Shown here in pieces: positions 1-64,000 of a DNA stretch of 64,000 bases. The notes beneath the pieces were generated by a model. That model was not told where the DNA came from and did not search any database. It saw nothing but the letters and a program-made list of their open reading frames with translations. The first letter of the stretch is position 1; each line of letters opens with the position of its first letter. The DNA is taken from contig NZ_JABXKH010000043.1 in the NCBI RefSeq assembly GCF_017115105.1, forward strand, positions 1 through 64,000, read 5' to 3'. The translations under genes and the position numbers were made by a program. The DNA is from Nostoc sp. NMS2 (GTDB lineage: Bacteria; Cyanobacteriota; Cyanobacteriia; Cyanobacteriales; Nostocaceae).

Positions 1-101
1 CCCTGTAACCACTTCCGTCAACCCTGTAACCACTTCCGTCAACCCTGTAACCACTCACGTCAACCCTGTAACCACTTCCGTCAACCCTGTAACCACTTCT
101 G
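1..101. repeat. 21-bp tandem array 1 (about 5 units)
   Basis: Five consecutive 21-bp units begin CCCTGTAACCACTTCC, at 1, 22, 43, 64 and 85. The third differs at a few bases and the last is partial. The array is cut by the window edge and probably continues upstream. It is followed by a short tail ending AAGAGCGATCGC, which recurs after array 2. The unit resembles the B units of array 2. Confidence 0.95.
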
Positions 102-470
102 GGAAAATGGTGTTAAAGAGCGATCGCTGTTTTCAGAGATTGCATTGCTGGCAATGAGTTTTTATAATTAAGCGATCGCACTAAACAAAGACGAACTCTG
201 AAATAGCTTTTGCAAACTCTAAAGTAGCTTTTGCGAACTCTAAAATAGCTTTTGCGAACCCTGAAGCAACTTCCGCGAACTCTAAAATAGCTTTTGCGAA
301 CCCTGAAGCAACTTCCGCGAACTCTAAAATAGCTTTTGCGAACCCTGAAGCAACTTCCGCGAACTCTAAAATAGCTTTTGTGAACCCTAAAGTAACTTCT
401 GCAAACCCTGAAGCAATTTCCGTCAACTCTGCATCTAATTTTCAAAAATGGTATCAAAGAGCGATACCTG
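102..470. repeat. Composite dispersed element, copy A, with nested array 2
   Basis: The left part (about 112-203) and right part (about 424-470) match a continuous element at 1182-1310. Here they are split by eleven 21-bp units. Shared landmarks are CAATGAGTTTTTATAATTAA, a HIP1 site, ACAAAGACGAAC, then GCATCTA and a tail close to AATGGTGTTAAAGAGCGAT. No gene is recognised; long open frames on either strand exist only because the repeat unit is a multiple of three. Confidence 0.85.
193..423. repeat. 21-bp tandem array 2, eleven units, partly alternating A/B
   Basis: Eleven units in exact 21-bp register start at 193, 214, 235, 256, 277, 298, 319, 340, 361, 382 and 403. From 235 to 381 they alternate between an A form (AACTCTAAAATAGCTTTT) and a B form (AACCCTGAAGCAACTTCC), giving a 42-bp higher-order period. 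The reverse complement of the A form resembles the unit of array 3 at 35 kb. Confidence 0.95.
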
Positions 471-583
471 GATTGGGCTACGCCAACGCTTGACTCTGAA
501 ATTCATTGTTAGGATGTCTTGATACAATTAGTTTGTGGTAACAAGCTTCATTAAATTTTGATGTCATCCCCAATATATTTACT

Positions 584-1162
584 ATGACAGCGATCGCCAT
601 CAACTTAAACCCCATCATCCAACTCACCGACAATCAATTTTATCAGTTGTGTCGTGAAAACCCTGAAATCAAATTTGAACGCAATGCAAGGGGAGAACTT
701 CTAATCATGCCACCCACAGGCGGAGAGACTGGAAATCGTAATTTTGAAATTTCTGTTGAGTTTGGAATTTGGAATCGTCAAACTCAACTAGGAATTTGCT
801 TCGATTCTTCCACTTGCTTTAAATTGCCTAATGGTGCAAACCGTTCTCCTGATGTCGCTTGGATTAGAAAAGAACGATGGGATACACTTACACCTGAAGA
901 GCAAGAAAAGTTTCCACATATTGCACCAGACTTCGTTTTAGAGTTAATGTCACCCAGCGATACTTTGAAAGAAACCCAAGAGAAAATGCAGGAATATATC
1001 GATAACGGGGTTAAATTAGGTTGGTTAATTAATTCAAAATTACGTCAGGTAGAAATCTACCGTCTTGGTCAACCAGTGGAAATATTAGAACATCCAAAAG
1101 AATTATTAGGTGAAGATATTTTACCAGGATTTACTTTAAATTTAGCAATAATCTGGAGATAA
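584..1162 (+). CDS. Uma2-family PD-(D/E)XK-like protein (paralogue 1)
   Basis: This 192-residue protein is of the Uma2 (DUF820) type, a large cyanobacterial family with a predicted PD-(D/E)XK nuclease fold. Biological roles are mostly unknown. Visible signatures are MPPTGGETGNRN near residue 42, the acidic SPDVAWI near 88, FVLELMSP near 118 and the C-terminal GWLI...QVEIYR region. The start ATG has no strong ribosome site. It is same-length and about 85% identical (roughly 29 differences by eye) to the gene at 3754-4332. It lies between the 21-bp arrays and the xisHI pair. Confidence 0.88.
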   Translation: MTAIAINLNPIIQLTDNQFYQLCRENPEIKFERNARGELLIMPPTGGETGNRNFEISVEFGIWNRQTQLGICFDSSTCFKLPNGANRSPDVAWIRKERWDTLTPEEQEKFPHIAPDFVLELMSPSDTLKETQEKMQEYIDNGVKLGWLINSKLRQVEIYRLGQPVEILEHPKELLGEDILPGFTLNLAIIWR

Positions 1163-1181
1163 ATATTAATTTATGACAGCA

Positions 1182-1310
1182 TCAAAAAGCGATCGCAACA
1201 CTCAAAGATTGCTTTGCTGACAATGAGTTTTTATAATTAAGCGATCGCACCAAACAAAGACGAACCCTGCATCTAGTCTGAAAAAATGGTGTTCAAGAGC
1301 GATCGCACTT
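1182..1310. repeat. Composite dispersed element, copy B, without array
   Basis: This is a second copy of the 102-470 element. It has the same CAATGAGTTTTTATAATTAA core, HIP1 site, ACAAAGACGAAC, GCATCTA and AATGGTGTTCAAGAGCGAT tail, but no tandem array between them. It is the natural empty-site comparison for array 2 and fills most of the space between the Uma2 gene and xisH. Confidence 0.85.
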
Positions 1311-1427
1311 TGATGACATTCATAGCTAAGTGATTTTCAAAGAATGAATTATCACAAATATAACCGCCCTTAGTACAATTATATTAACTAGCCCTCATAG
1401 CTACTTTCTCTATATATCACGGAGAAA

Positions 1428-1844
1428 ATGCCAGCAAAAGATGTATACCATGATGCGGTTAAAAATGCCTTAATTAAGGATGGTTGGATAATTACAGCCG
1501 ATCCTTATCCGATTAAATATGAAGAAGTTAAACTGTTTGCCGATCTTGCTGGTGAAAAAACCATTGCCGCTAGTAGAGAAGGAAAACAAATTGTTATTGA
1601 AATTAAAAGTTTTCTGAGTCGCTCTCCTATGCGTGATTTGGAAACCACATTAGGTCAGTATCTAATTTATAAAGCTTTCCTTTCTCTGGAATATCCTGAA
1701 AAGCAATTATATTTAGCAATAGGTGAAATAATTTATGAGGATTTCTTTCAAAAAGTTGCAATTAAATTTATTTTGGAAAAGTATCAAGTCTCACTATTGG
1801 TTGTTGATATGAATAAACAGGAGATTGTGAAATGGATAATTTAA
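1428..1844 (+). CDS. xisH: XisH-family protein (fdxN element excision controlling factor)
   Basis: This 138-residue protein has the typical opening MPAKDVYHDAVKNALIKDGW. XisH was named for controlling excision of the fdxN DNA element in Anabaena heterocysts, together with XisI and the recombinase XisF. Many paralogues exist in cyanobacteria without known function. The sequence has a PD-(D/E)XK-like core: FADLAGE near 37-43 and VIEIKSF near 55-61, suggesting a nuclease fold. A GGAG site lies just before the ATG. The gene overlaps xisI by 13 bp, so the two are surely co-translated. No xisF or fdxN-element gene is visible here. Confidence 0.92.
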   Translation: MPAKDVYHDAVKNALIKDGWIITADPYPIKYEEVKLFADLAGEKTIAASREGKQIVIEIKSFLSRSPMRDLETTLGQYLIYKAFLSLEYPEKQLYLAIGEIIYEDFFQKVAIKFILEKYQVSLLVVDMNKQEIVKWII

Positions 1845-2173
1845 CTCAATATCAAAATACGATCAAGCAAATATTAACAGAGTATCAAAAAATATCTTCG
1901 CAAGTTACTGTTGTTGATATAGATGAAGTGTTAATGTTTGATGATGAGAGAAGTCAATATTTGTGGTTCAATATTGGTTGGAAACAAGGGAAAAGAGTTA
2001 AAGGAATTTCTGTCTATATTCGCATCAAAAATGAAAGAATTTACATTGAAGAAGATTTGACTGAAGAAGGAATGGCAATCGAGTTAATGCGTTTAGGTGT
2101 TCCTCCTAGTGATATTGTCTTGGCTTTTCAGCCTCCAGAAGTGCGGAAATATACTGAGTTTGCAACAGTTTAA
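1832..2173 (+). CDS. xisI: XisI-family protein
   Basis: This 113-residue protein matches the XisI family, the invariable partner of XisH. The recognisable stretches are the opening MDNLTQYQNTIKQILTEY, the middle DDERSQYLWFNIGW, and the C-terminal PPSDIVLAFQPPEVRKYTEF. It starts inside the 3' end of xisH, which implies translational coupling and probably a protein complex. The molecular function is not established for the family. The tight pairing of a PD-(D/E)XK-like protein with a small acidic partner resembles toxin/antitoxin architecture, but that is inference. Confidence 0.92.
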   Translation: MDNLTQYQNTIKQILTEYQKISSQVTVVDIDEVLMFDDERSQYLWFNIGWKQGKRVKGISVYIRIKNERIYIEEDLTEEGMAIELMRLGVPPSDIVLAFQPPEVRKYTEFATV

Positions 2174-2239
2174 AGATTATTTTCTCTGGTAATTATTACG
2201 TTGGTAGTCGCTACTAGCACGCCTGAAAGCAGCTTATTA

Positions 2240-2282
2240 GAGCATCTAATCTGAAAAAATGTCATCAAAGAGCGATATCTAG
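2240..2282. repeat. Composite dispersed element, copy C (tail only)
   Basis: A short piece carries GCATCTAATCTGAAAAAATG and a CATCAAAGAGCGATATC tail, the same right-hand end as copies A and B. It lies just downstream of xisI in a 180-bp gap with no gene. Confidence 0.7.
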
Positions 2283-2353
2283 AAAAATATCGAGAAATTC
2301 CAGACGCGATAAAAAGATTAATGGAGAAGAGTTAAAAACAACCTTCACACACC

Positions 2354-2593
2354 CTACCAATCCTTCTCTATAGCGATATCTTGTTCAGTCAAGTAGGAAA
2401 ATTCCAGTCCCATCAAATCTAATATTTCAATAAATACATCACGCTCCATTTCCATGAGTTCTGCGGCTTTTTTCAAACTAATAACTCTCGAAAATAATGC
2501 CCCTATCACAAACAAAAATGTTTCTTTTTGCTCAATATTATTAAATAATGGGATTTCTGAGGCAACACTTCTTAATTCTTCTTTACTAGTCAT
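2354..2593 (-). CDS. UPF0175-family small protein
   Basis: This 79-residue protein ends in the arrangement usual for UPF0175: KKAAELMEMERDVFIEILDLMG followed by a short tail. The family is a predicted small DNA-binding, antitoxin-like group in cyanobacteria and archaea. The region ISLKKAAELMEMERDVF can be read as helix-turn-helix. It is often paired with a PIN-domain or DUF3368 toxin gene. Here the gene downstream (lower coordinates) is xisI on the opposite strand, so no toxin partner is adjacent. It sits 50 bp downstream of the DUF6745-like gene and could share its transcript. Confidence 0.75.
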   Translation of the reverse strand: MTSKEELRSVASEIPLFNNIEQKETFLFVIGALFSRVISLKKAAELMEMERDVFIEILDLMGLEFSYLTEQDIAIEKDW

Positions 2594-2643
2594 AGGTATT
2601 TTAAGCTAACAGATGTTAAACAGCTTATTCTCACTCATGATTC

Positions 2644-3636
2644 CTAAGTTTTGCCTTGGTTTACCCAGCGTACCGCCTCAATAGCAGAGGCAAACCGCAT
2701 AGACACTCTAGAAACGCGCACTTCCCCTGTATTGGGATTTGTCGCTTTAAGGAACTGCATAGGCTGGACATTAATTCGCTCTCTAACGATACGTAATAAC
2801 TTGTATTCTTCCCAGGAGTCGATTTCGACTGTTTTCATTTTTTCTAATAAGTTTACCCAGCCGATATCATTTAGTTTATGCGTGCGTTCTAGCTTTAGTT
2901 TCCCGTGGTGTGCATACAAGTTATATCCATCTGCAAAGGCTATAGCAGGTGTATCTTCGGCGTGGAGATGGTTGTTGCTATCAATACTGATTGTGGTCGA
3001 ATGCTTGGAGATAATAGCGATATTCTGAAAAAAGAAAGTCCAGCCGCAATTCTTAACAAAATCTTCTAAAATTAATATTTTGTTTTGAAATTGCTGGTAG
3101 TTTAAACCATGAATACAAAAATCAAAATAACTGCATCCTGCGATTAAAGCTTCAGGTTTTCGACACGAAGAGAAGATATTTTTAATAAAGTTGCGATCTC
3201 GCTTACTAAAGTGTTTTTCAAAAACATCTTCCCACTGTATTTCCATCTGCTTTTGCAGTAAATTGGCATACTCTTTTGCCAGATGATTCTCAAACAAAGA
3301 ATGTAAATTTGTTTGTAAATCACCAGGTAGTCGCACGAGCAAATCTGATTGCAAATTACTGTAGATTCTGCTCCAATAGAAACTATCTATGGCATCACCC
3401 AGGACTGTGTAGGAATTAACTTTGAACAAATTCCAGATGTACTCGAACGCAGCATTAGGGCTATCAACGATAATTATTTCAGGTTCCGTGAGTTCGAGTG
3501 CAGTATATATTGCTCGAACTGCATCCATAGCATATTGTTGGTTGATGCCTTCCGTGGATAGTCCAATGTCTTGCCATTTTTCTCGATATCGGGGTATGAA
3601 TGCACGTTGTTCTGGTGTCAGATAGTCGGCGGACAT
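2644..3636 (-). CDS. DUF6745-like protein of unknown function
   Basis: This 330-residue soluble protein opens MSADYLTPEQRAFIPRYREK. It resembles, from memory, the DUF6745 proteins repeated in many cyanobacterial and myxobacterial genomes: an N-terminal P-Y/R-REKW helix, IIVDSPNAAFEY near residue 58, then GYNLYAHHGK and a C-terminal LLRIVRERINVQPMQFLKATNPNTGEV segment with conserved basic residues. No signal peptide, membrane segment or nucleotide-binding motif is visible. The tail PNTGEVRVSRVSMR looks like a beta hairpin. Function unknown; family assignment moderate. Confidence 0.7.
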   Translation of the reverse strand: MSADYLTPEQRAFIPRYREKWQDIGLSTEGINQQYAMDAVRAIYTALELTEPEIIIVDSPNAAFEYIWNLFKVNSYTVLGDAIDSFYWSRIYSNLQSDLLVRLPGDLQTNLHSLFENHLAKEYANLLQKQMEIQWEDVFEKHFSKRDRNFIKNIFSSCRKPEALIAGCSYFDFCIHGLNYQQFQNKILILEDFVKNCGWTFFFQNIAIISKHSTTISIDSNNHLHAEDTPAIAFADGYNLYAHHGKLKLERTHKLNDIGWVNLLEKMKTVEIDSWEEYKLLRIVRERINVQPMQFLKATNPNTGEVRVSRVSMRFASAIEAVRWVNQGKT

Positions 3637-3753
3637 AGCAGGTATGCGATACAGTGGCTATTTTGTATTAAAGCAGGTTATTTGACATGGTTAGTAGAAT
3701 TTAAGAAAAAGCTACTCTACTGGTTTAAAAATGCCATCTTCTAGATAATCCCC

Positions 3754-4332
3754 ATGACAGCTATCACCGTCAACTTGAACCCCATCATCCAACTCACCGA
3801 CAACCAATTTTATCAACTCTGTCGGGAAAACCCTGAAGTCAAATTTGAACGCAATGCGGAGGGAAAACTACTAATAATGCCACCTACAGGCGGAGAGACT
3901 GGAAATCGTAACTCGGAAATCTCAGCAGATTTTGTGATTTGGAATCGCCAAACTCAACTAGGAGTTGGCTTTGATTCTTCGACTTGCTTTAAACTTCCCA
4001 ATGGTGCAAACCGTTCTCCTGATGTAGCTTGGATAAGAAAAGAGAGATGGAATGCACTCACACCCGAAGAACAAGAAAAGTTTCCGCCGATCGCACCAGA
4101 TTTTGTTTTAGAGTTAATGTCACCAAGCGATAGTTTGCGAGAAACGCAAGCCAAAATGCAGGAATATATTGACAACGGAGTTAAATTAGGTTGGTTAATT
4201 AATCCGAAAATGCATCAGGTAGAAATTTATCGGATTGGGAAACCAGTAGAAATATTAGCATCTCCCCAAGAATTATCAGGAGAGGATATTTTACCAGGAT
4301 TTATTTTAAATTTACAAATAATTTGGGAATAA
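3754..4332 (+). CDS. Uma2-family PD-(D/E)XK-like protein (paralogue 2)
   Basis: This 192-residue Uma2 protein is the close paralogue of the gene at 584-1162, in the same orientation 3.17 kb away. The DNA is alignable from the start codon to the stop without gaps. Landmarks are MPPTGGETGNRN near 42, SPDVAWI near 88 and FVLELMSP near 118. The two copies form long direct repeats around xisHI, the UPF0175 gene and the DUF6745-like gene. Recombination between them would delete that cassette. Confidence 0.88.
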   Translation: MTAITVNLNPIIQLTDNQFYQLCRENPEVKFERNAEGKLLIMPPTGGETGNRNSEISADFVIWNRQTQLGVGFDSSTCFKLPNGANRSPDVAWIRKERWNALTPEEQEKFPPIAPDFVLELMSPSDSLRETQAKMQEYIDNGVKLGWLINPKMHQVEIYRIGKPVEILASPQELSGEDILPGFILNLQIIWE

Positions 4333-4336
4333 ATAT

Positions 4337-4927
4337 TTATTGATTTCGGATAGCCTGCTCAAATTCAACAACAGCATCGTATTGGTCAGGCATGGCGATA
4401 TAATTGAGCAGCAAAGCTGAATCTAAATCTGGAAAAAACCCACTCCGGTTTACTTGTTCGTACTCTTCCTGTTCGCTAAAACGGAATATTTTGATAGAGT
4501 TAGATTTCCAAAACCAGACTTCAGGCACTTTTTTAGGTTTATATAAATCCTTCCTGTTAATGGTTCCACTGGTGACGATAATTTCAATCACAATGTCAGG
4601 AACTTCTTTTTCTGTGCCAATGCTGTAAGATTCATCTGGCGTACCAGAAGCATAGCCAGGTTCTTCCAAAGTGAAACCACCACGTCTGTAAAACCGGATG
4701 CCCAACTCTTTCATGTAAGCTTCTAGTAGCAAGCCAACAGTACTTTTCACTTTTTCATGTTTATCTCCAATTGGGGACATAATTTCTAAAATTCCTGACA
4801 AATAAGATAGTCTGACGTTGTGGTTTTCCTGAAGTTGTGTTTCGATACCTTTAAATTGCTCCCAAGAAATATTACTGAGAGTTACCAGTTTTTCTTCTGT
4901 AGACTGGTCTATTAGTGGGATGCTCAT
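4337..4927 (-). CDS. Uma2-family protein (divergent type)
   Basis: This 196-residue Uma2 protein belongs to a subfamily different from its neighbours. It has WEQFKGIETQLQENHNVRLS near residue 20, an EIMSPIGDKHE motif, RRGGFTLEEPGYASGTPDESY, and VPDIVIEIIVTSGTINRKDLY, the usual nuclease-like core. I start it at the ATG at 4927, which has an AAGGAAGG ribosome site a few bases upstream. A longer open frame reaches 5011 but would overlap the next gene. It converges on the Uma2 gene at 3754-4332 with only 4 bp between stops. Confidence 0.85.
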   Translation of the reverse strand: MSIPLIDQSTEEKLVTLSNISWEQFKGIETQLQENHNVRLSYLSGILEIMSPIGDKHEKVKSTVGLLLEAYMKELGIRFYRRGGFTLEEPGYASGTPDESYSIGTEKEVPDIVIEIIVTSGTINRKDLYKPKKVPEVWFWKSNSIKIFRFSEQEEYEQVNRSGFFPDLDSALLLNYIAMPDQYDAVVEFEQAIRNQ

Positions 4928-4998
4928 AAAAACACTTTCCTTCCTTATAGGTTCACTAATTCTACTATTTACCAAATTTTTGCAAGCGAACATGCTGC

Positions 4999-5565
4999 TT
5001 ATGGAAACCACCAGTTACTTCTATTGCTGTAAAATTGAAACCTTCCAAAGCCGAGAAATTGTCCGTGGGATTTTTCACCCACCGGGAACGCTGTCACACC
5101 CAGTAAGTAGACACCAGAGAAGCTGGGATTACTTACAGGGCGAAGGGCGATTGTCACTGTTTGTCCCGGAGTGACAGGAGGAGAAAAATTCACAGTAACG
5201 GTTCTTGTCTCGCGTTCGTCTGTGACTGGGCCTAGTGTTAGGCGAGATTCTTTGCGATCGCTCGTTCCGACAAAAGCGCGGGTATCATTAAGATGATAGC
5301 GGATGTTTTCTGTTCCCTCCCTTTGTGCGATCGTTACCTTCTGAAGGGATTCTCCAGCATTCTCCGGCAGGTTGATAGTGAAATAGTAAGTTCCGCCCCA
5401 AACATTCACATCTTTATAAGTAGTCGTTGCATTCACAAGTTTCGGCGGTTGGACAAAGTAGACTGTACCATCTCTAAGCTGCACCGCTTGCGTTACCGGA
5501 AGGGTTAATCCCCCAATACCGATTGCTAAGGATAGTGTTATTCCAAAAAAAGTTGTAACACGCAT
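4999..5565 (-). CDS. DUF2808 secreted protein
   Basis: This 188-residue protein has an N-terminal signal peptide (hydrophobic ITLSLAIGIGGLTLPVTQAV, cleavage near residue 27). It has the DUF2808 layout: QLRDGTVYFVQPPKLVNATTTY, then YYFTINLPENAGESLQKV, REGTENIRYHL, VTVNFSPPVTPGQTVTIALRP and GVYLLGVTAFPVGE. The family is nearly exclusive to cyanobacteria and its role is unknown; members are exported, and a beta-sandwich fold is likely. The C-terminus GFGRFQFYSNRSNWWFP is unusually aromatic. Confidence 0.88.
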   Translation of the reverse strand: MRVTTFFGITLSLAIGIGGLTLPVTQAVQLRDGTVYFVQPPKLVNATTTYKDVNVWGGTYYFTINLPENAGESLQKVTIAQREGTENIRYHLNDTRAFVGTSDRKESRLTLGPVTDERETRTVTVNFSPPVTPGQTVTIALRPVSNPSFSGVYLLGVTAFPVGEKSHGQFLGFGRFQFYSNRSNWWFP

Positions 5566-5588
5566 GATTCAGATACAGAAAAACGCAC

Positions 5589-6026
5589 TTATTCCAATTC
5601 TAATTCTTTGGGAATGAGTGATTTAGGAATGATAGAAGCTTGTTTTTCCCAATCAGAAGATTTCGTATACCACCAAGCCCAAGCAATTAAAACTGCTTGA
5701 AAGGGAAGCCTGATTACGTGTACCCAAGGTGAATTGGGTATATGTTCTAGCTGAATATGATTAACCGCCATATTAATATTGGCAGGGTAAACAGCAATAA
5801 AAAGAGCAATAAGTCCCCAAGCAGCAGCTTGACTTACAGGCGGGACTAATAAGCCGATACCACCCAAAATTTCATAAAAGCCACTGAGATAAACTAATCC
5901 TAAAGGGTAAGGAAGTTGCGGTGGCATAATTTTGACATACGGTTCTGGAATAACAAAGTGTGTCACTCCAACCACAATAATCGATATAGCAAGGACAATA
6001 CGTAATATTTCCTTATACTTATTCAT
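5589..6026 (-). CDS. DoxX-family membrane protein
   Basis: This 145-residue integral membrane protein has about four hydrophobic segments (roughly residues 8-26, 42-62, 67-87 and 107-123). It matches the DoxX/DoxD-like group: VLAISIIVVGVTHFVIPEPY, LVYLSGFYEILGGIGLLVPP, and a short loop before WWYT. Family members are linked to quinone or thiosulfate redox chemistry in some bacteria, but most are uncharacterised. It lies 23 bp upstream of the DUF2808 gene in the same direction and may be co-transcribed with it. Confidence 0.8.
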   Translation of the reverse strand: MNKYKEILRIVLAISIIVVGVTHFVIPEPYVKIMPPQLPYPLGLVYLSGFYEILGGIGLLVPPVSQAAAWGLIALFIAVYPANINMAVNHIQLEHIPNSPWVHVIRLPFQAVLIAWAWWYTKSSDWEKQASIIPKSLIPKELELE

Positions 6027-6631
6027 GGTTTTTGCCTCATTATATACTTGTCTCTATTAATTTAATTTGATTTATGGATGTTAATCTGTCTTGAGTCAAC
6101 AGGGGGAAAATCGGCAACATTTTTAAAAATACTATTTACAGCACTTACGGCAGCTATGAGGTACATTCCCAAATCTGAAAGCTTTGATAGGAGAGGGCAA
6201 GGAAAAAAACTGTATTGCATAATAGCCGGAAGCGCTGTAACTAGTTCCGTGGGTTTAAGTCCCCCGGTTCTATAACCGACAAGTTTTGTGTCGGGGTTAA
6301 ATCCCCATTACAAAACTTAATTACGTACAGCCCTTTGGGCATGAAAACCGCGGAGCGTGCCGGAGGCTCTATTACGAATTACGAATTACGAATTACGAAT
6401 TATTTAATTAATCCTTTCAAGCTGACTGGTAAAATCTCTTTTTTTCTCTCTGCGGTTCAAAAGTCTCTTATTGAACCACAGAGGCGCAGAGAACACAGAG
6501 TAAAATGCTTAAGGAGGAATTTATTGAGCAAAATTTTTAAGGGCTAGTCCTATAATTAAAAGATTTATCTAATTAACCATAATATTTTACAGATACGTGA
6601 CCGATTCTTTAATCCAATTATTCATAGAAAA
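6027..6631. other. 605-bp gene-free region with short repeats
   Basis: No convincing gene is seen. The region contains a hairpin-rich stretch near 6248-6305 (CCGTGGGTTTAAGTCCCCCG and a related GTCGGGGTTAAATCCCC). It also holds a heptamer tract built on ATTACGA at about 6370-6405, and an inverted pair near 6446-6500 where CTCTGCGGTTC faces GAACCACAGAG followed by GCGCAGAGAACACAGAG. The last motif recurs at the 3' end of pncB and at 61309-61336. Confidence 0.7.
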
Positions 6632-8806
6632 ATGAGCGATGCCTTTAGCAGACTTGCACCCTTCATCCAAGAATATATTTATCATCACCAGTGGACTGAA
6701 TTACGACCAGTTCAAATTGCCGCTTGTCAGGTTATATTTGACACCGATGCTCACTTACTAGTTACTGCTGCAACTGCTGCGGGTAAAACAGAAGCAGCCT
6801 TTCTGCCAATTTTGACTTTATTACATACCAACCCTGCTGCAACTATAGGGGCATTATACATTAGCCCAATCAAAGCTTTAATTAACGATCAATTTGAGCG
6901 CCTCAACGACTTACTCAAAGAAGCAGATATTCCGGTTTGGCACTGGCACGGTGATGTTTCTCAAAGTCGAAAAAACAAACTCTTAAAGAACCCTCAAGGA
7001 ATTCTCCAAATTACACCAGAATCTTTAGAAAGTTTGTTAATCAACAAAAATAACGACCTCCTTCGCTTATTTGGTGACTTAAGATTTGTCATTATTGATG
7101 AAATTCACGCTTTTATGGGTTCCGAACGCGGTTGTCAAATTATTTGCCAATTACAACGTTTAGCAAAGTTAACGCAAAGACAACCACGCCGTATTGGTTT
7201 ATCAGCAACTCTTGGCGATTACTCAATAGCTGAAGATTGGTTGCGTTCAGGAACAGATAAGCCAGTTATTACACCTCAAACTGATGGGATAAAACGTCAA
7301 ATAAAACTAGCTTTAGAACATTTTTATATTACTGATGAAGTAGATGAGTCAGAGGCGACAGATTATGAACAATATATTTTCAATCTCAGCAAATCTCGCA
7401 AATGTCTGATATTTGCTAATAATCGCACGCGGACTGAATCTGTCATTGCATCTTTGCGAAAAATTGCCAAAGAACAAGGACTACCAGATATATATCATGT
7501 GCATCATGGGAGTATATCTGCTAGCTTGCGGCAAGCTGCTGAAAATGCGATGCGTGAACCCAATAATCTAGCAGTTACTGCCGCCACTCTGACTTTAGAA
7601 TTAGGTATAGATATTGGTCATTTAGAGCGGGTGATTCAGTTAGAATCACCCTTGTCTGTAGCTAGCTTTTTACAGCGCTTAGGACGTAGTGGTAGAAGAG
7701 GGGAAGCTGCCGATATGCGCTTTATCTGCGCTGAAGAGAAACCATTGTCAGAAGCTTCTCTCCCAGAGCAAATACCCTGGCAGTTGTTGCAGTCTATCGC
7801 TATTATTCAACTTTATTTAGAGGAGCAATGGATTGAACCAATCAGACCGATTAAATATCCTTTGAGTTTGCTTTATCACCAGACAATGAGTATTTTAACA
7901 GCAACAGGAGAACTTTCACCTAATGCTTTAGCTAAACAGATTTTTAGCTTGCCGCCTTTTGCTGCTATTTCCAAAGAAGATTTCCAATTATTACTCCGAT
8001 ATTTAATTGATATTGGTCAGATTCAGCATACTGAACAAGGTAAATTAATCCTGGGTTTGGCAGGAGAAAAGATTGTGAGAAAATTTCAGTTTTATGCTGT
8101 CTTTGCTGAACAGCAAGAATATATTGTTAAGCAAGGTACAACGGAAATTGGCAGTATTGTCACGCCGCCTGCTGTTGGCAATCAATTTGCTTTAGCTGGG
8201 AGAAGTTGGGAAGTTGTAGAAGTTGACTTTAAAAAGAAGGCTATTTTTGTGAAACAAGCCGAGGGTAAAGCTAGTATTTATTGGCGTGGTAGTGGTGGTA
8301 CGATTCACACCAAAGTTTTACAACGAATGCAACAGGTTTTATTTGAAAGTATCGAGTACAGCTATTTGCAAAAAAATGCTTTACAACGTTTACGTCAAGT
8401 TCGCCAATTGGTGCAGCAGGTTGGGTTAGATAAACAAAATATCTTGCAATTGGAAAAAGGTAAATGCTGCATTTTTCCCTGGATGGGTACGGTTGCTTAT
8501 CGCACCTTAGAAAGATTACTCAATTCCTACTGTCGAGAATCATTGGAAATTATCAGTATCGGCGGATTAAATCCCTATTATTTCACAATTAAATTAGGTA
8601 AGGATAAATATAAACATCTTTATAAAGAAATTACTTCATTGTGTGAGCAAAGAATTATCCCAGAAGATTTGCTCAGTACTTCAGAAGCACCAGAAATTCA
8701 AAAATACGATCAATTTATTCCTCATCCACTTTTACGAAAAGCTTTTGCTAGCGATTATTTAGATATGAGAGAACTCAAGCAGCAAGTGGAACTGTGGAGA
8801 GAATAG
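6632..8806 (+). CDS. DEAD/DEAH-box helicase, Lhr-like, solitary
   Basis: This 724-residue superfamily-2 helicase has Q-like motif TELRPVQIAA (22-31), Walker A TAATAAGKTE (45-54), DEIH Walker B near 155, SAT motif GLSATLG near 190, helicase-C region with TLELGIDIG near 328, and motif VI QRLGRSGRRG near 346-355. The C-terminal 330 residues hold a winged-helix-like part and a region with LIVGS/QFALAGRSWEVVEVDF, as in Lhr-type proteins. It unwinds or translocates on nucleic acid using ATP. Proteins of this type often sit in defence operons with nucleases, but no partner flanks it here. It is followed by a dispersed repeat. Confidence 0.9.
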   Translation: MSDAFSRLAPFIQEYIYHHQWTELRPVQIAACQVIFDTDAHLLVTAATAAGKTEAAFLPILTLLHTNPAATIGALYISPIKALINDQFERLNDLLKEADIPVWHWHGDVSQSRKNKLLKNPQGILQITPESLESLLINKNNDLLRLFGDLRFVIIDEIHAFMGSERGCQIICQLQRLAKLTQRQPRRIGLSATLGDYSIAEDWLRSGTDKPVITPQTDGIKRQIKLALEHFYITDEVDESEATDYEQYIFNLSKSRKCLIFANNRTRTESVIASLRKIAKEQGLPDIYHVHHGSISASLRQAAENAMREPNNLAVTAATLTLELGIDIGHLERVIQLESPLSVASFLQRLGRSGRRGEAADMRFICAEEKPLSEASLPEQIPWQLLQSIAIIQLYLEEQWIEPIRPIKYPLSLLYHQTMSILTATGELSPNALAKQIFSLPPFAAISKEDFQLLLRYLIDIGQIQHTEQGKLILGLAGEKIVRKFQFYAVFAEQQEYIVKQGTTEIGSIVTPPAVGNQFALAGRSWEVVEVDFKKKAIFVKQAEGKASIYWRGSGGTIHTKVLQRMQQVLFESIEYSYLQKNALQRLRQVRQLVQQVGLDKQNILQLEKGKCCIFPWMGTVAYRTLERLLNSYCRESLEIISIGGLNPYYFTIKLGKDKYKHLYKEITSLCEQRIIPEDLLSTSEAPEIQKYDQFIPHPLLRKAFASDYLDMRELKQQVELWRE

Positions 8807-8811
8807 GGGCT

Positions 8812-8907
8812 TCCAAATAAAAAATATCCCATCGCTTTAAGGGCAGGGGGAGGGAAAATCGTAGTGAAGTACAGAAATTGGATAATTTATTTTTTGGAGT
8901 TCTCATA
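8812..8907. repeat. About 95-bp dispersed repeat, copy 1
   Basis: The stretch runs from CCAAATAAAAAATATCCCAT through CGCTTTAAGGGCAGGGGG, AGTACAGAAATTGGATAATT and ATTTTTTGGAG. It is closely matched at 58165-58277, where a G-rich tract interrupts it. It follows the helicase stop codon directly. Confidence 0.85.
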
Positions 8908-8943
8908 AATAGGGAGCATCTCAAAATGCTCTGGCGAATGGAA

Positions 8944-8972
8944 TGATGCCTCCGGCACGCCAAGGGCAAACG
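8944..8972. repeat. Small dispersed repeat (CGCCAAGGGC type)
   Basis: GCCTCCGGCACGCCAAGGGC followed by AAACGCGG matches a sequence inside the Hsp70-like gene near 24615-24644, where it is translated. It is a typical 25-30 bp cyanobacterial dispersed repeat. Confidence 0.7.
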
Positions 8973-9081
8973 CGGCTATACGAGACTTTACCCACCGACC
9001 TGGGTTTCAAATTCCTAGAGTCCTTGGTCAAACCTTTATCGTTATCCGTTAACTTAAGATTAGTCGGTCAGGATTCCCCTT

Positions 9082-9807
9082 ATGTACCAAACAGACCCTC
9101 CGCGCCCTCCAAAAGAAACCCTACCCACCATGTATGATCTTCCCAGTGAATACCCGGAGGACTCTGGTTTGCCTGACGAATTTCACATTTTTCAACCCCA
9201 ACTTCTGCGCGAAACGTTCTTTCCACCCAACTATCCAGTAGATGAGGTATTTGTTGGCACTGATTTAAACCTTTACTATGACCTCCGGCATACACTGTCG
9301 TATAAACGCCCGGACTGGTTTGCTGCTGTGGGAGTTTCGCGTCTCTACGAACAGCAAAACTTACGTCTGAGTTATGTCATCTGGCAAGAAGGGGTTGCTC
9401 CTTTTGTAGTGGTAGAATTGCTTTCTCCTGGCACTGAAAAAGAAGACTTAGGACAAACTCTACGAGAAATTAACCAACCGCCAACCAAATGGGAAGTTTA
9501 TGAGCGGATTTTGCGAGTTCCTTACTACATTGTGTTTGACCGCTACACTGACAAACTCCAAATATTCCAATTAGTCGCAGACCGCTACAGCGAATTGGAC
9601 TTGAGTACCCCACGGGTGTGGATGCCAGGTTTGGAACTGGGCTTAGGACTTTGGCAAGGTTCTTACCAAGGAATTGAGCGATTGTGGCTACGTTGGTATG
9701 ATGCATCCGGTAATTGGCTTCCCACGCCGCTAGAACGAGAAAGTCAACGTGCTAACAGATTAGCAGCACAACTGCGAGAGTTAGGCGTTAACCCTGATGA
9801 ATTTTAA
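9082..9807 (+). CDS. Uma2-family protein, long form with helical C-terminus
   Basis: This 241-residue Uma2 protein has the motifs of the long subfamily: TMYDLPSEYPEDSGLPDEFH near 16-35, VFVGTDLNLYYD near 56, RPDWFAAVGVSR near 73, and the core FVVVELLSPGTEKEDLG near 108. The last 40 residues (ERESQRANRLAAQLRELGV) form a short amphipathic helix. The family is predicted to have a PD-(D/E)XK fold with unknown role. A second in-frame ATG at 9130 is an alternative start, but the sequence before it also looks conserved. Upstream lies repeat-rich DNA. Confidence 0.85.
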   Translation: MYQTDPPRPPKETLPTMYDLPSEYPEDSGLPDEFHIFQPQLLRETFFPPNYPVDEVFVGTDLNLYYDLRHTLSYKRPDWFAAVGVSRLYEQQNLRLSYVIWQEGVAPFVVVELLSPGTEKEDLGQTLREINQPPTKWEVYERILRVPYYIVFDRYTDKLQIFQLVADRYSELDLSTPRVWMPGLELGLGLWQGSYQGIERLWLRWYDASGNWLPTPLERESQRANRLAAQLRELGVNPDEF

Positions 9808-9844
9808 TGGTGCGATCATTTGGTGTCAACTTAACGCGAAACAG

Positions 9845-9960
9845 GCGGTGAGAAACCGCGTCTACACAAACAAAACCCACCTCCGTGGGTTTCAAACCCT
9901 TAATTTGTCTTGTCCTTAGTCCAAGGAGGTAGACTTTGCCGTATAGCCGCAAATTCGATT
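9845..9960. repeat. Hairpin-bearing intergenic repeat
   Basis: The main hairpin is AAACCCAC-CTCC-GTGGGTTT at 9873-9892 (8-bp stem), preceded by GCGGT/ACCGC at about 9846-9860. Nearby are CCTTAGTCCAAGGAGGTAGA and TAGCCGCAAATTCGATTGG. From general knowledge this resembles an abundant Nostoc intergenic element. It could act as a bidirectional terminator between the convergent genes at 9082 and 10017. Confidence 0.6.
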
Positions 9961-10016
9961 GGCCCTGGCTCTAAGTTGACACTACTGCACAACGATGCGC
10001 CCCTAAACACTTTTAC

Positions 10017-10955
10017 TCACAACGCTTGTAAAATCTCCTCATCTACAGAAAAATCTACTTCGGCTTTGTCTTTTGCATTAGCCAAATAATCATTTTCTAA
10101 AGAGTCTTGTAACCCAGAAATCAAATCATATTCAGGATACCAGTTTAATTCTGTTTGGGCTTTATTCACCGAAGCAAAGAAATGCTGCACCCGCATCGGA
10201 AAAGCTTTGCGCTTGCCGAAATCAAACTTTTTCGGGTCGTAATGGACAATTTTAACATCATCAGGCGATTTACCAGCCGCTACAGCGCTAGCACGGGCTA
10301 AACCATCAAAAGTGACAAACCGATCGCCAGATATGTTATAAATCTCTCCTACGGCTTGTTTATTGCCCAAAACCTTAGTCATTGCTAGTGCCAAGTCTTT
10401 TACATGACCTAGTTGGGTGATATGCAACCCATTTCCGGGGATGGGAACGGGGCGATCGCGCACAATTCTGTCAAAAAACCAGCCTTCCAACTCATTATAA
10501 TTACGAGGCCCGTAAATATAAGTAGGACGAATGGAAGTAAAAGGCAATCCCAATTGAGTCAAATAAGCTTCTGTTTCATGCTTACCCTTGTGGCGACTTT
10601 TGGGATCTACTAAATCTCCTTCGACATGGGGTAGTTGATCGGATTTGAGATACACTCCCGCAGAACTCATATACACAAAATGTTGCACTCGGTCTTGAAA
10701 AATTTCTGTCAGTGGTTGAGTATCCGTAAGTTCCCGTCCATTATTGTCAAAAATGACATCGAAGCTTTCTTGTGATAATTTTGCTTTTAATTGGGTAGGG
10801 TCAGTGCGATCGCCTATAATTTGTCCTACTCCCTGTAAAGAAGGTGCTGGCCGATTTCCACGATTGAACAGCACCACCTCGTGTCCTTGTTCCACTAGTA
10901 ATTGAGTCAAATAGACACCAATGAACCGAGTACCACCCATAATTAGAATTCGCAT
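10017..10955 (-). CDS. NAD-dependent epimerase/dehydratase, CSP41-like
   Basis: This 312-residue short-chain dehydrogenase of the extended NDP-sugar epimerase type has the Rossmann motif MGGTRFIGVYL (6-16) and FVYMSSAGVYLKSD near 93 with the active-site region. Further matches are RPTYIYGPRNYNELEGWFFDR near 163 and NISGDRFVTFDGLARA near 208. This arrangement is closest to the cyanobacterial and plastid CSP41 (stem-loop RNA-binding) group, which has an epimerase fold but acts on RNA in chloroplasts. A sugar-nucleotide role is equally possible, given the polysaccharide genes that follow. It stands alone on the minus strand. Confidence 0.82.
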   Translation of the reverse strand: MRILIMGGTRFIGVYLTQLLVEQGHEVVLFNRGNRPAPSLQGVGQIIGDRTDPTQLKAKLSQESFDVIFDNNGRELTDTQPLTEIFQDRVQHFVYMSSAGVYLKSDQLPHVEGDLVDPKSRHKGKHETEAYLTQLGLPFTSIRPTYIYGPRNYNELEGWFFDRIVRDRPVPIPGNGLHITQLGHVKDLALAMTKVLGNKQAVGEIYNISGDRFVTFDGLARASAVAAGKSPDDVKIVHYDPKKFDFGKRKAFPMRVQHFFASVNKAQTELNWYPEYDLISGLQDSLENDYLANAKDKAEVDFSVDEEILQAL

Positions 10956-10984
10956 AAATTCACCTTTTCTATATCAGTTGTCGT

Positions 10985-11135
10985 TCAGAGGGTGGGGAGT
11001 GGGGAGTAGGGAGTAGGGGAGTGGAAAAGCAGGGGAGGCTGGCGTTGCAGGGGAAGAATAACTATTGGTTATTCCCAATTCCCCATTCCCTATTCCCCAC
11101 TCCCCATTCCCCATTCCCCAATCTGAGGTTATCAT
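10985..11135. repeat. Heptamer-type GGGGAGT / CCCCATT tracts
   Basis: A purine-rich tract of GGGGAGT-like heptamers (about 10988-11025) is followed by a pyrimidine-rich CCCCATT/CCCCACT tract (about 11080-11125) on the same strand. The two could pair into a long imperfect hairpin. It occupies the divergent gap between the CSP41-like and GT4 genes. Similar tracts occur at 30608, 53000-53146 and 63440-63570. Confidence 0.75.
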
Positions 11136-11270
11136 TCATCTGGAACCTCTAAGGAAAAATTGCGTCTTATGTTTAATCTAGTGCGCTTCCCGTTAATTAA
11201 TCACAAGGGGAAACTTTTCAGTTAACGTCATCAAGTTAGCCTTTGTATCTTCCATTTATTCAAGTTAGCT

Positions 11271-12425
11271 GTGCCCTTGAAATATGCTCTGGTTCATGAG
11301 TGGCTAACACCCAAAGCCACCGGTGGTTCCGAACTCGTTGTTCGAGAAATTTTGAATCACATTGATGCTGATTTGTATGCTCTGATCGATTTTGAATCCA
11401 GCAATAGAGAAAGTTATTTATATAAGCGTCAGATTGGCAAGACGTTTCTCCAGAACTTTCCCTATGCCCGCAACGGTATACAAAAATACTTGCCTTTGTG
11501 GCCTTTAGCAATTGAACAACTTGATTTACGGCATTATGACGTAATTCTGTCTTCATCTCACGCTGTTGCCAAAGGAATCCTGACCACTCCCGAACAGATG
11601 CATATTTGCTACTGTCACAGCCCTATGCGCTATGCCTGGGACTTGACCTTTGATTATCTGCGCTACAGCAAACTGGGTAGTGGCTTACCTGGGTGGGTGA
11701 CGCGATATTTATTACATCGTTTGCGCCAGTGGGATGTATTGAGTGCCAATCGCGTTGATTACTTCATTGCTAACTCGCAACATACAGCTAGGCGGATTTG
11801 GCGTTGCTATCGGCGAGAAGCAACAGTCATTTACCCACCAGTGAATATCGCGGAATTTCCATTTCTGTCTGAGAAAGAGGACTTCTATCTGACAGTTTCC
11901 CGCTTAGTGAGTTACAAGCAAATATCGTTGATTGTCAAGGCTTTTAATCAACTAAAACGACCATTAGTAGTCATTGGTACAGGAGATGAGATGAACAAGA
12001 TTCGCGAGATGGCAAACTCTAATATCCAAATACTGGGATGGCAACCCGATAATGTGGTAAAAAAATATATGTCTACTGCTAAGGCCTTTGTGTATGCAGC
12101 TTGTGAAGATTTTGGGATTGCCCTAGTGGAAGCACAAGCCTGCGGTACACCAGTAATCGCCTACGGTGCAGGAGGGGCGCTCGAGACAGTGCGAGATATC
12201 CGCTCTTGTGTGGATACAGGGACAGGTATATTTTTCAAGACGCAAACAGAGGCGGCTTTAGTGGAGGCAGTAGAAAAATTTGAAGTGTATGAGGGTTCGT
12301 TCAATTCCGAGTATATGCGATCGCACGCCGGGCAGTTTTCACCGCAAATCTTTGCAGATCGTTATCTAGATTTTGTAAACAAATGCAACGAAAAAGACCG
12401 TTTTCGGAATGATGGTCTTGGTTAA
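11271..12425 (+). CDS. Glycosyltransferase family 4 (mannosyltransferase-like)
   Basis: This 384-residue GT-B-fold glycosyltransferase opens PLKYALVHEWLTPKATGGSE, the acceptor-side glycine-rich loop. HICYCHSPMRYAWDLTFDYLR near 105 is typical of WbaZ/WbuB-like polysaccharide transferases. The retaining GT4 EX7E signature is EDFGIALVEAQACGTPVIA near 283. The start is a GTG; no upstream ATG is in frame. It probably transfers a sugar from a GDP- or UDP-donor onto a lipid-linked glycan at the inner membrane face, matching the sugar transferase and GDP-fucose genes downstream. Confidence 0.9.
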   Translation: MPLKYALVHEWLTPKATGGSELVVREILNHIDADLYALIDFESSNRESYLYKRQIGKTFLQNFPYARNGIQKYLPLWPLAIEQLDLRHYDVILSSSHAVAKGILTTPEQMHICYCHSPMRYAWDLTFDYLRYSKLGSGLPGWVTRYLLHRLRQWDVLSANRVDYFIANSQHTARRIWRCYRREATVIYPPVNIAEFPFLSEKEDFYLTVSRLVSYKQISLIVKAFNQLKRPLVVIGTGDEMNKIREMANSNIQILGWQPDNVVKKYMSTAKAFVYAACEDFGIALVEAQACGTPVIAYGAGGALETVRDIRSCVDTGTGIFFKTQTEAALVEAVEKFEVYEGSFNSEYMRSHAGQFSPQIFADRYLDFVNKCNEKDRFRNDGLG

Positions 12426-12523
12426 CGTCTGATTTTTTTAGGCTTTTGGCAATTTTCCCCAGAAGCACATCATTTTGGCTTTAATATTGGGACTATGTGT
12501 GGTGTGGATTATTAAGGAGTATG

Positions 12524-13282
12524 ATGACTGCCCAGAGCTCACTCCTCTCCGGCAAGCGAGGCGTAAGGCAAGACACTAGAACGTCTACGCGGACTTTCTT
12601 AAAACGCGGTCAAAAAACAAAGACGCCAAAAGTTAAACCTAAAGGTTTACCTTTTCAGGGTTTAAACGGAGAGTTTGCTAAACGACTGTTCGATATCGTG
12701 TTTTCGCTGTCGGTATTAATTTTGTTCTTCCCCGTCTACTTAATTTTGACCTTACTGATAGCCTTTAGCTCAGAAGGCCCAATTTTTTATATCCAGGAAC
12801 GGGTAGGGAAAAATTACAAAGCGTTTAATTGTATTAAATTCCGAACAATGGTAAGCAATGCCGACGAAATCCTCATGCAAATGATGGAAACATCGCCCGA
12901 ATTGCGACAAGAATTTGAAAGCAGTTTTAAGCTGAAACAAGACCCCCGGATTACCAAAATTGGTCGATTTTTGCGAATTACTAGCTTAGATGAATTTCCT
13001 CAGTTCTGGAACGTTTTAAAAGGGGACATGAGTGTAGTCGGCCCCCGACCCTTAGTAGCAGAAGAACTACCAAAATACGGTTGTCACATTGATGAGATTT
13101 TAACAATCCGTCCAGGAATTACTGGTTTGTGGCAGGTATCCGGGCGTAATGACATTCCCTACCCTCGGCGAGTCCAAATAGACCTGCATTATGTGAAATT
13201 TAGGAATTTCTGGCTTGATTTATGGATCATCTTGAAAACTGTCGATGTAGTTATTCTACCCAAAAATAACGGGGCATACTGA
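12524..13282 (+). CDS. Undecaprenyl-phosphate sugar-phosphate transferase (initiating)
   Basis: This 252-residue bacterial sugar transferase starts at the ATG at 12524, preceded by AAGGAG (12514-12519); another ATG lies at 12521 and a GTG start at 12497 is possible. Its N-terminal 40 residues are basic and low-complexity and look repeat-derived (SGKRGVRQDTRTSTRT). A membrane anchor LFDIVFSLSVLILFFPVYLI follows, then the cytosolic catalytic part with KFRTM, TSLDEFPQFWNVLKGDMSVV and GPRPL. It should load the first sugar-phosphate onto undecaprenyl phosphate for a repeat-unit glycan, working with the GT4 enzyme upstream. Confidence 0.9.
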   Translation: MTAQSSLLSGKRGVRQDTRTSTRTFLKRGQKTKTPKVKPKGLPFQGLNGEFAKRLFDIVFSLSVLILFFPVYLILTLLIAFSSEGPIFYIQERVGKNYKAFNCIKFRTMVSNADEILMQMMETSPELRQEFESSFKLKQDPRITKIGRFLRITSLDEFPQFWNVLKGDMSVVGPRPLVAEELPKYGCHIDEILTIRPGITGLWQVSGRNDIPYPRRVQIDLHYVKFRNFWLDLWIILKTVDVVILPKNNGAY

Positions 13283-13638
13283 GTCAATACTTAGGGGCGA
13301 TTCTGTGGGGCAGCTAATGCCCCTAAAACTCTAATTTTAAATATTTATTTTATTCAGTCTTCACAAAACCAGATATATATGAAATTTTGACAAAAAAACA
13401 ACGTAGACAAAAAGAATCTTGGTATATCTGGTAAAAGAAAAATATACATACTGAAACAATCTTGGTCTATCTAAGGTTAAGCTTACGTATTAGCTTACTT
13501 TTTATTAAGTATATTTATTTACGGAAAAAGTCTCATAATAACAAGAACTCGTAGGTTTCCCATTAGGCAATTTAGCAATTAGCTGCTAGGTTGTATCAAA
13601 TTGCCTGTAACTTTTTAATCAAAGACAATAAGGGATAA
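13283..13638. other. 356-bp AT-rich gap before gmd
   Basis: No gene is seen. The segment is strongly AT-rich and contains an imperfect direct repeat (AATCTTGGTATATCTGG near 13418 and AATCTTGGTCTATCTAAGG near 13463). It probably carries the gmd promoter, but I cannot place a confident -35/-10 pair. Confidence 0.5.
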
Positions 13639-13644
13639 TTGAGC

Positions 13645-14724
13645 ATGACGCAACACAAGCGAGCGTTGATTACTGGTATCACTGGTCAAGATGGTTCATA
13701 TCTCAGTGAGTTTTTGCTGGAACAAGGTTATGAGGTTCATGGCATCATTCGCCGGACTTCTACCTTCAATACAGACCGCATCGACCACATTTACGAAGAC
13801 CCCCACAAAGAGGGAGTGCGGTTGTTTCTTCACTATGGTGACTTGACAGATGGTACAACGTTGCGACGCATTTTAGAAGAAGTCAAACCAGTAGAGATTT
13901 ATAACCTTGGCGCTCAATCCCATGTCAGAGTCAGCTTTGATTCACCAGAATATACAGTGGATGCTGTAGGAATGGGGACGCTGCGTCTGTTGGAAGCAAT
14001 TCGAGACTACCAACACCGGACTGGAATTCAGGTGCGATTTTACCAGGCGGGTTCTTCAGAAATGTATGGTTTAGTACAAGCAATACCCCAAAGTGAGACA
14101 ACGCCCTTTTATCCCCGCAGTCCTTACGCCTGTGCGAAAGTTTACGCCCACTGGCAAACTGTAAATTATCGTGAGTCTTACGATTTGTTTGCTTGTAACG
14201 GCATACTTTTTAACCATGAGTCACCAAGACGTGGTGAAACCTTTGTAACCCGCAAAATTACTAGAGCAGTTGCTGGTATAGTTGCTGGTAAGCAAAAAAA
14301 GATTTACATGGGTAATCTAGACTCTAAGCGAGATTGGGGCTATGCGAAGGATTACGTAAAAGCAATGTGGTTGATGTTGCAGCAAGACCAGCCAGACGAT
14401 TATGTAATTTCTACTGGTGAAACCCACTCAGTGCGAGAGTTTTTGGAATTAGCATTTAGTTACGTAAATCTCAATTGGCAAGATTATGTAGAGTTTGATG
14501 AGCGTTACCTCCGTCCATCTGAGGTAGATTTATTGATTGGCGATTCTACCAAAGCACGCCAAAAGTTGGGCTGGAAAACATCAGTAACCTTTGAAGAATT
14601 AGTTTCCTTAATGGTAGAAGCAGACCTACAGGCATTGGGTCACACTTCACCCAATGGAAATGGTTCGCAATTTCCACATGATATTGCTACGGTTCGTCAA
14701 GAACTGGGCGCTTTGCACTTCTGA
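13645..14724 (+). CDS. gmd: GDP-mannose 4,6-dehydratase
   Basis: This 359-residue enzyme converts GDP-D-mannose to GDP-4-keto-6-deoxy-D-mannose, the first step to GDP-L-fucose. It has the NADP-binding loop [20 protein letters not shown] near 11-30, [31 protein letters not shown] and the catalytic [12 protein letters not shown] (YxxxK) near 153. [20 protein letters not shown] near 190 is diagnostic for Gmd. The ATG at 13645 is preferred; a TTG two codons earlier is in frame. The next gene, fcl, is 23 bp downstream, so they form an operon. The C-terminal tail ([12 protein letters not shown]) is an extension. Confidence 0.96.
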
Positions 14725-14747
14725 TTGGCACCACAGAGGATAAAAAT

Positions 14748-15692
14748 ATGACCGCCTTAGAACTAAAAAATCAACGAATTCTCGTCACTGGTGGGTCGGG
14801 GTTTCTAGGTCGTCAGGTGATAGATCAACTGTGTAAAGCAGGGGCTGATCGTGAGAAGATTACAATACCGCGATCGCATGATTCCGATTTGCGTGTTTGG
14901 GAAAATAGCCAACGCGCAGTTGACCAGCAAGACATAATCATTCACTTAGCAGCTCATGTGGGTGGCATCGGTCTGAACCGTGAAAAACCCGCAGAGTTGT
15001 TCTACGATAACTTGATCATGGGTACGCACCTAATTCACGCTGCCTATCAAGCTGGAGTAGAAAAATTCGTATGTGTTGGCACTATCTGCGCCTATCCTAA
15101 ATTTACTCCAGTGCCGTTTAAAGAAGACGATCTTTGGAATGGCTACCCAGAAGAAACCAACGCTCCCTACGGAATTGCGAAAAAAGCGCTTTTAGTCCAG
15201 TTGCAATCTTATCGCCAGCAGTACGGTTTTAATGGAATTTACCTACTGCCAGTAAATTTATATGGCCCAGAAGATAACTTTGACCCCGGAAGTTCCCACG
15301 TTATTCCAGCGTTAATTCGCAAAGTTCACGAAGCCCAAATTAAGGGAGAAAAGCAACTCCCAGTTTGGGGTGATGGTAGTCCCACCCGCGAGTTTCTGTA
15401 TTCAGAAGATGCAGCACGGGGGATTGTGATGGGGACTCAATTCTATAACGAATCGGAACCAGTTAACTTGGGAACGGGTTATGAAATCTCCATTCTTGAT
15501 TTAATAACTCTAATCTGCCAATTGATGGAGTTTAAGGGTGAAATTGTTTGGCAAACTGACAAGCCTAATGGTCAACCCCGCCGTTGTTTGGATACAGAAC
15601 GGGCAAAGCAAGCCTTTAACTTCACTGCTCAAGTGGGCTTTGAGGAAGGGTTAAAAAATACCATTGAGTGGTATCGTCAACACGCTGCATAA
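14748..15692 (+). CDS. fcl: GDP-L-fucose synthase
   Basis: This 314-residue bifunctional epimerase/reductase makes GDP-L-fucose from the Gmd product using NADPH. Motifs are [19 protein letters not shown] near residue 9, [17 protein letters not shown] near 67, [20 protein letters not shown] near 105 and catalytic [12 protein letters not shown] (YxxxK) near 137. [20 protein letters not shown] near 163 is also diagnostic. It lies immediately downstream of gmd in the classic gmd-fcl pair. GDP-fucose would feed glycans built by the transferases at 11.2-13.3 kb. Confidence 0.96.
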
Positions 15693-15718
15693 CAATGTAT
15701 TAATTAATGTAGGCTCTT

Positions 15719-15750
15719 ATAAGCTGGGTAATGCCCAGCTTATTTGTTTG
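15719..15750 (+). terminator. Terminator after gmd-fcl
   Basis: A perfect 10-bp stem, ATAAGCTGGG and CCCAGCTTAT with a 5-nt loop, is followed by a short T-rich run (TTGTTTG). It lies 27 bp after the fcl stop and just before the next gene. Confidence 0.75.
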
Positions 15751-15765
15751 ACGCTATAAATTTTC

Positions 15766-16341
15766 ATGGACAAAGTTAATCATCAATTAAATAAAGCAGA
15801 ACTACGCCGAACTCTGCTCAAAACACGTCAATCAATGTCCGTTGGAGAATGGAGAGAAAAAAGCGATCGCTTATGCTCTCATTTACAAAACTCTACTTTA
15901 TTTACCCAAGCAAAAACAATCCTCGCTTATTTCAGCTTTCGCCAAGAACCTGACCTCAGTCAACTATTTGCAAACACCAAATACCGTTGGGGATTTCCTC
16001 GCTGCATTAATAAATCCTTGTATTGGCATATTTGGACACCTGAAGATTCTGTCCAAAGTGGCGCTTATGGCATTACCGAACCACACCCAGATGCTCCCCT
16101 ATTAGATGCTACCGATGTGGATTTGATTCTCATCCCTAGTGTAGCTTGCGACTATCAAGGCTATCGCCTTGGTTATGGCGGTGGATATTACGATCGCTTG
16201 CTCAGTTTACCGCAGTGGCAGACAAAACCGACTATCGGAATTGTCTTTGATTTCGCCTATTTGTCCCAAATACCTATTGAAGCTTGGGATAAACCACTAC
16301 AAGCTGTTTTTACGGAAACCGGATTGACTCGGAAAGGTTGA
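15766..16341 (+). CDS. 5-formyltetrahydrofolate cyclo-ligase
   Basis: This 191-residue ATP-dependent enzyme recycles 5-formyl-THF to 5,10-methenyl-THF. Visible are the N-terminal LNKAELRRTLLKTRQSMS, the central ILAYFSFRQEPDLSQLF, the EPHPDAPLLDATDVDLILIP substrate region and the diagnostic loop YRLGYGGGYYDRLL near 132-145. Length is normal for the family. It is probably transcribed separately, since a terminator precedes it. Symbols used elsewhere vary (fau, ygfA, fthC), so none is given. Confidence 0.95.
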   Translation: MDKVNHQLNKAELRRTLLKTRQSMSVGEWREKSDRLCSHLQNSTLFTQAKTILAYFSFRQEPDLSQLFANTKYRWGFPRCINKSLYWHIWTPEDSVQSGAYGITEPHPDAPLLDATDVDLILIPSVACDYQGYRLGYGGGYYDRLLSLPQWQTKPTIGIVFDFAYLSQIPIEAWDKPLQAVFTETGLTRKG

Positions 16342-16379
16342 AGGATTCAGGATAATGAAGACACATTATCAAATGTTTT

Positions 16380-17390
16380 ATGACTAATCCAACGTCATCT
16401 ACCACTGAGCAGGAAGCAATAATCGACGAGATTATCGCAAGTAGCCTCCAAGCTCAACAAAAAACAGGCCCAGACCTCCGCCAAATTCATAGCAAAAGCC
16501 ATGGACTCCTTGCAGGAGAGTTTATTATTGAACCCAATCTTCCTGAAGACTTGAGAATAGGTTTGTTCAAAAAACCCCAAACCTATCCTACATGGATTCG
16601 TTTCTCTAGTGGTGGTTCGCCTGAAAAGCGTGGTAAATTCCACTCCGATAGCCAGCCGGATGTTCGCGGTATCGCCATCAAGGTGATGAATGTAGACGGG
16701 CAAAAAGTGCTGGATGATGAAGAAAAAACTCAAGATTTTATACTCAACAATTATCCTACTTTCTTTACCAAAGACGTTCGTGATTACGCCGATATTTCGA
16801 GAGCAGGTAGTGGACAACTTAGCCCAGAGCGAATGCAGGAACTTGGTTACGCCTTTGCAATCTTGCAAAAAATTGGCAGCCAGAAAGTAGGAAATCCACT
16901 TTTGATTCAATATTGGAGCATGGCTCCATTTAAGTTTGGGAATCGCATTGTAAGATTGTCTGTCAAATCTCAACAGCCTGAACAACCACTCGAAAAACTT
17001 CCCGAATCAGAAAATTACCTCCGAGAAGCAATAGTCAAATATTTGACTGAAGAAGGTCGAGAAGCGTCTTTTGACTTCTTCATTCAGTTTTATGTAGATG
17101 ATGAAAAAACGCCGATTGAAGACCATGTTAAAGAATGGCAAGAATCAGATTCACCGTTTGTTAAAGTTGCAACTGTTCGCATTTTTAGCCAGAAATTTGA
17201 CTTTGAAGAACGCAAACGTTTAGATGAGGGTTCGCTGTTTTCACCTTGGCATACACTACTAGAACATGAACCTGTTGGCAGCGTGAATCTCTCTCGTAAG
17301 AGGCTTTACAGCGAACTTGCAAAATATCGACGAGAACAAATTGCCCAACGCTTACGGGAACCACAACCTTATGTAGCGGTTGAAGATTAA
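16380..17390 (+). CDS. Small catalase-family haem protein
   Basis: This 336-residue protein is of the catalase superfamily, shorter than true clade catalases (about 480-500). It keeps a catalytic-His region IHSKSHGLLAGEFIIEP near 35-51, the TWIRFSSGGSP strand near 76, DVRGIAIKVMNVDG near 99, and an Asn region ILNNYPTFFTKDVRDY near 125. The C-terminal RKRLYSELAKYRREQIAQRL probably supplies the proximal Tyr. Such SrpA-like proteins may act as peroxidase or catalase; activity cannot be judged from sequence. No signal peptide is visible. It lies 38 bp after the cyclo-ligase. A canonical catalase is encoded separately at 56.5 kb. Confidence 0.85.
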   Translation: MTNPTSSTTEQEAIIDEIIASSLQAQQKTGPDLRQIHSKSHGLLAGEFIIEPNLPEDLRIGLFKKPQTYPTWIRFSSGGSPEKRGKFHSDSQPDVRGIAIKVMNVDGQKVLDDEEKTQDFILNNYPTFFTKDVRDYADISRAGSGQLSPERMQELGYAFAILQKIGSQKVGNPLLIQYWSMAPFKFGNRIVRLSVKSQQPEQPLEKLPESENYLREAIVKYLTEEGREASFDFFIQFYVDDEKTPIEDHVKEWQESDSPFVKVATVRIFSQKFDFEERKRLDEGSLFSPWHTLLEHEPVGSVNLSRKRLYSELAKYRREQIAQRLREPQPYVAVED

Positions 17391-17707
17391 CTACTGTGAA
17401 TTGGCTTAAAACTGTAGGATGATAGCCTATAAGCCTACTTGATTAAATACAATACATTTTTGGTGTTGCTGATTTGATGTATAAAGATTATGAGTTGTGT
17501 AACCAAAACTCTTTATTGTAGAGACGTAAAACTTTACGTCTCTACATTTACATAGTATGGTGCATTACATTTCATGAACGTAGATTTAGAACCTTAGCAC
17601 CAGCCAGAATTACATCTGGAATCACACCAACAGAATTAGATGAATTCCTCTGTCCAGATTTTTGATGATAAGTTACGATAAAATTAACCAAATTCTCAAG
17701 TAAAGCC
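17391..17707. other. 317-bp gap with a perfect palindrome
   Basis: TGTAGAGACGTAAA at 17517-17530 and its exact complement at 17533-17546 form a 14-bp stem with a 2-nt gap, related to the AGACGCGAT palindromes at 35.2, 54.3 and 62.5 kb. From about 17584 to 17667 an open segment reading roughly LAPARITSGITPTELDEFLC ends at a stop and may be a gene remnant. Nothing else is recognised. Confidence 0.6.
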
Positions 17708-18049
17708 ATGTCTGACTCAGTTCAGTATGTCACTAATGCAGAAGGAAAAAAAGTTGGAGTACTGTTAGATTTAGAAACTTACCAACAGCTAACTAACTTA
17801 TCTTTAGATTCAGAATTATTGATTGGTTTAAATCTAGATGAGTTGCAAGCTTTGGCAGAAAGTTATTTATCTCCCAAAACTCAGATACAGTTACAGGAAT
17901 TATTAGTTAAAAATTCTGAGAATGATTTGTCACATAAAGAAACTGAAGCCTTGGACAGATTATTGTCACAGGTTGACCAATTAAATATTCTTAAAACTAG
18001 AGCTAGATATACCTTAAATATTTTTCAAAATAACCAGCAATTATCATGA
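17708..18049 (+). CDS. Antitoxin-like small protein
   Basis: This 113-residue acidic protein opens with SVQYVTNAEGKKVGVLLDLETYQQL, which looks like the N-terminal half of a Phd/YefM-type antitoxin (DNA-binding beta strand then VLLDLETYQQL). A helical C-terminus follows, rich in Leu, Gln and Glu. The gene overlaps the following membrane-protein gene at ATGA (18046-18049), so the two are translationally coupled. The partner does not look like a RelE, VapC or similar toxin, so a regulatory or unrelated role remains open. Confidence 0.65.
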   Translation: MSDSVQYVTNAEGKKVGVLLDLETYQQLTNLSLDSELLIGLNLDELQALAESYLSPKTQIQLQELLVKNSENDLSHKETEALDRLLSQVDQLNILKTRARYTLNIFQNNQQLS

Positions 18050-18693
18050 GTGTTTACATTGCTGTTGAATTTAAAAAAAACAATCAATTCTTTTTTATGG
18101 AACAAAATGTATTTTCTCAATTTACTGGTTGGATGTTTTCTCTGATTGCGTTTGGCTTGATATTGATTATATTTTCTTTGCCTTTTGTTCGCCCAGATAT
18201 AGAAATTTTTGAACAAACTTCTACAAAACTTATATTTCAAATTAAGTTTGTATTTTTGAGGACTTTCAGTTTGTTTTTTGCAGTATTTCCTTTGACAATA
18301 GCAATACTGTTAATCTTTTCTGTGTTTTTTATTCCAGATTTTACAACAGAAGTGTTGTTCACAGCTTTTGGTATGGCAATTTTATTTAGTATAGTTACTT
18401 TTTTGATACTAGCAGTTGTTCCATTTAGCAATTACACTTTTGATCGAGAAGCTAATAGGATAAAAATGACTACTTACAAATGGTTTAGTACTCAAGTAAT
18501 TGAGTATCCGCTAAGTCAAATTGTAGGTTTACAAATAGAAGAAGGTGATGGTGAAGATGGTAAAGTTTATCGCTTTAATCTAAAATTAGCATCAGGCAAT
18601 AATCTACCTCTAAATGAATGTTATAGAAGTTTTAGCTATGAAGAAAGGCAGCTACTTACCAAGAGTCTTGAGACATTTATTAATTCAAATTGA
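18046..18693 (+). CDS. Membrane protein of unknown function
   Basis: This protein of up to 215 residues has about three hydrophobic segments (roughly 27-47, 70-95 and 103-125). They are followed by a soluble C-terminal domain with YTFDREANRIKMTTYKWFST and VYRFNLKLASGNNLPLNE, a beta-rich PH-like layout. The ATG overlapping the previous stop is used; a second ATG at 18097 (MEQNVF) is possible. The sequence is AT-rich relative to neighbours. I do not recognise a named family. Coupling to the antitoxin-like gene suggests a functional pair. Confidence 0.7.
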   Translation: MSVYIAVEFKKNNQFFFMEQNVFSQFTGWMFSLIAFGLILIIFSLPFVRPDIEIFEQTSTKLIFQIKFVFLRTFSLFFAVFPLTIAILLIFSVFFIPDFTTEVLFTAFGMAILFSIVTFLILAVVPFSNYTFDREANRIKMTTYKWFSTQVIEYPLSQIVGLQIEEGDGEDGKVYRFNLKLASGNNLPLNECYRSFSYEERQLLTKSLETFINSN

Positions 18694-18768
18694 GCTATTA
18701 AATAATGGATTAAAAAAATCTATTAGTCAAAAATTAATATTTACAAAACTCGGAAAGTTATTAATCAA

Positions 18769-19605
18769 ATGCTGAACTGGAAAAAATCACGATCGCAAAA
18801 TCTGTTAATGTATGCGCTATTAGGAGCGATCGCACTGGTGATGCTCTTTCCTTTACTGTGGCTAATTAGCACAGCCTTGAAATCGCCGACGGAAAATATC
18901 TTACAGTCGCCGCCACAGCTATTGCCTGCGTCACCAACACTAGATAACTTCTTTAGTGTGTGGAACTCTCTACCTTTTGGACAATACCTGTATAACAGCA
19001 CTTTGGTGTCAGTGCTGACTGTTGGCTTAAATCTACTGTTTTGCGCTTTAGCTGCCTATCCCTTGGCAAGATTGTCGTTTGTGGGGCGAGACTGGATTTT
19101 TGTGGCGATTGTCTCCACGATTATGATTCCCTTTCAAATCGTGATGATTCCCCTGTATATTTTGACAGTCCAGTTGGGTTTAAGAAATAGTTATTTAGGA
19201 ATGATTTTTCCGAGTTTGGCTTCTGCCTTTGGTATTTTTCTGTTACGCCAAGCTTTCATGAGTGTCCCCAAAGAGATAGAAGAAGCCGCCCGAATGGATG
19301 GCAGTTCGGAGTTAGGTTTGTGGTGGCATGTGATGTTACCAGCAGTTCGCCCAGCATTAGTAACTTTAGCTATTTTCGTATTCATTGGTGCTTGGAGTGA
19401 CTTTTTGTGGCCTTTAATTGTCATCCAAGACGAAAATTTATACACTCTTCCTTTGGGAGTCGCAAAGCTAGCAGGGACATTTTCTCTTGACTGGCGGTTG
19501 GTAGCTGCTGGCTCAGTAATTGCGATCGCCCCAGTATTATTACTATTTTTATTTTTACAACGTTACATTGTACCCACAGAAACTGGTAGTGGTGTCAAAG
19601 GTTGA
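18769..19605 (+). CDS. Carbohydrate ABC transporter permease (MalG type)
   Basis: This 278-residue inner-membrane permease has about six transmembrane segments and the ATPase-contact EAA loop near 165-185 (EEAARMDGSSELGLWWHVML). The N-terminal LLWLISTALKSPTENI and the FIGAWSDFLWPLIVIQDENLYTLPLG stretch are typical of MalG/LacG/GgtD proteins for sugars or compatible solutes. No partner permease, binding protein or ATPase lies next to it, so it is an orphan here. The solute-binding lipoprotein at 29.4 kb is too distant and of a different type to be assigned as partner with confidence. Confidence 0.92.
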   Translation: MLNWKKSRSQNLLMYALLGAIALVMLFPLLWLISTALKSPTENILQSPPQLLPASPTLDNFFSVWNSLPFGQYLYNSTLVSVLTVGLNLLFCALAAYPLARLSFVGRDWIFVAIVSTIMIPFQIVMIPLYILTVQLGLRNSYLGMIFPSLASAFGIFLLRQAFMSVPKEIEEAARMDGSSELGLWWHVMLPAVRPALVTLAIFVFIGAWSDFLWPLIVIQDENLYTLPLGVAKLAGTFSLDWRLVAAGSVIAIAPVLLLFLFLQRYIVPTETGSGVKG

Positions 19606-19651
19606 ATAAGAAATAGAGATAAGGGAACACAAAGAAAAACTAATGACAAAT

Positions 19652-20305
19652 TCAATAAGCACCAGTCTTTTTCAAAACTACCCAGATAGTTTTAATAATC
19701 AGACTCAGGTCATAACTTACAGACCACTTACGTTGATAATCTATATCCATTTTGACAATGGTTTCAAAGTCTGTAATACTCGAACGACCATTAGCCTGCC
19801 ATTCTCCGGTAATGCCTGGTTTGACTCGTAATCTATCCCAGTGATGTGGATCGTAATTGCTGACTTCATCAGGAGTGGGTGGACGAGTACCAACTAAACT
19901 CATGTCCCCTACCAGAACATTCCAAAATTGAGGAAATTCATCTAAACTGCTACGCCGCAAAAATTTACCTACAGGAGTAATGCGAGGATCGTCAACAGAT
20001 TTAAAAATGTGACCTTTGGCTTGATTTTTAACCAAATGCTTGACTTTATCGGCATCTACGATCATGGAGCGGAATTTCCAGATGCGAAAAGTTTTTCCGT
20101 TCAAACCACAGCGAATTTGAGAATAAAATATTGGACTTGGCTCATGAATAAAGGTAGCAATCGCCACAGGAATTGCTACCATAAACGTAATTATTAGCCC
20201 CACAATGGCTCCAACAATGTCAATTAACCGTTTTCTTACGCTTAAAGTTGAAGGGTGTAAAGGCTGTTGCGAACAATTAACTGAATAAAGAGAAAGATTA
20301 TTCAC
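19652..20305 (-). CDS. Sugar-phosphate transferase (second)
   Basis: This 217-residue undecaprenyl-phosphate sugar transferase has an N-terminal membrane anchor RKRLIDIVGAIVGLIITFMV (26-45). The catalytic domain shows KFRSMIVDADK near 97, SSLDEFPQFWNVLVGDMSLV near 135 and GTRPPTPDEVSNYDPHHWDR near 155, then RVKPGITGEWQANGRSSI. Its TRPPTPDEV variant differs from the GPRP form of the 12.5-kb enzyme, so it probably uses another sugar. It ends 46 bp from the permease stop in convergent orientation. Confidence 0.92.
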   Translation of the reverse strand: MNNLSLYSVNCSQQPLHPSTLSVRKRLIDIVGAIVGLIITFMVAIPVAIATFIHEPSPIFYSQIRCGLNGKTFRIWKFRSMIVDADKVKHLVKNQAKGHIFKSVDDPRITPVGKFLRRSSLDEFPQFWNVLVGDMSLVGTRPPTPDEVSNYDPHHWDRLRVKPGITGEWQANGRSSITDFETIVKMDIDYQRKWSVSYDLSLIIKTIWVVLKKTGAY

Positions 20306-20747
20306 AAGGTCTAACTTATTTTATAACAGGGGTTTTGGCATTAGTAGTGTAGACGTGGAGATGATTGATAGACGGTTTTTACTGCTCTTGTCTTTACCAC
20401 TGAGTGTTAATATACACAAAATTCAAACAATATAAAAACCGGAAACCCAAAGTTTACAGAATCTTCCAATTGAAGTCATAGATTGTAAATTTACAATATT
20501 TTCATCCATCAAATAAAAAAAGCTATTGCTAATGGTACACATCAAAAAATTACCATACTTAAGTACTAGTAGTTTGTAAAATTCAAAATGCTTATGACGT
20601 AATACTAGCTCTTTGTGAAACTACACAAAATCAAGCTTGATCAGGCTTGAGACAAAATTCCTTTGTTCTGGAGCAAGCTCAGATTTAATAGTTATAAGCA
20701 TTTTGAATTTTGAATAGTATCCTTATTTCTAGGGGAATGTACTTGTC
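20306..20747. repeat. 442-bp gap with an 18-bp inverted repeat
   Basis: AAAATTCAAAATGCTTAT at 20578-20595 is the exact reverse complement of 20694-20711, with about 98 bp between. The arrangement suggests a small non-autonomous element or a repeat that can fold back. The rest is AT-rich, with no recognised gene; it must hold the promoter of the sugar transferase gene. Confidence 0.7.
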
Positions 20748-23700
20748 TCAAGAATGAACCTCTAAGGCGAAATTCACTGTATATGGTTCCTCTAATGATT
20801 GCTGGTTACTAACCTTGATAGCATCTAGATAGCGACGCAAATACAACAGTTGTTGGGAATTGGGACGATAGGTGAGGCTCCCTTGTTTTTCAAAAAGTGG
20901 TGCTGTGGCGATCGCCTGATAGTCAGGATTTTCTTGTGAACTATGGGTTAGCCAAGTTGAATCTATAACTGAAGGGATCAATCCTGAAGGCAGTTCACCT
21001 TCTAAAAAAGCTAGCAGGCGTTGCTGACAAATACGAGTATTGATCCCGCGACTCTCAAATAGCTGGATAACTTCACCGAAAGATAAGGGCCGATCTGGTA
21101 GCAGCCGCAGCAATTCGGTAAATAAGAAATAATCGGTGTACTGTTGCCTTGGTATATCTAATATTTGGGGATGTAAAGGCAGCATCGCCAAACCATAAGC
21201 AACCCGACTGCAATTAGGAGCGCCATTTTCGCCGAGATATAAATCTTGAATAATCTTGGTGCTGGGGAGTTTCTGCCTTAACCAACGATTTACTGTCCCA
21301 ACACAAGCCACACCACCAGTCAGGATTGCTTGATTAATGGATTCTGTGGGGATACCACGAGCTACCAATAATTTGTTGAGTTCTCGGTTTAGGCGACGCA
21401 CAAAGGGGATAAATACCTGGCTTTCTAAGTCTCGTCGCTGCAAAATCCACTGCTGATCGGCTAATTCTAGGGTAAAAGATTCTTGGTGCTGCAAAATCAG
21501 CTTCAGAGCTAGTGCGGCATCTAATACCGCCTGTCCTAGTAAAGAGCTTTCTAGACGCTGCTGAAGACGAATCCGTGCGGTAATATCTGGTTCTCCGACT
21601 CTAGGTAGTTCTAATTCTTCCAAACCTAAGCTTTGCCAACGCATTTGGTCTAAACCGGGAATTGACGGTTGCCATTGCCAGGGATTACTGCTGGTGGTTT
21701 TGGGTAGGCGTAGCCCGCCGCAGGCATCGCTTGGTGTTTCTCTGCGTGATTGCCGAGATTTAGGTGGTAATAGGAGTTGACAAATAATATCTTGTTCAAT
21801 TCCCTTGCCAGCATAAGCAAAACTATGGAGCATAAAATCATTGTATGTCAATTGCAGCAAGCTTTCTGGGACATCGACCAGCAACATTTCTGTGGCAGTT
21901 GTCCCAATGTTAATTACCAGAGTGTTACCAACAATGGGATGTTCGCTGGTTTTTGCCGGATGAGAACCTTGACGTTGGCTTAATTTTATTTGCTCACCGT
22001 TAGCAGCATTGAGTTCTGGGAGTAAACTAGCGATCGCTTCTTCTAGAAAAAAGACTTGCTGCGGATGTTGAATGAGTTTGCTAGTCAGTAAAGCTTCCCG
22101 CACGTTAAAGCGGTATTGTTCCGACCAGCTAGATGGACAGGTGCAAATCACACCAGCAATATTATTGATAATCTGCGGAAAATCTTGTTCGCTGATCCCA
22201 ACAGCAGCAGCCATTAAACTAGGGGTAGTGCAAGTTTTTTCAGATTTTAGGGTTAATAGTAGCTTAGAGAGCGATCGCACAACCCAAATTAAAGGCCCTG
22301 CCGAAAATTCATTTAATTGCAAAACAGGTTCCCATTTTTGCCGTTCACTCTTATAGGGAATGGCTACTTGTAAATAGGGTTTTAACTGTGCCGAGTAGAG
22401 GTTATTTGTTGTCGAATCTGCTGTTGATTTAGGTGTTGCAGGAGTTGCCGAGCGATCGGGTGCTTTATCTTGGGCAACAGCCGCCGGTGCTGTCTGCTCA
22501 TGGACTTCTATACTTTCACTTTCACCCTGGGGTATAGAAGCTATGGGAAGGTAAACCTCTGTTGGTAAACGAAATGATTCCTGGAAGGAACTTGTTCCCG
22601 GCTGATTTTCTGCTGACCAGTAGATAGGATGGACAACAAAAGTCGAGCGATTTAATAATGCGGCAGAAATTCCTGTTGTCCCTAAATCAATTCCTAAATA
22701 CCAAACTGGTTCTAGAAGATTGAGCGAAACTTCTGGATTGTTGATGGAGTTGAAAATTGCAGGTAAAGAACTGTCTTGAATAGGAGTTGTGACTTCCTTT
22801 TTTTCTTCAGTTTCTACCTGGGGAACTGCCAAACTTGATAAAGCCGCAGTTGAGGTATTTTCTGTTTGCGGCTCAGGGTAAGTTGTAGGGATTGTGTCTT
22901 GAGTTTTATCAATTGTTTCCGAGAAAATATCCAAATTGGTGGCTGGCTGTGAATCAGAATTTAGCTGCTGATCAAAATTAGCCAAATCCCGATCCAATTG
23001 CTGCAACTGTTCTTCATCTAAAGAAATATCAGATACAACTGGAGCCTGGTTTGACTCAACAGAAAGCAAGTTTTCTTGTGGCGAAGCAGGAATGTAGTTA
23101 TCTAAAAAAGGGTCTGGCTGCTCATCGTTGATCGATATTTCCGGTGGAGCGATACCTTCCGTAGGCTTTGCCAAAGCAATTTCTGCTACTTCTGGAGTAA
23201 TTGGTGCTGTAGTTGTGCCATTATCCACAAATAATGATACTTCCAGCAATTCTTGCTCACCGCCTGCATCAGTTAATAGCTCGGTTAGGTTATTAATTGT
23301 ATCAACATTAGCTGGCTGAGTATCAAGTGGTGTAGGGGAAATATCTGTTTGTGGTGTAGAAAAACTCAAAGGCGAATCTAGACCAGTATCCTTTTCAAAA
23401 AAACTAGCTGGCTGAGTGTCTATTTGTGGTGTAGAAAAACTTAGAGGCGAATCTAGACCAGTATCCTTTTCAAAAAATAGTTCTTCCTGTGGCTTTGATA
23501 ATGAATCTGTGGTTTCAACTAAAGTCTCTTGGGCTGAAATACCTGTATCTGGTGTCACAACCGCAGAATCAACGTTTTGAAGGACAGATGGACTCTCAGC
23601 GATTTTCAACGTTGATTGGGAGGCTGTAGAAGCAGATAAGTCATTTGTCGCTACATCAAGACTTGGGTTATTAACATCACCGTTACCAAATAAGCTGGCG

Positions 23701-24848
23701 TAAAGTTGGTCTACTTCATCACCAACTAATGCAGAAATATCTTGCGGTAATTCGGTCGGGTTTTCGGAAGATTGAGACGAGTCGATACCAAGCTGCAACA
23801 GCACTGTATCTAGATCCTCTGTGAGGATAGTATCCTGTTGCTCAGAATTAATTGTCAGTGGAGATGAAGTTTCTGGGAGGATTTGCTCTAAGGGTTGAGA
23901 TGGAACTGTAGCAGCGATCGCAACTGGGTCAGGCAATGATGGTGATATATCAGATTCTACACTCAGCAAAGATGGCGGGGAAATAGGGGATTGTTGCTGT
24001 AAATTCTGGGTCAAATTGTTGAGAAAGCCGGCCATCAACTGTTCGCCTTGCATTCCCTTGCTATGCATTCTTGCCAGTGCTTGCGACAGTGATTCGTAAT
24101 AAGTATTAATATTGCGCTGTAGTGCCTCAAAGACTACATTCACAGTCCCATCTAGTGATAACAGGCGTTGATCTAACTCCCTGGCTAGCTGGGTTAACTG
24201 CTCCACACGGTCTGCTGATTCTAATGAAGGTTGAGTTGCAGAGGTTGCGTGATTAGTTGCTCCTGAAGAAATGGCGGAATTTTCCCCCGATGGTGCTAAC
24301 AGTGGCGTTATATTTGGCACCAGCCGATTCATGAGTACCTGTAAAAACTCGGTAATCATTTGATCCTGGTTTGTCAACTGTTGCGCTAAGGAGTAATTTT
24401 GCAATCGCTTTTGCTCTAGTTGCCTAATTTCTTGGATGAGAGCGGCTCGCTCTTGCAATAGCCCTTCTAATTCCGATCGCAATGGCTGTATCAAACTCGA
24501 AAATTCACTCTTTAATTGTCCGGCTGCAACAGGACTCTGTTCCTGATTGGATTCGAGCGGCGTTAGGGGATGCTGGTTATAGCCTCGATCGAGAAATTTT
24601 GTTAATAAAGGCGATGGCTCCGCCAACGCCAAGGGCGAACGCGGTTCTTCGGAAGAATTATTTGGGATATCCCTATCTAATGCTTCTTTTTGTTGGAGCC
24701 TAACCAAGAAGTTGCGAATTCGTTCTAAAACTTCTTTAGGTTCCTGCGCCTGACCAGGCAGAAATCTAGACAAGCCCTTGCCACCACTGGCAAGTAAGTT
24801 GTCAATGTCTGCGATCAGCTTTTGAATTTCATCTGCACTGGAAGTCAC
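20748..24848 (-). CDS. Giant Hsp70-like (actin-fold ATPase) protein
   Basis: This 1366-residue protein has an N-terminal part with MTSSADEIQKLIADIDNLLA and a coiled coil (about 135-190), then a long acidic Ser/Thr/Pro/Gln-rich low-complexity region to about 710. The Hsp70-type ATPase domain starts at WYLGIDLGTTGISAALLNRS near 716 and contains VICTCPSSWSEQYRFNVREA, NTLVINIGTTATEMLLVDVP (phosphate 2) and QAILTGGVACVGTVNRWL (adenosine). No DnaK substrate domain is visible. Oddities are a 75-bp tandem duplication (23328-23477, repeating FFEKDTGLDSPLSFSTPQ) and in-frame dispersed repeats near 21702-21728 (reads DACGGLRLP) and 24613-24644. The role is unknown; a scaffold or stress function is inference. 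Confidence 0.85.
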   Translation of the reverse strand: MTSSADEIQKLIADIDNLLASGGKGLSRFLPGQAQEPKEVLERIRNFLVRLQQKEALDRDIPNNSSEEPRSPLALAEPSPLLTKFLDRGYNQHPLTPLESNQEQSPVAAGQLKSEFSSLIQPLRSELEGLLQERAALIQEIRQLEQKRLQNYSLAQQLTNQDQMITEFLQVLMNRLVPNITPLLAPSGENSAISSGATNHATSATQPSLESADRVEQLTQLARELDQRLLSLDGTVNVVFEALQRNINTYYESLSQALARMHSKGMQGEQLMAGFLNNLTQNLQQQSPISPPSLLSVESDISPSLPDPVAIAATVPSQPLEQILPETSSPLTINSEQQDTILTEDLDTVLLQLGIDSSQSSENPTELPQDISALVGDEVDQLYASLFGNGDVNNPSLDVATNDLSASTASQSTLKIAESPSVLQNVDSAVVTPDTGISAQETLVETTDSLSKPQEELFFEKDTGLDSPLSFSTPQIDTQPASFFEKDTGLDSPLSFSTPQTDISPTPLDTQPANVDTINNLTELLTDAGGEQELLEVSLFVDNGTTTAPITPEVAEIALAKPTEGIAPPEISINDEQPDPFLDNYIPASPQENLLSVESNQAPVVSDISLDEEQLQQLDRDLANFDQQLNSDSQPATNLDIFSETIDKTQDTIPTTYPEPQTENTSTAALSSLAVPQVETEEKKEVTTPIQDSSLPAIFNSINNPEVSLNLLEPVWYLGIDLGTTGISAALLNRSTFVVHPIYWSAENQPGTSSFQESFRLPTEVYLPIASIPQGESESIEVHEQTAPAAVAQDKAPDRSATPATPKSTADSTTNNLYSAQLKPYLQVAIPYKSERQKWEPVLQLNEFSAGPLIWVVRSLSKLLLTLKSEKTCTTPSLMAAAVGISEQDFPQIINNIAGVICTCPSSWSEQYRFNVREALLTSKLIQHPQQVFFLEEAIASLLPELNAANGEQIKLSQRQGSHPAKTSEHPIVGNTLVINIGTTATEMLLVDVPESLLQLTYNDFMLHSFAYAGKGIEQDIICQLLLPPKSRQSRRETPSDACGGLRLPKTTSSNPWQWQPSIPGLDQMRWQSLGLEELELPRVGEPDITARIRLQQRLESSLLGQAVLDAALALKLILQHQESFTLELADQQWILQRRDLESQVFIPFVRRLNRELNKLLVARGIPTESINQAILTGGVACVGTVNRWLRQKLPSTKIIQDLYLGENGAPNCSRVAYGLAMLPLHPQILDIPRQQYTDYFLFTELLRLLPDRPLSFGEVIQLFESRGINTRICQQRLLAFLEGELPSGLIPSVIDSTWLTHSSQENPDYQAIATAPLFEKQGSLTYRPNSQQLLYLRRYLDAIKVSNQQSLEEPYTVNFALEVHS

Positions 24849-25517
24849 TTTTGTTACCTTACCTAAAAACGTATGTCAACTAATGTGACAATTAATTTAC
24901 AGTCACCGTACCCCTGCGGGGAAGTAAGCTCCCATAGGAGAAGTTTTGAGTGGCAAAAGCTTCTGCTTGGACTTGTGACTGTCATTATGTTATGGATTAC
25001 TGGGAGTCGTGGCAATCTTCAGTCAGCGTTTGTTTAAGAAGCTTTGTTTTGCATGATTAGTTACCAATTTTTGAAAATGGACATGAGGAAACAAACTCTT
25101 TTTCTGGTATAATAGTACATCTTGACATCAATGCCGTAAGCGAAAATCAAGCTAATAGGTATATGTCGCAAAAGAAAGATTTATTTGGGTCTTGAGAATC
25201 ATGACTCCCGCCCTTGCAGGGAATGCAAGACAATAGGACTACGATGTTCTCTTAGCTATTCGTGATTAATTGGGAAGCCCTGACCATATCGCCTAGCGGT
25301 TGGTGTGGCACTTCATCTAATCAAGTTTGCAGTGCAGCTAGCCCTTGAGCAATACAACCGCTATAGGTAAAAATTATTTAGAAAAAAGTTTTTGTCGCAT
25401 TCTTATGTAGCATAGTTTAGTTTTCTCTTTTAAAGGGAGCTGTGCTTTGATGACTAAGGCTAGAAATGGCGCTCTTGTTTGTTGTGTGTACATAGCAGCT
25501 TCAATAAAAATGTCGTA
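24849..25517. promoter_or_regulatory. 669-bp divergent intergenic region
   Basis: This lies between the Hsp70-like gene (minus) and the Crp/Fnr gene (plus), so it holds both promoters. Visible are a small hairpin CCCC-TGC-GGGG near 24910, a perfect -10-like TATAAT at 25108-25113, and a TTGACA at 25122-25127 without a well-spaced -10. No Crp-type TGTGA-N6-TCACA or NtcA GTA-N8-TAC site was found. The sequence is less AT-rich than a usual promoter and could encode a small RNA, but I cannot support one. Confidence 0.5.
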
Positions 25518-26219
25518 ATGGAAGACCGATATAGCTTGCAAGCACAGGCTAATTCCTGGATGATCGCCTCCGCTCCCTTTTTTCAAGGGTTGCCAGAACC
25601 TGCTGTGGAATCAGCCCTCATCCATCTTGTTACCCGCACTCACCCAGCCAATCAGGTAATTCTGCTAGAAAATGACTGGGGTGGTTCTGTGTATTTTATT
25701 ATGGACGGATGGGTCAAAATCCGCACCTACAATCTGGAAGGGAAAGAGGTAACGCTGAATATTCTTGGTAAAGGAGAATTGTTTGGTGAAATGGCGGCGC
25801 TAGATGAAGTTCCTCGCTCCACAGATGTGATTACCTTGGCCCCAACGGTAATTGGCAGTATGCCTGCTCAGGATTTTGTCAAGTTACTTCAGATAGAACC
25901 CTTGGCTGGAGTTCGATTGGCGCAATTAATGGCACGGCGTTTGCGGCAAGTAAATCGCCGATTGCGGTTGCGGGAATCTGATAGCCAGTCAAGAGTGGCA
26001 GATACGTTGCTATTTTTGGCAGAAGGACAGGGAAAAAAAGGGCAAACAGGAACCGAAATCCCCAATTTACCTCATCGAGAATTGAGTAGTTTGAGCGGAC
26101 TGGCACGGGAAACTGTGACACGAGTATTGACAAGGCTAGAAAAAAAAGGCTTGATTAAACGGGATCAAGACACTATTTGTATTCCCGATTTGTCAGCCTT
26201 GGAAAGAATGATCGTTTAA
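25518..26219 (+). CDS. Crp/Fnr-family transcriptional regulator
   Basis: This 233-residue regulator has an N-terminal cyclic-nucleotide-binding-like beta roll, with VILLENDWGGSVYFIMDGWV and GKGELFGEMAALDEVPRSTD as the phosphate-binding-cassette-like loop. A dimerisation helix follows, then a C-terminal winged helix with ELSSLSGLARETVTRVLTRL as the recognition motif near 195-215. The cassette keeps GE and RST, so a cAMP-type ligand is plausible. The sequence is not NtcA. I start at the ATG at 25518. The next gene is 6 bp downstream, so a Crp-DUF2232 operon is likely. Confidence 0.9.
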   Translation: MEDRYSLQAQANSWMIASAPFFQGLPEPAVESALIHLVTRTHPANQVILLENDWGGSVYFIMDGWVKIRTYNLEGKEVTLNILGKGELFGEMAALDEVPRSTDVITLAPTVIGSMPAQDFVKLLQIEPLAGVRLAQLMARRLRQVNRRLRLRESDSQSRVADTLLFLAEGQGKKGQTGTEIPNLPHRELSSLSGLARETVTRVLTRLEKKGLIKRDQDTICIPDLSALERMIV

Positions 26220-26225
26220 GAACTT

Positions 26226-26966
26226 ATGAGTATTTCAGATTCTCTGCCAGATGAACCGGAGGAAGAACCATCACCTGAATCTTCAACTCCCCACAATCAT
26301 TGGTTAGACAAAGAACAGCAGTTAATGCCTCCTCAACTTAAGGCTGATGCGCCCTTAAGGATGGTAGAAACGGCATTTTTAGCCAGTACTGCTAGCTTAA
26401 TTTGGTTTATTAATTTCTACTTTCCTTTGGGCCCAGTTTTGCGGATATTTTTTCCGGTTCCCATCGCTCTAGTTTATCTCCGTTGGGGCAAGCGTGCGGC
26501 ATGGATGGCAGCACTCACCTCTGGGTTACTGCTGACGGTACTGATGGGGCCAGCCCGGAGTTTGCTGTTTGTCATGCCCTACGGGTTTATGGGCGTGCTG
26601 TTGGGAGCGACATGGTATCGTCGTCGTGTTCCCTGGATTGTTTCTATCACCTTGGGTACGCTGTTAGGTACTTTGGGGGTCTTTTTTAGACTGTGGTTGC
26701 TGTCTGTTTTGTCAGGTGAAGACCTATGGATTTATGTGATTACTCAAGTGACTGAGTTTATTGAGTGGGTATTTTTGAAGCTGAGTTTGTTGGCGAGTCC
26801 CAGCGTATTTTTGATTCAAGTAGGAGCGATCGCTCTAATTGTACTCAACAACTTTATCTACCTTTTTGTGGTACACCTCGCAGCATGGTTTCTTTTTGAC
26901 CGCCTGGGCAATCCCATTCCCCGTCCACCACGCTGGGTACAAGTTCTCATGGATTATGAAGGATAG
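26226..26966 (+). CDS. DUF2232 membrane protein
   Basis: This 246-residue protein has an acidic, Pro-rich N-terminus (about 45 residues) and six or so hydrophobic segments. They include TAFLASTASLIWFINFYFPL, RIFFPVPIALVYLRWGKRAA, AALTSGLLLTVLMGPARSLL and GAIALIVLNNFIYLFVVHL. It belongs to the DUF2232 group of cyanobacterial and plant membrane proteins, possibly an S-component-like or transport-associated protein; the function is unproven. It is 6 bp downstream of the Crp/Fnr gene and very likely co-transcribed with it. Confidence 0.85.
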   Translation: MSISDSLPDEPEEEPSPESSTPHNHWLDKEQQLMPPQLKADAPLRMVETAFLASTASLIWFINFYFPLGPVLRIFFPVPIALVYLRWGKRAAWMAALTSGLLLTVLMGPARSLLFVMPYGFMGVLLGATWYRRRVPWIVSITLGTLLGTLGVFFRLWLLSVLSGEDLWIYVITQVTEFIEWVFLKLSLLASPSVFLIQVGAIALIVLNNFIYLFVVHLAAWFLFDRLGNPIPRPPRWVQVLMDYEG

Positions 26967-27070
26967 TCATTTGTCATTTGTCATTTGTCATTTGTCATTG
27001 GTTAAATGATGAGCCCTAACTAATCACCAATACCCAATTCCCAATACTTCGGCTTCGCTCAGTACAAGTG
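26967..27070. repeat. TCATTTG heptamer tract and small dispersed repeat
   Basis: Four to five tandem TCATTTG units occupy about 26968-27000. A 29-bp dispersed repeat containing ACTTCGGCTTCGCTCAGTAC follows at 27042-27070. The same repeat occurs at 46403-46431 and, inverted, at 27767-27792 (inside the next gene) and 52970-52998. Confidence 0.9.
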
Positions 27071-27074
27071 CCCC

Positions 27075-28298
27075 ATGCCCAATTCCCAAATTCGTATTTA
27101 TACCCAAAAAGAACAAGGTGAAGAATGGCTACGACGGTATCGTGGTTGTCTGCCCGTATTTGTATGTGTTTTAGGATTTACTGAAACTGGTTTAATTCCA
27201 GGGATTTCAGCAGCCGGTCGGACTCCAGAGGATCGGAAATATACCGCTTGTGCTGATGCCGAGTTTTTGTACTACGGTCCAGAACATAAAGCTCAATATC
27301 CCCTACCACCATTGGCGGCTGGGGCTTCGCCTGTACTAATTTCTCGCGCCGTATTTGAGTCGCTAAAGATACCAGTTCATTTGTTTAATGCTGGTTTACC
27401 CCAGTCTCCTGCTGTGCCAGTAATTGATTTGGGTGGCGCTCCTGCTAAGTGTTTAAGTGGAGGTGCTGCTATGGAAATTACAACGGTACACCACTTGTTT
27501 GAACAAGGGCTACTTTGGGGAGAGCGCCTTGCTACCAATATGCAACAGAGTTATGTGATTCTCGGTGAGTGCGTCGTCGGAGGTACTACAACTGCCCTGG
27601 CAATCTTAACTGGTTTGGGTATAGATGCTGCTGGAAAAGTTAACAGTAGCCACCCTATTTGTAACCACGGGCAAAAGTGGGCACTAGTGCAAGCAGGGCT
27701 AGAGAAGATAATGAGGGGCAGGGAGCAGGATGAGATAAATTTCCAATCTCGAATCCAAAATCCAAAACTTGTACTGAGCGAAGTCGAAGTATCTCAAATC
27801 CAAAATTCCGTAGATCCCTTACAACTTGTCGCCGCCGTGGGCGATCCCATGCAGGTGGTGGTAGCTGGAATGGCGATCGCTGCTAGCCGTAATTGTGGTG
27901 TAATGATGGCTGGAGGGACGCAAATGTTGGCGGTTTATGCTCTGATGAGTGCGATCGCTCAAGCTTACGCCTTATCATGGCAACCAGAAGCAGTAGTTGT
28001 AGGCACAACCCGTTGGGTGGCTGAAGATCCTACTGGCGCTACAGTTGACTTAGCCCTGAACTTAGGAAAAAACAACTTAACTCCGAGTGGAGAAACCCCT
28101 CCTCTATTAGCAACTCATCTGAACTTTGCTGATTCTCGTTATCCCCAACTGAGAGCTTATGAGCAGGGCTTTGTCAAAGAAGGTATGGGTGCTGGAGCCG
28201 CTTGCATAGCCGCCCATCTTAGCCAAGATTGGCAGCAACACCAACTTTTGGCAGCCATTGAAGCCCAACTTGAACGGCTAAGTACTGCATTTCATTAA
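27075..28298 (+). CDS. CobT-like (TIGR00303) phosphoribosyltransferase homologue with inserted repeat
   Basis: This 407-residue protein is of the nicotinate-nucleotide-dimethylbenzimidazole phosphoribosyltransferase-related group. It shows LGFTETGLIPGISAAGRTPE near 35-55, KYTACADAEFLYYGP, PVIDLGGAPAKC, VGGTTTALAILTGLG near 173-187 and AAVGDPMQVVVAGMAIA near 254. CobT homologues activate the lower ligand for cobamides; this subfamily's exact role is not settled. Residues about 215-248 (GREQDEINFQSRIQNPKLVL and SEVEVSQ) are encoded by intergenic-type repeat DNA inserted in frame and interrupt an otherwise conserved region. Confidence 0.85.
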   Translation: MPNSQIRIYTQKEQGEEWLRRYRGCLPVFVCVLGFTETGLIPGISAAGRTPEDRKYTACADAEFLYYGPEHKAQYPLPPLAAGASPVLISRAVFESLKIPVHLFNAGLPQSPAVPVIDLGGAPAKCLSGGAAMEITTVHHLFEQGLLWGERLATNMQQSYVILGECVVGGTTTALAILTGLGIDAAGKVNSSHPICNHGQKWALVQAGLEKIMRGREQDEINFQSRIQNPKLVLSEVEVSQIQNSVDPLQLVAAVGDPMQVVVAGMAIAASRNCGVMMAGGTQMLAVYALMSAIAQAYALSWQPEAVVVGTTRWVAEDPTGATVDLALNLGKNNLTPSGETPPLLATHLNFADSRYPQLRAYEQGFVKEGMGAGAACIAAHLSQDWQQHQLLAAIEAQLERLSTAFH

Positions 28299-28329
28299 TT
28301 CCAGTACTTACAGTTATAAGCAGGTGCGA

Positions 28330-28522
28330 TCGCTCCCCGCAACCATTCGGAGGTTTTTACCGGAGGCCCTTCTGGTAAACGGAGGCTGGGAACGGCAGCA
28401 TTCTGAAGAACTCTCAAAATTACCAAAAGGCACATCTAATACTGCAACGCAGATTAATAAGAAAATCTTGGTTTTTGAAGCATACAATACCCTAATTACA
28501 CCAGTATTAGGGTTGTTTTTTT
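28330..28522 (+). ncRNA. Possible small RNA or 3' UTR with two terminators after it
   Basis: A hairpin TTTACC...GGTAAA (28356-28379, apical GAGGCCCTTC) lies in a 440-bp gap. It is followed by a terminator stem ACCCTAAT/ATTAGGGT (28489-28513) with a T8-rich run. A 107-codon GTG-started open frame covers the same DNA but has no family resemblance. It may be the 3' UTR of the CobT-like gene, or a free small RNA. I see no sequence match to known cyanobacterial RNAs. Confidence 0.25.
28489..28522 (+). terminator. Rho-independent terminator
   Basis: An 8-bp stem ACCCTAAT/ATTAGGGT with a 9-nt loop is followed by TTGTTTTTTTTG. It ends transcription from the CobT-like gene or from the candidate RNA at 28330. 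Confidence 0.85.
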
Positions 28523-28567
28523 TGTTTCATAGTGAGCAATGCACTAAAAGCTTACAAATAGATATAT

Positions 28568-28612
28568 CACACTATTACGTAAATATATGTAATAGTGTGT
28601 TTAAGTTTTTTA
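28568..28612. terminator. Second hairpin terminator
   Basis: A perfect 11-bp stem CACACTATTAC/GTAATAGTGTG with a 10-nt AT loop is followed by TTTAAGTTTTTTA. It can serve either strand only weakly; the T run favours the plus strand. Confidence 0.75.
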
Positions 28613-28738
28613 TCAACTTGATAGCTGAATTAGTTGCTTATACTTAATATGGTTACAAAGCCATTACTTGACTTTGAACCTAAAGGCTTGCCTTCTCTAC
28701 CTCCAGCAATTTTTTAATTCGTTGAACTCAGGTTAAAT

Positions 28739-29107
28739 TTAATGAATTCTTTCTCTAAGTAATTGTTCTTCCAAGGCAGCAATGCGATTGTATGCTGCCG
28801 TTAATTGCGCTGTCAGTCGTTGTATTTGAATTTCTGGTGTTATGTTATCTCCACTTTGACGATGCATATCTAGATAAATAGCATCTGTTAATACATCCTT
28901 ATGTTCCATTTCTGGATTTAAAGTGATACGTCTGAGTTGATAGCCTCCAGCCGAGCCATTTTCCTGATAATTGTCCTTTGCTTGTGTATTTGCTGTAGAA
29001 CACTCTGAGAAAGCTTGAGTGACTTTAGCATCAAGTTGCTCAATCACTTGGCAGAGGGCATCAAGTTTTTCGCTTAAAGTTAGGATCTGCTGCTGTAATA
29101 GCTCCAT
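28739..29107 (-). CDS. Small coiled-coil protein of unknown function
   Basis: This 122-residue protein has an N-terminal coiled coil (LLQQQILTLSEKLDALCQVI, about 1-36), a polar linker, then YQLRRITLNPEMEHKDVLTD. A second coiled coil lies at the C-terminus (IQRLTAQLTAAYNRIAALEE). It has no signal peptide or membrane segment. I do not recognise a named family. The heptad pattern and balanced codon use make it a real gene. It faces the terminators at 28.5 kb. Confidence 0.7.
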   Translation of the reverse strand: MELLQQQILTLSEKLDALCQVIEQLDAKVTQAFSECSTANTQAKDNYQENGSAGGYQLRRITLNPEMEHKDVLTDAIYLDMHRQSGDNITPEIQIQRLTAQLTAAYNRIAALEEQLLRERIH

Positions 29108-29449
29108 TTAATACCTTTATCCGTACGTTTTCTATATGTTATTCAATTTACTCCCAACCTTAACAATACTTATGAATTATTTAAGTATTGATAATTTTTG
29201 GTACAAATATGACATTTAAGTCATTATTTTTAAATATAAGTAAAGTTTGACTACAACTACCACTAAGGAAATTTATGGAGAAAAAGTAATCTCTAAGTAC
29301 TAATTTGCCGAACAATTCCCTGATTTGAGTCAAATATTCAAAATTATCGGTATTAGCAAGAGAAAACTCCAATAATTTTTCAACTAGTCAGGCTCTGGTG
29401 AATCTCTGCTTAATATTAGGTATAATCAAAAATCTTAAATCCAAAATCA
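29108..29449. other. 342-bp AT-rich gap
   Basis: This holds the divergent promoters of the coiled-coil gene (minus) and the solute-binding protein (plus). No confident gene, hairpin or repeat was identified; a 63-codon minus-strand open frame inside it looks spurious. Confidence 0.5.
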
Positions 29450-30607
29450 ATGGATCGACGGTCTTTTTTGCTAGGTACAAGCACACTGGCACTTTCACAA
29501 CTGCTTTTTGGCTGTGGTGGAAACAACCAGACGCAACTAAAAGTACAGTTATTAAAAGGTTCTATACCTGGTCAGGTGGTGAATCAGTTCCACAAAGGTT
29601 TGCAGCAACAGGTACAGTTAAAGTTCGCCCCAGTCGAGCAGATAGAGGATTTATTTCAGCAATTACAAAATTGGCAGCAAAAACCAAAAACCACCAATGA
29701 GCAAGGATGGAGTCGTTTTATACCCTTTAGGCAAGGTCAAAAAACGGCTGATGCAGACCTCGTGACATTGGGAGATTACTGGCTAAAAGCAGCTATTGAG
29801 CAGAAACTGATTCAACCACTCCAAGAGTTACAGGGAAACCAATTCAAGCAGTGGTCTGCTTTAGATGAAAAGTGGAAAAAATTAGTAACACGCGACGACC
29901 AAGGTAACTTGGATACTCAAGGGAAGGTGTGGGGTGCGCCTTATCGGTGGGGTAGTACGGTGATTGTTTATAACCGTGACAAGTTGCGAGAATTGGGTTG
30001 GACACCCAAAGATTGGAGTGATTTGTGGCGAGATGGAATGCAGCAACGCATTTCCCTACTTAATCAACCACGAGAAGTTATTGGTCTGGTCTTAAAAAAG
30101 CTAGGAAAATCTTACAATACAGAGAATCTTGACCAAGTAGCAGACTTAGAAAAGGAATTACAGACATTAAACCAACAAGTGAAGTTCTACAGTTCCACTA
30201 ACTACTTAGAACCTCTAATTATGGGAGACACCTGGCTAGCGGTTGGTTGGTCAAGCGATGTACTGCAAGTTCTGGGACGTTATCCGCAACTTGGCGCAGT
30301 TATCCCCCAGTCAGGAACAGCAATGTGGGCGGACTTGTGGGTACGTCCCGCAGGTATTACTAAGGGTACTTTATCAGATAAATGGATTGATTTTTGTTGG
30401 CAACCAAGTACAGCTAAACAAATTTCGGTGCTGACTAAAAGTAATTCGCCACTTTCTACAAATATTGCCACTTTTGACATCCAAGAAGCATTAAGGAGTT
30501 TGTTACAGAGCGATCGCAACGTTTTCGATAAAAGTGAATTTTTGCTTCCCTTAGCGCCATCTGCAATAAAACAATACGAGTCTTTGTTCGCCAAAATGAA
30601 GGTTTAA
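29450..30607 (+). CDS. Extracellular solute-binding lipoprotein
   Basis: This 385-residue ABC-transporter binding protein has a leader MDRRSFLLGTSTLALSQLLF with twin arginines and a lipobox ending LLFGC (Cys near 22), so it is probably a Tat-exported lipoprotein. The mature part resembles spermidine/putrescine-type (PotD-like) binding proteins: DLVTLGDYWLKAAIEQKLI, TQGKVWGAPYRWGSTVIVYN and RELGWTPKDWSDLWRD near 170-185. Typical polyamine-binding acidic residues cannot be assigned by eye. No permease or ATPase genes are adjacent. Confidence 0.85.
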   Translation: MDRRSFLLGTSTLALSQLLFGCGGNNQTQLKVQLLKGSIPGQVVNQFHKGLQQQVQLKFAPVEQIEDLFQQLQNWQQKPKTTNEQGWSRFIPFRQGQKTADADLVTLGDYWLKAAIEQKLIQPLQELQGNQFKQWSALDEKWKKLVTRDDQGNLDTQGKVWGAPYRWGSTVIVYNRDKLRELGWTPKDWSDLWRDGMQQRISLLNQPREVIGLVLKKLGKSYNTENLDQVADLEKELQTLNQQVKFYSSTNYLEPLIMGDTWLAVGWSSDVLQVLGRYPQLGAVIPQSGTAMWADLWVRPAGITKGTLSDKWIDFCWQPSTAKQISVLTKSNSPLSTNIATFDIQEALRSLLQSDRNVFDKSEFLLPLAPSAIKQYESLFAKMKV

Positions 30608-30735
30608 TTGGGGATTGGGAATTGGGAATTGGGCATGGAGAAGAAGCAGGGGAGCAGAGGGCAAGGGAGAGAATACAAAATTTACATCTTTCTCTGCACC
30701 CTTCCCCTCTGCCTCTTCCTCATCTCCCCACTCCC
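30608..30735. repeat. Heptamer-type G-rich and C-rich tracts
   Basis: A TTGGGAA/TTGGGGA heptamer tract, then AGCAGGGGAGCAGAGGGCAA, and a downstream CTCTGCC/CTTCCCC pyrimidine tract fill the gap between two convergent genes. They could pair as an imperfect hairpin. Confidence 0.7.
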
Positions 30736-30741
30736 TTTTTT

Positions 30742-31269
30742 CTACCAAGAACGCTGTAACCCTATCTTGTTCTTAACATTTGTTTGGATACTGCATAAAG
30801 CTGGACTTGTACTAAAGTTGCAAGTGTAGGTTGCTAAGGGTTCTTTTTGATAATTAAATACCCGGACATTGTAACCAAAGTTCCGTGCAGCACTACCCAA
30901 GCGATTTACGAAGTCGTAGCGCTCTATATACTCTAGTAAGCTCCAAATTTGCTGATTCACTATCAAGTCTACTCGTGCAGGTTCCTTGCCATAAGCTGGA
31001 TATGCTATCCAATTATCCAATAGCTTTTTCTCAGAGTTTTGTTGTGCCCACCATAAACTCGGAACGGTTAATTGTTCTGGGTTTATGGTGTTAGCTGTGA
31101 TTACATAGTCTTTTGGCTTGGTCAATAAGTCTAGTTCTAAAGGCGCACTCGAAGGTGACGGTATGGGGCTGGTTTGCGCTAGCGAGGGCGGGACTAGTAA
31201 AGTGGTAAGGGCAATGGTTAGTAGTAATGAAAATGATGTTTGGCGATCGCACAATTTGGGTATATGCAT
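30742..31269 (-). CDS. Secreted protein of unknown function
   Basis: This 175-residue protein has a clear signal peptide (SFSLLLTIALTTLLVPPSLA, cleavage near 32), a Pro/Ser linker, then VPSLWWAQQNSEKKLLDNWI. A second conserved-looking block is VDLIVNQQIWSLLEYIERYD and FVNRLGSAARNFGYNVRVFN. Two Cys residues near the C-terminus (YTCNF and ALCSI) could form a disulfide. It is likely periplasmic. I believe it belongs to a conserved cyanobacterial group of unknown role, but I cannot name the family. Confidence 0.78.
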   Translation of the reverse strand: MHIPKLCDRQTSFSLLLTIALTTLLVPPSLAQTSPIPSPSSAPLELDLLTKPKDYVITANTINPEQLTVPSLWWAQQNSEKKLLDNWIAYPAYGKEPARVDLIVNQQIWSLLEYIERYDFVNRLGSAARNFGYNVRVFNYQKEPLATYTCNFSTSPALCSIQTNVKNKIGLQRSW

Positions 31270-31284
31270 AACTGATATTAATTC

Positions 31285-31395
31285 GTAATGGGCTTCGCCC
31301 CGCTACGCTCTAAGCGGATCTATGCCGCAGGCTTTACGTAATCCGTAATGACGCTGGCGGACTCGCTACCGCTACGCTAACAGGGGGATGTGGTT
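31285..31395. repeat. Cluster of small dispersed repeats
   Basis: Several CGCTACGCT-centred repeats (GCTTCGCCCCGCTACGCTCT, CCGCTACGCTAACAGG) and GCCGCAGGCTTTACG lie in tandem with no gene. The CGCTACGCTAAC core recurs inside eboB near 62792-62806. Confidence 0.75.
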
Positions 31396-31404
31396 CGACT
31401 TCGC

Positions 31405-31659
31405 TCACCAACCGGGGGATGAGGAGGGGAGTAGGTCTTGGAAAGAGACATTAGAACGTAATTCCCCGCGTTTGGGTTGACTTCGCAATTCTTCCAACTG
31501 CACCACAATTTCCCGCCGCATCCGGTTCAACTCACTTACAGGCAGCATAAGGGAAGTGCTGAGGTGATTGGTTAGCGTTCCCAAACAGAAAGATGTGTTG
31601 CCGAGACGACCAAATTGTTCTTGTAAACGGTCTGTATCTAGGGGTTTGGTGTTACCCAT
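31405..31659 (-). pseudogene. Fragment of a U32-family peptidase gene
   Basis: An 84-codon open frame encodes PLDTDRLQEQFGRLGNTSFC, LMLPVSELNRMRREIVVQLE and ELRSQP, which matches the internal part of cyanobacterial U32 (collagenase-like) peptidases. The family is about 800 residues long and neither catalytic part is present. The fragment is joined at its 5' end to another gene fragment (31638-31724). It is a decay remnant. Confidence 0.75.
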
Positions 31660-31724
31660 TTTACCCAGTTATCAGGTGCAAGGCTGATTAAGCGTTTGGT
31701 GCTGACATCGGCGGGTTTGCTCAT
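31638..31724 (-). pseudogene. Truncated 5' end of an Rpn/DUF4351-type nuclease gene
   Basis: Starting at the ATG at 31724, the frame reads MSKPADVSTKRLISLAPDNW then VKWVT before running into a stop at 31638. This is the usual beginning of cyanobacterial Rpn-like (recombination-promoting nuclease, DUF4351-type) proteins. It is cut after about 25 codons, exactly where the U32 fragment begins in another frame. The pair marks an old deletion or rearrangement junction near 31650. Confidence 0.6.
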
Positions 31725-31970
31725 GGGGTTGTAAACGCACTGAAAGTTATCAAATAATTGTACTTAATACTGGATTACAGATATTCAGATTTTTGATTGG
31801 ACTACTTAGAGAAAGCGTAGGCAAAGCCCGTCGTAGACATCGCATCCAATCTGAGATAATTTGAGTGCGGTGTCTAAGATGTTCTGTGAGATTTCTTTGT
31901 AGTCGGAATCGCTATCTCTACCGTTGTATCTGTATTTGTGGGAAGATTTAAGGTAAATATTTAATGTAAT
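31725..31970. other. 246-bp gap with a dispersed repeat
   Basis: Positions 31815-31843 carry GCGTAGGCAAAGCCCGTCG followed by TAGACATCGC, a member of the GTAGCCCGCCGCAGGC repeat family also found in the Hsp70-like gene (21.7 kb) and at 49156-49182. The rest is the upstream region of the caspase operon. A G-to-A-rich stretch before 31971 contains no strong ribosome site. Confidence 0.55.
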
Positions 31971-32366
31971 ATGTCAGAAACACCCCAAGACGATCACATT
32001 TGGATTGTGACGGATGAAATGCCGCAAATATCGATTCCTGACGGTGCTAAAAGCGGGAGTACTAATACACGCGGTTGGGGAGAGGAAACTATCAGGGAAA
32101 GTATTGGTAGCAAAGGGGTAGGAGATGCCGTTAAGGTTAGCGCTCAAACATTAGAGCAAAATATGACTCACTTTCTCAAACTCGTGGGAAGTTTGTTTAG
32201 TCAAGCTGAACAGCAAGCAAAAGTCAACTCCAAGATGCAGCTAGATGAAATTGAACTGTCGGTAGAAATTAGTGCAGATGGGGAAGTTAAATTAATTGGC
32301 AGTGGTGTAAAAGCTGGGAGTAAAGGAGCGATTAAGCTGAAGTTCAAGCGCCAAGAACCAGAGTGA
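31971..32366 (+). CDS. Pepco/Trypco-like peptidase-associated small protein
   Basis: This 131-residue acidic protein opens DDHIWIVTDEMPQISIP, followed by a Gly/Ser linker, a helix AQTLEQNMTHFLKLVGSLFS and a C-terminal beta-rich EIELSVEISADGEVKLIGSG with LKFK. From memory this resembles the small domains (Pepco, or Trypco1/CU044_2847-like) encoded beside trypsin- or caspase-type peptidases in predicted bacterial conflict systems. It ends one base before the caspase gene starts, so the two are an operon. The likely role is as substrate, sensor or regulator of the peptidase; this is inference. Confidence 0.6.
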   Translation: MSETPQDDHIWIVTDEMPQISIPDGAKSGSTNTRGWGEETIRESIGSKGVGDAVKVSAQTLEQNMTHFLKLVGSLFSQAEQQAKVNSKMQLDEIELSVEISADGEVKLIGSGVKAGSKGAIKLKFKRQEPE

Positions 32367-32367
32367 A

Positions 32368-33378
32368 ATGGCAAAAAATTGGGCGATCGCGATCGGAATT
32401 AACCAGTATGATTATCTGCAACCGCTAAACTATGCCAAGCGGGATGCACTGTTAATGCAAGAGTTTCTGAGCCATGAAGCCGGATTTGAGCGGATATTCT
32501 TCTTCTCGGATGACTCCCCTGAACTTGCTGGAAAATCGACTCGCCCAACTCGCACTAACTTGCTGCGAGTCTTGCGACAGTTATTTGACAATCCTTTTAT
32601 GGGAGCAGGGGATAATTTCTGGTTTTTCTTCAGTGGTCATGGGATAAGATACGCTGACCGTGATTATCTCATGCCCTGTGATGGCGATCCAGAGGATATT
32701 GAAAACACGGCAATTGCGATTAACTTTATCACTGAACGTCTGCGTCGCTGCGGTGCTGATAACGTTGTCTTGATTCTGGATGCTTGTCGCAATGAAGGTA
32801 AAAAAATAGGTGAAGGAATTGGGCGACAGACCGCAGAAGAAGCACGGCAACAAGGAGTTATCAGCTTTTTTTCTTGTATTCCCCAAGAGTTTTCTTATGA
32901 AATTGAAGCTTTACAACAAGGTGCTTTTACCACTGCGTTACTAGAAGGGTTAGGAATTCAAGGTCGATGCGCTACTGTTGAACGCTTGGAGCAATATCTC
33001 AGATTTCGTGTGCCTGAACTGGTTCGCCAGCATAAGAATACAAGGCAAACGCCTTATGTGATTGCTGAACCTGTGAATAAATCCCACTTAATACTTGTGC
33101 CACGATATGCAACTTTAGCGGATATCGCTACGTTGAAAAATGATGCTTATCGCGCTCAGAGTAAGAGAGACTTTGATTTAGCAAAACAACTCTGGATTAG
33201 GGTACTAGCTGCTGCATCAGGTCAAGATATGGAAGCTATAGAAGCCTTGGAAGAAATTGCTCGGTTGCGAAATAGTTCTGCAATTCCTGATTTACCTCAG
33301 CAAACAATTCCACAAGCATCTAAGTCAGTCACAAATACACCTATAAGTAAACCTCCTCAAATTCCAACTCCCAAGTAG
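32368..33378 (+). CDS. Caspase-family (C14, metacaspase-like) peptidase
   Basis: This 336-residue cysteine peptidase has a caspase p20-like fold: AIAIGINQYDYLQPLNYAKR near 6-25, catalytic His91 in FFFSGHGIRYADRDYLMPCD, and catalytic Cys140 in VVLILDACRNEG. The SFFSCIPQEFSYE strand near 167 shapes the substrate pocket, and GAFTTALLEGL follows. Both catalytic residues are intact. Residues 250-305 form a helical TPR-like hairpin (RDFDLAKQLWIRVLAAASGQ) before a Pro/Ser-rich tail. Prokaryotic caspases act in signalling or regulated cell death. It has a 1-bp gap to the Pepco-like gene and is followed by RAYT-associated palindromes. Confidence 0.9.
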   Translation: MAKNWAIAIGINQYDYLQPLNYAKRDALLMQEFLSHEAGFERIFFFSDDSPELAGKSTRPTRTNLLRVLRQLFDNPFMGAGDNFWFFFSGHGIRYADRDYLMPCDGDPEDIENTAIAINFITERLRRCGADNVVLILDACRNEGKKIGEGIGRQTAEEARQQGVISFFSCIPQEFSYEIEALQQGAFTTALLEGLGIQGRCATVERLEQYLRFRVPELVRQHKNTRQTPYVIAEPVNKSHLILVPRYATLADIATLKNDAYRAQSKRDFDLAKQLWIRVLAAASGQDMEAIEALEEIARLRNSSAIPDLPQQTIPQASKSVTNTPISKPPQIPTPK

Positions 33379-33495
33379 GTTGGGTTGAGGAACAAAACCC
33401 AACATTACCCATCTACCTAACGCTGATGTTGGGTTTCACTTCGTTTAACCCAACCTACAATTTAGGTGATACCTACTCTTTAGCGATATCAGTAA
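33377..33495. repeat. REP nested palindrome, copy 1
   Basis: The outer arms GTAGGTTGGGTT/AACCCAACCTAC and inner arms AAACCCAACAT/ATGTTGGGTTT nest, and AATTTAGGTGATACCTACTC and the last six codons plus stop of the RAYT gene follow. It begins at the caspase stop codon. An almost exact copy lies at 33509-33626. Confidence 0.92.
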
Positions 33496-33508
33496 TTCGT
33501 AGTAATTC

Positions 33509-33626
33509 GTAGGTTGGGTTGAAGAACGAAACCCAACATTACCCATCTACCTAACGCTGATGTTGGGTTTCACTTCGTTTAACCCAACCTACAATTTAGG
33601 TGATACCTACTCTTTAGCGATATCAG
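33509..33626. repeat. REP nested palindrome, copy 2 (runs into RAYT 3' end)
   Basis: This is nearly identical to 33377-33495, separated from it by a short GTAATTC-type spacer. Its right end is the real 3' end of the RAYT gene (stop at 33607). The upstream copy therefore arose by tandem duplication that included the gene's last codons. A shorter diverged piece (AACCCAACCTACGATTAA) lies at about 34300 on the other side of the RAYT. Confidence 0.92.
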
Positions 33627-34149
33627 AGTCAAATACAATTGCTTGCCCAGCCCCCCACGTAATATCATACATACCCTGACGAACAGAACGGTGAAAACTG
33701 GAATATTCCCAATCTTTTGGAGCTTTCACTAAACCATGTTTGACAGGATTGTAGTGAATATATTCAAGGTGATTTTTAAAATCTACCTCGTCTCTAATCA
33801 AGTGTTCCCAAAAACGACGCTGCCAAATACCTCGCTCTTTTTTATTTTGCCTAGAGGTAGATAAGTTTTCCTGTGATAAAGTAATGCACTGGCGACTAAA
33901 ATAACTTTTGATCAAACGCCAACGAGTAGAAAAATTGCGATCGCCCTGTAGTAATGTCCAAATACAGTGCAGATGATCTGGTAATAAAACAAAGGCATCA
34001 ATTATGAATGGGTGTTGTTGCATTACATACCAAAAAATATTTCTTAATAAAGATACGTTAGTAGGTAAGCATAATAGTCTTTGTCTTTTATATGTTACGA
34101 GTGTAAAAAAGTAAGTGCCACCTTCGATTGTGGCTCGGCGATATTGCAT
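33607..34149 (-). CDS. REP-associated tyrosine transposase (RAYT, TnpA-REP)
   Basis: This 180-residue HUH/Y1 transposase-like protein starts MQYRRATIEGGTYFFTLVTY. It has the metal-binding HxH in LLPDHLHCIWTL near 57-68 and the catalytic Tyr region LEYIHYNPVKHGLV near 131-144. RAYTs bind and process palindromic REP sequences. Here REP palindromes flank both ends (33377-33626 and about 34283-34316), as expected for a RAYT locus. The gene appears intact. Its final residues SDIAKE are encoded by repeat DNA that is duplicated next door. Confidence 0.93.
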   Translation of the reverse strand: MQYRRATIEGGTYFFTLVTYKRQRLLCLPTNVSLLRNIFWYVMQQHPFIIDAFVLLPDHLHCIWTLLQGDRNFSTRWRLIKSYFSRQCITLSQENLSTSRQNKKERGIWQRRFWEHLIRDEVDFKNHLEYIHYNPVKHGLVKAPKDWEYSSFHRSVRQGMYDITWGAGQAIVFDSDIAKE

Positions 34150-34491
34150 TGTGTTAATTTTATGATGGTTGAATTTCGCTTTTTATACCAAAGTATTGGT
34201 ATAAAGGATACCGTCAATTTATTTCTGTTGAGATGTAAGTTCAGAAATGAGTGAAGCGCAATCTAATAAACTAAAGTAGATGTTGAGTTTCGTTCCTTAA
34301 CCCAACCTACGATTAAGTCTAATTTGAGGTTTGACAATACCTTTAGCCCATTTGTGATCGCACTCAGCATTCGATTTTGGGATGTCAAAAGTCTCTAGAG
34401 ACGCTTCAGAAGTTAAGCGGTAGAATATAGGGTGGTGGTGGTGCGTTGTCATAAAGGTCAACGCACCCAATGAAACGGCGAGTCCAAACAA
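34150..34491. other. 342-bp gap: RAYT promoter, REP piece and hairpin
   Basis: This contains a partial REP palindrome near 34283-34316 and a hairpin GGTGCGTTG (34440-34448) facing CAACGCACC (34459-34467). In between, a minus-strand stretch reads roughly AECDHKWAKGIVKPQIRLN, possibly the remnant of a decayed gene. No intact gene is supported. Confidence 0.55.
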
Positions 34492-34860
34492 TCACTTCAC
34501 AGATGTCACTGTTTGGTTTACCACTGGACGTGCTTTTTTACGGTCTGACCTGCGTGTTCCACCAGCCATTTCATATTCATCACTATTTTTGCCATAGCGA
34601 GATGCAACATTCAACAGCATTTGCTCAGAATAAGTATTCAACTCACGTTCTGCTTCTATTAATGCATTGTGTGTCTTATCTACTATTGTTTGTGCTTGAT
34701 TATAAGCGGCTAACTTTTCTCGTAATTCAATTACTTTAGTGTTGTAAGTAGCAATTGAAAACCCATTACTAAAGTCTAACTGAGGGTTAATTGTCTGCAT
34801 TCCTTCAATCCGTCGTTCAGCTTTGGTTAGTGACATGGAGTTTCGTTTCCGTTGCGTCAT
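34492..34860 (-). CDS. Small basic/helical protein of unknown function
   Basis: This 122-residue protein opens MTQRKRNSMSLTKAERRIEG. A predicted long helix follows (YNTKVIELREKLAAYNQAQT) and then TIVDKTHNALIEAERELNTY. ASRYGKNSDEYEMAGGTRRS is followed by a basic tail KKARPVVNQTVTSVK. The SxEYExAGGxRxS-KxK element recurs in small cyanobacterial proteins of unknown role, as I recall. The start could also be the second ATG (MSLTKAE). No membrane or export signal is visible. Confidence 0.7.
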   Translation of the reverse strand: MTQRKRNSMSLTKAERRIEGMQTINPQLDFSNGFSIATYNTKVIELREKLAAYNQAQTIVDKTHNALIEAERELNTYSEQMLLNVASRYGKNSDEYEMAGGTRRSDRKKARPVVNQTVTSVK

Positions 34861-35057
34861 ATAGTTTTCCTGTTTGGATTAATTTATAAATAACCCTGAC
34901 TTATACACTGAGTTATTTATATATCATCAGAATACGCAATAGGCAGATGCAGCAGCCACAGTGAAGTTACAGAATTATAAAAGCATTGGATGGCATTAGC
35001 CAACTAGATAGATGCGGGTATATTTGCTGAAATTTGTTGAGAAAAGCAGTTTTTGAA

Positions 35058-35225
35058 GTCACAAAAGCTAGTTTTAAAGTCACAAAAGCAGGTTTTGAAG
35101 TCACAAAAGCTAGTTTTAAAGTCACAAAAGCTAGTTTTAAAGTCGCAAAAGCTAGTTTTAAAGTCACAAAAGCTAGTTTTAAAGTCGCAAAAGCTGGTTT
35201 TAAAGTCGCAAAAGCTGGTTTTGAA
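35058..35225. repeat. 21-bp tandem array 3, eight units
   Basis: Eight exact 21-bp units built on GTCACAAAAGCTAGTTTTAA start at 35058 and repeat every 21 bp to 35225. A degenerate unit precedes them. Variation is limited to CACA/CGCA, CTAG/CTGG/CAGG and TTTAA/TTGAA. The unit is related, in inverse orientation, to the A units of array 2 (about 16 of 21 bases). Open frames with repeating SFKVTKA heptapeptides exist only because 21 is divisible by 3. Confidence 0.95.
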
Positions 35226-35238
35226 GTCGGGGAGCTTT

Positions 35239-35323
35239 ATCTCATGTAGAGACGCGATTTATCGCGTCTAAAAAATTGACACGTTAGAGAGACGCGATAA
35301 ATCGCCGTCTCTACAAAGTATGT
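35239..35323. repeat. AGACGCGAT palindromes
   Basis: Two small palindromes, GACGCGATTTATCGCGTC near 35251-35268 and AGAGACGCGATAAATCG with CCGTCTCTAC near 35292-35320, are inverted copies of each other. The same family occurs at 17517, 54299-54368 and 62457-62482. Confidence 0.85.
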
Positions 35324-35479
35324 ATTTGTCAATTATTCTTTGACAGGCTACTAACCAATAGTAACAACAGCTACCATCGCATCGGCTAGAGAGGGATGAG
35401 ACGAAGCACACTAAAAATTTATTTTTCTAACTGAAAATTTTATTTTATTTATGTGTTAAGTAGCTTTCAGGATACTATC

Positions 35480-35532
35480 TGTATAATCTATCATTCAGTT
35501 TAAATTATCGAATGTATAATCTATCATTCAGT
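35480..35532. promoter_or_regulatory. Two 20-bp direct repeats 33 bp apart upstream of the AAA operon
   Basis: TGTATAATCTATCATTCAGT occurs exactly at 35480-35499 and again at 35513-35532. The 33-bp spacing is about three helical turns, so a regulator could bind both on the same face. Each copy contains a TATAAT-like hexamer. It lies about 220 bp before the AAA-ATPase start within an otherwise gene-free 889-bp gap. Confidence 0.6.
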
Positions 35533-35749
35533 CTTATTGATTATTGACCTCTGTTACTCATTGATAGGTTGAAATTTGGGAATTAGGGCATCTCTTTTTA
35601 AGACATAACATACCACTCACCTAGTAGTTATTTATTAATGGAATTTGACAAGTTATGTAGGCATACTCTATCCTAGACATTACCTAAACTTGTGCTTCAA
35701 AAATCATGAGCCATTATATGAATAGTTAGCACGTTTACGGCACTATCCG

Positions 35750-37042
35750 ATGTCTCAAGACTTATTAAACTCCTTTCAAGAAGCATACAGCAATCTCGAA
35801 CTATTTCCGTTGATGGAACGGAACGAAATGGAAAGATTTAGAGTCGAATATGGTGATGATTTGATTGCAGACCTGAACCAATTAGTGGAAGATAGTCCTA
35901 ATGGAGATGGCAAAATTGTCTTTACAGGACATCGGGGATGTGGTAAGTCTACTTTGTTAGCTGAATTTAGCCGACAAATTCAAGATAAATATTTTGTAGT
36001 TCTGTTTTCTATTGCTGACAAAATTGAAATGTCGGCTGTTAATCATATTAATATACTGTTTGCGATCGCAGTTAATTTAATGACAGAGGCAGAAGCACGC
36101 AGAGTTGATATTCCGCAATCTACTAAGGAAGCTCTTTATAAGTGGTTCGCTACCCGCACTCGCACTGAAGAATTAAATTTGCAAGCAGAAGCTAGTATAG
36201 GTTTTGACCTCTTAAAGTTGATTAGCTCTAAATTAAAAGCTGATGCTAGCGTTCGGGATGAAATTAAGCAAGAATTTGAACGCAAGTTGTCAGATTTAGT
36301 TGCCAGAATTAATGAAATAGCTGCTCTAATTCAAGCTGCAACTAAACAAAACGTTTTAGTAATTATTGATGATTTAGATAAACTTGACTTAGGCAGAGTT
36401 AACGAAATTTATCGAGATAACATTAAGGCTCTTTGTCAACCTAACTTCCAAATTATTTACACTATCCCCATCGCAGTCCTTCGGGAAACATTTATCAGCA
36501 CCATAATTGCCACTGAAACCAACGATCAGGTTGTGGCAATGCCTGTCTTAAAAATCTTTGATAAAGGTAAAAATCGCTTTTTTAATGCCCAACCTCGCCT
36601 GGAAGCAACAAAGATTCTTGGTGAAGTTTTACAAAAGCGGATTCCCAATGAATTAATCGCGGCAGAAACTGCTGAAAAAATCGTGATTTACAGTGGTGGC
36701 GTATTGCGAGAGTTAATTCGGATCTCTAAGGAATGTTGCCGTATATGTTTGCGAACGATCCGGCGAAATCCCTCAGCCGAAGTTATCATTGATGATAAAA
36801 TTCTTCTTCAAGCAATTAATAAAATCCGCAATGATTTTTCTATCCGTTTAGGAAAGGTTGATATAGATATTTTACAGAGTGTTTATGAACAATTTATGCC
36901 CAATGATCCCAAACAAGCGGAGTTTTTAGATTTGCTACATGGGCTATATGTTCTAGAGTATCGCACTGATGAAACTTGGTATGATGTTCATCCAATTATT
37001 ATCGAAAGCTTGAAAAGACAGGGAGCTATTAATGTTAAATGA
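35750..37042 (+). CDS. P-loop AAA-type ATPase
   Basis: This 430-residue ATPase has Walker A GHRGCGKSTLL at 60-70, Walker B NVLVIIDDLDKLD near 201-213 and a sensor-like IIYTIPIAVLRETFIST stretch near 240. It ends in a winged-helix-like part (FLDLLHGLYVLEYRTDETWY). The IDDLDKLD motif and layout are close to the STAND/KAP-like AAA proteins of predicted signalling and conflict systems. The next gene starts 11 bp before this one stops, so the two proteins are coupled and probably form a complex. Confidence 0.88.
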   Translation: MSQDLLNSFQEAYSNLELFPLMERNEMERFRVEYGDDLIADLNQLVEDSPNGDGKIVFTGHRGCGKSTLLAEFSRQIQDKYFVVLFSIADKIEMSAVNHINILFAIAVNLMTEAEARRVDIPQSTKEALYKWFATRTRTEELNLQAEASIGFDLLKLISSKLKADASVRDEIKQEFERKLSDLVARINEIAALIQAATKQNVLVIIDDLDKLDLGRVNEIYRDNIKALCQPNFQIIYTIPIAVLRETFISTIIATETNDQVVAMPVLKIFDKGKNRFFNAQPRLEATKILGEVLQKRIPNELIAAETAEKIVIYSGGVLRELIRISKECCRICLRTIRRNPSAEVIIDDKILLQAINKIRNDFSIRLGKVDIDILQSVYEQFMPNDPKQAEFLDLLHGLYVLEYRTDETWYDVHPIIIESLKRQGAINVK

Positions 37043-38816
37043 AGAATTATTAGATGATGAAGGAGAAAATCAAGATGCGTATGATGATTTAATTGTTTCC
37101 ATTGAAGCTCAAAAACGAGGATTAAATTTACTAATTGCAGTTTGCGATGATGCTAGCTTTCGTGATGAGATTATTGCTCAATATGAAGCCGAACTACAAT
37201 CAGCTTTCTGTCCATATCGAGTAACTTTAGCACGTCAGGAACCGAGCCTGAAAGCTGCTCTTAACCAACTGGTACAACAAGAAGAATATCTTCGTCAGCA
37301 AAACCTGGCGGTGATTACTGTTACGGGTGCTGAACAACTTTATTTTATTAGATTGGGAAAAGAGCAATCAGAACAGGAGAAATTTTTTGGTTACTTACAG
37401 TGGACAAGGGAAGGATTGCGCGAATTTCCTTTTGCGATCGTGCTTTGGGTAACTAACCAAATTTTAGTTAACCTGATTAAAAAAGCGCCTGATTTTTGGA
37501 GTTGGCGTAATGGTGTATTTCGGTTTGAATCTCAAAAGACAAATTCTATTCCTGGTAAAGAATTAGAACCTATACGCTTTGTTTTTCGAGATACAGAATT
37601 AGCCAGCACAGATACTAATGAAAATAACCCCTTTTTCTTGCCTATTCAAGATTTACAAAAACTAATCGAGAAAATAGAACAGGAACGGGGAACTAAAGAC
37701 CCCACATTGGCTACTTTATACTCAAGATTGGGCGATATTTACCGCAGCAGATTAGATCGAGGTGAATCTCAAAATTATCAAGAAGAACAGGAATTAGCAA
37801 TTAAATATTGGCGACAGGCGAGTGAGCTACAAAATGAATTAGGTTTGCAGATAGATTTAGCTAATAGTCTCAACAATTTAGCCGGAATATATCGTGCAAT
37901 AGGACACTACAATGAAGCTGAACCCTTATATAAACAAGCTTTAGAACTGAGGAAACGCCTGCTAGGAGACAATCATCCTTCTTTTGCTACTAGCCTGAAT
38001 AATTTGGCTGGACTTTACAAATCTACCGGACAATATAGTAAAGCGGAACTTCTATATCAACAAGCTTTGGAACTGAGGAAACGTCTGTGGGGAGAAAACC
38101 ATGCGGATGTTGCCGTCAGTCTGAACAATTTGGCATTATTATATGATGAACAAGGACGTTATGACGAAGCAGAACCTCTGTATCTGCAATCATTAGAACT
38201 TGAAAAACGTTTGGTTGGCGAAAATCATCTTTCTTTCGCTTTTATACTGAATAATTTAGCGCTACTTTATTATCATCAAGGACGTTACAGTGAAGCTGAA
38301 CCGTTATCGCAACAAGCAATAGAATTAGATAAGCGATTTTTGGGAGAAGAGAATCCCGACGTTGCAACAGATTTGCACAATTTAGGATTGATATACCGCG
38401 CTCAAGGACGCTACGATCAAGCGGAATCTTTGTTTTTAGAATCCTTGGAACTAAAGCAGCGTCTATTGCAAAAGGCGCATCCACTTTTAGCAGATACTAT
38501 CTATGCTCTTGGTTATATGTACAGGGAGCAAGGACGCTACAATGAAGCAGAATCTTTATGTATAAAAGCCTTAGAACTTGATAAGCACCTATTGGGAGAA
38601 AATCATCCCAATGTTGCTGAAAGTCTGAATAATTTGGCAGAAATTTATCGTGAAACTGGACGTTACGATGAAGCAGAACCGCTTTATTTGCAAGCTTTAG
38701 ATATTTGTGAGCAAGTCTGGGGTGTAAATCATCACCGTAGTGTCTCTATTCGTCAAAATCTAGAAAAACTTGCCGCAGCAATGCAGAATAATGGAGAGTG
38801 CGATCGCACTGCATAG
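37032..38816 (+). CDS. TPR protein with N-terminal inactive-NTPase-like domain
   Basis: This 594-residue protein has an N-terminal alpha/beta domain (about 20-180) containing GLNLLIAVCDDASFRDEIIA, NLAVITVTGAEQLYF and FPFAIVLWVTNQILVNLIKK. It resembles an ATPase core without Walker motifs, like the inactive STAND (iSTAND) modules proposed in conflict systems. From about 230 come one degenerate and seven regular 42-residue kinesin-light-chain TPR repeats (SLNNLAGIYRAIGHYNEAEP type) to about 580. TPRs bind peptides or partner proteins. It overlaps the AAA gene and is probably its sensor or adaptor. The domain name is inference from memory. Confidence 0.85.
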   Translation: MLNEELLDDEGENQDAYDDLIVSIEAQKRGLNLLIAVCDDASFRDEIIAQYEAELQSAFCPYRVTLARQEPSLKAALNQLVQQEEYLRQQNLAVITVTGAEQLYFIRLGKEQSEQEKFFGYLQWTREGLREFPFAIVLWVTNQILVNLIKKAPDFWSWRNGVFRFESQKTNSIPGKELEPIRFVFRDTELASTDTNENNPFFLPIQDLQKLIEKIEQERGTKDPTLATLYSRLGDIYRSRLDRGESQNYQEEQELAIKYWRQASELQNELGLQIDLANSLNNLAGIYRAIGHYNEAEPLYKQALELRKRLLGDNHPSFATSLNNLAGLYKSTGQYSKAELLYQQALELRKRLWGENHADVAVSLNNLALLYDEQGRYDEAEPLYLQSLELEKRLVGENHLSFAFILNNLALLYYHQGRYSEAEPLSQQAIELDKRFLGEENPDVATDLHNLGLIYRAQGRYDQAESLFLESLELKQRLLQKAHPLLADTIYALGYMYREQGRYNEAESLCIKALELDKHLLGENHPNVAESLNNLAEIYRETGRYDEAEPLYLQALDICEQVWGVNHHRSVSIRQNLEKLAAAMQNNGECDRTA

Positions 38817-38867
38817 AGTAAGAATATAATTTTTGCTGTCTTAAAAGTCAAGCGATCGCCTTTAATT

Positions 38868-38985
38868 TCACTTTTCTACTTTTTCTAAAATCCCCTGTGC
38901 ATCAGAATAAGTAGCTTTGTAGGCAAGTTTGCCGTCTGAGAGCAGATGAAAACGCTCTCCTGCTCCAGGTGTGCAAATTTTTAAA
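38868..38985 (-). pseudogene. C-terminal fragment of an unidentified gene
   Basis: On the minus strand a frame ending at 38868 reads ICTPGAGERFHLLSDGKLAY followed by KATYSDAQGILEKVEK and a stop. It looks like a genuine protein C-terminus but has no start and no upstream part. It abuts the duplicated AraC fragment at 38994. I do not recognise the family. Confidence 0.5.
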
Positions 38986-38993
38986 TTGCTTCT

Positions 38994-39174
38994 ATTGGCA
39001 TTACTTTAAGGAATTTCTGAAATTAAATCGCACATTTTCTGGCGATTTTGAGCAAAATCTTGCTATTTCTTACAAAATTTTTTGGGATTCATCCCTGTAT
39101 GTTTGCGAAAACATTTGGCAAAATGACTTTGATTTGCAAAGCCACACTCCAGCGCGATCGCTGTAATATTATCT
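38994..39174. repeat. Duplicate of the 3' end of the AraC gene (about 180 bp)
   Basis: This stretch matches 41549-41729 with only about ten differences. It runs from ATTGGCATTACTTTAAGGAA through TTTTTTGGGATTCATCCC and GTTTGCGAAAACATTTGG. In the other copy this DNA is the 3' end and downstream flank of the AraC regulator. The two copies are direct repeats about 2.55 kb apart and bracket the nucleotidyltransferase pair and the repeat protein. Confidence 0.9.
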
Positions 39175-39177
39175 TTG

Positions 39178-39486
39178 TTAACTCAGAGAGCGATCGTAGT
39201 TTAATTTTTTATGACTAAGTTCAAGTGCATTACAAAAGCTATTGAGGCTACTCAGCAAAGCATTATAATAAGGGTAGGCATCTTCCCGTTCTAAAAGAAG
39301 ACGAGCATACAAGGTTAGTTCTGGCTCTGGGGCTAGATGCCCTTTTGGTATATCTAAGCCTGCTTCGGTTAAGCGGGTTGCTGCGATCGCAACTAACAAC
39401 GATCCAACTGTATCTGTCTTACCATTGCGAAGATCGTCTATTCCAGGTAAGATTATTTCTGATCCTGGCAACTGATTGAGATTCAT
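39178..39486 (-). CDS. Partner protein of nucleotidyltransferase (possible toxin/antitoxin pair)
   Basis: This 102-residue protein begins MNLNQLPGSEIILPGIDDLR and contains a helical KTDTVGSLLVAIAATRLTEA segment and a short LYARLLLEREDAYPYYNALL region. Family unknown to me. Its start codon overlaps the stop of the upstream nucleotidyltransferase-like gene (ATGA, 39483-39486), so the two form an operon. Similar two-gene units encode AbiE-like or HEPN/MNT-like systems, but no HEPN RX4-6H motif is visible here. Confidence 0.65.
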   Translation of the reverse strand: MNLNQLPGSEIILPGIDDLRNGKTDTVGSLLVAIAATRLTEAGLDIPKGHLAPEPELTLYARLLLEREDAYPYYNALLSSLNSFCNALELSHKKLNYDRSLS

Positions 39487-40034
39487 GACTGACCCTCAAA
39501 AGGTTTACTTTCAACACCCTCGATGAAGTTCCCGATCCTACTTCTAAGCACATCGGAATCGAGGGAAGGGAATCGGATTAATTCGGATGCAATGGCTTCA
39601 AAGCAATCACGTAACTCTATACAAGAAAATAATCTCTTTTCATACATGGCTTGAACATCATTAATGTCACGGTCGAATCCTCTGGATATTTTAGAAAGAG
39701 CTTGGGCTGTGAAGTCATAATGATAAAACGAGATTTTACCTTGTTTGCCAATGAATACGCTTCTATCACGCCACCCTGGAAGAGCAGGTAAGAAATCCTG
39801 TGGGGAAGCCAATTCAATATTGATATCCAATTCCTGTTTGAGTTTGGCAATTGCTTGAAAAATACCTGGGGGTTCGGGGTCTAGACGAATATCAACATCA
39901 ACCGTGGAACTACGCCATCCAATCAGTAGGGCACTAGCACCACCTGTAAAGTAAATGCACCCTGAACCCTGAGCTTCTCTACCCAAGGCTTGCATAAGTC
40001 GTTCTATTTTCTGAGGGTCAACGTTTGGGCGCAT
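39483..40034 (-). CDS. DUF6036/AbiEii-like nucleotidyltransferase
   Basis: This 183-residue protein has a minimal nucleotidyltransferase core: CIYFTGGASALLIGWRSSTV then DVDIRLDPEP near 26-54 (GG...DxD metal-binding pattern). A further acidic strand is NIELASPQDFLPALPGW, and KISFYHYDFTAQALSKISRG follows near 104. Such proteins resemble DUF6036 and AbiEii-type enzymes, some of which are toxins that modify tRNA. It is the upstream member of a coupled pair with 39178-39486. Substrate unknown. Confidence 0.75.
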   Translation of the reverse strand: MRPNVDPQKIERLMQALGREAQGSGCIYFTGGASALLIGWRSSTVDVDIRLDPEPPGIFQAIAKLKQELDINIELASPQDFLPALPGWRDRSVFIGKQGKISFYHYDFTAQALSKISRGFDRDINDVQAMYEKRLFSCIELRDCFEAIASELIRFPSLDSDVLRSRIGNFIEGVESKPFEGQS

Positions 40035-40186
40035 ATTTTTGCCCTGATTACCTCGTTTCTGAGGTTGCCCCTAAATTATATAGGACTCATAGAGGAATTT
40101 GAGCTTGGTTTAGGTATCCCCCTGGACGAAACATTTGAGCAGGTGCGGATAGAATATAACAATTGCTTCTAACTACTTTGACTCCC

Positions 40187-41515
40187 TTAGACGACGATGG
40201 TTTGACCACTGGACAAACTGGTGAAGTTATAAGTTGTGCAGCCAGCTATGAGTTTCTCAAACCCAGAAGTGGTCATGATGATATTACTACTATCCGTGAA
40301 AGTCACCGTTGTTCCCGATAGTCCAACTGTATAACTTCCTGACGTTAATTCCAGGGTGTCTTTACCGTCTCCTCCATCAAAATTACCACTACCAAAGCCC
40401 TTGAGATAGTCATTGCCAGCCCTTAGAAACACACTGCCATTACCAGCAAAACCGCCATTAGCGATCGCTTCGTCATTACCAGATCCCATATCAATGGTGC
40501 CAGAATTTTTGATGCCGATGGAACCCATCCCTGTGAGCCTGTCATTGCCACCTCCCATCGCGATGGTGCTGCCAGATTCGTTGAAGATGCCAATGCTACC
40601 ACTTCCTTCTGCTGTCCCAGTGATAGAGTTTTTATTGCCATCTCCCATAGTGATGGTGCAGCCAGATTCGTTGAAGATGCCAATGCTACGAATTCCTTCT
40701 GCTGTTCCAGTGATAGAGTTTTTATTGCCATCTCCTATGGTGATACTCGCGGGGCTGACAGGAGCACCCAAAAGCGCGAAATTTTGGTTGTAAATGCCAT
40801 AAGCTCCATCACTGATACCTTTTCCACTAATAGAGTTATTATTGCCATTGCCTATAGTGATGCTGCCACGGTTGTAGATGCCGTTATAATAACCACCTAT
40901 CCCAGTGATAGAGTTATTATTGCCATTTTCCACGGCGATGGTTCCACCTTGCCTGTTGAAGATACCTCCAGCTAGAAAACCAATATCGCCATTCCCAGGG
41001 TCAGGGATAGCAACAGTTGCTTTCCCTATCCCAGTAATAGAGTTATGATTGCCATCTCCCATAGTGATAGTGCCACTACGGTTGTAGATTCCAAATATGC
41101 CGAAGGGGACTGGTAATCCGATTGCATCACCTGTTGCTGTTCCGGTAATAGAATTCTTATTACCAGACATGGTGATGCTGCTGCCTTGTTCGTTGTATAT
41201 TCCATATACAAATTCGGATGTTAATTTGTCCCCATCATCAGTTGCTGTCCCAATGATAGAGTCTGTGCCATCTCCCATAATTAGTTCGCCAAAGTTTTCG
41301 ATGCCAAAATATAAAGGAGCGATCGCAGTTAACCCTGCTTTGCTAGTATCAACCCCTCCAGCCCCAGTAATAGAGTCTTTACCAGAAAGAGTATTAGCTT
41401 TGGTTCCTTTGTTTACAACAATGCCACCGATTTTATCTGTGACCTTGTTAGATCCATCAGTCCAGAAGCCACTGCTAGTCCCAGTCCAACCCATATCGGT
41501 AAGAGTAGTCGTCAT
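40187..41515 (-). CDS. Gly/Asn/Thr-rich repeat protein, beta-solenoid-like
   Basis: This 442-residue protein has no signal peptide and opens MTTTLTDMGWTGTSSGFWTD. It is built of irregular repeats of about 30 residues, such as ITMGDGNKNSITGTAEGSGS followed by IGIFNESG and GIYNRGSITIGNGNNNSISG. GGGNDRLTGMG and GSGNDEAIANGG resemble RTX-type Ca-binding nonapeptides, and DGGDGKDTLELTSGSYTVGL closes the repeat part. It is probably a surface or type-I-secreted protein. The DNA repeats can recombine and change its length. It lies between the duplicated AraC ends. Confidence 0.8.
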   Translation of the reverse strand: MTTTLTDMGWTGTSSGFWTDGSNKVTDKIGGIVVNKGTKANTLSGKDSITGAGGVDTSKAGLTAIAPLYFGIENFGELIMGDGTDSIIGTATDDGDKLTSEFVYGIYNEQGSSITMSGNKNSITGTATGDAIGLPVPFGIFGIYNRSGTITMGDGNHNSITGIGKATVAIPDPGNGDIGFLAGGIFNRQGGTIAVENGNNNSITGIGGYYNGIYNRGSITIGNGNNNSISGKGISDGAYGIYNQNFALLGAPVSPASITIGDGNKNSITGTAEGIRSIGIFNESGCTITMGDGNKNSITGTAEGSGSIGIFNESGSTIAMGGGNDRLTGMGSIGIKNSGTIDMGSGNDEAIANGGFAGNGSVFLRAGNDYLKGFGSGNFDGGDGKDTLELTSGSYTVGLSGTTVTFTDSSNIIMTTSGFEKLIAGCTTYNFTSLSSGQTIVV

Positions 41516-41548
41516 GAGAAAAACCTCTTTTAAGTAAAATAAACTATT

Positions 41549-41729
41549 GGCATTACTTTAAGGAATTTCTGAAAATAAATCGCACATTTTCTGGCGATTT
41601 TGAGCAAAATCTTGCTATTACTGGCAAAATTTTTTGGGATTCATCCCCGTATGTTTGCGAAAACATTTGGCAAAATGACTCTGATTTGCAAAGCCACATT
41701 CCAATGCGATCACTGTAATGGTTAGTTCG
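41549..41729. repeat. Source copy of the duplicated AraC 3' end
   Basis: This is the original location of the sequence also present at 38994-39174. Here it spans the last 37 codons of the AraC gene and about 69 bp beyond it. See the copy for the comparison. Confidence 0.9.
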
Positions 41730-42529
41730 GATCGCTTTAGCAAATGTTTTGCCCATTCTACTCGTTGTTGAATTAAGTATTGATGGGGCGATATTCCAGT
41801 CGATCGCTTGAATAGGTGGCAAAAGTAATACCGACTCATACCAAGTTCATTAGCGATCGCACTTAAGGATAAATCCTCGCTCAAATGCGCCTGGATATAC
41901 TCAACAGCTTGTCTTAACTTTTGTTTAGACAACCCATCCTCATATTCTCGAAAACTATGGTTGCGGGTGGAGTAATGGCGCAGCAGATGCGCCGACAGTG
42001 CCGTCGCCATTGAATCGGCATAGAAACTACTGCCAACTCCATCCACTTCTAAACTTGACTTGAGGGCTAGACCAATCTGTGCGATCAATGGATCGACTTT
42101 TTTCCGTCTCAGCAAAAGTTCGACGCGATCGGGGTTCACCGACTCATGAGCAATCTGAACCAGAAATGTCGGCTCTAAATAGCAGTGAATCCACTCTATT
42201 GTTTGAACAGTCGAAATAGAACGGATTCCATAAGATAAATCAGCAGGAACGACATCAATACAGCCACTTGCATAGTCTTTTTCTCGATACGAGACTGTCT
42301 GCAAATGACCCTCTGCGACAAATTCCAAATCAAATGCTTGATGCCCCAGTGGAATAATGACCATGTGCTGAGGGTTGGATACTTCAGGCAAATCTATCGA
42401 TGGCTGGCGGTAATGGGCAAGCTAAATGCTACTCCAACCCGATTGAAGACTGGTTGAGAGGGGCGGATTTGGCAGAAACTTCGGCCAATCAACATAGTCA
42501 ATCACCAAAGGTTGTTTTGCAGACATCAT
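41618..42529 (-). pseudogene. AraC-family regulator interrupted by one in-frame stop
   Basis: From the ATG pair at 42529/42526, which has a GAGG site upstream, the frame reads MSAKQPLVIDYVDWPKFLPN, then reaches TAG at 42422-42424 (expected CAG, Gln). It continues in frame as LAHYRQPSIDLPEVSNPQHM through the rest of the protein. The C-terminal two HTH motifs are intact: EDLSLSAIANELGMSRYYFC and ITVIALECGFANQSHFAKCF. Total length (303 codons) is normal for the family, so this is a recently broken or stop-read-through gene. A shorter product could start internally. Confidence 0.8.
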
Positions 42530-42630
42530 TATTACACCTCACGATAACTCAAAGTTGAGATTTAGCGATCGCGTCCTCCCATCAAAGCAATGGCGATTAA
42601 ACACAAGTGGCTTCAATACCAAAAGAATCA

Positions 42631-42667
42631 GATCCCCGACTTCTTCAAGAAGTCAGGGATCTTTTTG
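42631..42667 (+). terminator. Palindromic terminator, CCCCGACTTCTT type
   Basis: GATCCCCGACTTCT facing AAGAAGTCAGGGATC (one mismatch) is followed by TTTTTG. A sister palindrome lies at 56380-56408. It probably works as a terminator, but no plus-strand gene is close upstream. Confidence 0.6.
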
Positions 42668-42801
42668 TTCATAAATATTTTTCAAATGCTATATAGCGGT
42701 TCCCAGTTGAGTGAGGTACAAAAACCCCACCCCCCTCCCCGCTCTTCGATGGGGGGCTATGAAGTACCTCATTTGATTAGGAAAAGCTATATCAGCTCCT
42801 A

Positions 42802-42951
42802 CTAATTATCATCTTTACGCTTATCATAAGGCTCACCTGTAAAAGGTTGTACCCCACTAGCAGGATAAGCATCATCCGTAGGGCCAAAAATCCGCATTGC
42901 AGCTTCAGAAATATACTCAGTTATGGTAGCAATGATTTTGGAAATAGCCAT
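42802..42951 (-). CDS. Small conserved protein (49 residues)
   Basis: The 49-residue frame begins MAISKIIATITEYISEAAMR and continues IFGPTDDAYPASGVQPFTGE to a charged end PYDKRKDDN. Its helical N-terminus and the FGPTDDAYP-SGVQPF-G-PY block look like a small conserved cyanobacterial protein. I start it at 42951; upstream codons in the same frame extend to 43035 but look non-coding. No function is known to me. Confidence 0.65.
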   Translation of the reverse strand: MAISKIIATITEYISEAAMRIFGPTDDAYPASGVQPFTGEPYDKRKDDN

Positions 42952-43338
42952 AATATTCAACTCACTTTTTCGAGTCGCTTTAATTGTGCTACCTATACTG
43001 TAATACTGATATTCAAGACTGGCTCTAATTCTCAATATATTGAGAATATATGCAATGTTTATTCAGATAACTTCGCAATACTTTAGCTTGTCAAAAATCA
43101 AACTTTTCGCTTCGATTCTAATTATAACATAGTTGTTTCTCCAACCCCAGTTGGGAAAAGAGCAAAGCAAAACAAACTTTCTTTCACAGGATATTGTTTC
43201 CCTTCATTAGTTGCCTTGAAGATTAACATTATTGCTAGCTTTTACTATTAAAAAATATTAAGTATTTTATAAAGCTAGTATAAATATACCTATGAATCTA
43301 CTGTTATACAGCAATCCCTGAAATATCCTTAACGGTAG
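42952..43338. other. 387-bp AT-rich gap before the NAD operon
   Basis: Highly AT-rich with no gene or repeat recognised. It carries the promoter of the small minus-strand gene on one side; the NAD operon promoter lies at its right end. Confidence 0.5.
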
Positions 43339-43373
43339 TTGACATTATTTATGGTAAATATTACCATAAATAA
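43339..43373 (+). promoter_or_regulatory. Promoter and palindromic operator of the NAD operon
   Basis: TTGACA at 43339-43344 is followed 17 bp later by the -10-like TACCAT (43362-43367). Overlapping both spacer and -10 is a perfect 13-bp inverted repeat, TTATTTATGGTAA and TTACCATAAATAA, with a 3-bp centre (43345-43373). The operon it precedes encodes an NrtR-type regulator, so this is most simply the NrtR operator. Binding here would block polymerase. Confidence 0.75.
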
Positions 43374-43401
43374 AAGAAGCAGCTTGTAAGGAATCTCTTG
43401 C

Positions 43402-44817
43402 ATGACAACTTTGCCAGATTTGGACTATGTATATAAACAGCAAAGCCAGCAGAACCAGGAACTAAACATTTCTGCGGATGACTATAGCTTGCTGACCGAT
43501 CTTTACCAATTGACGATGGCAGCTTGTTACACAGGCGAAGGCATCGAACAACGACGGGCCAGCTTTGAGTTGTCTGTTAGAAGATTGCCAGAGGGTTTTG
43601 GTTATTTAATTGCAATGGGGCTGACGCAGGCATTGGAATATTTAGCCAAAATCCGCTTTAGTTCCGCGCAAATTGCGGCATTACAGGCAACGGGAATTTT
43701 CGCTCATGCGAGCGATCGCTTTTGGTCACTTTTAGCAGAGGGAAAGTTTACCGGTGATGTTTGGGCAGTACCAGAAGGGACAGCCGTATTTGCCAATCAA
43801 CCACTTTTACGGGTAGAAGCACCCCTTTGGCAAGCGCAATTAGTAGAAACTTACCTCTTAAATACGATTAATTACCAGACTTTGATTGCCACAAAAGCAG
43901 CAAGGTTGCGGGATGTAGCGGGGGAAGAAGCAACACTTTTAGAATTTGGCACAAGACGAGCATTTAGTCCCCAAGGGTCTTTGTGGGCGGCGCGGGCAGC
44001 TTTAGCGGGTGGGTTAGATTCCACCTCCAATGTGTTAGCAGCGCTACAACTGGGACAAAAGCCAAGTGGTACGATGGCACACGCCCTGGTGATGGCGTTA
44101 TCAGCAATAGAAGGCACTGAAGAACAAGCTTTTAGTGCATTTCATCGATATTTTCCGGGTGCGCCGTTGCTGATTGATACTTACGATACCGTTGCTGCTG
44201 CCCAGCGCTTGGCTCAAAAAGTAAATTCCGGCGAAATGCAATTAACAGGAGTGAGATTAGACTCAGGAGATTTAGTTACCTTATCAAAACAGGTGCGATC
44301 GCTCCTTCCCGGTGTGCCAATTTTTGCCAGTGGCGACTTGGATGAGTGGGAAATTGCCAGATTAAAAGCTTCTGGAGCCGAAATTGATGGTTACGGATTA
44401 GGAACCCGATTAGTTACAGGTTCGCCTGTAAATGGAGTCTATAAACTTGTAGACATTGATGGTATCCCAGTGATGAAGCAGTCAAGTGGTAAGGTTACTT
44501 ATCCAGGACGCAAGCAGATTTTTCGCTCATTTACGGGAGGTAAGGTAAAAGCAGACAGATTGGGACTCTTAGGTGAAAGTCCTTTGGACGAAGAACCTTT
44601 GTTGCAATTGGTAGTGCAAGAAGGTCAACGAGTGCAACCGTTAGAGTCTTTAGCAACAATTCGTCAGCGTACCGCCGCTTCAGTTGCCAGTTTGCCAGAA
44701 CAAACACGGCTTTTGGATCATCCTGTAGCCGTAGAAGTGGAAATTTCTGAGGGGTTACGGATGCTGACTGAAGAAACTAAGAAACGAACCGCAGAGGCGC
44801 TGAGTACACAGAGATAA
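43402..44817 (+). CDS. pncB: Nicotinate phosphoribosyltransferase
   Basis: This 471-residue enzyme makes nicotinate mononucleotide from nicotinate and PRPP with ATP, the salvage entry into NAD. Motifs are DYSLLTDLYQLTMAACYTGE near 27-46, ASFELSVRRLPEGFGYLIAM, LLEFGTRRAFSPQGSLWAAR near 178, GTMAHALVMALSAIEGTEEQ near 217 and TGVRLDSGDLVTLSKQVR near 277. SGDLDEWEIARLKASGAEID and GVGTRLVTG-type loops follow. The last residues TAEALSTQR are encoded by a dispersed repeat (ACCGCAGAGGCGC type). First gene of the NAD operon. Confidence 0.96.
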   Translation: MTTLPDLDYVYKQQSQQNQELNISADDYSLLTDLYQLTMAACYTGEGIEQRRASFELSVRRLPEGFGYLIAMGLTQALEYLAKIRFSSAQIAALQATGIFAHASDRFWSLLAEGKFTGDVWAVPEGTAVFANQPLLRVEAPLWQAQLVETYLLNTINYQTLIATKAARLRDVAGEEATLLEFGTRRAFSPQGSLWAARAALAGGLDSTSNVLAALQLGQKPSGTMAHALVMALSAIEGTEEQAFSAFHRYFPGAPLLIDTYDTVAAAQRLAQKVNSGEMQLTGVRLDSGDLVTLSKQVRSLLPGVPIFASGDLDEWEIARLKASGAEIDGYGLGTRLVTGSPVNGVYKLVDIDGIPVMKQSSGKVTYPGRKQIFRSFTGGKVKADRLGLLGESPLDEEPLLQLVVQEGQRVQPLESLATIRQRTAASVASLPEQTRLLDHPVAVEVEISEGLRMLTEETKKRTAEALSTQR

Positions 44818-44837
44818 AAGTACTCTTTCAGTCTGTC

Positions 44838-44874
44838 TTAATTACGAATTACGAACTACGAATTACGAATTATT
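44838..44874. repeat. AATTACG heptamer tract between pncB and nadD
   Basis: Five AATTACG-type heptamers (AATTACGAATTACGAACTAC and onwards) end right before the nadD ATG, where a ribosome site would be expected. The same heptamer occurs at 6370-6405 and 59756-59787. Confidence 0.85.
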
Positions 44875-45474
44875 ATGAGAGTTGCTTTGTTTGGTACTAG
44901 TGCAGATCCGCCAACTGCTGGACATCAAAAAATTCTGAGTTGGTTGTCTGAACGTTATGATTGGGTGGCGGTTTGGGCCGCGGATAATCCGTTTAAGTCT
45001 CATCAAACACCTCTAGAACATCGGGCGGCAATGTTGCGGCTGTTGATTGCGGATATAGACGCGCCACGGCACAATATTGCTTTGGAACAAGAATTAAGTA
45101 GCTTTAGAACGCTGGAAACAGTGGAAAAAGCTAAGGTTATTTGGGGCGAAGACGCTGAATTGACGTTGATTATTGGTTCAGATTTACTGAGTCAGCTACC
45201 ACGTTGGTATCGCATTGAAGATTTGTTACAGGAAGTGCAACTACTGATTGTACCGCGACCCGGATATGCCATAGATGAATCTAGTTCAGAGGTAGTGCAA
45301 AAGCTGGGAGGGAAAATTGCGATCGCTAGTCTGACTGGTCTAGATGTTTCCTCAACAGCATACCGCGAACATAGAGATTCTGAAGCCCTCACAGCCCCTG
45401 TAGTTGCCTATATTAATCGAGAGCATTTGTACGAATGCCAGGACGTTCACAAAAAAAGATACCAACTCCGTTGA
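44875..45474 (+). CDS. nadD: Nicotinate-nucleotide adenylyltransferase
   Basis: This 199-residue enzyme adenylylates NaMN to deamido-NAD. It has the class I nucleotidyltransferase motif ALFGTSADPPTAGHQKIL (3-20, normally FDPxHxGH), WVAVWAADNPFKSHQTPLEH near 31, LTLIIGSDLLSQLPRWYRIE near 97 and the ISSTxxR-like DVSSTAYREH near 158. Its final 40 bp overlap the nrtR start in another frame. It has no clear ribosome site because the upstream DNA is a heptamer tract. Confidence 0.94.
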   Translation: MRVALFGTSADPPTAGHQKILSWLSERYDWVAVWAADNPFKSHQTPLEHRAAMLRLLIADIDAPRHNIALEQELSSFRTLETVEKAKVIWGEDAELTLIIGSDLLSQLPRWYRIEDLLQEVQLLIVPRPGYAIDESSSEVVQKLGGKIAIASLTGLDVSSTAYREHRDSEALTAPVVAYINREHLYECQDVHKKRYQLR

Positions 45475-46181
45475 ACCAACAACCTTTGGCCGATTTCAAG
45501 GTTGGTGTTGATAATGTAATTTTTTCTGTAGATACTGTACAAAATCGGCTGTTAGTTCTACTCGTAATGCGACAGCAAGAACCATTTCTAAATCATTGGA
45601 GTCTTCCCGGTACTTTAGTGCGTCCCGGAGAGTCTTTAGAAGATGCCGCCTATCGCATTATGGCGGAGAAAATTAAGGTCAACAATCTCTATTTAGAACA
45701 ACTCTATACATTTGGCGGGCCAAATCGCGATCCACGGGAAGCAACTGATAGTTATGGTGTGCGTTATCTATCAGTTAGTTACTTTGCCCTAGTGCGATTT
45801 GAAGAAGCCGAATTAATTGCCGATCGCATGACTGGCATCGCTTGGTATCCGGTAAAACAAGTGCCACAATTAGCTTTTGACCATAATGAAATTCTGGCTT
45901 ATGGACACAGGCGGTTACGTAATAAATTAGAGTATAGCCCGGTGGCTTTTGAAGTCTTGCCAGAAATGTTTACCTTGAATGATTTATATCAGTTATACGC
46001 CACAGTGTTAGGTGATAACTTTTCCGATTATTCTAATTTTCGGGCGCGTCTACTCAAGTTAGGTTTTTTATGCGATACCGGAATTAAGGTATCACGCGGT
46101 GCTGGTCGTCCGGCTAGTTTGTATAAGTTTGACGCGGAAGCTTTTGCTCCCTTAAAAGATAAACCTTTGGTGTTTATTTAA
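45435..46181 (+). CDS. nrtR: NrtR-type Nudix-domain transcriptional regulator
   Basis: This 248-residue protein has an N-terminal Nudix domain (about 22-150) and a C-terminal winged helix (FTLNDLYQLYATVLGDNFSD, then FRARLLKLGFL near 190). The Nudix box region GTLVRPGESLEDAAYRIMAE reads RIMAEK where hydrolases have REUXEE, so catalysis is probably lost and the domain senses an NAD-related metabolite. NrtR proteins repress NAD-biosynthesis genes and release DNA on binding ADP-ribose. Its location between nadD and nadE, and the palindrome ahead of pncB, support autoregulation. Confidence 0.88.
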   Translation: MPGRSQKKIPTPLNQQPLADFKVGVDNVIFSVDTVQNRLLVLLVMRQQEPFLNHWSLPGTLVRPGESLEDAAYRIMAEKIKVNNLYLEQLYTFGGPNRDPREATDSYGVRYLSVSYFALVRFEEAELIADRMTGIAWYPVKQVPQLAFDHNEILAYGHRRLRNKLEYSPVAFEVLPEMFTLNDLYQLYATVLGDNFSDYSNFRARLLKLGFLCDTGIKVSRGAGRPASLYKFDAEAFAPLKDKPLVFI

Positions 46182-46199
46182 CCAATCACTTGAACGTAA

Positions 46200-46447
46200 G
46201 TTCGATGAACCTCTCCCTCCCAGCCTCCCTCTCCGAAACGGAAAGGGAGGAGCAACGAAAAATTAATTCAGCTTTTTTTTACTCCCCTCTCCGCGTCGGA
46301 GAGGGGCTGGGGGAGAGGTCAAATAAGACTTGTCGAACTCACGTTACTTTGCATCCAAAGTCCTGAGTAACTTATTTTGACTCTTGACAAATGACAAATG
46401 ACCAATACTTCGGCTTCGCTCAGTACAAGTGACTAGTGACAAATAAT
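46200..46447. repeat. Intergenic palindromes, heptamers and small dispersed repeat before nadE
   Basis: Facing tracts (CCTCTCCCTCCCAGCCTCCC; CTCCGCGTCGGAGAGGGGCT) can fold into a long hairpin near 46204-46320. They are followed by TGACAAA heptamers and the 29-bp dispersed repeat at 46403-46431. The hairpin lies inside the operon and could reduce downstream expression. Confidence 0.75.
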
Positions 46448-48166
46448 ATGAAAATTGCGATCGCTCAAATTAATCCGACAATTGGTGATTTGCTTTTAAA
46501 TGCCCAAAAAATTCTAGAGGCGGCACAACGCGCAGCATCTAGCGGTGCGCGTTTGTTGCTAACACCAGAACTTTCTTTATGTGGCTATCCACCACGAGAT
46601 TTATTACTAAATCCTAGTTTTGTGGAAGCGATGGACATCACTTTACAAAATTTGGCTCAAGATTTACCACCAAATTTAGCTGTGTTGGTAGGAACTGTTG
46701 AACCGAACCTCAATGCACATATTAGTGGCGGTAAAACTTTATTTAACAGTATGGCTTTGTTAGAGAATGGCAAGGTACAGCAAGTTTTTTACAAGCGACT
46801 TTTGCCTACTTACGATGTATTTGACGAACGTCGCTATTTTGAGCCAGGCTTGCAAGCTAATTATTTCACTCTAGATGATATCCATATTGGCGTAACTATT
46901 TGCGAAGATTTATGGAACGATGAGGATTTTTGGGGCAAACGGAGTTACGCAGTCAATCCGATTGCTGACTTAGCAATTCTGGGTGTAGATTTGATTGTCA
47001 ATTTGTCTGCTTCGCCCTACACAGTCGGCAAGCAACAGTTTAGAGAAACAATGCTCAGACATAGTGCAGTGCGTTTTCAACAACCGATTATTTACGCTAA
47101 TCAGGTTGGTGGAAATGACGATCTAATTTTTGATGGTCATAGTTTTGCCTTGAATCGTCAAGGTGAAGTTATATGTCGCGCCCGTGGCTTTGATACCGAT
47201 TTAATGGTAGTTGAATTTGACGAGGTACAACGCGATTTACTATTGGGTTCTGTAGCACCTGCCTATCAATCAGAAGATGAGGAGATTTGGCAAGCTTTAG
47301 TTTTGGGAGTGCAAGATTATGCTCGGAAGTGTCGCTTTTCTAAAGTAGTGTTGGGTTTAAGTGGCGGGATTGACTCGGCAATAGTAGCTGCGATCGCAAC
47401 TGCTGCACTTGGTAAAGAAAATGTCCTTGGTGTTCTCATGCCTTCCCCTTACAGTTCGGAGCATTCCATTAGTGATGCTGTGGCATTAGCCGAAAATTTG
47501 GGGATTAAGACTAATCTTTTACCAATTGGGGAGTTAATGCAAGGCTTCGATCAAACTTTAGGCGATTTGTTTGCGGGTACTGAATTTGGACTGGCTGAAG
47601 AGAATATCCAATCTCGGATTCGGGGTAATTTATTAATGGCGATCGCTAATAAATTTGGCTATCTGCTTTTATCTACAGGTAACAAGTCAGAAATGGCAGT
47701 TGGTTACTGTACTCTCTACGGCGATATGAATGGCGGGTTAGCGGTAATTGCAGATGTTCCTAAAACCCGTGTGTATTCACTTTGTCATTGGTTAAATCGC
47801 AATCAAGAAATCATCCCGCAAAACGTCTTGACCAAAGCACCCAGCGCCGAACTCAAACCAGGCCAAGTGGATCAAGACTCTCTACCGCCTTACGAAATTT
47901 TGGACGATATTTTACAACGCCTGGTTCACAACCACCAATCAGCAGTGCAAATTGTTGCAGCCGGTCACGATGCGGTGATTGTAGACAGAGTAATCCAAAT
48001 GGTAGCGCGGGCTGAATTTAAACGACGACAAGCACCCCCCGGTTTAAAAATCACCGATCGCGCCTTTGGAACCGGTTGGCGAATGCCAATTGCTAGTAAC
48101 TGGGTTGGTGTTAAAAAGGCTTACCAGGCTAAAACCACAGCTACACCTAACCTTAGTTTGTTGTAA
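46448..48166 (+). CDS. nadE: Glutamine-dependent NAD+ synthetase
   Basis: This 572-residue enzyme converts deamido-NAD to NAD with ATP and glutamine. The N-terminal nitrilase-type amidase shows LLLTPELSLCGYPPRDLLLN (Glu), YKRLLPTYDVFDERRYF (Lys) and GVTICEDLWNDEDFWG (Cys). The C-terminal synthetase carries the PP-loop VVLGLSGGIDSAIVAAIATA near 302-321 and LSTGNKSEMAVGYCTLYGDM near 414. I use the ATG at 46448, not the GTG four codons earlier. Its stop overlaps the next ATG. Last enzyme of the NAD operon. Confidence 0.96.
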   Translation: MKIAIAQINPTIGDLLLNAQKILEAAQRAASSGARLLLTPELSLCGYPPRDLLLNPSFVEAMDITLQNLAQDLPPNLAVLVGTVEPNLNAHISGGKTLFNSMALLENGKVQQVFYKRLLPTYDVFDERRYFEPGLQANYFTLDDIHIGVTICEDLWNDEDFWGKRSYAVNPIADLAILGVDLIVNLSASPYTVGKQQFRETMLRHSAVRFQQPIIYANQVGGNDDLIFDGHSFALNRQGEVICRARGFDTDLMVVEFDEVQRDLLLGSVAPAYQSEDEEIWQALVLGVQDYARKCRFSKVVLGLSGGIDSAIVAAIATAALGKENVLGVLMPSPYSSEHSISDAVALAENLGIKTNLLPIGELMQGFDQTLGDLFAGTEFGLAEENIQSRIRGNLLMAIANKFGYLLLSTGNKSEMAVGYCTLYGDMNGGLAVIADVPKTRVYSLCHWLNRNQEIIPQNVLTKAPSAELKPGQVDQDSLPPYEILDDILQRLVHNHQSAVQIVAAGHDAVIVDRVIQMVARAEFKRRQAPPGLKITDRAFGTGWRMPIASNWVGVKKAYQAKTTATPNLSLL

Positions 48167-48459
48167 TGGACAAGATGCTCATCCGCGTTGTTCAGGTGCG
48201 GATAAGCATTATCATTGGGACTAAAGTCTCAAAGAAAATTATGTTAGATGAAGCAAATCTTGAACAACGTTTAGCGACTCTTGAACAAACAGTTGCAGAT
48301 ATCAAACATCGAGTCATTGATGCGCCTACCTATAGTAATTGGCTGGAAACGGTTATTGGCTCAATCTCTGATGAACCAGCATTTTTGGAAGCTTTAGAGT
48401 ATGGTCGGTCATTACGCCACGCTGACGTATTTACAGAAGAGACTGGCGAACAACTGTGA
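48166..48459 (+). CDS. VapB-like antitoxin candidate
   Basis: This 97-residue frame starts overlapping the nadE stop (TAATG). A more typical start is the ATG at 48241, giving 72 residues beginning MLDEANLEQRLATLEQTVAD, a coiled coil followed by WLETVIGSISDEPAFLEALE. It overlaps the downstream PIN gene by 4 bp, as antitoxin genes do. The first 25 codons would be low-complexity (VRISIIIGTKVSKKI). Family otherwise unrecognised. Confidence 0.7.
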   Translation: MDKMLIRVVQVRISIIIGTKVSKKIMLDEANLEQRLATLEQTVADIKHRVIDAPTYSNWLETVIGSISDEPAFLEALEYGRSLRHADVFTEETGEQL

Positions 48460-48884
48460 GATATCTACTGGACACTGACCATATCAGTTTTCTTCAAAGA
48501 CGCTCAGGAACAGAGTTTTTAACATTAGCTGCTCATATTGCCCAGCATCAGGCTACAGATTTTGCTTTTTCTATTGTTAGTTTCCATGAGCAAGTAATTG
48601 GCGCTCATACCTTTATTACTCGTTCCCAAACACCTGGTGATGTCGTTCGGGGATATACTCTGCTAATGGAAATTATTCAGGGGTTTTCGGCAGCACCAAT
48701 TTTACCATTCGATGCTGGAGCAGTAACCATATTTGAAGGGTTACGAGCGCAAAGGGTTCGCATAGCCACGATGGATTTAAGAATAGCTTCGATTGCACTT
48801 TCACGGAGCTTAGTATTATTGACTCGCAACACTAGCGACTTTAGCAAAGTTCCAAACTTGATGACACAGGATTGGACAGTGTAA
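48456..48884 (+). CDS. VapC-like PIN-domain toxin
   Basis: This 142-residue PIN-domain ribonuclease candidate starts at a GTG overlapping the antitoxin stop. The acidic catalytic residues are seen in YLLDTDHISFLQRRS (Asp6/Asp8), FSIVSFHEQVIGA (Glu), RIATMDLRIASIALS (Asp near 109) and LLTRNTSDFSKVPNL near 123. VapC toxins cleave tRNA or rRNA and are neutralised by the upstream protein. The pair sits directly behind nadE and may be co-transcribed with the NAD operon. Confidence 0.85.
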   Translation: MRYLLDTDHISFLQRRSGTEFLTLAAHIAQHQATDFAFSIVSFHEQVIGAHTFITRSQTPGDVVRGYTLLMEIIQGFSAAPILPFDAGAVTIFEGLRAQRVRIATMDLRIASIALSRSLVLLTRNTSDFSKVPNLMTQDWTV

Positions 48885-48937
48885 ACTCCAAAGTGAATTA
48901 AAGAGCCAAAGATTTACTTTCAACCTTCACTGTTTAA

Positions 48938-49168
48938 CTTCTGAACTCAAATATTGCACCTTGGAACACGAGTTGTCGAGTTAAAAGAGCGATCGCTTGA
49001 CCTTTAACCCTCGAAATTGCACCTTTTATCCTCGCAGTTGCACCTTTTATCCTCGAAATTGCACTTTTAACCCGCGAAGTTGCACCTTTAACCCTCATCA
49101 TTCTACTTCTGAACTTAAAGCTTGCATCTCAGAACACAAATTATCGAGTTAAAAGGGCGTAGGTCTAG
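48938..49168. repeat. 21-bp array 4 with 168-bp higher-order period
   Basis: Eleven units in 21-bp register occupy 48938-49168. Four consecutive units (49001-49084) are CCTTTAACCCTCGAAATTGC-like. The three units at 48938, 48959 and 48980 recur at 49106, 49127 and 49148, i.e. 168 bp = 8 x 21 later (for example CTTCTGAACTCAAATATTGC against CTTCTGAACTTAAAGCTTGC). The GAGTTAAAAGAGCGATCGC unit resembles the tail of the element at 102-470. Confidence 0.9.
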
Positions 49169-49216
49169 CCCATCGGAGACATTACTCAACCTCTGAGCTT
49201 AACCAATAGGTTATTT

Positions 49217-49637
49217 TTACTCATCTAAACGCTGTGCGATCGCATTCAGCAATGACTCAAACTCTGATTTGCTGTGAATATCAGGGGTGAGCGTGTTCAT
49301 ATCTTTTAGCAGGTTGGTGAGTTCGGCGATCGTGTTGCGAATCTCGGTGTATTGGTCAATTTCTTCACGAAATCCCTGCAAATTAGCTGCACCAACTTCT
49401 CTCATCCCTTCATCTAATTCTTTAATTTCGTCTTCCCAGGGATTGCAGGTTGGTTAGTTGGACAAATTCCGGTGGCAGACTGCTCAGTTGATTACTGCTG
49501 AGGTCGAGGGATTGCAGGTTGGTGAGTTGGCCAAATTCCGGTGGCAACGTTGTTAAGCCTTTCCTAGAAAGGTCTAATTCTGTCACCTTGTCTCTGACAG
49601 CTTGTTCAATAATTTGCAGCAGTTCTTCGTTAGTCAT
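49217..49637 (-). pseudogene. Remnant of a leucine-rich-repeat protein gene
   Basis: The 5' part (49637 downwards) encodes MTNEELLQIIEQAVRDKVTE, LDLSRKGLTTLPPEFGQLTN and two LRRs of the LQSLDLSSNQLSSLPPEF type, the usual start of cyanobacterial LRR-Roco/COR proteins. After NLQSL the reading frame is broken. A different frame carries NPWEDEIKELDEG and MREVGAANLQGFREEIDQYT to a stop at 49217. Most of the gene (more LRRs, probably a GTPase part) has been deleted. Confidence 0.72.
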
Positions 49638-50171
49638 TTGGGGTTTTACAGAGGCGATGCCTGACGACGAGTTGCTGCTTGGACGCGCAGCAGAGAAATT
49701 GAGCTAATTAATAATGTAACGCCGTGTGCAACTTTCTCTCAGACCTAACCCCCAGCCCCTTCCCTACAAGGGAAGGGGAGCAATAATCAAAGCCTCTCTC
49801 CGTTTCGGGGAGAGGAATGGAAGCGGGGTTTTAAGAATAAGTCGCACATCGCGTTAATGTAGCCTGTATGAAGTATTGCATTGAAGCAATGTGCAATATA
49901 GCCGCCAAAGAATATTTTTCACATATTCCAGTACAACTTTATACTCAGAATTTTTATGTATATCTTCTAAATATTACGGAAAAAATTTCATATATATTCC
50001 CAATAAATAGTTTTTTCTTGAGGATCATTTCTGTGAATTTTTGTATGCTAAATCATAAATTAATAGTAAAAATTGTGACATCATCTTCTAGTCAAGAGTA
50101 TAGTTTCAGACAACATCAATTTTTGAAATGATGTTTATACTTAGAAGTAAGTAAATAAAAGCAGGTGCATA
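49638..50171. other. 534-bp gap with a GC-rich inverted element
   Basis: Near 49740-49832 lies a common intergenic element: ACCTAACCCCCAGCCCCTTC, TCCCTACAAGGGAAGGGGAG and CTCTCTCCGTTTCGGGGAGA. Between 49868 and 50131 an AT-rich open frame of 87 codons is unlikely to be real. The rest is AT-rich upstream region of the next gene. Confidence 0.5.
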
Positions 50172-51080
50172 ATGAAACTACAAGATTTCTTAGGAAAAGA
50201 TGAGAAATGGTCATTTGATGCGATCGCATCTGACGCAGAATTGTCTCGTCAAATTCAGATACTGTTAATCGGCTTAGGTTTGCTAGAATCTCCAGCCGAT
50301 GGGATATTTGGCCCTGTTTCTGTGATATCTATCAAAAAATTTCAAGAATTAGCAAAGACTGGAGAGAGTGGCTTTTTAGGAGCAGTCACAGCCAAGGAAC
50401 TGATTGAAACCAAAATAGACGATCTTCCTAAACCCCCTTTAAAACTAGGCAATGACATCGCTAGTAAGATTGTCAAATATATGGTATCCAAAGGTTATCA
50501 GGTATTTACCAATCCCAAAGAATACAACATTGTTTATATAGAGGGGATGAATGGAGACTGGACTCTCAACAGTGATACACCCAATCAATTTAACGATCGC
50601 CGGATTGTGATTGAAGTCGTAAATGGTGTTCCTAAAATCGTAGACCACTGGGAAGCAACTACAGAACCAGGAAAGTATTACACTTATAATCCGATGAATC
50701 CCAAAGGAGCTGCTAGGATTCAATTTGGACAATACAAAGCTTGGGCTGTTGGTACTCACGGCACAGCAGAACCTCACGAAGCATTAGTGCAAGTTGGAGA
50801 TATCACTGTTTGTAGAGATTTCAACCAAGATTTTAAACGGACTGGCGACAAACTTGATACAGGTGATGATTTTTATGTGAATCAACACTACGGCTTTGAT
50901 TTTCCCCAGAATGATATTCGCCTTGCCAGCGCAGGTTGTCTAGTGGGACGTACCCGTGAAGGACATAGAGAGTTTATGGCGATTGTTAAACAAGACCGCC
51001 GTTATGTCGCTAATCGCAAATATACTTTTTACACTAGTGTGATTGCTGGCGATGATTTACTAAAAACGTTTCCAGGATGA
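50172..51080 (+). CDS. Peptidoglycan-binding protein with SAGC catalytic-like motif
   Basis: This 302-residue protein has an N-terminal PGBD-type domain (about 25-80, LGLLESPADGIFGPVSVISI and KKFQELAKTGESGFLG). A C-terminal region follows with FNDRRIVIEVVNGVPKIVDH, RIQFGQYKAWAVGTHG near 185, and HYGFDFPQNDIRLASAGCLV near 240-260. The last block has a His and SAGC arranged like the HxxD/SHGC pattern of L,D-transpeptidases or similar Cys hydrolases. No signal peptide is seen, which is odd for a cell-wall enzyme. Function inferred only. Confidence 0.72.
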   Translation: MKLQDFLGKDEKWSFDAIASDAELSRQIQILLIGLGLLESPADGIFGPVSVISIKKFQELAKTGESGFLGAVTAKELIETKIDDLPKPPLKLGNDIASKIVKYMVSKGYQVFTNPKEYNIVYIEGMNGDWTLNSDTPNQFNDRRIVIEVVNGVPKIVDHWEATTEPGKYYTYNPMNPKGAARIQFGQYKAWAVGTHGTAEPHEALVQVGDITVCRDFNQDFKRTGDKLDTGDDFYVNQHYGFDFPQNDIRLASAGCLVGRTREGHREFMAIVKQDRRYVANRKYTFYTSVIAGDDLLKTFPG

Positions 51081-51114
51081 GGTAGGATAGCACAGATGTG
51101 CTACCATACTTTGT

Positions 51115-51696
51115 CTAACTTTGCTCTTGTGGTTGCCCTATCTGTGCCGTCAGCTTCTCTTTATCTTGCCTGCGTTTTTTGGCGTAAAGTTGAATAGTGA
51201 CTGCCATCAAAATAATCATGGCAAAAATAGCCCAAGCAGCGATATCTGTAGGTAGATTATTCTTAAATACAGCCAGCAGAACGATCGCTACTAACATAAC
51301 TGTAGGTGCTTCATTTAAAGCACGTAATTGCTGACTATTCCAGCCACATTCATCTACTGCTAACTTCTTCATCAGCCGAGCGCAGTAATGATGATAGCCA
51401 ATTAAAATAGCAACAAACAGCAGTTTTATATGTAACCAGCCCTCTTTTAAAATATCCGGTTCAGTGGTTAATAAACCGATAGCCATTGCGATCGTCACGT
51501 ACATTCCTGGATTCGTGATGATATAGTAGAGACGCTTTTCCATAATTTGATATTGATTTTTCAATATCGTTCGCGCTGGTTCAGGTTCAAGGTTCGCTTC
51601 CACGTGATAGATAAAAAGGCGTACTAGGTAGAACAAACCGGCGAACCAAACTACAAATCCGACTATATGGAATGCTTTAAACCATGAATAAGCCAT
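51115..51696 (-). CDS. hemJ: Protoporphyrinogen oxidase HemJ
   Basis: This 193-residue membrane protein of the HemJ (UPF0093) family oxidises protoporphyrinogen IX to protoporphyrin IX for haem and chlorophyll synthesis. It has four membrane segments. Conserved residues are in YSWFKAFHIVGFVVWFAGLF (haem-binding His10), KNQYQIMEKRLYYIITNPGM, LKEGWLHIKLLFVAILIGYH and NEAPTVMLVAIVLLAVFK. Length and layout are normal. It converges with the SAGC protein gene, 34 bp apart. Confidence 0.92.
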   Translation of the reverse strand: MAYSWFKAFHIVGFVVWFAGLFYLVRLFIYHVEANLEPEPARTILKNQYQIMEKRLYYIITNPGMYVTIAMAIGLLTTEPDILKEGWLHIKLLFVAILIGYHHYCARLMKKLAVDECGWNSQQLRALNEAPTVMLVAIVLLAVFKNNLPTDIAAWAIFAMIILMAVTIQLYAKKRRQDKEKLTAQIGQPQEQS

Positions 51697-52090
51697 GAAT
51701 ACTCATCTCCTTTACTTGTGGTTGTGAGCCATTTTTATCTAACAGAATTCAATACTGTGTAGGTTTTGAGTCGATCCCCCCAACCCCCCTTAAAAAGGGG
51801 GGCTAAGAATGTCTTAATTTTCCCCCTTTTTAAGGGGGATCTCGAATGACTATGCACCAAAACCTACGCAGTATTGGAACAGAATTCAGGAGTCAGGACG
51901 GGCTAAACCCCAGCTATCCGCTAACAGAATTCAGAATACTCCAATCGTGAAAGGATGGAGTTTTAATAATAAAGAATATTTGAATTTTGCCACTTAATCT
52001 TTCATTTCGTGGTATTTGAAATCCTCCAGTAATTGATTCTGAATTCTGACATTCATTTTTATAATATCGATTTTTGCCAAAGGTATATTG
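51697..52090. repeat. 394-bp gap with CCCCCTT inverted repeats and AGAATTC repeats
   Basis: CCCCCCAACCCCCCTTAAAA (51777 on) faces CCCTTTTTAAGGGGGATC (51823-51841), with an internal AAAAGGGGGGCTAAG. This is the central part of the MITE-like element at 56.1 and 61.0 kb. Further on, ACAGAATTCAGGAGTCAGGA and AACAGAATTCAGAATACTCC repeat one another and match 55776-55820. Confidence 0.7.
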
Positions 52091-52942
52091 TCAATGAGCA
52101 TCTTTACGACGCACAAAGGGTAAAAGGTCTTCCAAAATCACCTCGTGGTAATGTTCTTGCGGATAATGTCCAACGTTATTAAGTTTTATTAATTCGGTAT
52201 TTGGTGCTGAATCTGTAAAATTTTGGGCAATGTCTACAGATAACCAAGGGTCAATCATCCCCCATTGAATTAGAATTGGCTGTTGCCATTCTTTAAAACC
52301 AGATTCAATTTCTGTCATTGCTGAATCAAGCTGTAAATTGCGAATACTTGATAACAGACTCCGCCCAGATGAAGAACTTTTCAAAAATGGTTTTCGGTAA
52401 ATATCTAATTCATTATCTCCTATGCGATAACGGCTACCACCTTCTAGCGTTCGGTCAACTAACAAGGGGTCTTGAGTCATTACTTCACCTACCAAAGGTA
52501 AACCCATTTGTTTAATTTTCCAGGGTAATTTGGCAGCAGTTGATATTGGTGTATTTAAAATAGCTAAATTGGCAATTTGTTCTGGATGACGCAAAGCATA
52601 TTGTAGTCCTACAGAACCTAAAAAGCCTTGGACAACTAAAGAAAAATGGTCAAGTTCTAGAGCTTTGACAAATCCTTCTAAAGCTGTGATAAAAGCATCG
52701 GGAGTATAAGCAAAATCTCGTTTTTCTGGTTTTGCAGAAAATCCGTAACCAATCCAATCTGGTGCGATCGCTCTTGTACCTTGATTCGCTAGAGCAGGTA
52801 TAATGTTACGCCAGCTATAACTTTGTGAAACCAAGCCATGTAGCAACAACACAGGCGCTAAGTCAGTTCTGCCGATTGGTAAAGATTCTCGATAAAACCA
52901 TTCCAGTGAATCTACATTGATTTTATGTTCTGTTATTGACAC
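52091..52942 (-). CDS. Alpha/beta-hydrolase-fold protein lacking the nucleophile
   Basis: This 283-residue protein has an alpha/beta-hydrolase fold: oxyanion VLLLHGLVSQSYSWRNIIPA near 32-51, core APDWIGYGFSAKP near 59, catalytic Asp in WGMIDPWLSVDIAQ near 227 and catalytic His in LNNVGHYPQEHYHE near 257. At the nucleophile elbow it reads VVQGFLGSVGLQYALRHPEQ near 101. The usual Ser or Asp (as in VVHDWGG) is Gly, so ordinary hydrolase catalysis is unlikely. As I recall this is shared by a cyanobacterial/plant subgroup; if so it is a conserved pseudo-enzyme. Confidence 0.85.
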   Translation of the reverse strand: MSITEHKINVDSLEWFYRESLPIGRTDLAPVLLLHGLVSQSYSWRNIIPALANQGTRAIAPDWIGYGFSAKPEKRDFAYTPDAFITALEGFVKALELDHFSLVVQGFLGSVGLQYALRHPEQIANLAILNTPISTAAKLPWKIKQMGLPLVGEVMTQDPLLVDRTLEGGSRYRIGDNELDIYRKPFLKSSSSGRSLLSSIRNLQLDSAMTEIESGFKEWQQPILIQWGMIDPWLSVDIAQNFTDSAPNTELIKLNNVGHYPQEHYHEVILEDLLPFVRRKDAH

Positions 52943-53146
52943 GCTATATTCCTAATATTGGGCATTGGGCACTTGTACTGAGCGAAGTCGAAGTATTGGG
53001 AATTGGGCATTGAAAAGAGGCAGAGGGGCGGGGGGCAGGGGGAAAACTCTTCTCCCTTGCTCCCTGCTCCCCATCTCCCTTATCCTCCCCTGCTCCCCCT
53101 GCCTCCCCTGCTCCCTCATCCCCTTCATCTCCCCACTCCCCATTCC
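52943..53146. repeat. Dispersed repeat and heptamer/pyrimidine tracts
   Basis: The 29-bp repeat is present inverted at 52970-52998 (ACTTGTACTGAGCGAAGTCG), followed by TTGGGAATTGGGCATTG heptamers. A long pyrimidine tract (CTCCCTGCTCCCCATCTCCC style) runs to the next gene. No gene is seen. Confidence 0.85.
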
Positions 53147-54241
53147 CTAAGAAATAATCATCTCACGAATCGCATAAGCTGTAGCGGGTGCTAGTAAAAC
53201 GCCGTTGCGATAATGTCCGGTAGCTAGGAGGATGTTACTAAACCCTGGCAACTTACCAATCACTGGGGCAGGACGACCTTCAGGACGGGGACGTAAACCC
53301 GACCAAGTGCGGATAATTTTTGCTGTGGCTAATTCTGGGCAAAATGCGATCGCTTGTTCTTTAACAGATTCCAGCAGTTCTTGGTTTGGCGGTATCTCAT
53401 TTCCATTGCTGGGAAATTCCACTGTTGCCCCTACCCAATAATCTCCGCCGCCTATAGGAACAATATGGACATCGTTACCCGTTATCGCTGGCTGGAAGTC
53501 GGGATTGCCTAATGGATGCCCTACACGCATTTGCAATGCTTGCCCTAGTACAGGGCGGATGTCAATTATCTGATTTAATTTTGCAGTCAGTGGTGTTGAA
53601 CCTAGTCCTGCTGCAATTACAAACCAATCTGCGGCTATTTTTCCTTCTGTAGTCTCAAGCTGATTGCAAAATTGGGGAGAAGATTCAGATGGTGAGGTTT
53701 GGGCATCCAAAACAGTCACGCCAAATTTGAAAGTTACACCGTTTTGCTGGGCAGCCTCAACTAAAGCTAATGTGAGAGCAGTTGGATCGAGTTGACGATC
53801 TTGGGGAGAATAGACAGCGCCAGTAATTTTTTCGCAATCCACTTGAGGACAGATATTCTGGAGTTTAGCCGTGTCCCATATTTCTAAATGCCAGCCTTGA
53901 GAGTGGCGAATTTCTACAAGTTTTTCCCATGCTGCTAAATTCTCCTCTTCCAAACCCAGACTGAGAATTCCCTGGCGGTTAAAAGGGATTTTGCGACCTG
54001 TTAAAGCTTCTAATTCAGGAATCAAAGTTTCATAGCGTTGGATGCTAATTTGTCGCATCTGCCAAGCTTTGCCCTTAATTTTATGGCTGATTGCGCCCAT
54101 CAAAACGCCAAGTGCAGCGCCCGTGGAAGCTTGTGCTGGTGGTTGGCGATCGCAAACTGTGATTTTTAGCCCTTTTACTTGACTCAGTTCATAAGCGATC
54201 GTAGCCCCAACTACACCACAACCGATAATGACTACATTCAT
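53147..54241 (-). CDS. FAD-dependent oxidoreductase, glycine-oxidase (ThiO)-like
   Basis: This 364-residue DAO-family flavoenzyme has the dinucleotide-binding fold VVIIGCGVVGATIAYELSQV (3-22) and KITVCDRQPPAQASTGAALG near 32. The middle shows SLGLEEENLAAWEKLVEIRH and DRQLDPTALTLALVEAAQQN near 157. The C-terminal signature is RTWSGLRPRPEGRPAPVIGK with NILLATGHYRNGVLLAPATA near 325-355. Substrates are probably small amino acids; in cyanobacteria ThiO supplies the thiazole precursor for thiamin, but no thiG is here. Confidence 0.85.
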   Translation of the reverse strand: MNVVIIGCGVVGATIAYELSQVKGLKITVCDRQPPAQASTGAALGVLMGAISHKIKGKAWQMRQISIQRYETLIPELEALTGRKIPFNRQGILSLGLEEENLAAWEKLVEIRHSQGWHLEIWDTAKLQNICPQVDCEKITGAVYSPQDRQLDPTALTLALVEAAQQNGVTFKFGVTVLDAQTSPSESSPQFCNQLETTEGKIAADWFVIAAGLGSTPLTAKLNQIIDIRPVLGQALQMRVGHPLGNPDFQPAITGNDVHIVPIGGGDYWVGATVEFPSNGNEIPPNQELLESVKEQAIAFCPELATAKIIRTWSGLRPRPEGRPAPVIGKLPGFSNILLATGHYRNGVLLAPATAYAIREMIIS

Positions 54242-54375
54242 GACATGTAATTGAAGTGAGAAGTTAGGAGTTAGGAGTTAAAAACTTAAAATTCCTAACT
54301 CCTGTACAGACACAGATTTTTCGCGTCTCTAACTCCTAACTCTTGTACAGACGCGATTCATCGCGTCTCTAATTA
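54242..54375. repeat. Two AGACGCGAT-type palindromes
   Basis: Tandem related units occur: AACTCCTGTACAGACACAGA then TTTTTCGCGTCTCTAACTCC, followed by ACTCTTGTACAGACGCGATT with CATCGCGTCTCTAATTATTA. The second has stem GACGCGATtcATCGCGTC. Same family as 17517, 35239 and 62457. Confidence 0.85.
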
Positions 54376-54831
54376 TTAACCCTCTTCTTTTTTAGGAAGC
54401 AGATCGAGGAATTTGTCAAGGTCTGTGAAAGCAGCTTTAGATTGACTCAAGGCAACTAGAGGATTGCTAGCACTCGTCGCTTTATCAAGTTTAACCAGGT
54501 CGTTAAACAAATCTCGCGTTATTTGGCGGGCTGCGGATTGGTCTTTGGGTAGAAGGTTAGGAGTGACATAAGTCAAGTTCAGCCTTGCTTCTGTTATGGG
54601 CCCGTGTATAAAGTTACGCACATTGATCCAATCACCTTTTTGGATCAGGGTTTTCAACTCATCTGAGCGATCGCGCACAGCCTGAATTTCAGGAACATAA
54701 GCCTGAATTCTTTCAAGTTGAGTTGCTGTGTAAGTTGGAGGTACTACCGCAACACTAGGGCCGCCACAACTCATGAGGAATGTGGCCAATAATACTAAAA
54801 CAAATGAAAAAATCGAGCGTTGACGCGCCAT
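54376..54831 (-). CDS. psbQ: Photosystem II lipoprotein PsbQ (CyanoQ)
   Basis: This 151-residue lipoprotein starts at the ATG at 54831. Its leader SIFSFVLVLLATFLMSCGG carries a lipobox (LMSC), so the Cys near 23 is lipidated on the lumenal side of the thylakoid. The mature helical bundle has YTATQLERIQAYVPEIQAVR, LIQKGDWINVRNFIHGPITE near 73-92 and a C-terminal AFTDLDKFLDLLP. CyanoQ helps stabilise the oxygen-evolving complex. Gene is monocistronic here. Confidence 0.92.
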   Translation of the reverse strand: MARQRSIFSFVLVLLATFLMSCGGPSVAVVPPTYTATQLERIQAYVPEIQAVRDRSDELKTLIQKGDWINVRNFIHGPITEARLNLTYVTPNLLPKDQSAARQITRDLFNDLVKLDKATSASNPLVALSQSKAAFTDLDKFLDLLPKKEEG

Positions 54832-55196
54832 GACAATGAACTTAATTGCTTTTTGTTTACCGATTAACAGTGTCATTTTAGATCGTCGCTAGCGCAATTT
54901 ATCGTTCTTGTCTGCCAAGGATTTTGCAGACAATCCTGATATTTTTTATAAAGGGCAGAGTTTCATCTGCTTTTGAGGAGTTTTTAAGTACAATTACTTA
55001 ATAGGTGTTAGACAGTCCCAACGAGAGGCTATTTTTCAGATTTGTTAGTAACGAGAATTGTTAGGGAAGTCTGATTTAGAGTTGCTAAATCTCAAAGGTC
55101 TTGATAAGCTGAAACACCAATATATATAAGCCTTCTGGCGGTTTTTCTATCTTCACATCCCCGAAGATGCCGACGCAATTATAGGAGTGTTTTTTA
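54832..55196. other. 365-bp divergent region between psbQ and the next gene
   Basis: This holds the psbQ promoter on the minus side and the 142-residue gene's on the plus side. No gene, palindrome or repeat family was recognised. Its AT-rich parts may contain promoters, but none has consensus-quality boxes. Confidence 0.45.
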
Positions 55197-55625
55197 GTGA
55201 ATGCAGCTGAACAGGCAACGAACTTTGAACTCGCCAGCAACATTGCTACGGTGGTTAATTTGTTCAAATTCGAGTTTCCTGATGCCAAATCTGATCTTAA
55301 ACCCTGGAAAAATGACCCGGAAACCAGGGAGTTAGTCGATCCAGATTCTATAGATATTGGCTTTCACTTTCCTGGTATCAGCAAATCTTGGCGAAGCCGC
55401 AGTATTTTAATTCAAATCCGATTTTATCAAGATCCCATCAATAATTCCCGCCGGGCGATCGGCGTGGAGGTAGCTGGATTCGATCATCGCGGCGAAGCGT
55501 GGCGACTTTCTACGGTAGAAAACTGGAGTGTTGTCGGCGCATCTTCGCCTTCTGGTGAAATCGAGGATAAGCTCAAACAAATTTGTAGACAGATTTTAGA
55601 AGTTTTTAATAAACCAAGTGATTAA
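55197..55625 (+). CDS. Conserved hypothetical protein (142 residues)
   Basis: This soluble 142-residue protein begins with a GTG codon, reading MNAAEQATNFELASNIATVV. It has FKFEFPDAKSDLKPWKNDPE near 24, DSIDIGFHFPGISKSWRSRS near 50, ILIQIRFYQDPINNSRRAIG near 70, and VEVAGFDHRGEAWRLSTVEN with WSVVGASSPSGE. It looks like a single alpha/beta domain with a C-terminal helix. I regard it as a conserved cyanobacterial protein of unknown function. No operon partners. Confidence 0.75.
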   Translation: MNAAEQATNFELASNIATVVNLFKFEFPDAKSDLKPWKNDPETRELVDPDSIDIGFHFPGISKSWRSRSILIQIRFYQDPINNSRRAIGVEVAGFDHRGEAWRLSTVENWSVVGASSPSGEIEDKLKQICRQILEVFNKPSD

Positions 55626-55684
55626 AGGGGACAGGAGAAAACCTCTCAAAATATTTTTATTTCTCTACTTAATGAGCTTCTAAA

Positions 55685-55747
55685 CTCCGTCAACGAGTAT
55701 TTTAGCTCCGTTAACGAGTCTTTGAACTCCGTTAACGAGCCTCACTA
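55685..55747. repeat. 21-bp array 5, three units
   Basis: CTCCGTCAACGAGTATTTTA-type units start at 55685, 55706 and 55727, each 21 bp; a degenerate unit precedes them. The key element CTCCGTTAACGAG recurs exactly in units 2 and 3. The unit is different in sequence but same in length as the other four arrays. Confidence 0.85.
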
Positions 55748-56085
55748 CTTCAGATTATTCATCCGCCAGTAGTACAGAATTCAGAATTAATTCTGACTCC
55801 TGACTCCTGAATTCTGTTAGATAAAATAGTAAATAAACCTCATCTAAGTTGAGAACCGTAGTTTTTGCCCTCACCCTAAATCCCTCTCCCATATCTGGGA
55901 GAGGGACTTTGAAATTCTAGCTCCCCTGTTTTTGTAAGCTAATCAAATGAATTTGCTTTGTAGCAGAGTAAATAGATAATACTTACTCAACTGAGAAAAA
56001 GATTATTTTAGGAAATCTCTTTTTAAAATTTTAGCAAAAATGTACGGGACACTAAATATTATCATGTCACGTTTCCTGATTTAAC

Positions 56086-56353
56086 AGGATGTTTTAAAAG
56101 TTCTTTGGTCGGTAGCAAAACGTTTTAGATCCCCCTAAATCCATGCCACCTGCTCATGGGGGAAACCACGCCAGATGCTCCACTACAGCGCTTCGCGCAT
56201 CCTGCGGCGGGGGAGACCCCAAGACCGCACTGGCTCCCCAAGACCGCAGTTGCTCCCCGATAAATTGGGGGACTTTGATTCTTCCCCCTTTTGAAGGGCT
56301 AGGGGGGATCTAGAAGTGCTTAAATTTATAGCCGACCACTTTTAAAACATCCT
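56086..56353. mobile_element. MITE-like element, copy 1 (268 bp)
   Basis: Terminal inverted repeats AGGATGTTTTAAAAGT at 56086-56101 and 56338-56353 are exact. The inner 30 bp of the two ends (GGTCGGTAGCAAAACGTTTT and TTAAGCACTTCTAGATCC on the other strand) are alike. The interior holds GATCCCCCTAAATCC, CCAGATGCTCCACTACAGCG and TCTTCCCCCTTTTGAAGGGC. No coding capacity. A second copy in opposite orientation lies at 61028-61233. Confidence 0.85.
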
Positions 56354-56379
56354 CTAAAGCGGATGCAAACTCATATCAA

Positions 56380-56408
56380 ATCCCCGACTTCTTGAAGAAG
56401 TCGGGGAT
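56380..56408. repeat. Perfect palindrome CCCCGACTTCTT type
   Basis: ATCCCCGACTTCTT and AAGAAGTCGGGGAT form a 14-bp stem with a one-base centre. It is the perfect version of the palindrome at 42631. It may terminate transcription of the catalase gene, whose stop is at 56494. Confidence 0.85.
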
Positions 56409-56493
56409 CTAAATCTAGCTTAAATACGTAACCCACCATCCAGGTTTTCGGTGCGTTAGCCTACGTCATAACAAACCCTGCGAAACTACAAGG

Positions 56494-57987
56494 CTACCAG
56501 CTACCTACAGGTTGAGCAGTAGCACCCAGCATTGAGGGATCGATTGAAATGCCCAATCCTTCAGCTACACGACGACCATAAGAAACATCTGCCCGGAAGA
56601 AGTGGCAAAGTTGACGCATTTGGATGTCCTGCCTTGCTTGAGAGAGACTACCGACGATATTATGAGCAAGACGCTCTTGCTGTTCAGGAGTTAGTAACCG
56701 ATACAGATCGCCAGCTTGGGTATAATCATCGTTTCCTTCACGATGACTGTAACGATCGACTGTGACATCGCCCAAATGACTAGGTGGTTCTGCATAAGCT
56801 GGATTTTCTTTAGGCGTACCCTCAGCACTATTCGGTTCATAGTTAGGAACGCTACCGCCGTTGTTCCCCGATGCCATAAAGCCATCTCGCTGATAATGCA
56901 TCACTGGACATTTGGGCTGGTTAACAGGCAGTTGCTGATAGTTACCACCCAAGCGATACCGTTGAGCATCTGGGTAAGAAAAGAGGCGAGCTTGAAGCAT
57001 TTTGTCTGGAGAGAAACTAACGCCAGGAACCACTGCACTAGGGCTAAAGGCGGCTTGCTCTACTTCGGCAAAATAATTCTCAGGGTTCCGATTTAGCTCT
57101 AATATCCCGACTTCAATTAAAGGATATTCTGAATGTTTCCAAACTTTCGTCAAGTCAAAGGGGTTATCTGGATGTTTTGCTGCTTGCTCTTCTGTCATCA
57201 CTTGAATACACATCCGCCATTTGGGATAATCTTTTTTAGCGATCTCTTCAAACAGATCGTGAGTCGCATGATCGGGATCTTCGCCCTTAATTTTGGCTGA
57301 TTCTTCCTCTGTCAAGGTTTGATGCTCTTGCAGATTCTTAAAGTGAAATTTACACCAAACGCGATCGCCTTCAGCATTAATTAAACTGAAGGTGTGGCTA
57401 CCAAAACCATCCATGTGTCGATAGTCTTTCGGAATTCCCCGATCTGAAAACAGAATCGTCACCTGGTGAAGCGATTCTGGACTGAGTGACCAAAAATCCC
57501 ACTTCGCATTCTGGTCTTTGCAATTGGTTTGAGGATTGCGCTTTTGGGTATGGATGAAATCAGGAAACTTGAGTGGGTCGCGGATGAAGAAAACAGGGGT
57601 ATTGTTGCCGACAATATCCCAGTTCCCCTCTTCGGTATAAAACTTGATGGCAAAGCCTCTAGGGTCACGTTCGGCATCTGCTGAACCTTTTTCTCCTCCG
57701 ACGGTAGAAAGGCGCAGGAGGACTTCTGTTTTTTTACCAATCTCAGAAAAAAGTTTGGCTTTAGTGTAGCGGCTGATGTCATTGGTAACAGTAAAAGTAC
57801 CATGAGCAGCCGCACCTTTGGCATGGACAACGCGCTCAGGAATACGTTCTCTGTTGAAATGAGCCAGCTTTTCTATAAGGTGGAAATCCTGGATTAATAC
57901 AGGGCCACGCGATCCAGCCGTGAGTGAGTTCTGGTTATCGGCAACAGGAATACCGTCAGCAGTTGTCAAGTTTTGGGGTTCAGTCAT
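56494..57987 (-). CDS. Monofunctional haem catalase (small-subunit type)
   Basis: This 497-residue catalase degrades H2O2. Catalytic His in [20 protein letters not shown] near 50-70, catalytic Asn in [20 protein letters not shown] near 130, and the proximal-Tyr signature [20 protein letters not shown] near 340 are intact. Length and the HKDF-type C-terminus match the clade 3 small-subunit group. Its start ATG is in normal context. A smaller catalase-like protein is encoded at 16.4 kb, so the organism carries two members. Confidence 0.95.
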
Positions 57988-58164
57988 GGGTAAAGAAGCT
58001 CTCCATTAAGTTACTCAGATTGCCCACAGTAGATTTTAGTCAGTAGATAGACGGATGCCCACTGATAGAGCAAACTAATTCATAGTCATAACGAGTTTGT
58101 ATATAAATCATACTCGATGTGACTATGAATTACAACCAATTTTTTTGTATTTTGCAGAACTTAC

Positions 58165-58277
58165 GCCAAAAATAGCCCATCGCTTTAAGGGCAGGGGGGT
58201 AGGGAGCAGGGGGCAGGGGGAGGGAAAATCGCAGTGCAGTACAGAAATTGGATAATTGATTTTTTGGAGATGTCTAA
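58165..58277. repeat. About 95-bp dispersed repeat, copy 2
   Basis: This matches 8812-8907 closely (CCCATCGCTTTAAGGGCAGG, AGTACAGAAATTGGATAATT, ATTTTTTGGAG) but has an extra G-rich piece (TAGGGAGCAGGGGGCAGGGG) at 58201-58220. It lies just beyond the eboF stop. Confidence 0.85.
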
Positions 58278-58283
58278 TGGCTT

Positions 58284-59657
58284 TCAGGTATTTAAATGTT
58301 TGAGAATCAACGAGCAAACATCTGTCGCCTCAATTCGATTGTCATTAACTAGGTGAGTTTGATGGGTGATAAATAGAGGCCCTTCATCTGGAGAAGTAGT
58401 AATATGACCGTGAGAACCACGTACTAGGGAAGCATCCAGAGGAATGACGTCCATTAAGTAGCGAAAACCCAGTTGTTTCTTAAGTAACTTGAGAGCAATT
58501 TTTCCTTGAGGAAATTTAATTTGCGGATCGAGGAAAAGTTCTACAGGATCGTAACCAGGTTTGCGGTGGATATCTACAGTTCTAGCAAAATCAGGCGCTT
58601 TTGCGTCATCAAGCCAATAATAATAGGTAAACCAAGCGTCAGATTGAGCGATCGCTACTAACTCCCCCGATCTAGGATGATCGAGATGGTAGGCTTGCTT
58701 CCCTTCGTCATTCAATACCTGCGCTACGCCTTCAGTCGCTTCTAAAAGCGATCGCACTTTTGAGATGTACGCCGGATCATTCACATACACATGAGCGATT
58801 TGGTGATCGGCTACTGTAAAGGCAATGCTAGCACCAAAATCGAGCAGTTCTAGCCCTAATTCTTCTCGCACAGCAATTAGACCATTTTCCCGTAGTACGC
58901 GGTTCAAATCCACAGCTTTGGAGACTGGAGTAATACCATACTCGGAAAGAATAATTACCTGAGTATTACGTGCTTGATAATATTCAATTAAATTGCCACA
59001 AACAGCATCAATTTCTCGCAAATCAGCTTGAATCTGTGTTTGATTGTTACCAAATTTTTGCAGACAGTAATCTAAATGTGGTAAATAAACCAGTGATAAT
59101 GTCGGGCTGTAGCGTTCCTCAATCCATTTTGCAGAATTGGCAATCCATTGGCTAGAACTAATGGAAGTTTTTGGCCCCCAGAAATCGAACAGAGGGAAAT
59201 TTCCTAAATCAGATTGAATTTGCGATCGCACATCACTAGGATGGGTATAAATATCAGGTAATTTTCTTCCATCTGCGGGATACATCGGGCGCGGCGTAAT
59301 GGCATAATCTACAGAAGAATACATATTGTACCACCAAAAAAGGTTGGCACAAGTGAAATTTGGATCAATTGATTTAGCTATTTCCCAAACTTTGGGAGCC
59401 TGTACTAGTTTATTAGATTGTCGCCAAAACTTCACTTCACATTCATCGCGAAAATACCAACCATTAGCCACAATTCCATGTTCATCAGGCCATTTTCCTG
59501 TTAAATAAGTAGACTGAACCGAACAAGTCACCGCAGGTAACACTGTTCCAATAGAAGCTACCTGCCCCTTAGCAGCCCAAGAAGATAAAAACGGCGTATT
59601 TTCTCCTAGTAAGCTAGGCGTTAATCCCACGACATTTAGAACAACCGTTTTCTGCAT
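58284..59657 (-). CDS. eboF: EboF: alkaline phosphatase/nucleotide pyrophosphatase-type protein
   Basis: This 457-residue protein is of the type I phosphodiesterase/nucleotide pyrophosphatase fold. It shows VVLNVVGLTPSLLGENTPFL (metal-binding Asp replaced near residue 8), AVTCSVQSTYLTGKWPDEHG near 42 with catalytic Thr/Ser and metal His, LVYLPHLDYCLQKFG near 188, ILSEYGITPVSKAVDLN near 237 and RGSHGHITTSPDEGPLFITH near 417. It is the last gene of the ebo cluster, which in Nostoc punctiforme is required for moving the scytonemin precursor to the periplasm. Confidence 0.88.
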   Translation of the reverse strand: MQKTVVLNVVGLTPSLLGENTPFLSSWAAKGQVASIGTVLPAVTCSVQSTYLTGKWPDEHGIVANGWYFRDECEVKFWRQSNKLVQAPKVWEIAKSIDPNFTCANLFWWYNMYSSVDYAITPRPMYPADGRKLPDIYTHPSDVRSQIQSDLGNFPLFDFWGPKTSISSSQWIANSAKWIEERYSPTLSLVYLPHLDYCLQKFGNNQTQIQADLREIDAVCGNLIEYYQARNTQVIILSEYGITPVSKAVDLNRVLRENGLIAVREELGLELLDFGASIAFTVADHQIAHVYVNDPAYISKVRSLLEATEGVAQVLNDEGKQAYHLDHPRSGELVAIAQSDAWFTYYYWLDDAKAPDFARTVDIHRKPGYDPVELFLDPQIKFPQGKIALKLLKKQLGFRYLMDVIPLDASLVRGSHGHITTSPDEGPLFITHQTHLVNDNRIEATDVCSLILKHLNT

Positions 59658-59755
59658 AAACTAAATCCTCTCTTATACCAATTTGAAAAAATAACTAGAA
59701 AAGCACAATAACGCATCTCTACAGATTTAAACCAGAAAACCCAGCTTAAATCTTA

Positions 59756-59787
59756 ATTACGAATTACGAATTACGAATTACGAATTA
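59756..59787. repeat. TTACGAA heptamer tract reaching into the eboE 3' end
   Basis: Four to five AATTACG heptamers overlap the final codons of eboE. The last residues (RNS) and the stop at 59771 are formed by the repeat. The same tract type is found at 44838 and 6370. Confidence 0.85.
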
Positions 59788-60997
59788 ATTTTAATACCCA
59801 CTCATACTCACGCTGAATAGAAGTCAGCAAATCTATCTTCATTTCTGATGGCAATACATCCCAAGTGTAAGTTTCAATTTCTAAATGTGAGCAAGCATTG
59901 TTTGTCTGAAGTAGATTTAAAACAGTCGCAATATCATCTTGCGTAGACTGCAAAATTTGATAATCATGAATAAAAATTGGGACGTGAAAATGAGTCCGCC
60001 ATTCTTCAGCTAAAGATTGCTCTAAATGTGGTAATGCAGTTATTAAGTCAGGATAGTGATGTAGTGTACCATCGCTGCGACGTTCTATTACCTGGTGAAG
60101 ATAAGTAGATTCTGCAAAAGGACGCAAGCGTTCAACTATCAAACTACGCTTTTCAACATCAGCAGGTATTTTTACTTGAATTGCAGCGCTGATTTGAATC
60201 TTGCCAATCTTAATTCCTGCCGATTGCAAACGCCCAAATACAGATTGCGGTTCCTCATATTCAACTGAGAAATGGCAGGTATCATAACAAATCCGAACGT
60301 GTTCTAGTAATTTATTCTCTGCTAAATTCTGTTCAATATTTAATTTTTTTGATAAGTAGTTACCGCCGATTGGCAATAACCAATTTTGATAAAAATCAAT
60401 TATTTCTGAGGTATTTTCAATTAAACCATCAGGCTCAGGTTCTAAATCAATATGAAGTATCTTTCCTGTTTCCTCGCTGATGCGAATCATCTCTACAACA
60501 ACTGATGCTATGTTCAAACAACTCTTTTTCAGAACTATCTCGCAAGTCGCTTGGTTTTTTCTCCACCAAGGTTTATAGGATAATGGCAGTGTAGAAATTC
60601 CGCCATCAAGTTCTTTTGGTAATAGATTAGCTAAAATTTTTACCAAGTTTAATGTATAATTAGTCCGTTCTGGTGTAGACCAATCTGGTGCATAAACTTG
60701 GTCTTTTACAACCTGTCGATGGAAGTTACCATAAGGGAATCCGTTTAAGGTGAAAACATATAAATTTTCTTGAGTTAGCCAAGCTTGAAGTTTAGCTAAG
60801 TTATTACTTTCTAAAAGTTGTGTTGCAGCAACATCTGCTAATCTTAAACCAATACCGAAAGGTTCTGTTGGTGATAAACGTGACTTGAGTTCGGGAATAT
60901 ACTTTTTTAAATTATCGAAAACATCTAGCCAACTTTCACCAGGATGAATATTGCTGCAATAAGTTAAATGAAAGTTGCTGTCTTTTGTAATTTTCAT
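59771..60997 (-). CDS. eboE: EboE: TIM-barrel metabolite-traffic protein
   Basis: This 408-residue protein begins MKITKDSNFHLTYCSNIHPG. It is a predicted xylose-isomerase-like TIM barrel with GIGLRLADVAATQLLESNN near 48, TLNGFPYGNFHRQVVKDQVY near 88, ILHIDLEPEPDGLIENTSEI near 183 (metal-binding Glu), VRICYDTCHFSVEYEEPQSV near 243 (Asp/His) and THFHVPIFIHDYQILQSTQD near 350. These residues can bind a divalent metal. It is a member of the ebo cluster between eboC and eboF. Confidence 0.88.
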   Translation of the reverse strand: MKITKDSNFHLTYCSNIHPGESWLDVFDNLKKYIPELKSRLSPTEPFGIGLRLADVAATQLLESNNLAKLQAWLTQENLYVFTLNGFPYGNFHRQVVKDQVYAPDWSTPERTNYTLNLVKILANLLPKELDGGISTLPLSYKPWWRKNQATCEIVLKKSCLNIASVVVEMIRISEETGKILHIDLEPEPDGLIENTSEIIDFYQNWLLPIGGNYLSKKLNIEQNLAENKLLEHVRICYDTCHFSVEYEEPQSVFGRLQSAGIKIGKIQISAAIQVKIPADVEKRSLIVERLRPFAESTYLHQVIERRSDGTLHHYPDLITALPHLEQSLAEEWRTHFHVPIFIHDYQILQSTQDDIATVLNLLQTNNACSHLEIETYTWDVLPSEMKIDLLTSIQREYEWVLKLIRNS

Positions 60998-61434
60998 TTT
61001 CTAGTTTTATGCCTTATATATGCTAAGAGAATGTTTGAAAAGTGGTTGGCTGTTATTTTAGGCACTTATTGATCCCCCCTAACCCCCCTTTTTAAGGGGG
61101 GAACCGGAATCAAAGTCCCCCTTAAAAAGGGGAGCCACTGCGGTCTTGGGGTCTCCCTAAGTGAAGCAAGTGGCGTGGATTTAGGGGGATCTAAAACATT
61201 TTGCTACCGATAAGAGGACTTTTAAAACATCCTCTAAGAATTTGTTTCTTTTCGGTTATGAAATACTTGTGACATATAGCACTACTAAATCATTTGTAAT
61301 AAATTAACCGCAGAGGCGCAGAGAACGCAGAGAGAGGAATTGGAGATTTTTACTTGCTATATTCGGGGATAATGGCGCATAAATGTGCGCCATTACAGCC
61401 TATTAATGGTATTACAAGGTGTGGACATCAAAAT
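60998..61434. other. 437-bp gap between eboC and eboE
   Basis: It contains the MITE-like element at 61028-61233 and an AACCGCAGAGGCGCAGAGAA repeat at about 61308-61336. No eboD-like dehydroquinate-synthase fragment is visible in any frame. Confidence 0.7.
61028..61233. mobile_element. MITE-like element, copy 2 (206 bp, inverted)
   Basis: The right end (ACTTTTAAAACATCCT at 61218-61233, preceded by ATTTTGCTACCGATAAGAGG) is the reverse complement of the left end of copy 1. The left end AGAATGTTTGAAAAGTGGTT corresponds to copy 1's right end. The interior keeps GATCCCCCCTAACCCCCC, the AAGTGGCGTGGATTTAGGGG part and GGGGTCTCCC. It sits inside the ebo cluster. Confidence 0.85.
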
Positions 61435-62367
61435 TTAAGTTACGGCAAATATTTGTGCTAGTTTCATGGAAATTGGTAACAAAATCAGAACTAATAAACC
61501 GTAATACAAACCAGCAAAACCAGATGCAACTGTTGCATCTAAGACTATTAGAGATAAAACGCCTATTTTTACAGCATTTCTGATGTTTTCGGCTACTGGC
61601 TCACTGGCAGCTTTGACAAAATTAGGCAAGACTCTGATAGCTAAGAAAATAGCAAATGGTAGTGCTGCGATCGCTGTATAATCTCCTAATATTCCTAAAG
61701 CTAAAACTGCCGTCAAAACTATTGCAATCAGCAGTAATGCTAAAACTCCCGTAATCTTCTTCCCTCCGTGAACTTCACCCTGACTAATTGCGGTGATAGC
61801 AGCAATATAGAGAACAGGAATTAGTGCTAAATACCAACGTTCTCCTATCATTGCAGGTACAGCACTTACGCCTAATAATAAGTTACTGCCACGACACAAA
61901 CCCATATTTAAAGGGCCAAAAAAAGGATGATGTTTGGCGAGTGAGTCATACAGGAGGGATGAAAGAGCGATCAATATAGCGATCGCAGCACTCAACCAGG
62001 ATACTTGAAAAGCAGCTATAATGCCGATGGCAAACAGTATACTCCCCAATAAAGCAGCATTTTGACGAGATACGCGACCACTAGGAATTGCTCTATTTGG
62101 TCGCTCTTTTGCGTCTAATTCAGCATCAAAAACATCATTAAAAACGATACCGCCGCCGTATAAACCAGTTGTAGCCAATAATAACCAAGCTAATGGAATT
62201 AGGATGGCAAAAGTTGCTTCACCATTAATTAATTTAGCAAAAATACTCCCAGAGCCGGAAGCAGCAAAACCTACAAGAATATCCGCCCAAGCAGTAACAA
62301 TATTAGCAGGACGCATCAATTCTAGATAACCCCGCCAGCCTTGAAAATTTAAGCTTGCAACATTCAC
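61435..62367 (-). CDS. eboC: EboC: UbiA-like prenyltransferase
   Basis: This 310-residue membrane protein of the UbiA family has about eight or nine membrane segments. MRPANIVTAWADILVGFAAS lies near 18-37, the Asp-rich first motif FNDVFDAELDAKERPNRAIP near 76-95, and the second Asp region SSLLYDSLAKHHPFFGPLNM near 137. It probably transfers or binds an isoprenoid-linked compound. In the ebo cluster it may help deliver the cluster's substrate to the membrane; this is inference from the cluster's role. Confidence 0.88.
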   Translation of the reverse strand: MNVASLNFQGWRGYLELMRPANIVTAWADILVGFAASGSGSIFAKLINGEATFAILIPLAWLLLATTGLYGGGIVFNDVFDAELDAKERPNRAIPSGRVSRQNAALLGSILFAIGIIAAFQVSWLSAAIAILIALSSLLYDSLAKHHPFFGPLNMGLCRGSNLLLGVSAVPAMIGERWYLALIPVLYIAAITAISQGEVHGGKKITGVLALLLIAIVLTAVLALGILGDYTAIAALPFAIFLAIRVLPNFVKAASEPVAENIRNAVKIGVLSLIVLDATVASGFAGLYYGLLVLILLPISMKLAQIFAVT

Positions 62368-62456
62368 TTATCTGCCTCCGTGCCTAATAATTTCTCAAAA
62401 TAAACTGCATATTACAGATAAATCATTTATGCAATTCCTACTCCCCACTCCCCAGT

Positions 62457-62482
62457 ACAGACGCGATTAATCGCGTCTCTCT
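62457..62482. repeat. AGACGCGAT palindrome
   Basis: GTACAGACGCGATTAATCG with CGTCTCTC forms a GACGCGAT/ATCGCGTC stem in the gap between eboC and eboB, same family as 54.3 kb. Confidence 0.85.
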
Positions 62483-62490
62483 CAAATTTT

Positions 62491-63426
62491 CTACTCAATC
62501 AACACATAATCTGAAGCTGATTTGATTCCTGGTTCTTGTCCCCGCAACACAGAATTTCCACTGAACATTTGGCGCTGATCGATAGATTGGGGATTGAGCC
62601 AGTCTGACGCTTTCATCTGCCCAGTTTGACTGTAAGCAGCTAGGGCATTTTCATAACAAACTGCTTGCACATGTTCTTCAGGAATGCCCCTATCTAACAT
62701 CAACTGAGCCGTTTTTGGGACTGCCAAAGGATCGCTGATACCCCAATCAGCGCTACTATCTACAATGATGCGACGAACACTATCGTGTCCCGCTACGCTA
62801 ACGCATCCATATTTACGGACAACTTCTACCATTCTGGCGTTACCCATCTTCGTCTGTGGGTAAATCGTGAAAGCCGCCCAAAAACCCCGTCCTAATACTT
62901 CCTCGACGGTTTCTTCGTTGTTGTGATCGATAACTACTTGTGAGGGATCTAAGCCATATTCAATGCAGCGTTCCATGCTTTGAATAGCACCCGCTTTCTT
63001 ATTGCGATGGGGAGTATGAATTAGTACCAACATATCAAGTTCTTTGGCTAATTCTAACTGTTGACAAAAGTACTTATCTTCTGCTTCTGTCATGTCGTCA
63101 TAGCCAATTTCCCCAATAGCAACAACTCCTTCTTTACAGGCATAAAGTGGCAGTAGTTCCATAACTTCTTTTGCCAGCGCTTCATTGTTAGCTTCTTTCG
63201 GATTTAGGCCGATTGTACAGTAGTGTTGGATGCCAAACTGACTAGCACGAAAGCGTTCCCAGCCCACAAGACTACTGAAGTAGTCTTTAAATGAGCCAGC
63301 GTTAGTTCGGGGTTGTCCTAACCAAAAGGCTGGTTCAATAACGGCGACAATGCCATATTCTCGCATTACTAAGTAATCGTAAGTAGTACGGGAACACATG
63401 TGAATGTGAGGATCGATGAACATCAT
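62491..63426 (-). CDS. eboB: EboB: TatD-like metal-dependent hydrolase
   Basis: This 311-residue TIM-barrel hydrolase starts at the paired ATGs at 63426/63423. Motifs are MFIDPHIHMCSRTTYDYLVM (HxH metal site), GIQHYCTIGLNPKEANNEAL near 75, GVVAIGEIGYDDMTEAEDKY near 112 (catalytic Glu), LVLIHTPHRNKKAG near 145 and SSADWGISDPLAVPKTAQLM near 238. Codons for CVSVAGHDSV just before RRIIVDSSADWG are read from a CGCTACGCTAAC-type dispersed repeat inserted in frame. A longer frame from 63459 comes from the upstream CCCAATGCCC repeat. Confidence 0.88.
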   Translation of the reverse strand: MMFIDPHIHMCSRTTYDYLVMREYGIVAVIEPAFWLGQPRTNAGSFKDYFSSLVGWERFRASQFGIQHYCTIGLNPKEANNEALAKEVMELLPLYACKEGVVAIGEIGYDDMTEAEDKYFCQQLELAKELDMLVLIHTPHRNKKAGAIQSMERCIEYGLDPSQVVIDHNNEETVEEVLGRGFWAAFTIYPQTKMGNARMVEVVRKYGCVSVAGHDSVRRIIVDSSADWGISDPLAVPKTAQLMLDRGIPEEHVQAVCYENALAAYSQTGQMKASDWLNPQSIDQRQMFSGNSVLRGQEPGIKSASDYVLIE

Positions 63427-63575
63427 GGTTTTAATAATTGGGTATTTGGCATTGGGCATTGGGCATGGAAAAGAGGCAGAGGGGCAGGGGGCGAGGGGCA
63501 GGGGGAAAACTCTTCTCCCTTGCTCCCAGCTAAGAGCTCCCCATCTCCCTCATTCCCCTCATCCCCACTCCTCAC
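63427..63575. repeat. TTGGGCA heptamers and purine/pyrimidine tracts
   Basis: TTGGCATTGGGCATTGGGCA (63446-63465) is followed by GGCAGAGGGGCAGGGGGCGA and a facing pyrimidine tract. This is the same tract style as 53000-53146, here in the gap between eboA and eboB. Confidence 0.8.
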
Positions 63576-64000
63576 TCACTTGCGGCTAAAACTGTTCCAA
63601 GTCAGATTACCTTGTTGAATGGATGACTGTAAATCTGGGTAACGAGAAAGTAATGCTTGCGCCTGTGGTAAAGGAGACTCAGCACAAGCTAACGCTGCTG
63701 CTTCTTGTTCGGCTGTATCCCCATTAGCCAGTACTTTTTCTAAATCTGTGACGATCGCGCTATCTGCAAACCGCCCTACAGGTCGCCAAAGTTCTGGCGT
63801 AACTGAGCGTTTAGCTGCCCAACGTTCATGGGCATAGTCTGCTAACATCTTCGCTAATTCTGGGTTAGCACGTCGGTCTAGTCCCCAAATTAGATGCAAC
63901 GGACTGCCGACAAATACAGCCTTCAGTACCATCTGATTCCAAGCAGCATTGTCTAAATAATTCGCTGGATAAGGGTTACGTAGTGCTATAGCTTGGAATA
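63576..64000 (-). CDS. eboA: EboA, C-terminal part (cut by the window edge)
   Basis: The minus-strand frame is open from the stop at 63576 to the window end. It reads ALRNPYPANYLDNAAWNQMV then LKAVFVGSPLHLIWGLDRRA, DYAHERWAAKRSVTPELWRP and EQEAAALACAESPLPQAQAL. This is the C-terminal region of EboA, an alpha-helical HEAT-like protein of unknown biochemistry that begins most ebo clusters. At least 141 codons are present; the start lies beyond the window. Confidence 0.85.
   Translation of the reverse strand, partial: FQAIALRNPYPANYLDNAAWNQMVLKAVFVGSPLHLIWGLDRRANPELAKMLADYAHERWAAKRSVTPELWRPVGRFADSAIVTDLEKVLANGDTAEQEAAALACAESPLPQAQALLSRYPDLQSSIQQGNLTWNSFSRK

Follow-up and report, generated by a model that had tools for sequence, protein, structure and literature searches.

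Tandem arrays of 21-bp units in Nostoc combine constant unit length with variable sequence

The window considered here, namely the whole 64,000-nucleotide stretch analysed from contig NZ_JABXKH010000043.1 of Nostoc sp. NMS2, contains five tandem arrays, all given on the forward strand. Array 1 (1–105) has about five units of AACCCTGTAACCACTTCCGTC and is truncated by the contig start; array 2 (193–423) comprises 11 units in an A/B pattern, forming a 42-bp higher-order unit; array 3 (35042–35228) has about nine units of AAAAGCTAGTTTTAAAGTCAC; array 4 (48938–49168) has 11 units in 21-bp register; and array 5 (55662–55745), with three to four units of AACTCCGTTAACGAGTCTTTG, lies between convergent genes. 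Tandem Repeats Finder (TRF) returns a period of 21 or 42 at 1–99, 192–406, 35042–35228, 49000–49096, and 55683–55739, in agreement with direct reading of the sequence, so that the five arrays stand with essentially the spans and the 21-bp register given to them in an earlier sequence-only reading. The word exact, which that reading also used, is true of the spacing and not of the sequence, because the outer units of array 4 differ strongly: its central units (49000–49096) are alike, and the outer stretches (48938–48999 and 49106–49168) keep the 21-bp spacing with very different sequence. Identity in the five arrays is 0.72–0.95 at lag 21 vs 0.18–0.42 at lag 7, and with no 7-bp unit present they are not heptameric STRR; nor do they form a CRISPR array, their units lying head to tail without unique spacers.

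Array 4 starts 54 bp past the stop of a small gene (48456–48884) that is without a Pfam match; by eye, its product looks VapC-like. The flank of arrays 1 and 2 has a paralogue at 1184–1306 (forward strand), 87% identical over 86 bp to 115–200 and 82% identical to 83–127, which holds one unit (1263–1283, assigned by eye) and is an unexpanded or contracted copy. Fifty-three bp of array 1 recur, 100% identical, at the start of another contig of the set (C165), and 4 of 40 further contigs read from base 1 start within a 21-bp array, though the match is poor in one. The contig of the window likewise starts inside such an array. With genes judged by frame length, the arrays lie between genes, as had been claimed. 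In coding tests over 46 pooled arrays, repeats encoding heptapeptides are rejected by 3-bp periodicity (Fisher p ~1) and by open frames, 3.89 vs 3.93 in shuffles.

In sequence, the arrays are related only in part. Array 2 matches the inverted array 3 with 72% identity over 166 bp (E = 8.7e-7), and the likenesses noticed from the letters alone are all borne out: array 1 agrees with the B unit of array 2 at 16 of 21 positions, the inverted A unit agrees with array 3 at 15 of 21 (reached by ~0.1% of composition-shuffle pairs), and array 4, through one outer unit, agrees with the A unit at 14 of 21 (at least 14 in ~0.4% of shuffles). More generally, 5.5% of unit pairs are identical at 15 or more of 21 positions vs 0.1% in shuffles, and the units fall into four to five groups plus singles, the groups recurring at different loci and one being common to Fischerella (19/21). 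The 21-bp arrays are thus several unrelated sequence families with one length.

This common length becomes most evident when repeats are sorted by copy number. Our survey of the same genome covered 1.04 Mb, in which frame length, and no gene finder, served to separate genes from other open frames. Among noncoding, non-heptameric arrays with four or more units and a period of at least 15, 17 of 18 have a period of 21 (11 arrays) or a multiple of it (six), and none has 20 or 22; the multiples are credited by length, and those of 126 bp here and of 84 bp in G071, a genome of the same genus, are probably coding. Two-copy duplications have many lengths, only 2 of 17 being multiples of 21, and among arrays of 2.5–3.9 copies the fraction is 4/7; the corresponding figures in G071 are 0/7 and 0/2, followed by 7/7 for arrays of at least four units. 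Since duplications are of many lengths and long arrays nearly all of 21 or a multiple, it is amplification or retention that the rule governs. When intergenic, non-heptameric arrays of at least 2.5 copies are counted in the same 1.04 Mb, period 21 occurs 14 times, 42 three times, and 20, 22, 28, or 35 never; period 9 is found 18 times, and the 17 period-9 arrays of the register scan are short purine-rich runs. Autocorrelation of the noncoding DNA peaks at 7, 14, 21, and 42, the masked version being blurred by residual coding (multiples of 3). The expectation that 21 would dominate over its neighbouring periods is therefore sustained, even if the rule is not absolute, given two 20-bp arrays of six and eight copies (loci L092 and L127). 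Elsewhere in the sample, long frames contain a few arrays of period 21.

Length is also kept while sequence changes. The 21 type (periods 20–22, 42, 63, 84, and 126) is represented by 46 noncoding TRF arrays with 232 units and 377 substitutions, in which the register shifts six times (three at L212, one each at L111, L264, and L109), whereas ~31 shifts would be expected from the 267 indels of 1–3 nt per 3234 substitutions in orthologous noncoding DNA, expected numbers that are upper figures because shared variants are counted repeatedly. For 61 arrays of other periods, 12 shifts accompany 133 substitutions, with ~11 predicted, and the TRF indel-to-mismatch ratio is 0.032 for the 21 type, 0.040 for heptamers, and 0.173 for others. 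When 42 arrays picked by hand were aligned so as to favour gaps, 69 indels were counted vs 74 expected, 44 of the 69 lying in six array-4 loci whose ranges took in diverged outer units; with tighter ranges, a register scan of 42 arrays, likewise picked by hand, gave no shift in 534 substitutions. As this last scan omitted the worst case, L212 14606–14691, the scan of all 46 arrays is the main evidence; the six shifts leave our assessment unchanged, because the deficit against ~31 persists. The 21-bp arrays hence outdo other repeats in keeping their length through many substitutions. The earlier proposal that 21 bp is fixed or selected finds support in these rare shifts, in the census spike, and in the unrelated families sharing the length.

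Some related species have array 4 at the corresponding position with a different number of copies, and others lack it, one locus being without the array. Copy number thus varies between species, a question that the sequence-only reading had raised for strains. Of 37 loci scanned at the corresponding place, some of them short, nine have a 21-bp-periodic stretch, two of which are not alignable to array 4. As a query, array 4 finds matches in 28 of 145 genomes of the family, belonging to 12 of 56 genera, and in 5 of the 12 genomes reached through the loci. A 200-kb sample of Fischerella contains two arrays with four or more units; in samples of 400 kb of G032 and 200 kb of Scytonema duplications are present and arrays of at least four units are absent. 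The 21-bp arrays are accordingly lineage-specific and only partly conserved between close genomes.

How did such different sequences come to share one length? If the arrays functioned at the RNA level, as hairpins or small RNAs transcribed within 3' UTRs, this would be consistent with the 16 of 30 distances to a 3' gene end that measure 14–98 bp (from 27 arrays picked by hand, 22 of them flanked by genes on either side, under a filter unlike that of the proximity comparison below), with the good stem of some families, with folding energies of 29 units slightly better than shuffles (p = 0.018), and with the reported transcription of the 52-nt satellites of Bacillus coagulans (PMC8625621). Yet a universal hairpin per unit, convincing by eye, fails on stems that are no better than those of composition shuffles (Fisher p = 0.68, 29 units; the test concerns stems, and single families may still fold), and with it fails the assignment to SDR or REP-like folded elements. 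Proximity to 3' ends, moreover, is common to other repeats: it amounts to 0.54 for 21-bp arrays (just 13, as an array could not be scored beneath a long frame or at the end of a stretch), 0.68 for heptamers (n = 112), 0.52 for other tandem repeats (n = 25), and 0.22 for random positions, which speaks against a function specific to gene 3' ends and likely reflects tolerance. Rfam gave no match in the window, and six array-bearing loci of the same genome gave one tRNA only. We consider the RNA explanation highly improbable. A match to unrelated known elements, which the sequence-only reading had named as a possible refutation, thus fails for Rfam in the window, although a published repeat class does accommodate the arrays. 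Common descent from one 21-bp satellite that spread through the genome, its length kept simply by the rarity of indels and by no active rule, would accord with the recurring groups; however, these have diverged to about chance, and indels (332 per 3234 substitutions in orthologous noncoding DNA) would be expected to have altered the length by now, so that we give this account very little credence too.

Two further explanations deserve more weight, though neither is favoured. In one, a nucleoid or other DNA-binding protein with a 21-bp footprint would polymerise along the DNA, reading its shape and not its sequence, and selection would keep the arrays that fit. Constant length with variable sequence is in line with such a scaffold, which has been suggested for the class (PMC8161180); predicted bends are also strong, ~28–44 degrees per unit, in families II and III and in 6 of 10 units of superfamily I. 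Against it, family IV is predicted to be straight, array 4 is not conserved among the 37 loci, and the 11 families have no k-mer of 4–6 in common beyond shuffles, in a test made weaker by pooling families of this genome, G071, and relatives. The predicted bend of the 11 families compared with noncoding DNA gives P = 0.059 on the wedge values used, so predicted curvature is suggestive only. We regard the scaffold as unlikely. The other explanation takes the units as fused triplets of the abundant 7-bp repeats (21 = 3 × 7). All 10 superfamily I units have a 7-bp purine power of 2.7–5.7 vs a noncoding mean of 1.15, the TRF indel ratio of heptamer arrays is similarly low, and heptamer arrays show a slight extra likeness at 21 bp in this genome plus G071 (101 vs 56, p = 4e-4) and in Nostoc relatives (62 vs 34, p = 0.006), with none in those of other cyanobacteria (48 vs 57). 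But the 7-bp test falls short of significance at the level of families (p = 0.21), likeness within heptamer arrays is greater at 14 bp than at 21, and the surveyed DNA has no non-heptameric array of 28 or 35 bp at 2.5 copies or more. An internal 7-bp origin for all families is rejected, its trace being confined to superfamily I and an apparent z = 5.7 having stemmed from partly related units; we find the heptamer explanation improbable.

The best mechanism that we can offer, tentatively and somewhat below even chances, is a helical-phase restriction on amplification or retention. Local duplications would arise at any length; stepwise amplification, by unequal exchange or slippage, or later survival would work well only when a shift by one unit equals whole helical turns, as 21 bp (2 × 10.5) would provide. 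Exchange between side-by-side duplexes, or protein assembly on them, would require units in helical phase; sequence would matter little and units would drift, and indels breaking the phase would halt amplification and be lost. The earlier idea that all copies lie on the same face of the helix may hold, being consistent with 21 = 2 × 10.5, but no shared motif was found and the predicted curvature is suggestive only. The phasing of AA/TT at 10.5 bp is stronger than in composition shuffles (z = 3.15), on units that are partly related. A bolder version, which we deem quite unlikely, would restrict efficient amplification or persistence in Nostoc to tandem repeats of which a whole number of units makes up 21 bp, a two-turn ruler acting after the first duplication that would explain the satellites of 21, 42, and 63 bp together with the heptamer excess (3 × 7 = 21). 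If heptamers did obey a 21-bp rule, an old puzzle would be answered, the excess of heptamers in prokaryote genomes for which PMC6344855 reports no clear clue. Nostoc offers a usable test system, with many arrays per genome and varying copy numbers at one place, to which the array-less locus and the one-unit paralogue add; the contrast of two-copy duplications with long arrays locates the step of the length rule and renders a helical-phase rule testable.

With regard to known systems, the arrays of the window very probably belong to the noncoding, satellite-like repeats of constant size and variable sequence of Subirana and Messeguer, described for bacteria with units of 20–21 or 52 nt, the shorter kind being stated for Cyanobacteria and its length remarked upon as two helical turns; these authors saw no obvious function for the class (PMC8161180). 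As in that class, the Nostoc arrays have at least four repeats (array 5 alone having three to four) of a unit fixed at 20–21 nt, several unrelated families in one genome, no protein coding, and a lineage-specific distribution partly conserved between close genomes. They differ in being nearly all of 21 bp, with higher-order units of 42 and 63 bp, and in lacking the short sequence common to a species' repeats, an accompanying and non-defining trait of the class; two-copy duplications, indels, and an array-less locus belong to the Nostoc set and do not appear in the parts of PMC8161180 considered. This kind of repeat is therefore already in print, including its occurrence in Cyanobacteria and the two-turn remark, and what is added here is an indication of the step where the length rule acts; none of the titles or abstract openings retrieved concerned Nostoc 21-bp arrays, and J Bacteriol 2020 e00229-20, by the authors of the class, may treat them. 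Class membership and helical-phase amplification or retention, taken together as the whole explanation, fall just short of an even chance. Cyanobacterial heptameric STRR resemble the arrays in occurring in the same genomes, in intergenic position near 3' ends, and in rigid unit length, but their unit is 7 bp and most 21-bp families are without a clear 7-bp trace. The SDR, small dispersed repeats of Nostoc punctiforme, are reportedly 21–27 nt long, intergenic, and dispersed, some sharing a fold (Elhai, 2008). The arrays would thus be like them in genus, size, and intergenic location, and differ in being tandem and without a universal fold.

The five arrays of 21-bp register that the sequence-only reading had placed in the window were recovered there by both Tandem Repeats Finder (TRF) and direct reading of the sequence. 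They lie at 1-105, 193-423, 35042-35228, 48938-49168 and 55662-55745, and they are real, not an artefact. Array 2 is built of a 42-bp A/B unit; in array 4 the likeness between units is confined to the centre, and the outer ones retain the 21-bp spacing. The window opens contig C156 of the 7.57-Mb, 183-contig genome, and array 1 is truncated by the contig end, with 53 identical bp at the start of contig C165; at 1184-1306 the sequence flanking arrays 1 and 2 recurs around a single unit. Base 1 falls inside a 21-bp array in five contigs of this genome (C156, C165, C100, C155 and, weakly, C161), so short-read assemblies probably under-report such arrays.

The expected excess of period 21 over its neighbours was borne out in a 1.04-Mb sample of this genome, made up of the window and 60 stretches (L007-L066): among intergenic arrays of at least 2.5 copies, with heptamer-like ones (7-bp tandem repeats) set aside, 14 have period 21 and three period 42, versus none with period 20 or 22. 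The commonest period by the same count is 9 (18 arrays), the 17 listed being short purine-rich runs such as GGGAGATGA. A 20-bp array, TAAATCAAGTTTTGRACTTG, which by eye has an inverted repeat inside every unit, is an exception to the 21-bp rule; it occurs at 3128-3251 of locus L092 and 3237-3400 of locus L127, in a comparable position in Desmonostoc and Nostoc calcicola.

When does length begin to matter? We sorted non-heptameric repeats of period at least 15, judged noncoding by open frames, according to copy number, crediting multiples of 21 by length. In the NMS2 genome such multiples make up 2/17 two-copy duplications, 4/7 arrays of 2.5-3.9 copies and 17/18 arrays of at least four units; these 17 have periods of 21 (11 arrays), 42 (four), 63 (one) and 126 (one, probably coding). 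The corresponding fractions are 0/7, 0/2 and 7/7 in G071, a genome of the same genus (one of the seven, an 84-bp array, being probably coding), and 2/6, 0/2 and 2/2 in Fischerella. Two-copy multiples of 21 number 1/14 in G032, a genome of the same family, 1/5 in Scytonema and 1/19 in mixed other cyanobacteria, and the sole array of at least four units in these three samples has period 15. Therefore, duplications of many lengths form everywhere sampled, and in Nostoc it is those of 21 bp that grow, a restriction perhaps shared by Fischerella. Length matters at the step of amplification or retention.

Length is also faithfully kept. In all 46 noncoding TRF arrays of 21 type (periods 20-22, 42, 63, 84 and 126; NMS2 DNA, 80 loci of relatives, G071 and Fischerella, some being orthologues) we counted six register shifts over 232 units and 377 substitutions, three of them in one poor array (L212, 14606-14691), versus about 31 expected from orthologous noncoding DNA, in which 3234 substitutions go with 332 indels; the 267 indels of 1-3 nt set the expected ratio. 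The 61 arrays of other periods show 12 shifts per 133 substitutions versus about 11 predicted. A hand-picked set of 42 arrays that left out L212 14606 had no shifts in 322 units and 534 substitutions, and a gap-friendly alignment, likewise of 42 hand-picked arrays, gave 69 indels (74 expected). Six array-4 loci, in which the outer units have diverged, account for 44 of the 69; the unbiased scan of all 46 is the best of the three estimates. The indel-to-mismatch ratio given by TRF is 0.032 in arrays of the 21 type and 0.040 in heptamers, and reaches 0.173 in arrays of other periods.

Coding repeats would show a 3-bp periodicity of variation, which was absent from 46 hand-listed arrays, where open frames were as in shuffles. 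A hairpin per unit is disfavoured by stems no better than shuffles in 29 consensus units, even if their folding energy is slightly better (p = 0.018). No 4-6-mers were shared beyond chance across 11 families, and no Rfam match reached gathering scores within the window. The arrays lie close to stop codons, as do heptamers and other repeats. Compared with one another, 33 unit consensuses sort into four or five groups, with some left as singles; of the 528 unit pairs, 5.5% match at 15 or more of 21 positions versus 0.1% for shuffles (a few pairs join units of a single array or of two array ends that may belong together), and a Fischerella unit matches an NMS2 unit at 19 of 21. Superfamily I retains a 7-bp purine rhythm and may derive from heptamers; taken together, the 11 families show no significant rhythm of this kind (p = 0.21).

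Helical geometry is the reading we favour for the length rule. With 10.5 bp to a turn, a shift of 21 bp leaves the helical phase intact, and this would favour exchange between side-by-side duplexes or protein assembly on them. As expected under a two-turn rule, heptamer arrays show slight extra likeness at 21 bp in NMS2 plus G071 (101 vs 56) and in Nostoc relatives (62 vs 34), absent outside the Nostoc samples (48 vs 57); the gain in identity is small, about 0.01. Coherent bending is predicted to be strong for families II and III and for 6/10 units of I, and weak for IV (P = 0.059 over 11 families).

The array 4 locus was followed in 80 named loci brought in by NAD synthase (46436-48166). The array occupies the same place with differing unit numbers in L067, L069, L074, L100, L107 and L111; L075 has it too, and L076 carries an 84-bp form. 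Beyond the NAD synthase gene, 9/37 scanned loci (some short) have a 21-bp-periodic stretch and none has one of period 19, 20, 22 or 23; the 21-bp stretches of L079 and L082 do not align to array 4. Synteny breaks at the left edge of the array. The slot before it (48166-48884 in the window) holds, by eye, either a VapBC-like pair of small genes (window, L107 and L111; the second gene without Pfam match) or a different cassette of a small gene and a retropepsin-like gene (L067, 5931-6800; L069, 11728-12530); in L100 it has no frame of 60 codons, and in L068 only 76 bp lead from the NAD synthase match to the post-array sequence. A 69-bp tandem repeat has about one copy at 49438-49718 of the window and about ten or more in L067 (9400-10365), L069 (15093-16192) and L076 (17501-18906); because 69 is a multiple of 3, the repeat is probably coding, with a copy number that varies. 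Elsewhere in the window, a 134-bp tandem duplication (33375-33626) with an apparent inverted repeat by eye adjoins a protein (33607-34149, minus strand) with a weak, below cut-off match to IS200-like transposases (Pfam Y1_Tnp), an arrangement similar to REP/RAYT pairs.

As a kind, the Nostoc arrays are already known. Subirana and Messeguer (2021; PMC8161180), searching with a minimum of four repeats, described tandem repeats whose size is constant (20-21 or 52 nt) while their sequence varies, generally noncoding, with several families per species; the sections of that paper cited here state that the 20-21-nt kind is present in Cyanobacteria (after the authors' 2020 paper), remark that its length equals two helix turns, suggest that a polymerising protein, or else small RNAs, may be involved, and contain no two-copy control, indel comparison or array-free locus comparison that we could find. 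Cyanobacterial genomes are also described as having an 11-bp AT-tract periodicity, intermediate in heterocystous species (PMC4132750). Matching the class of PMC8161180, the Nostoc arrays are thus a case of a known, unexplained kind, to which they add evidence on the step at which length counts, as well as a system well suited to comparison.
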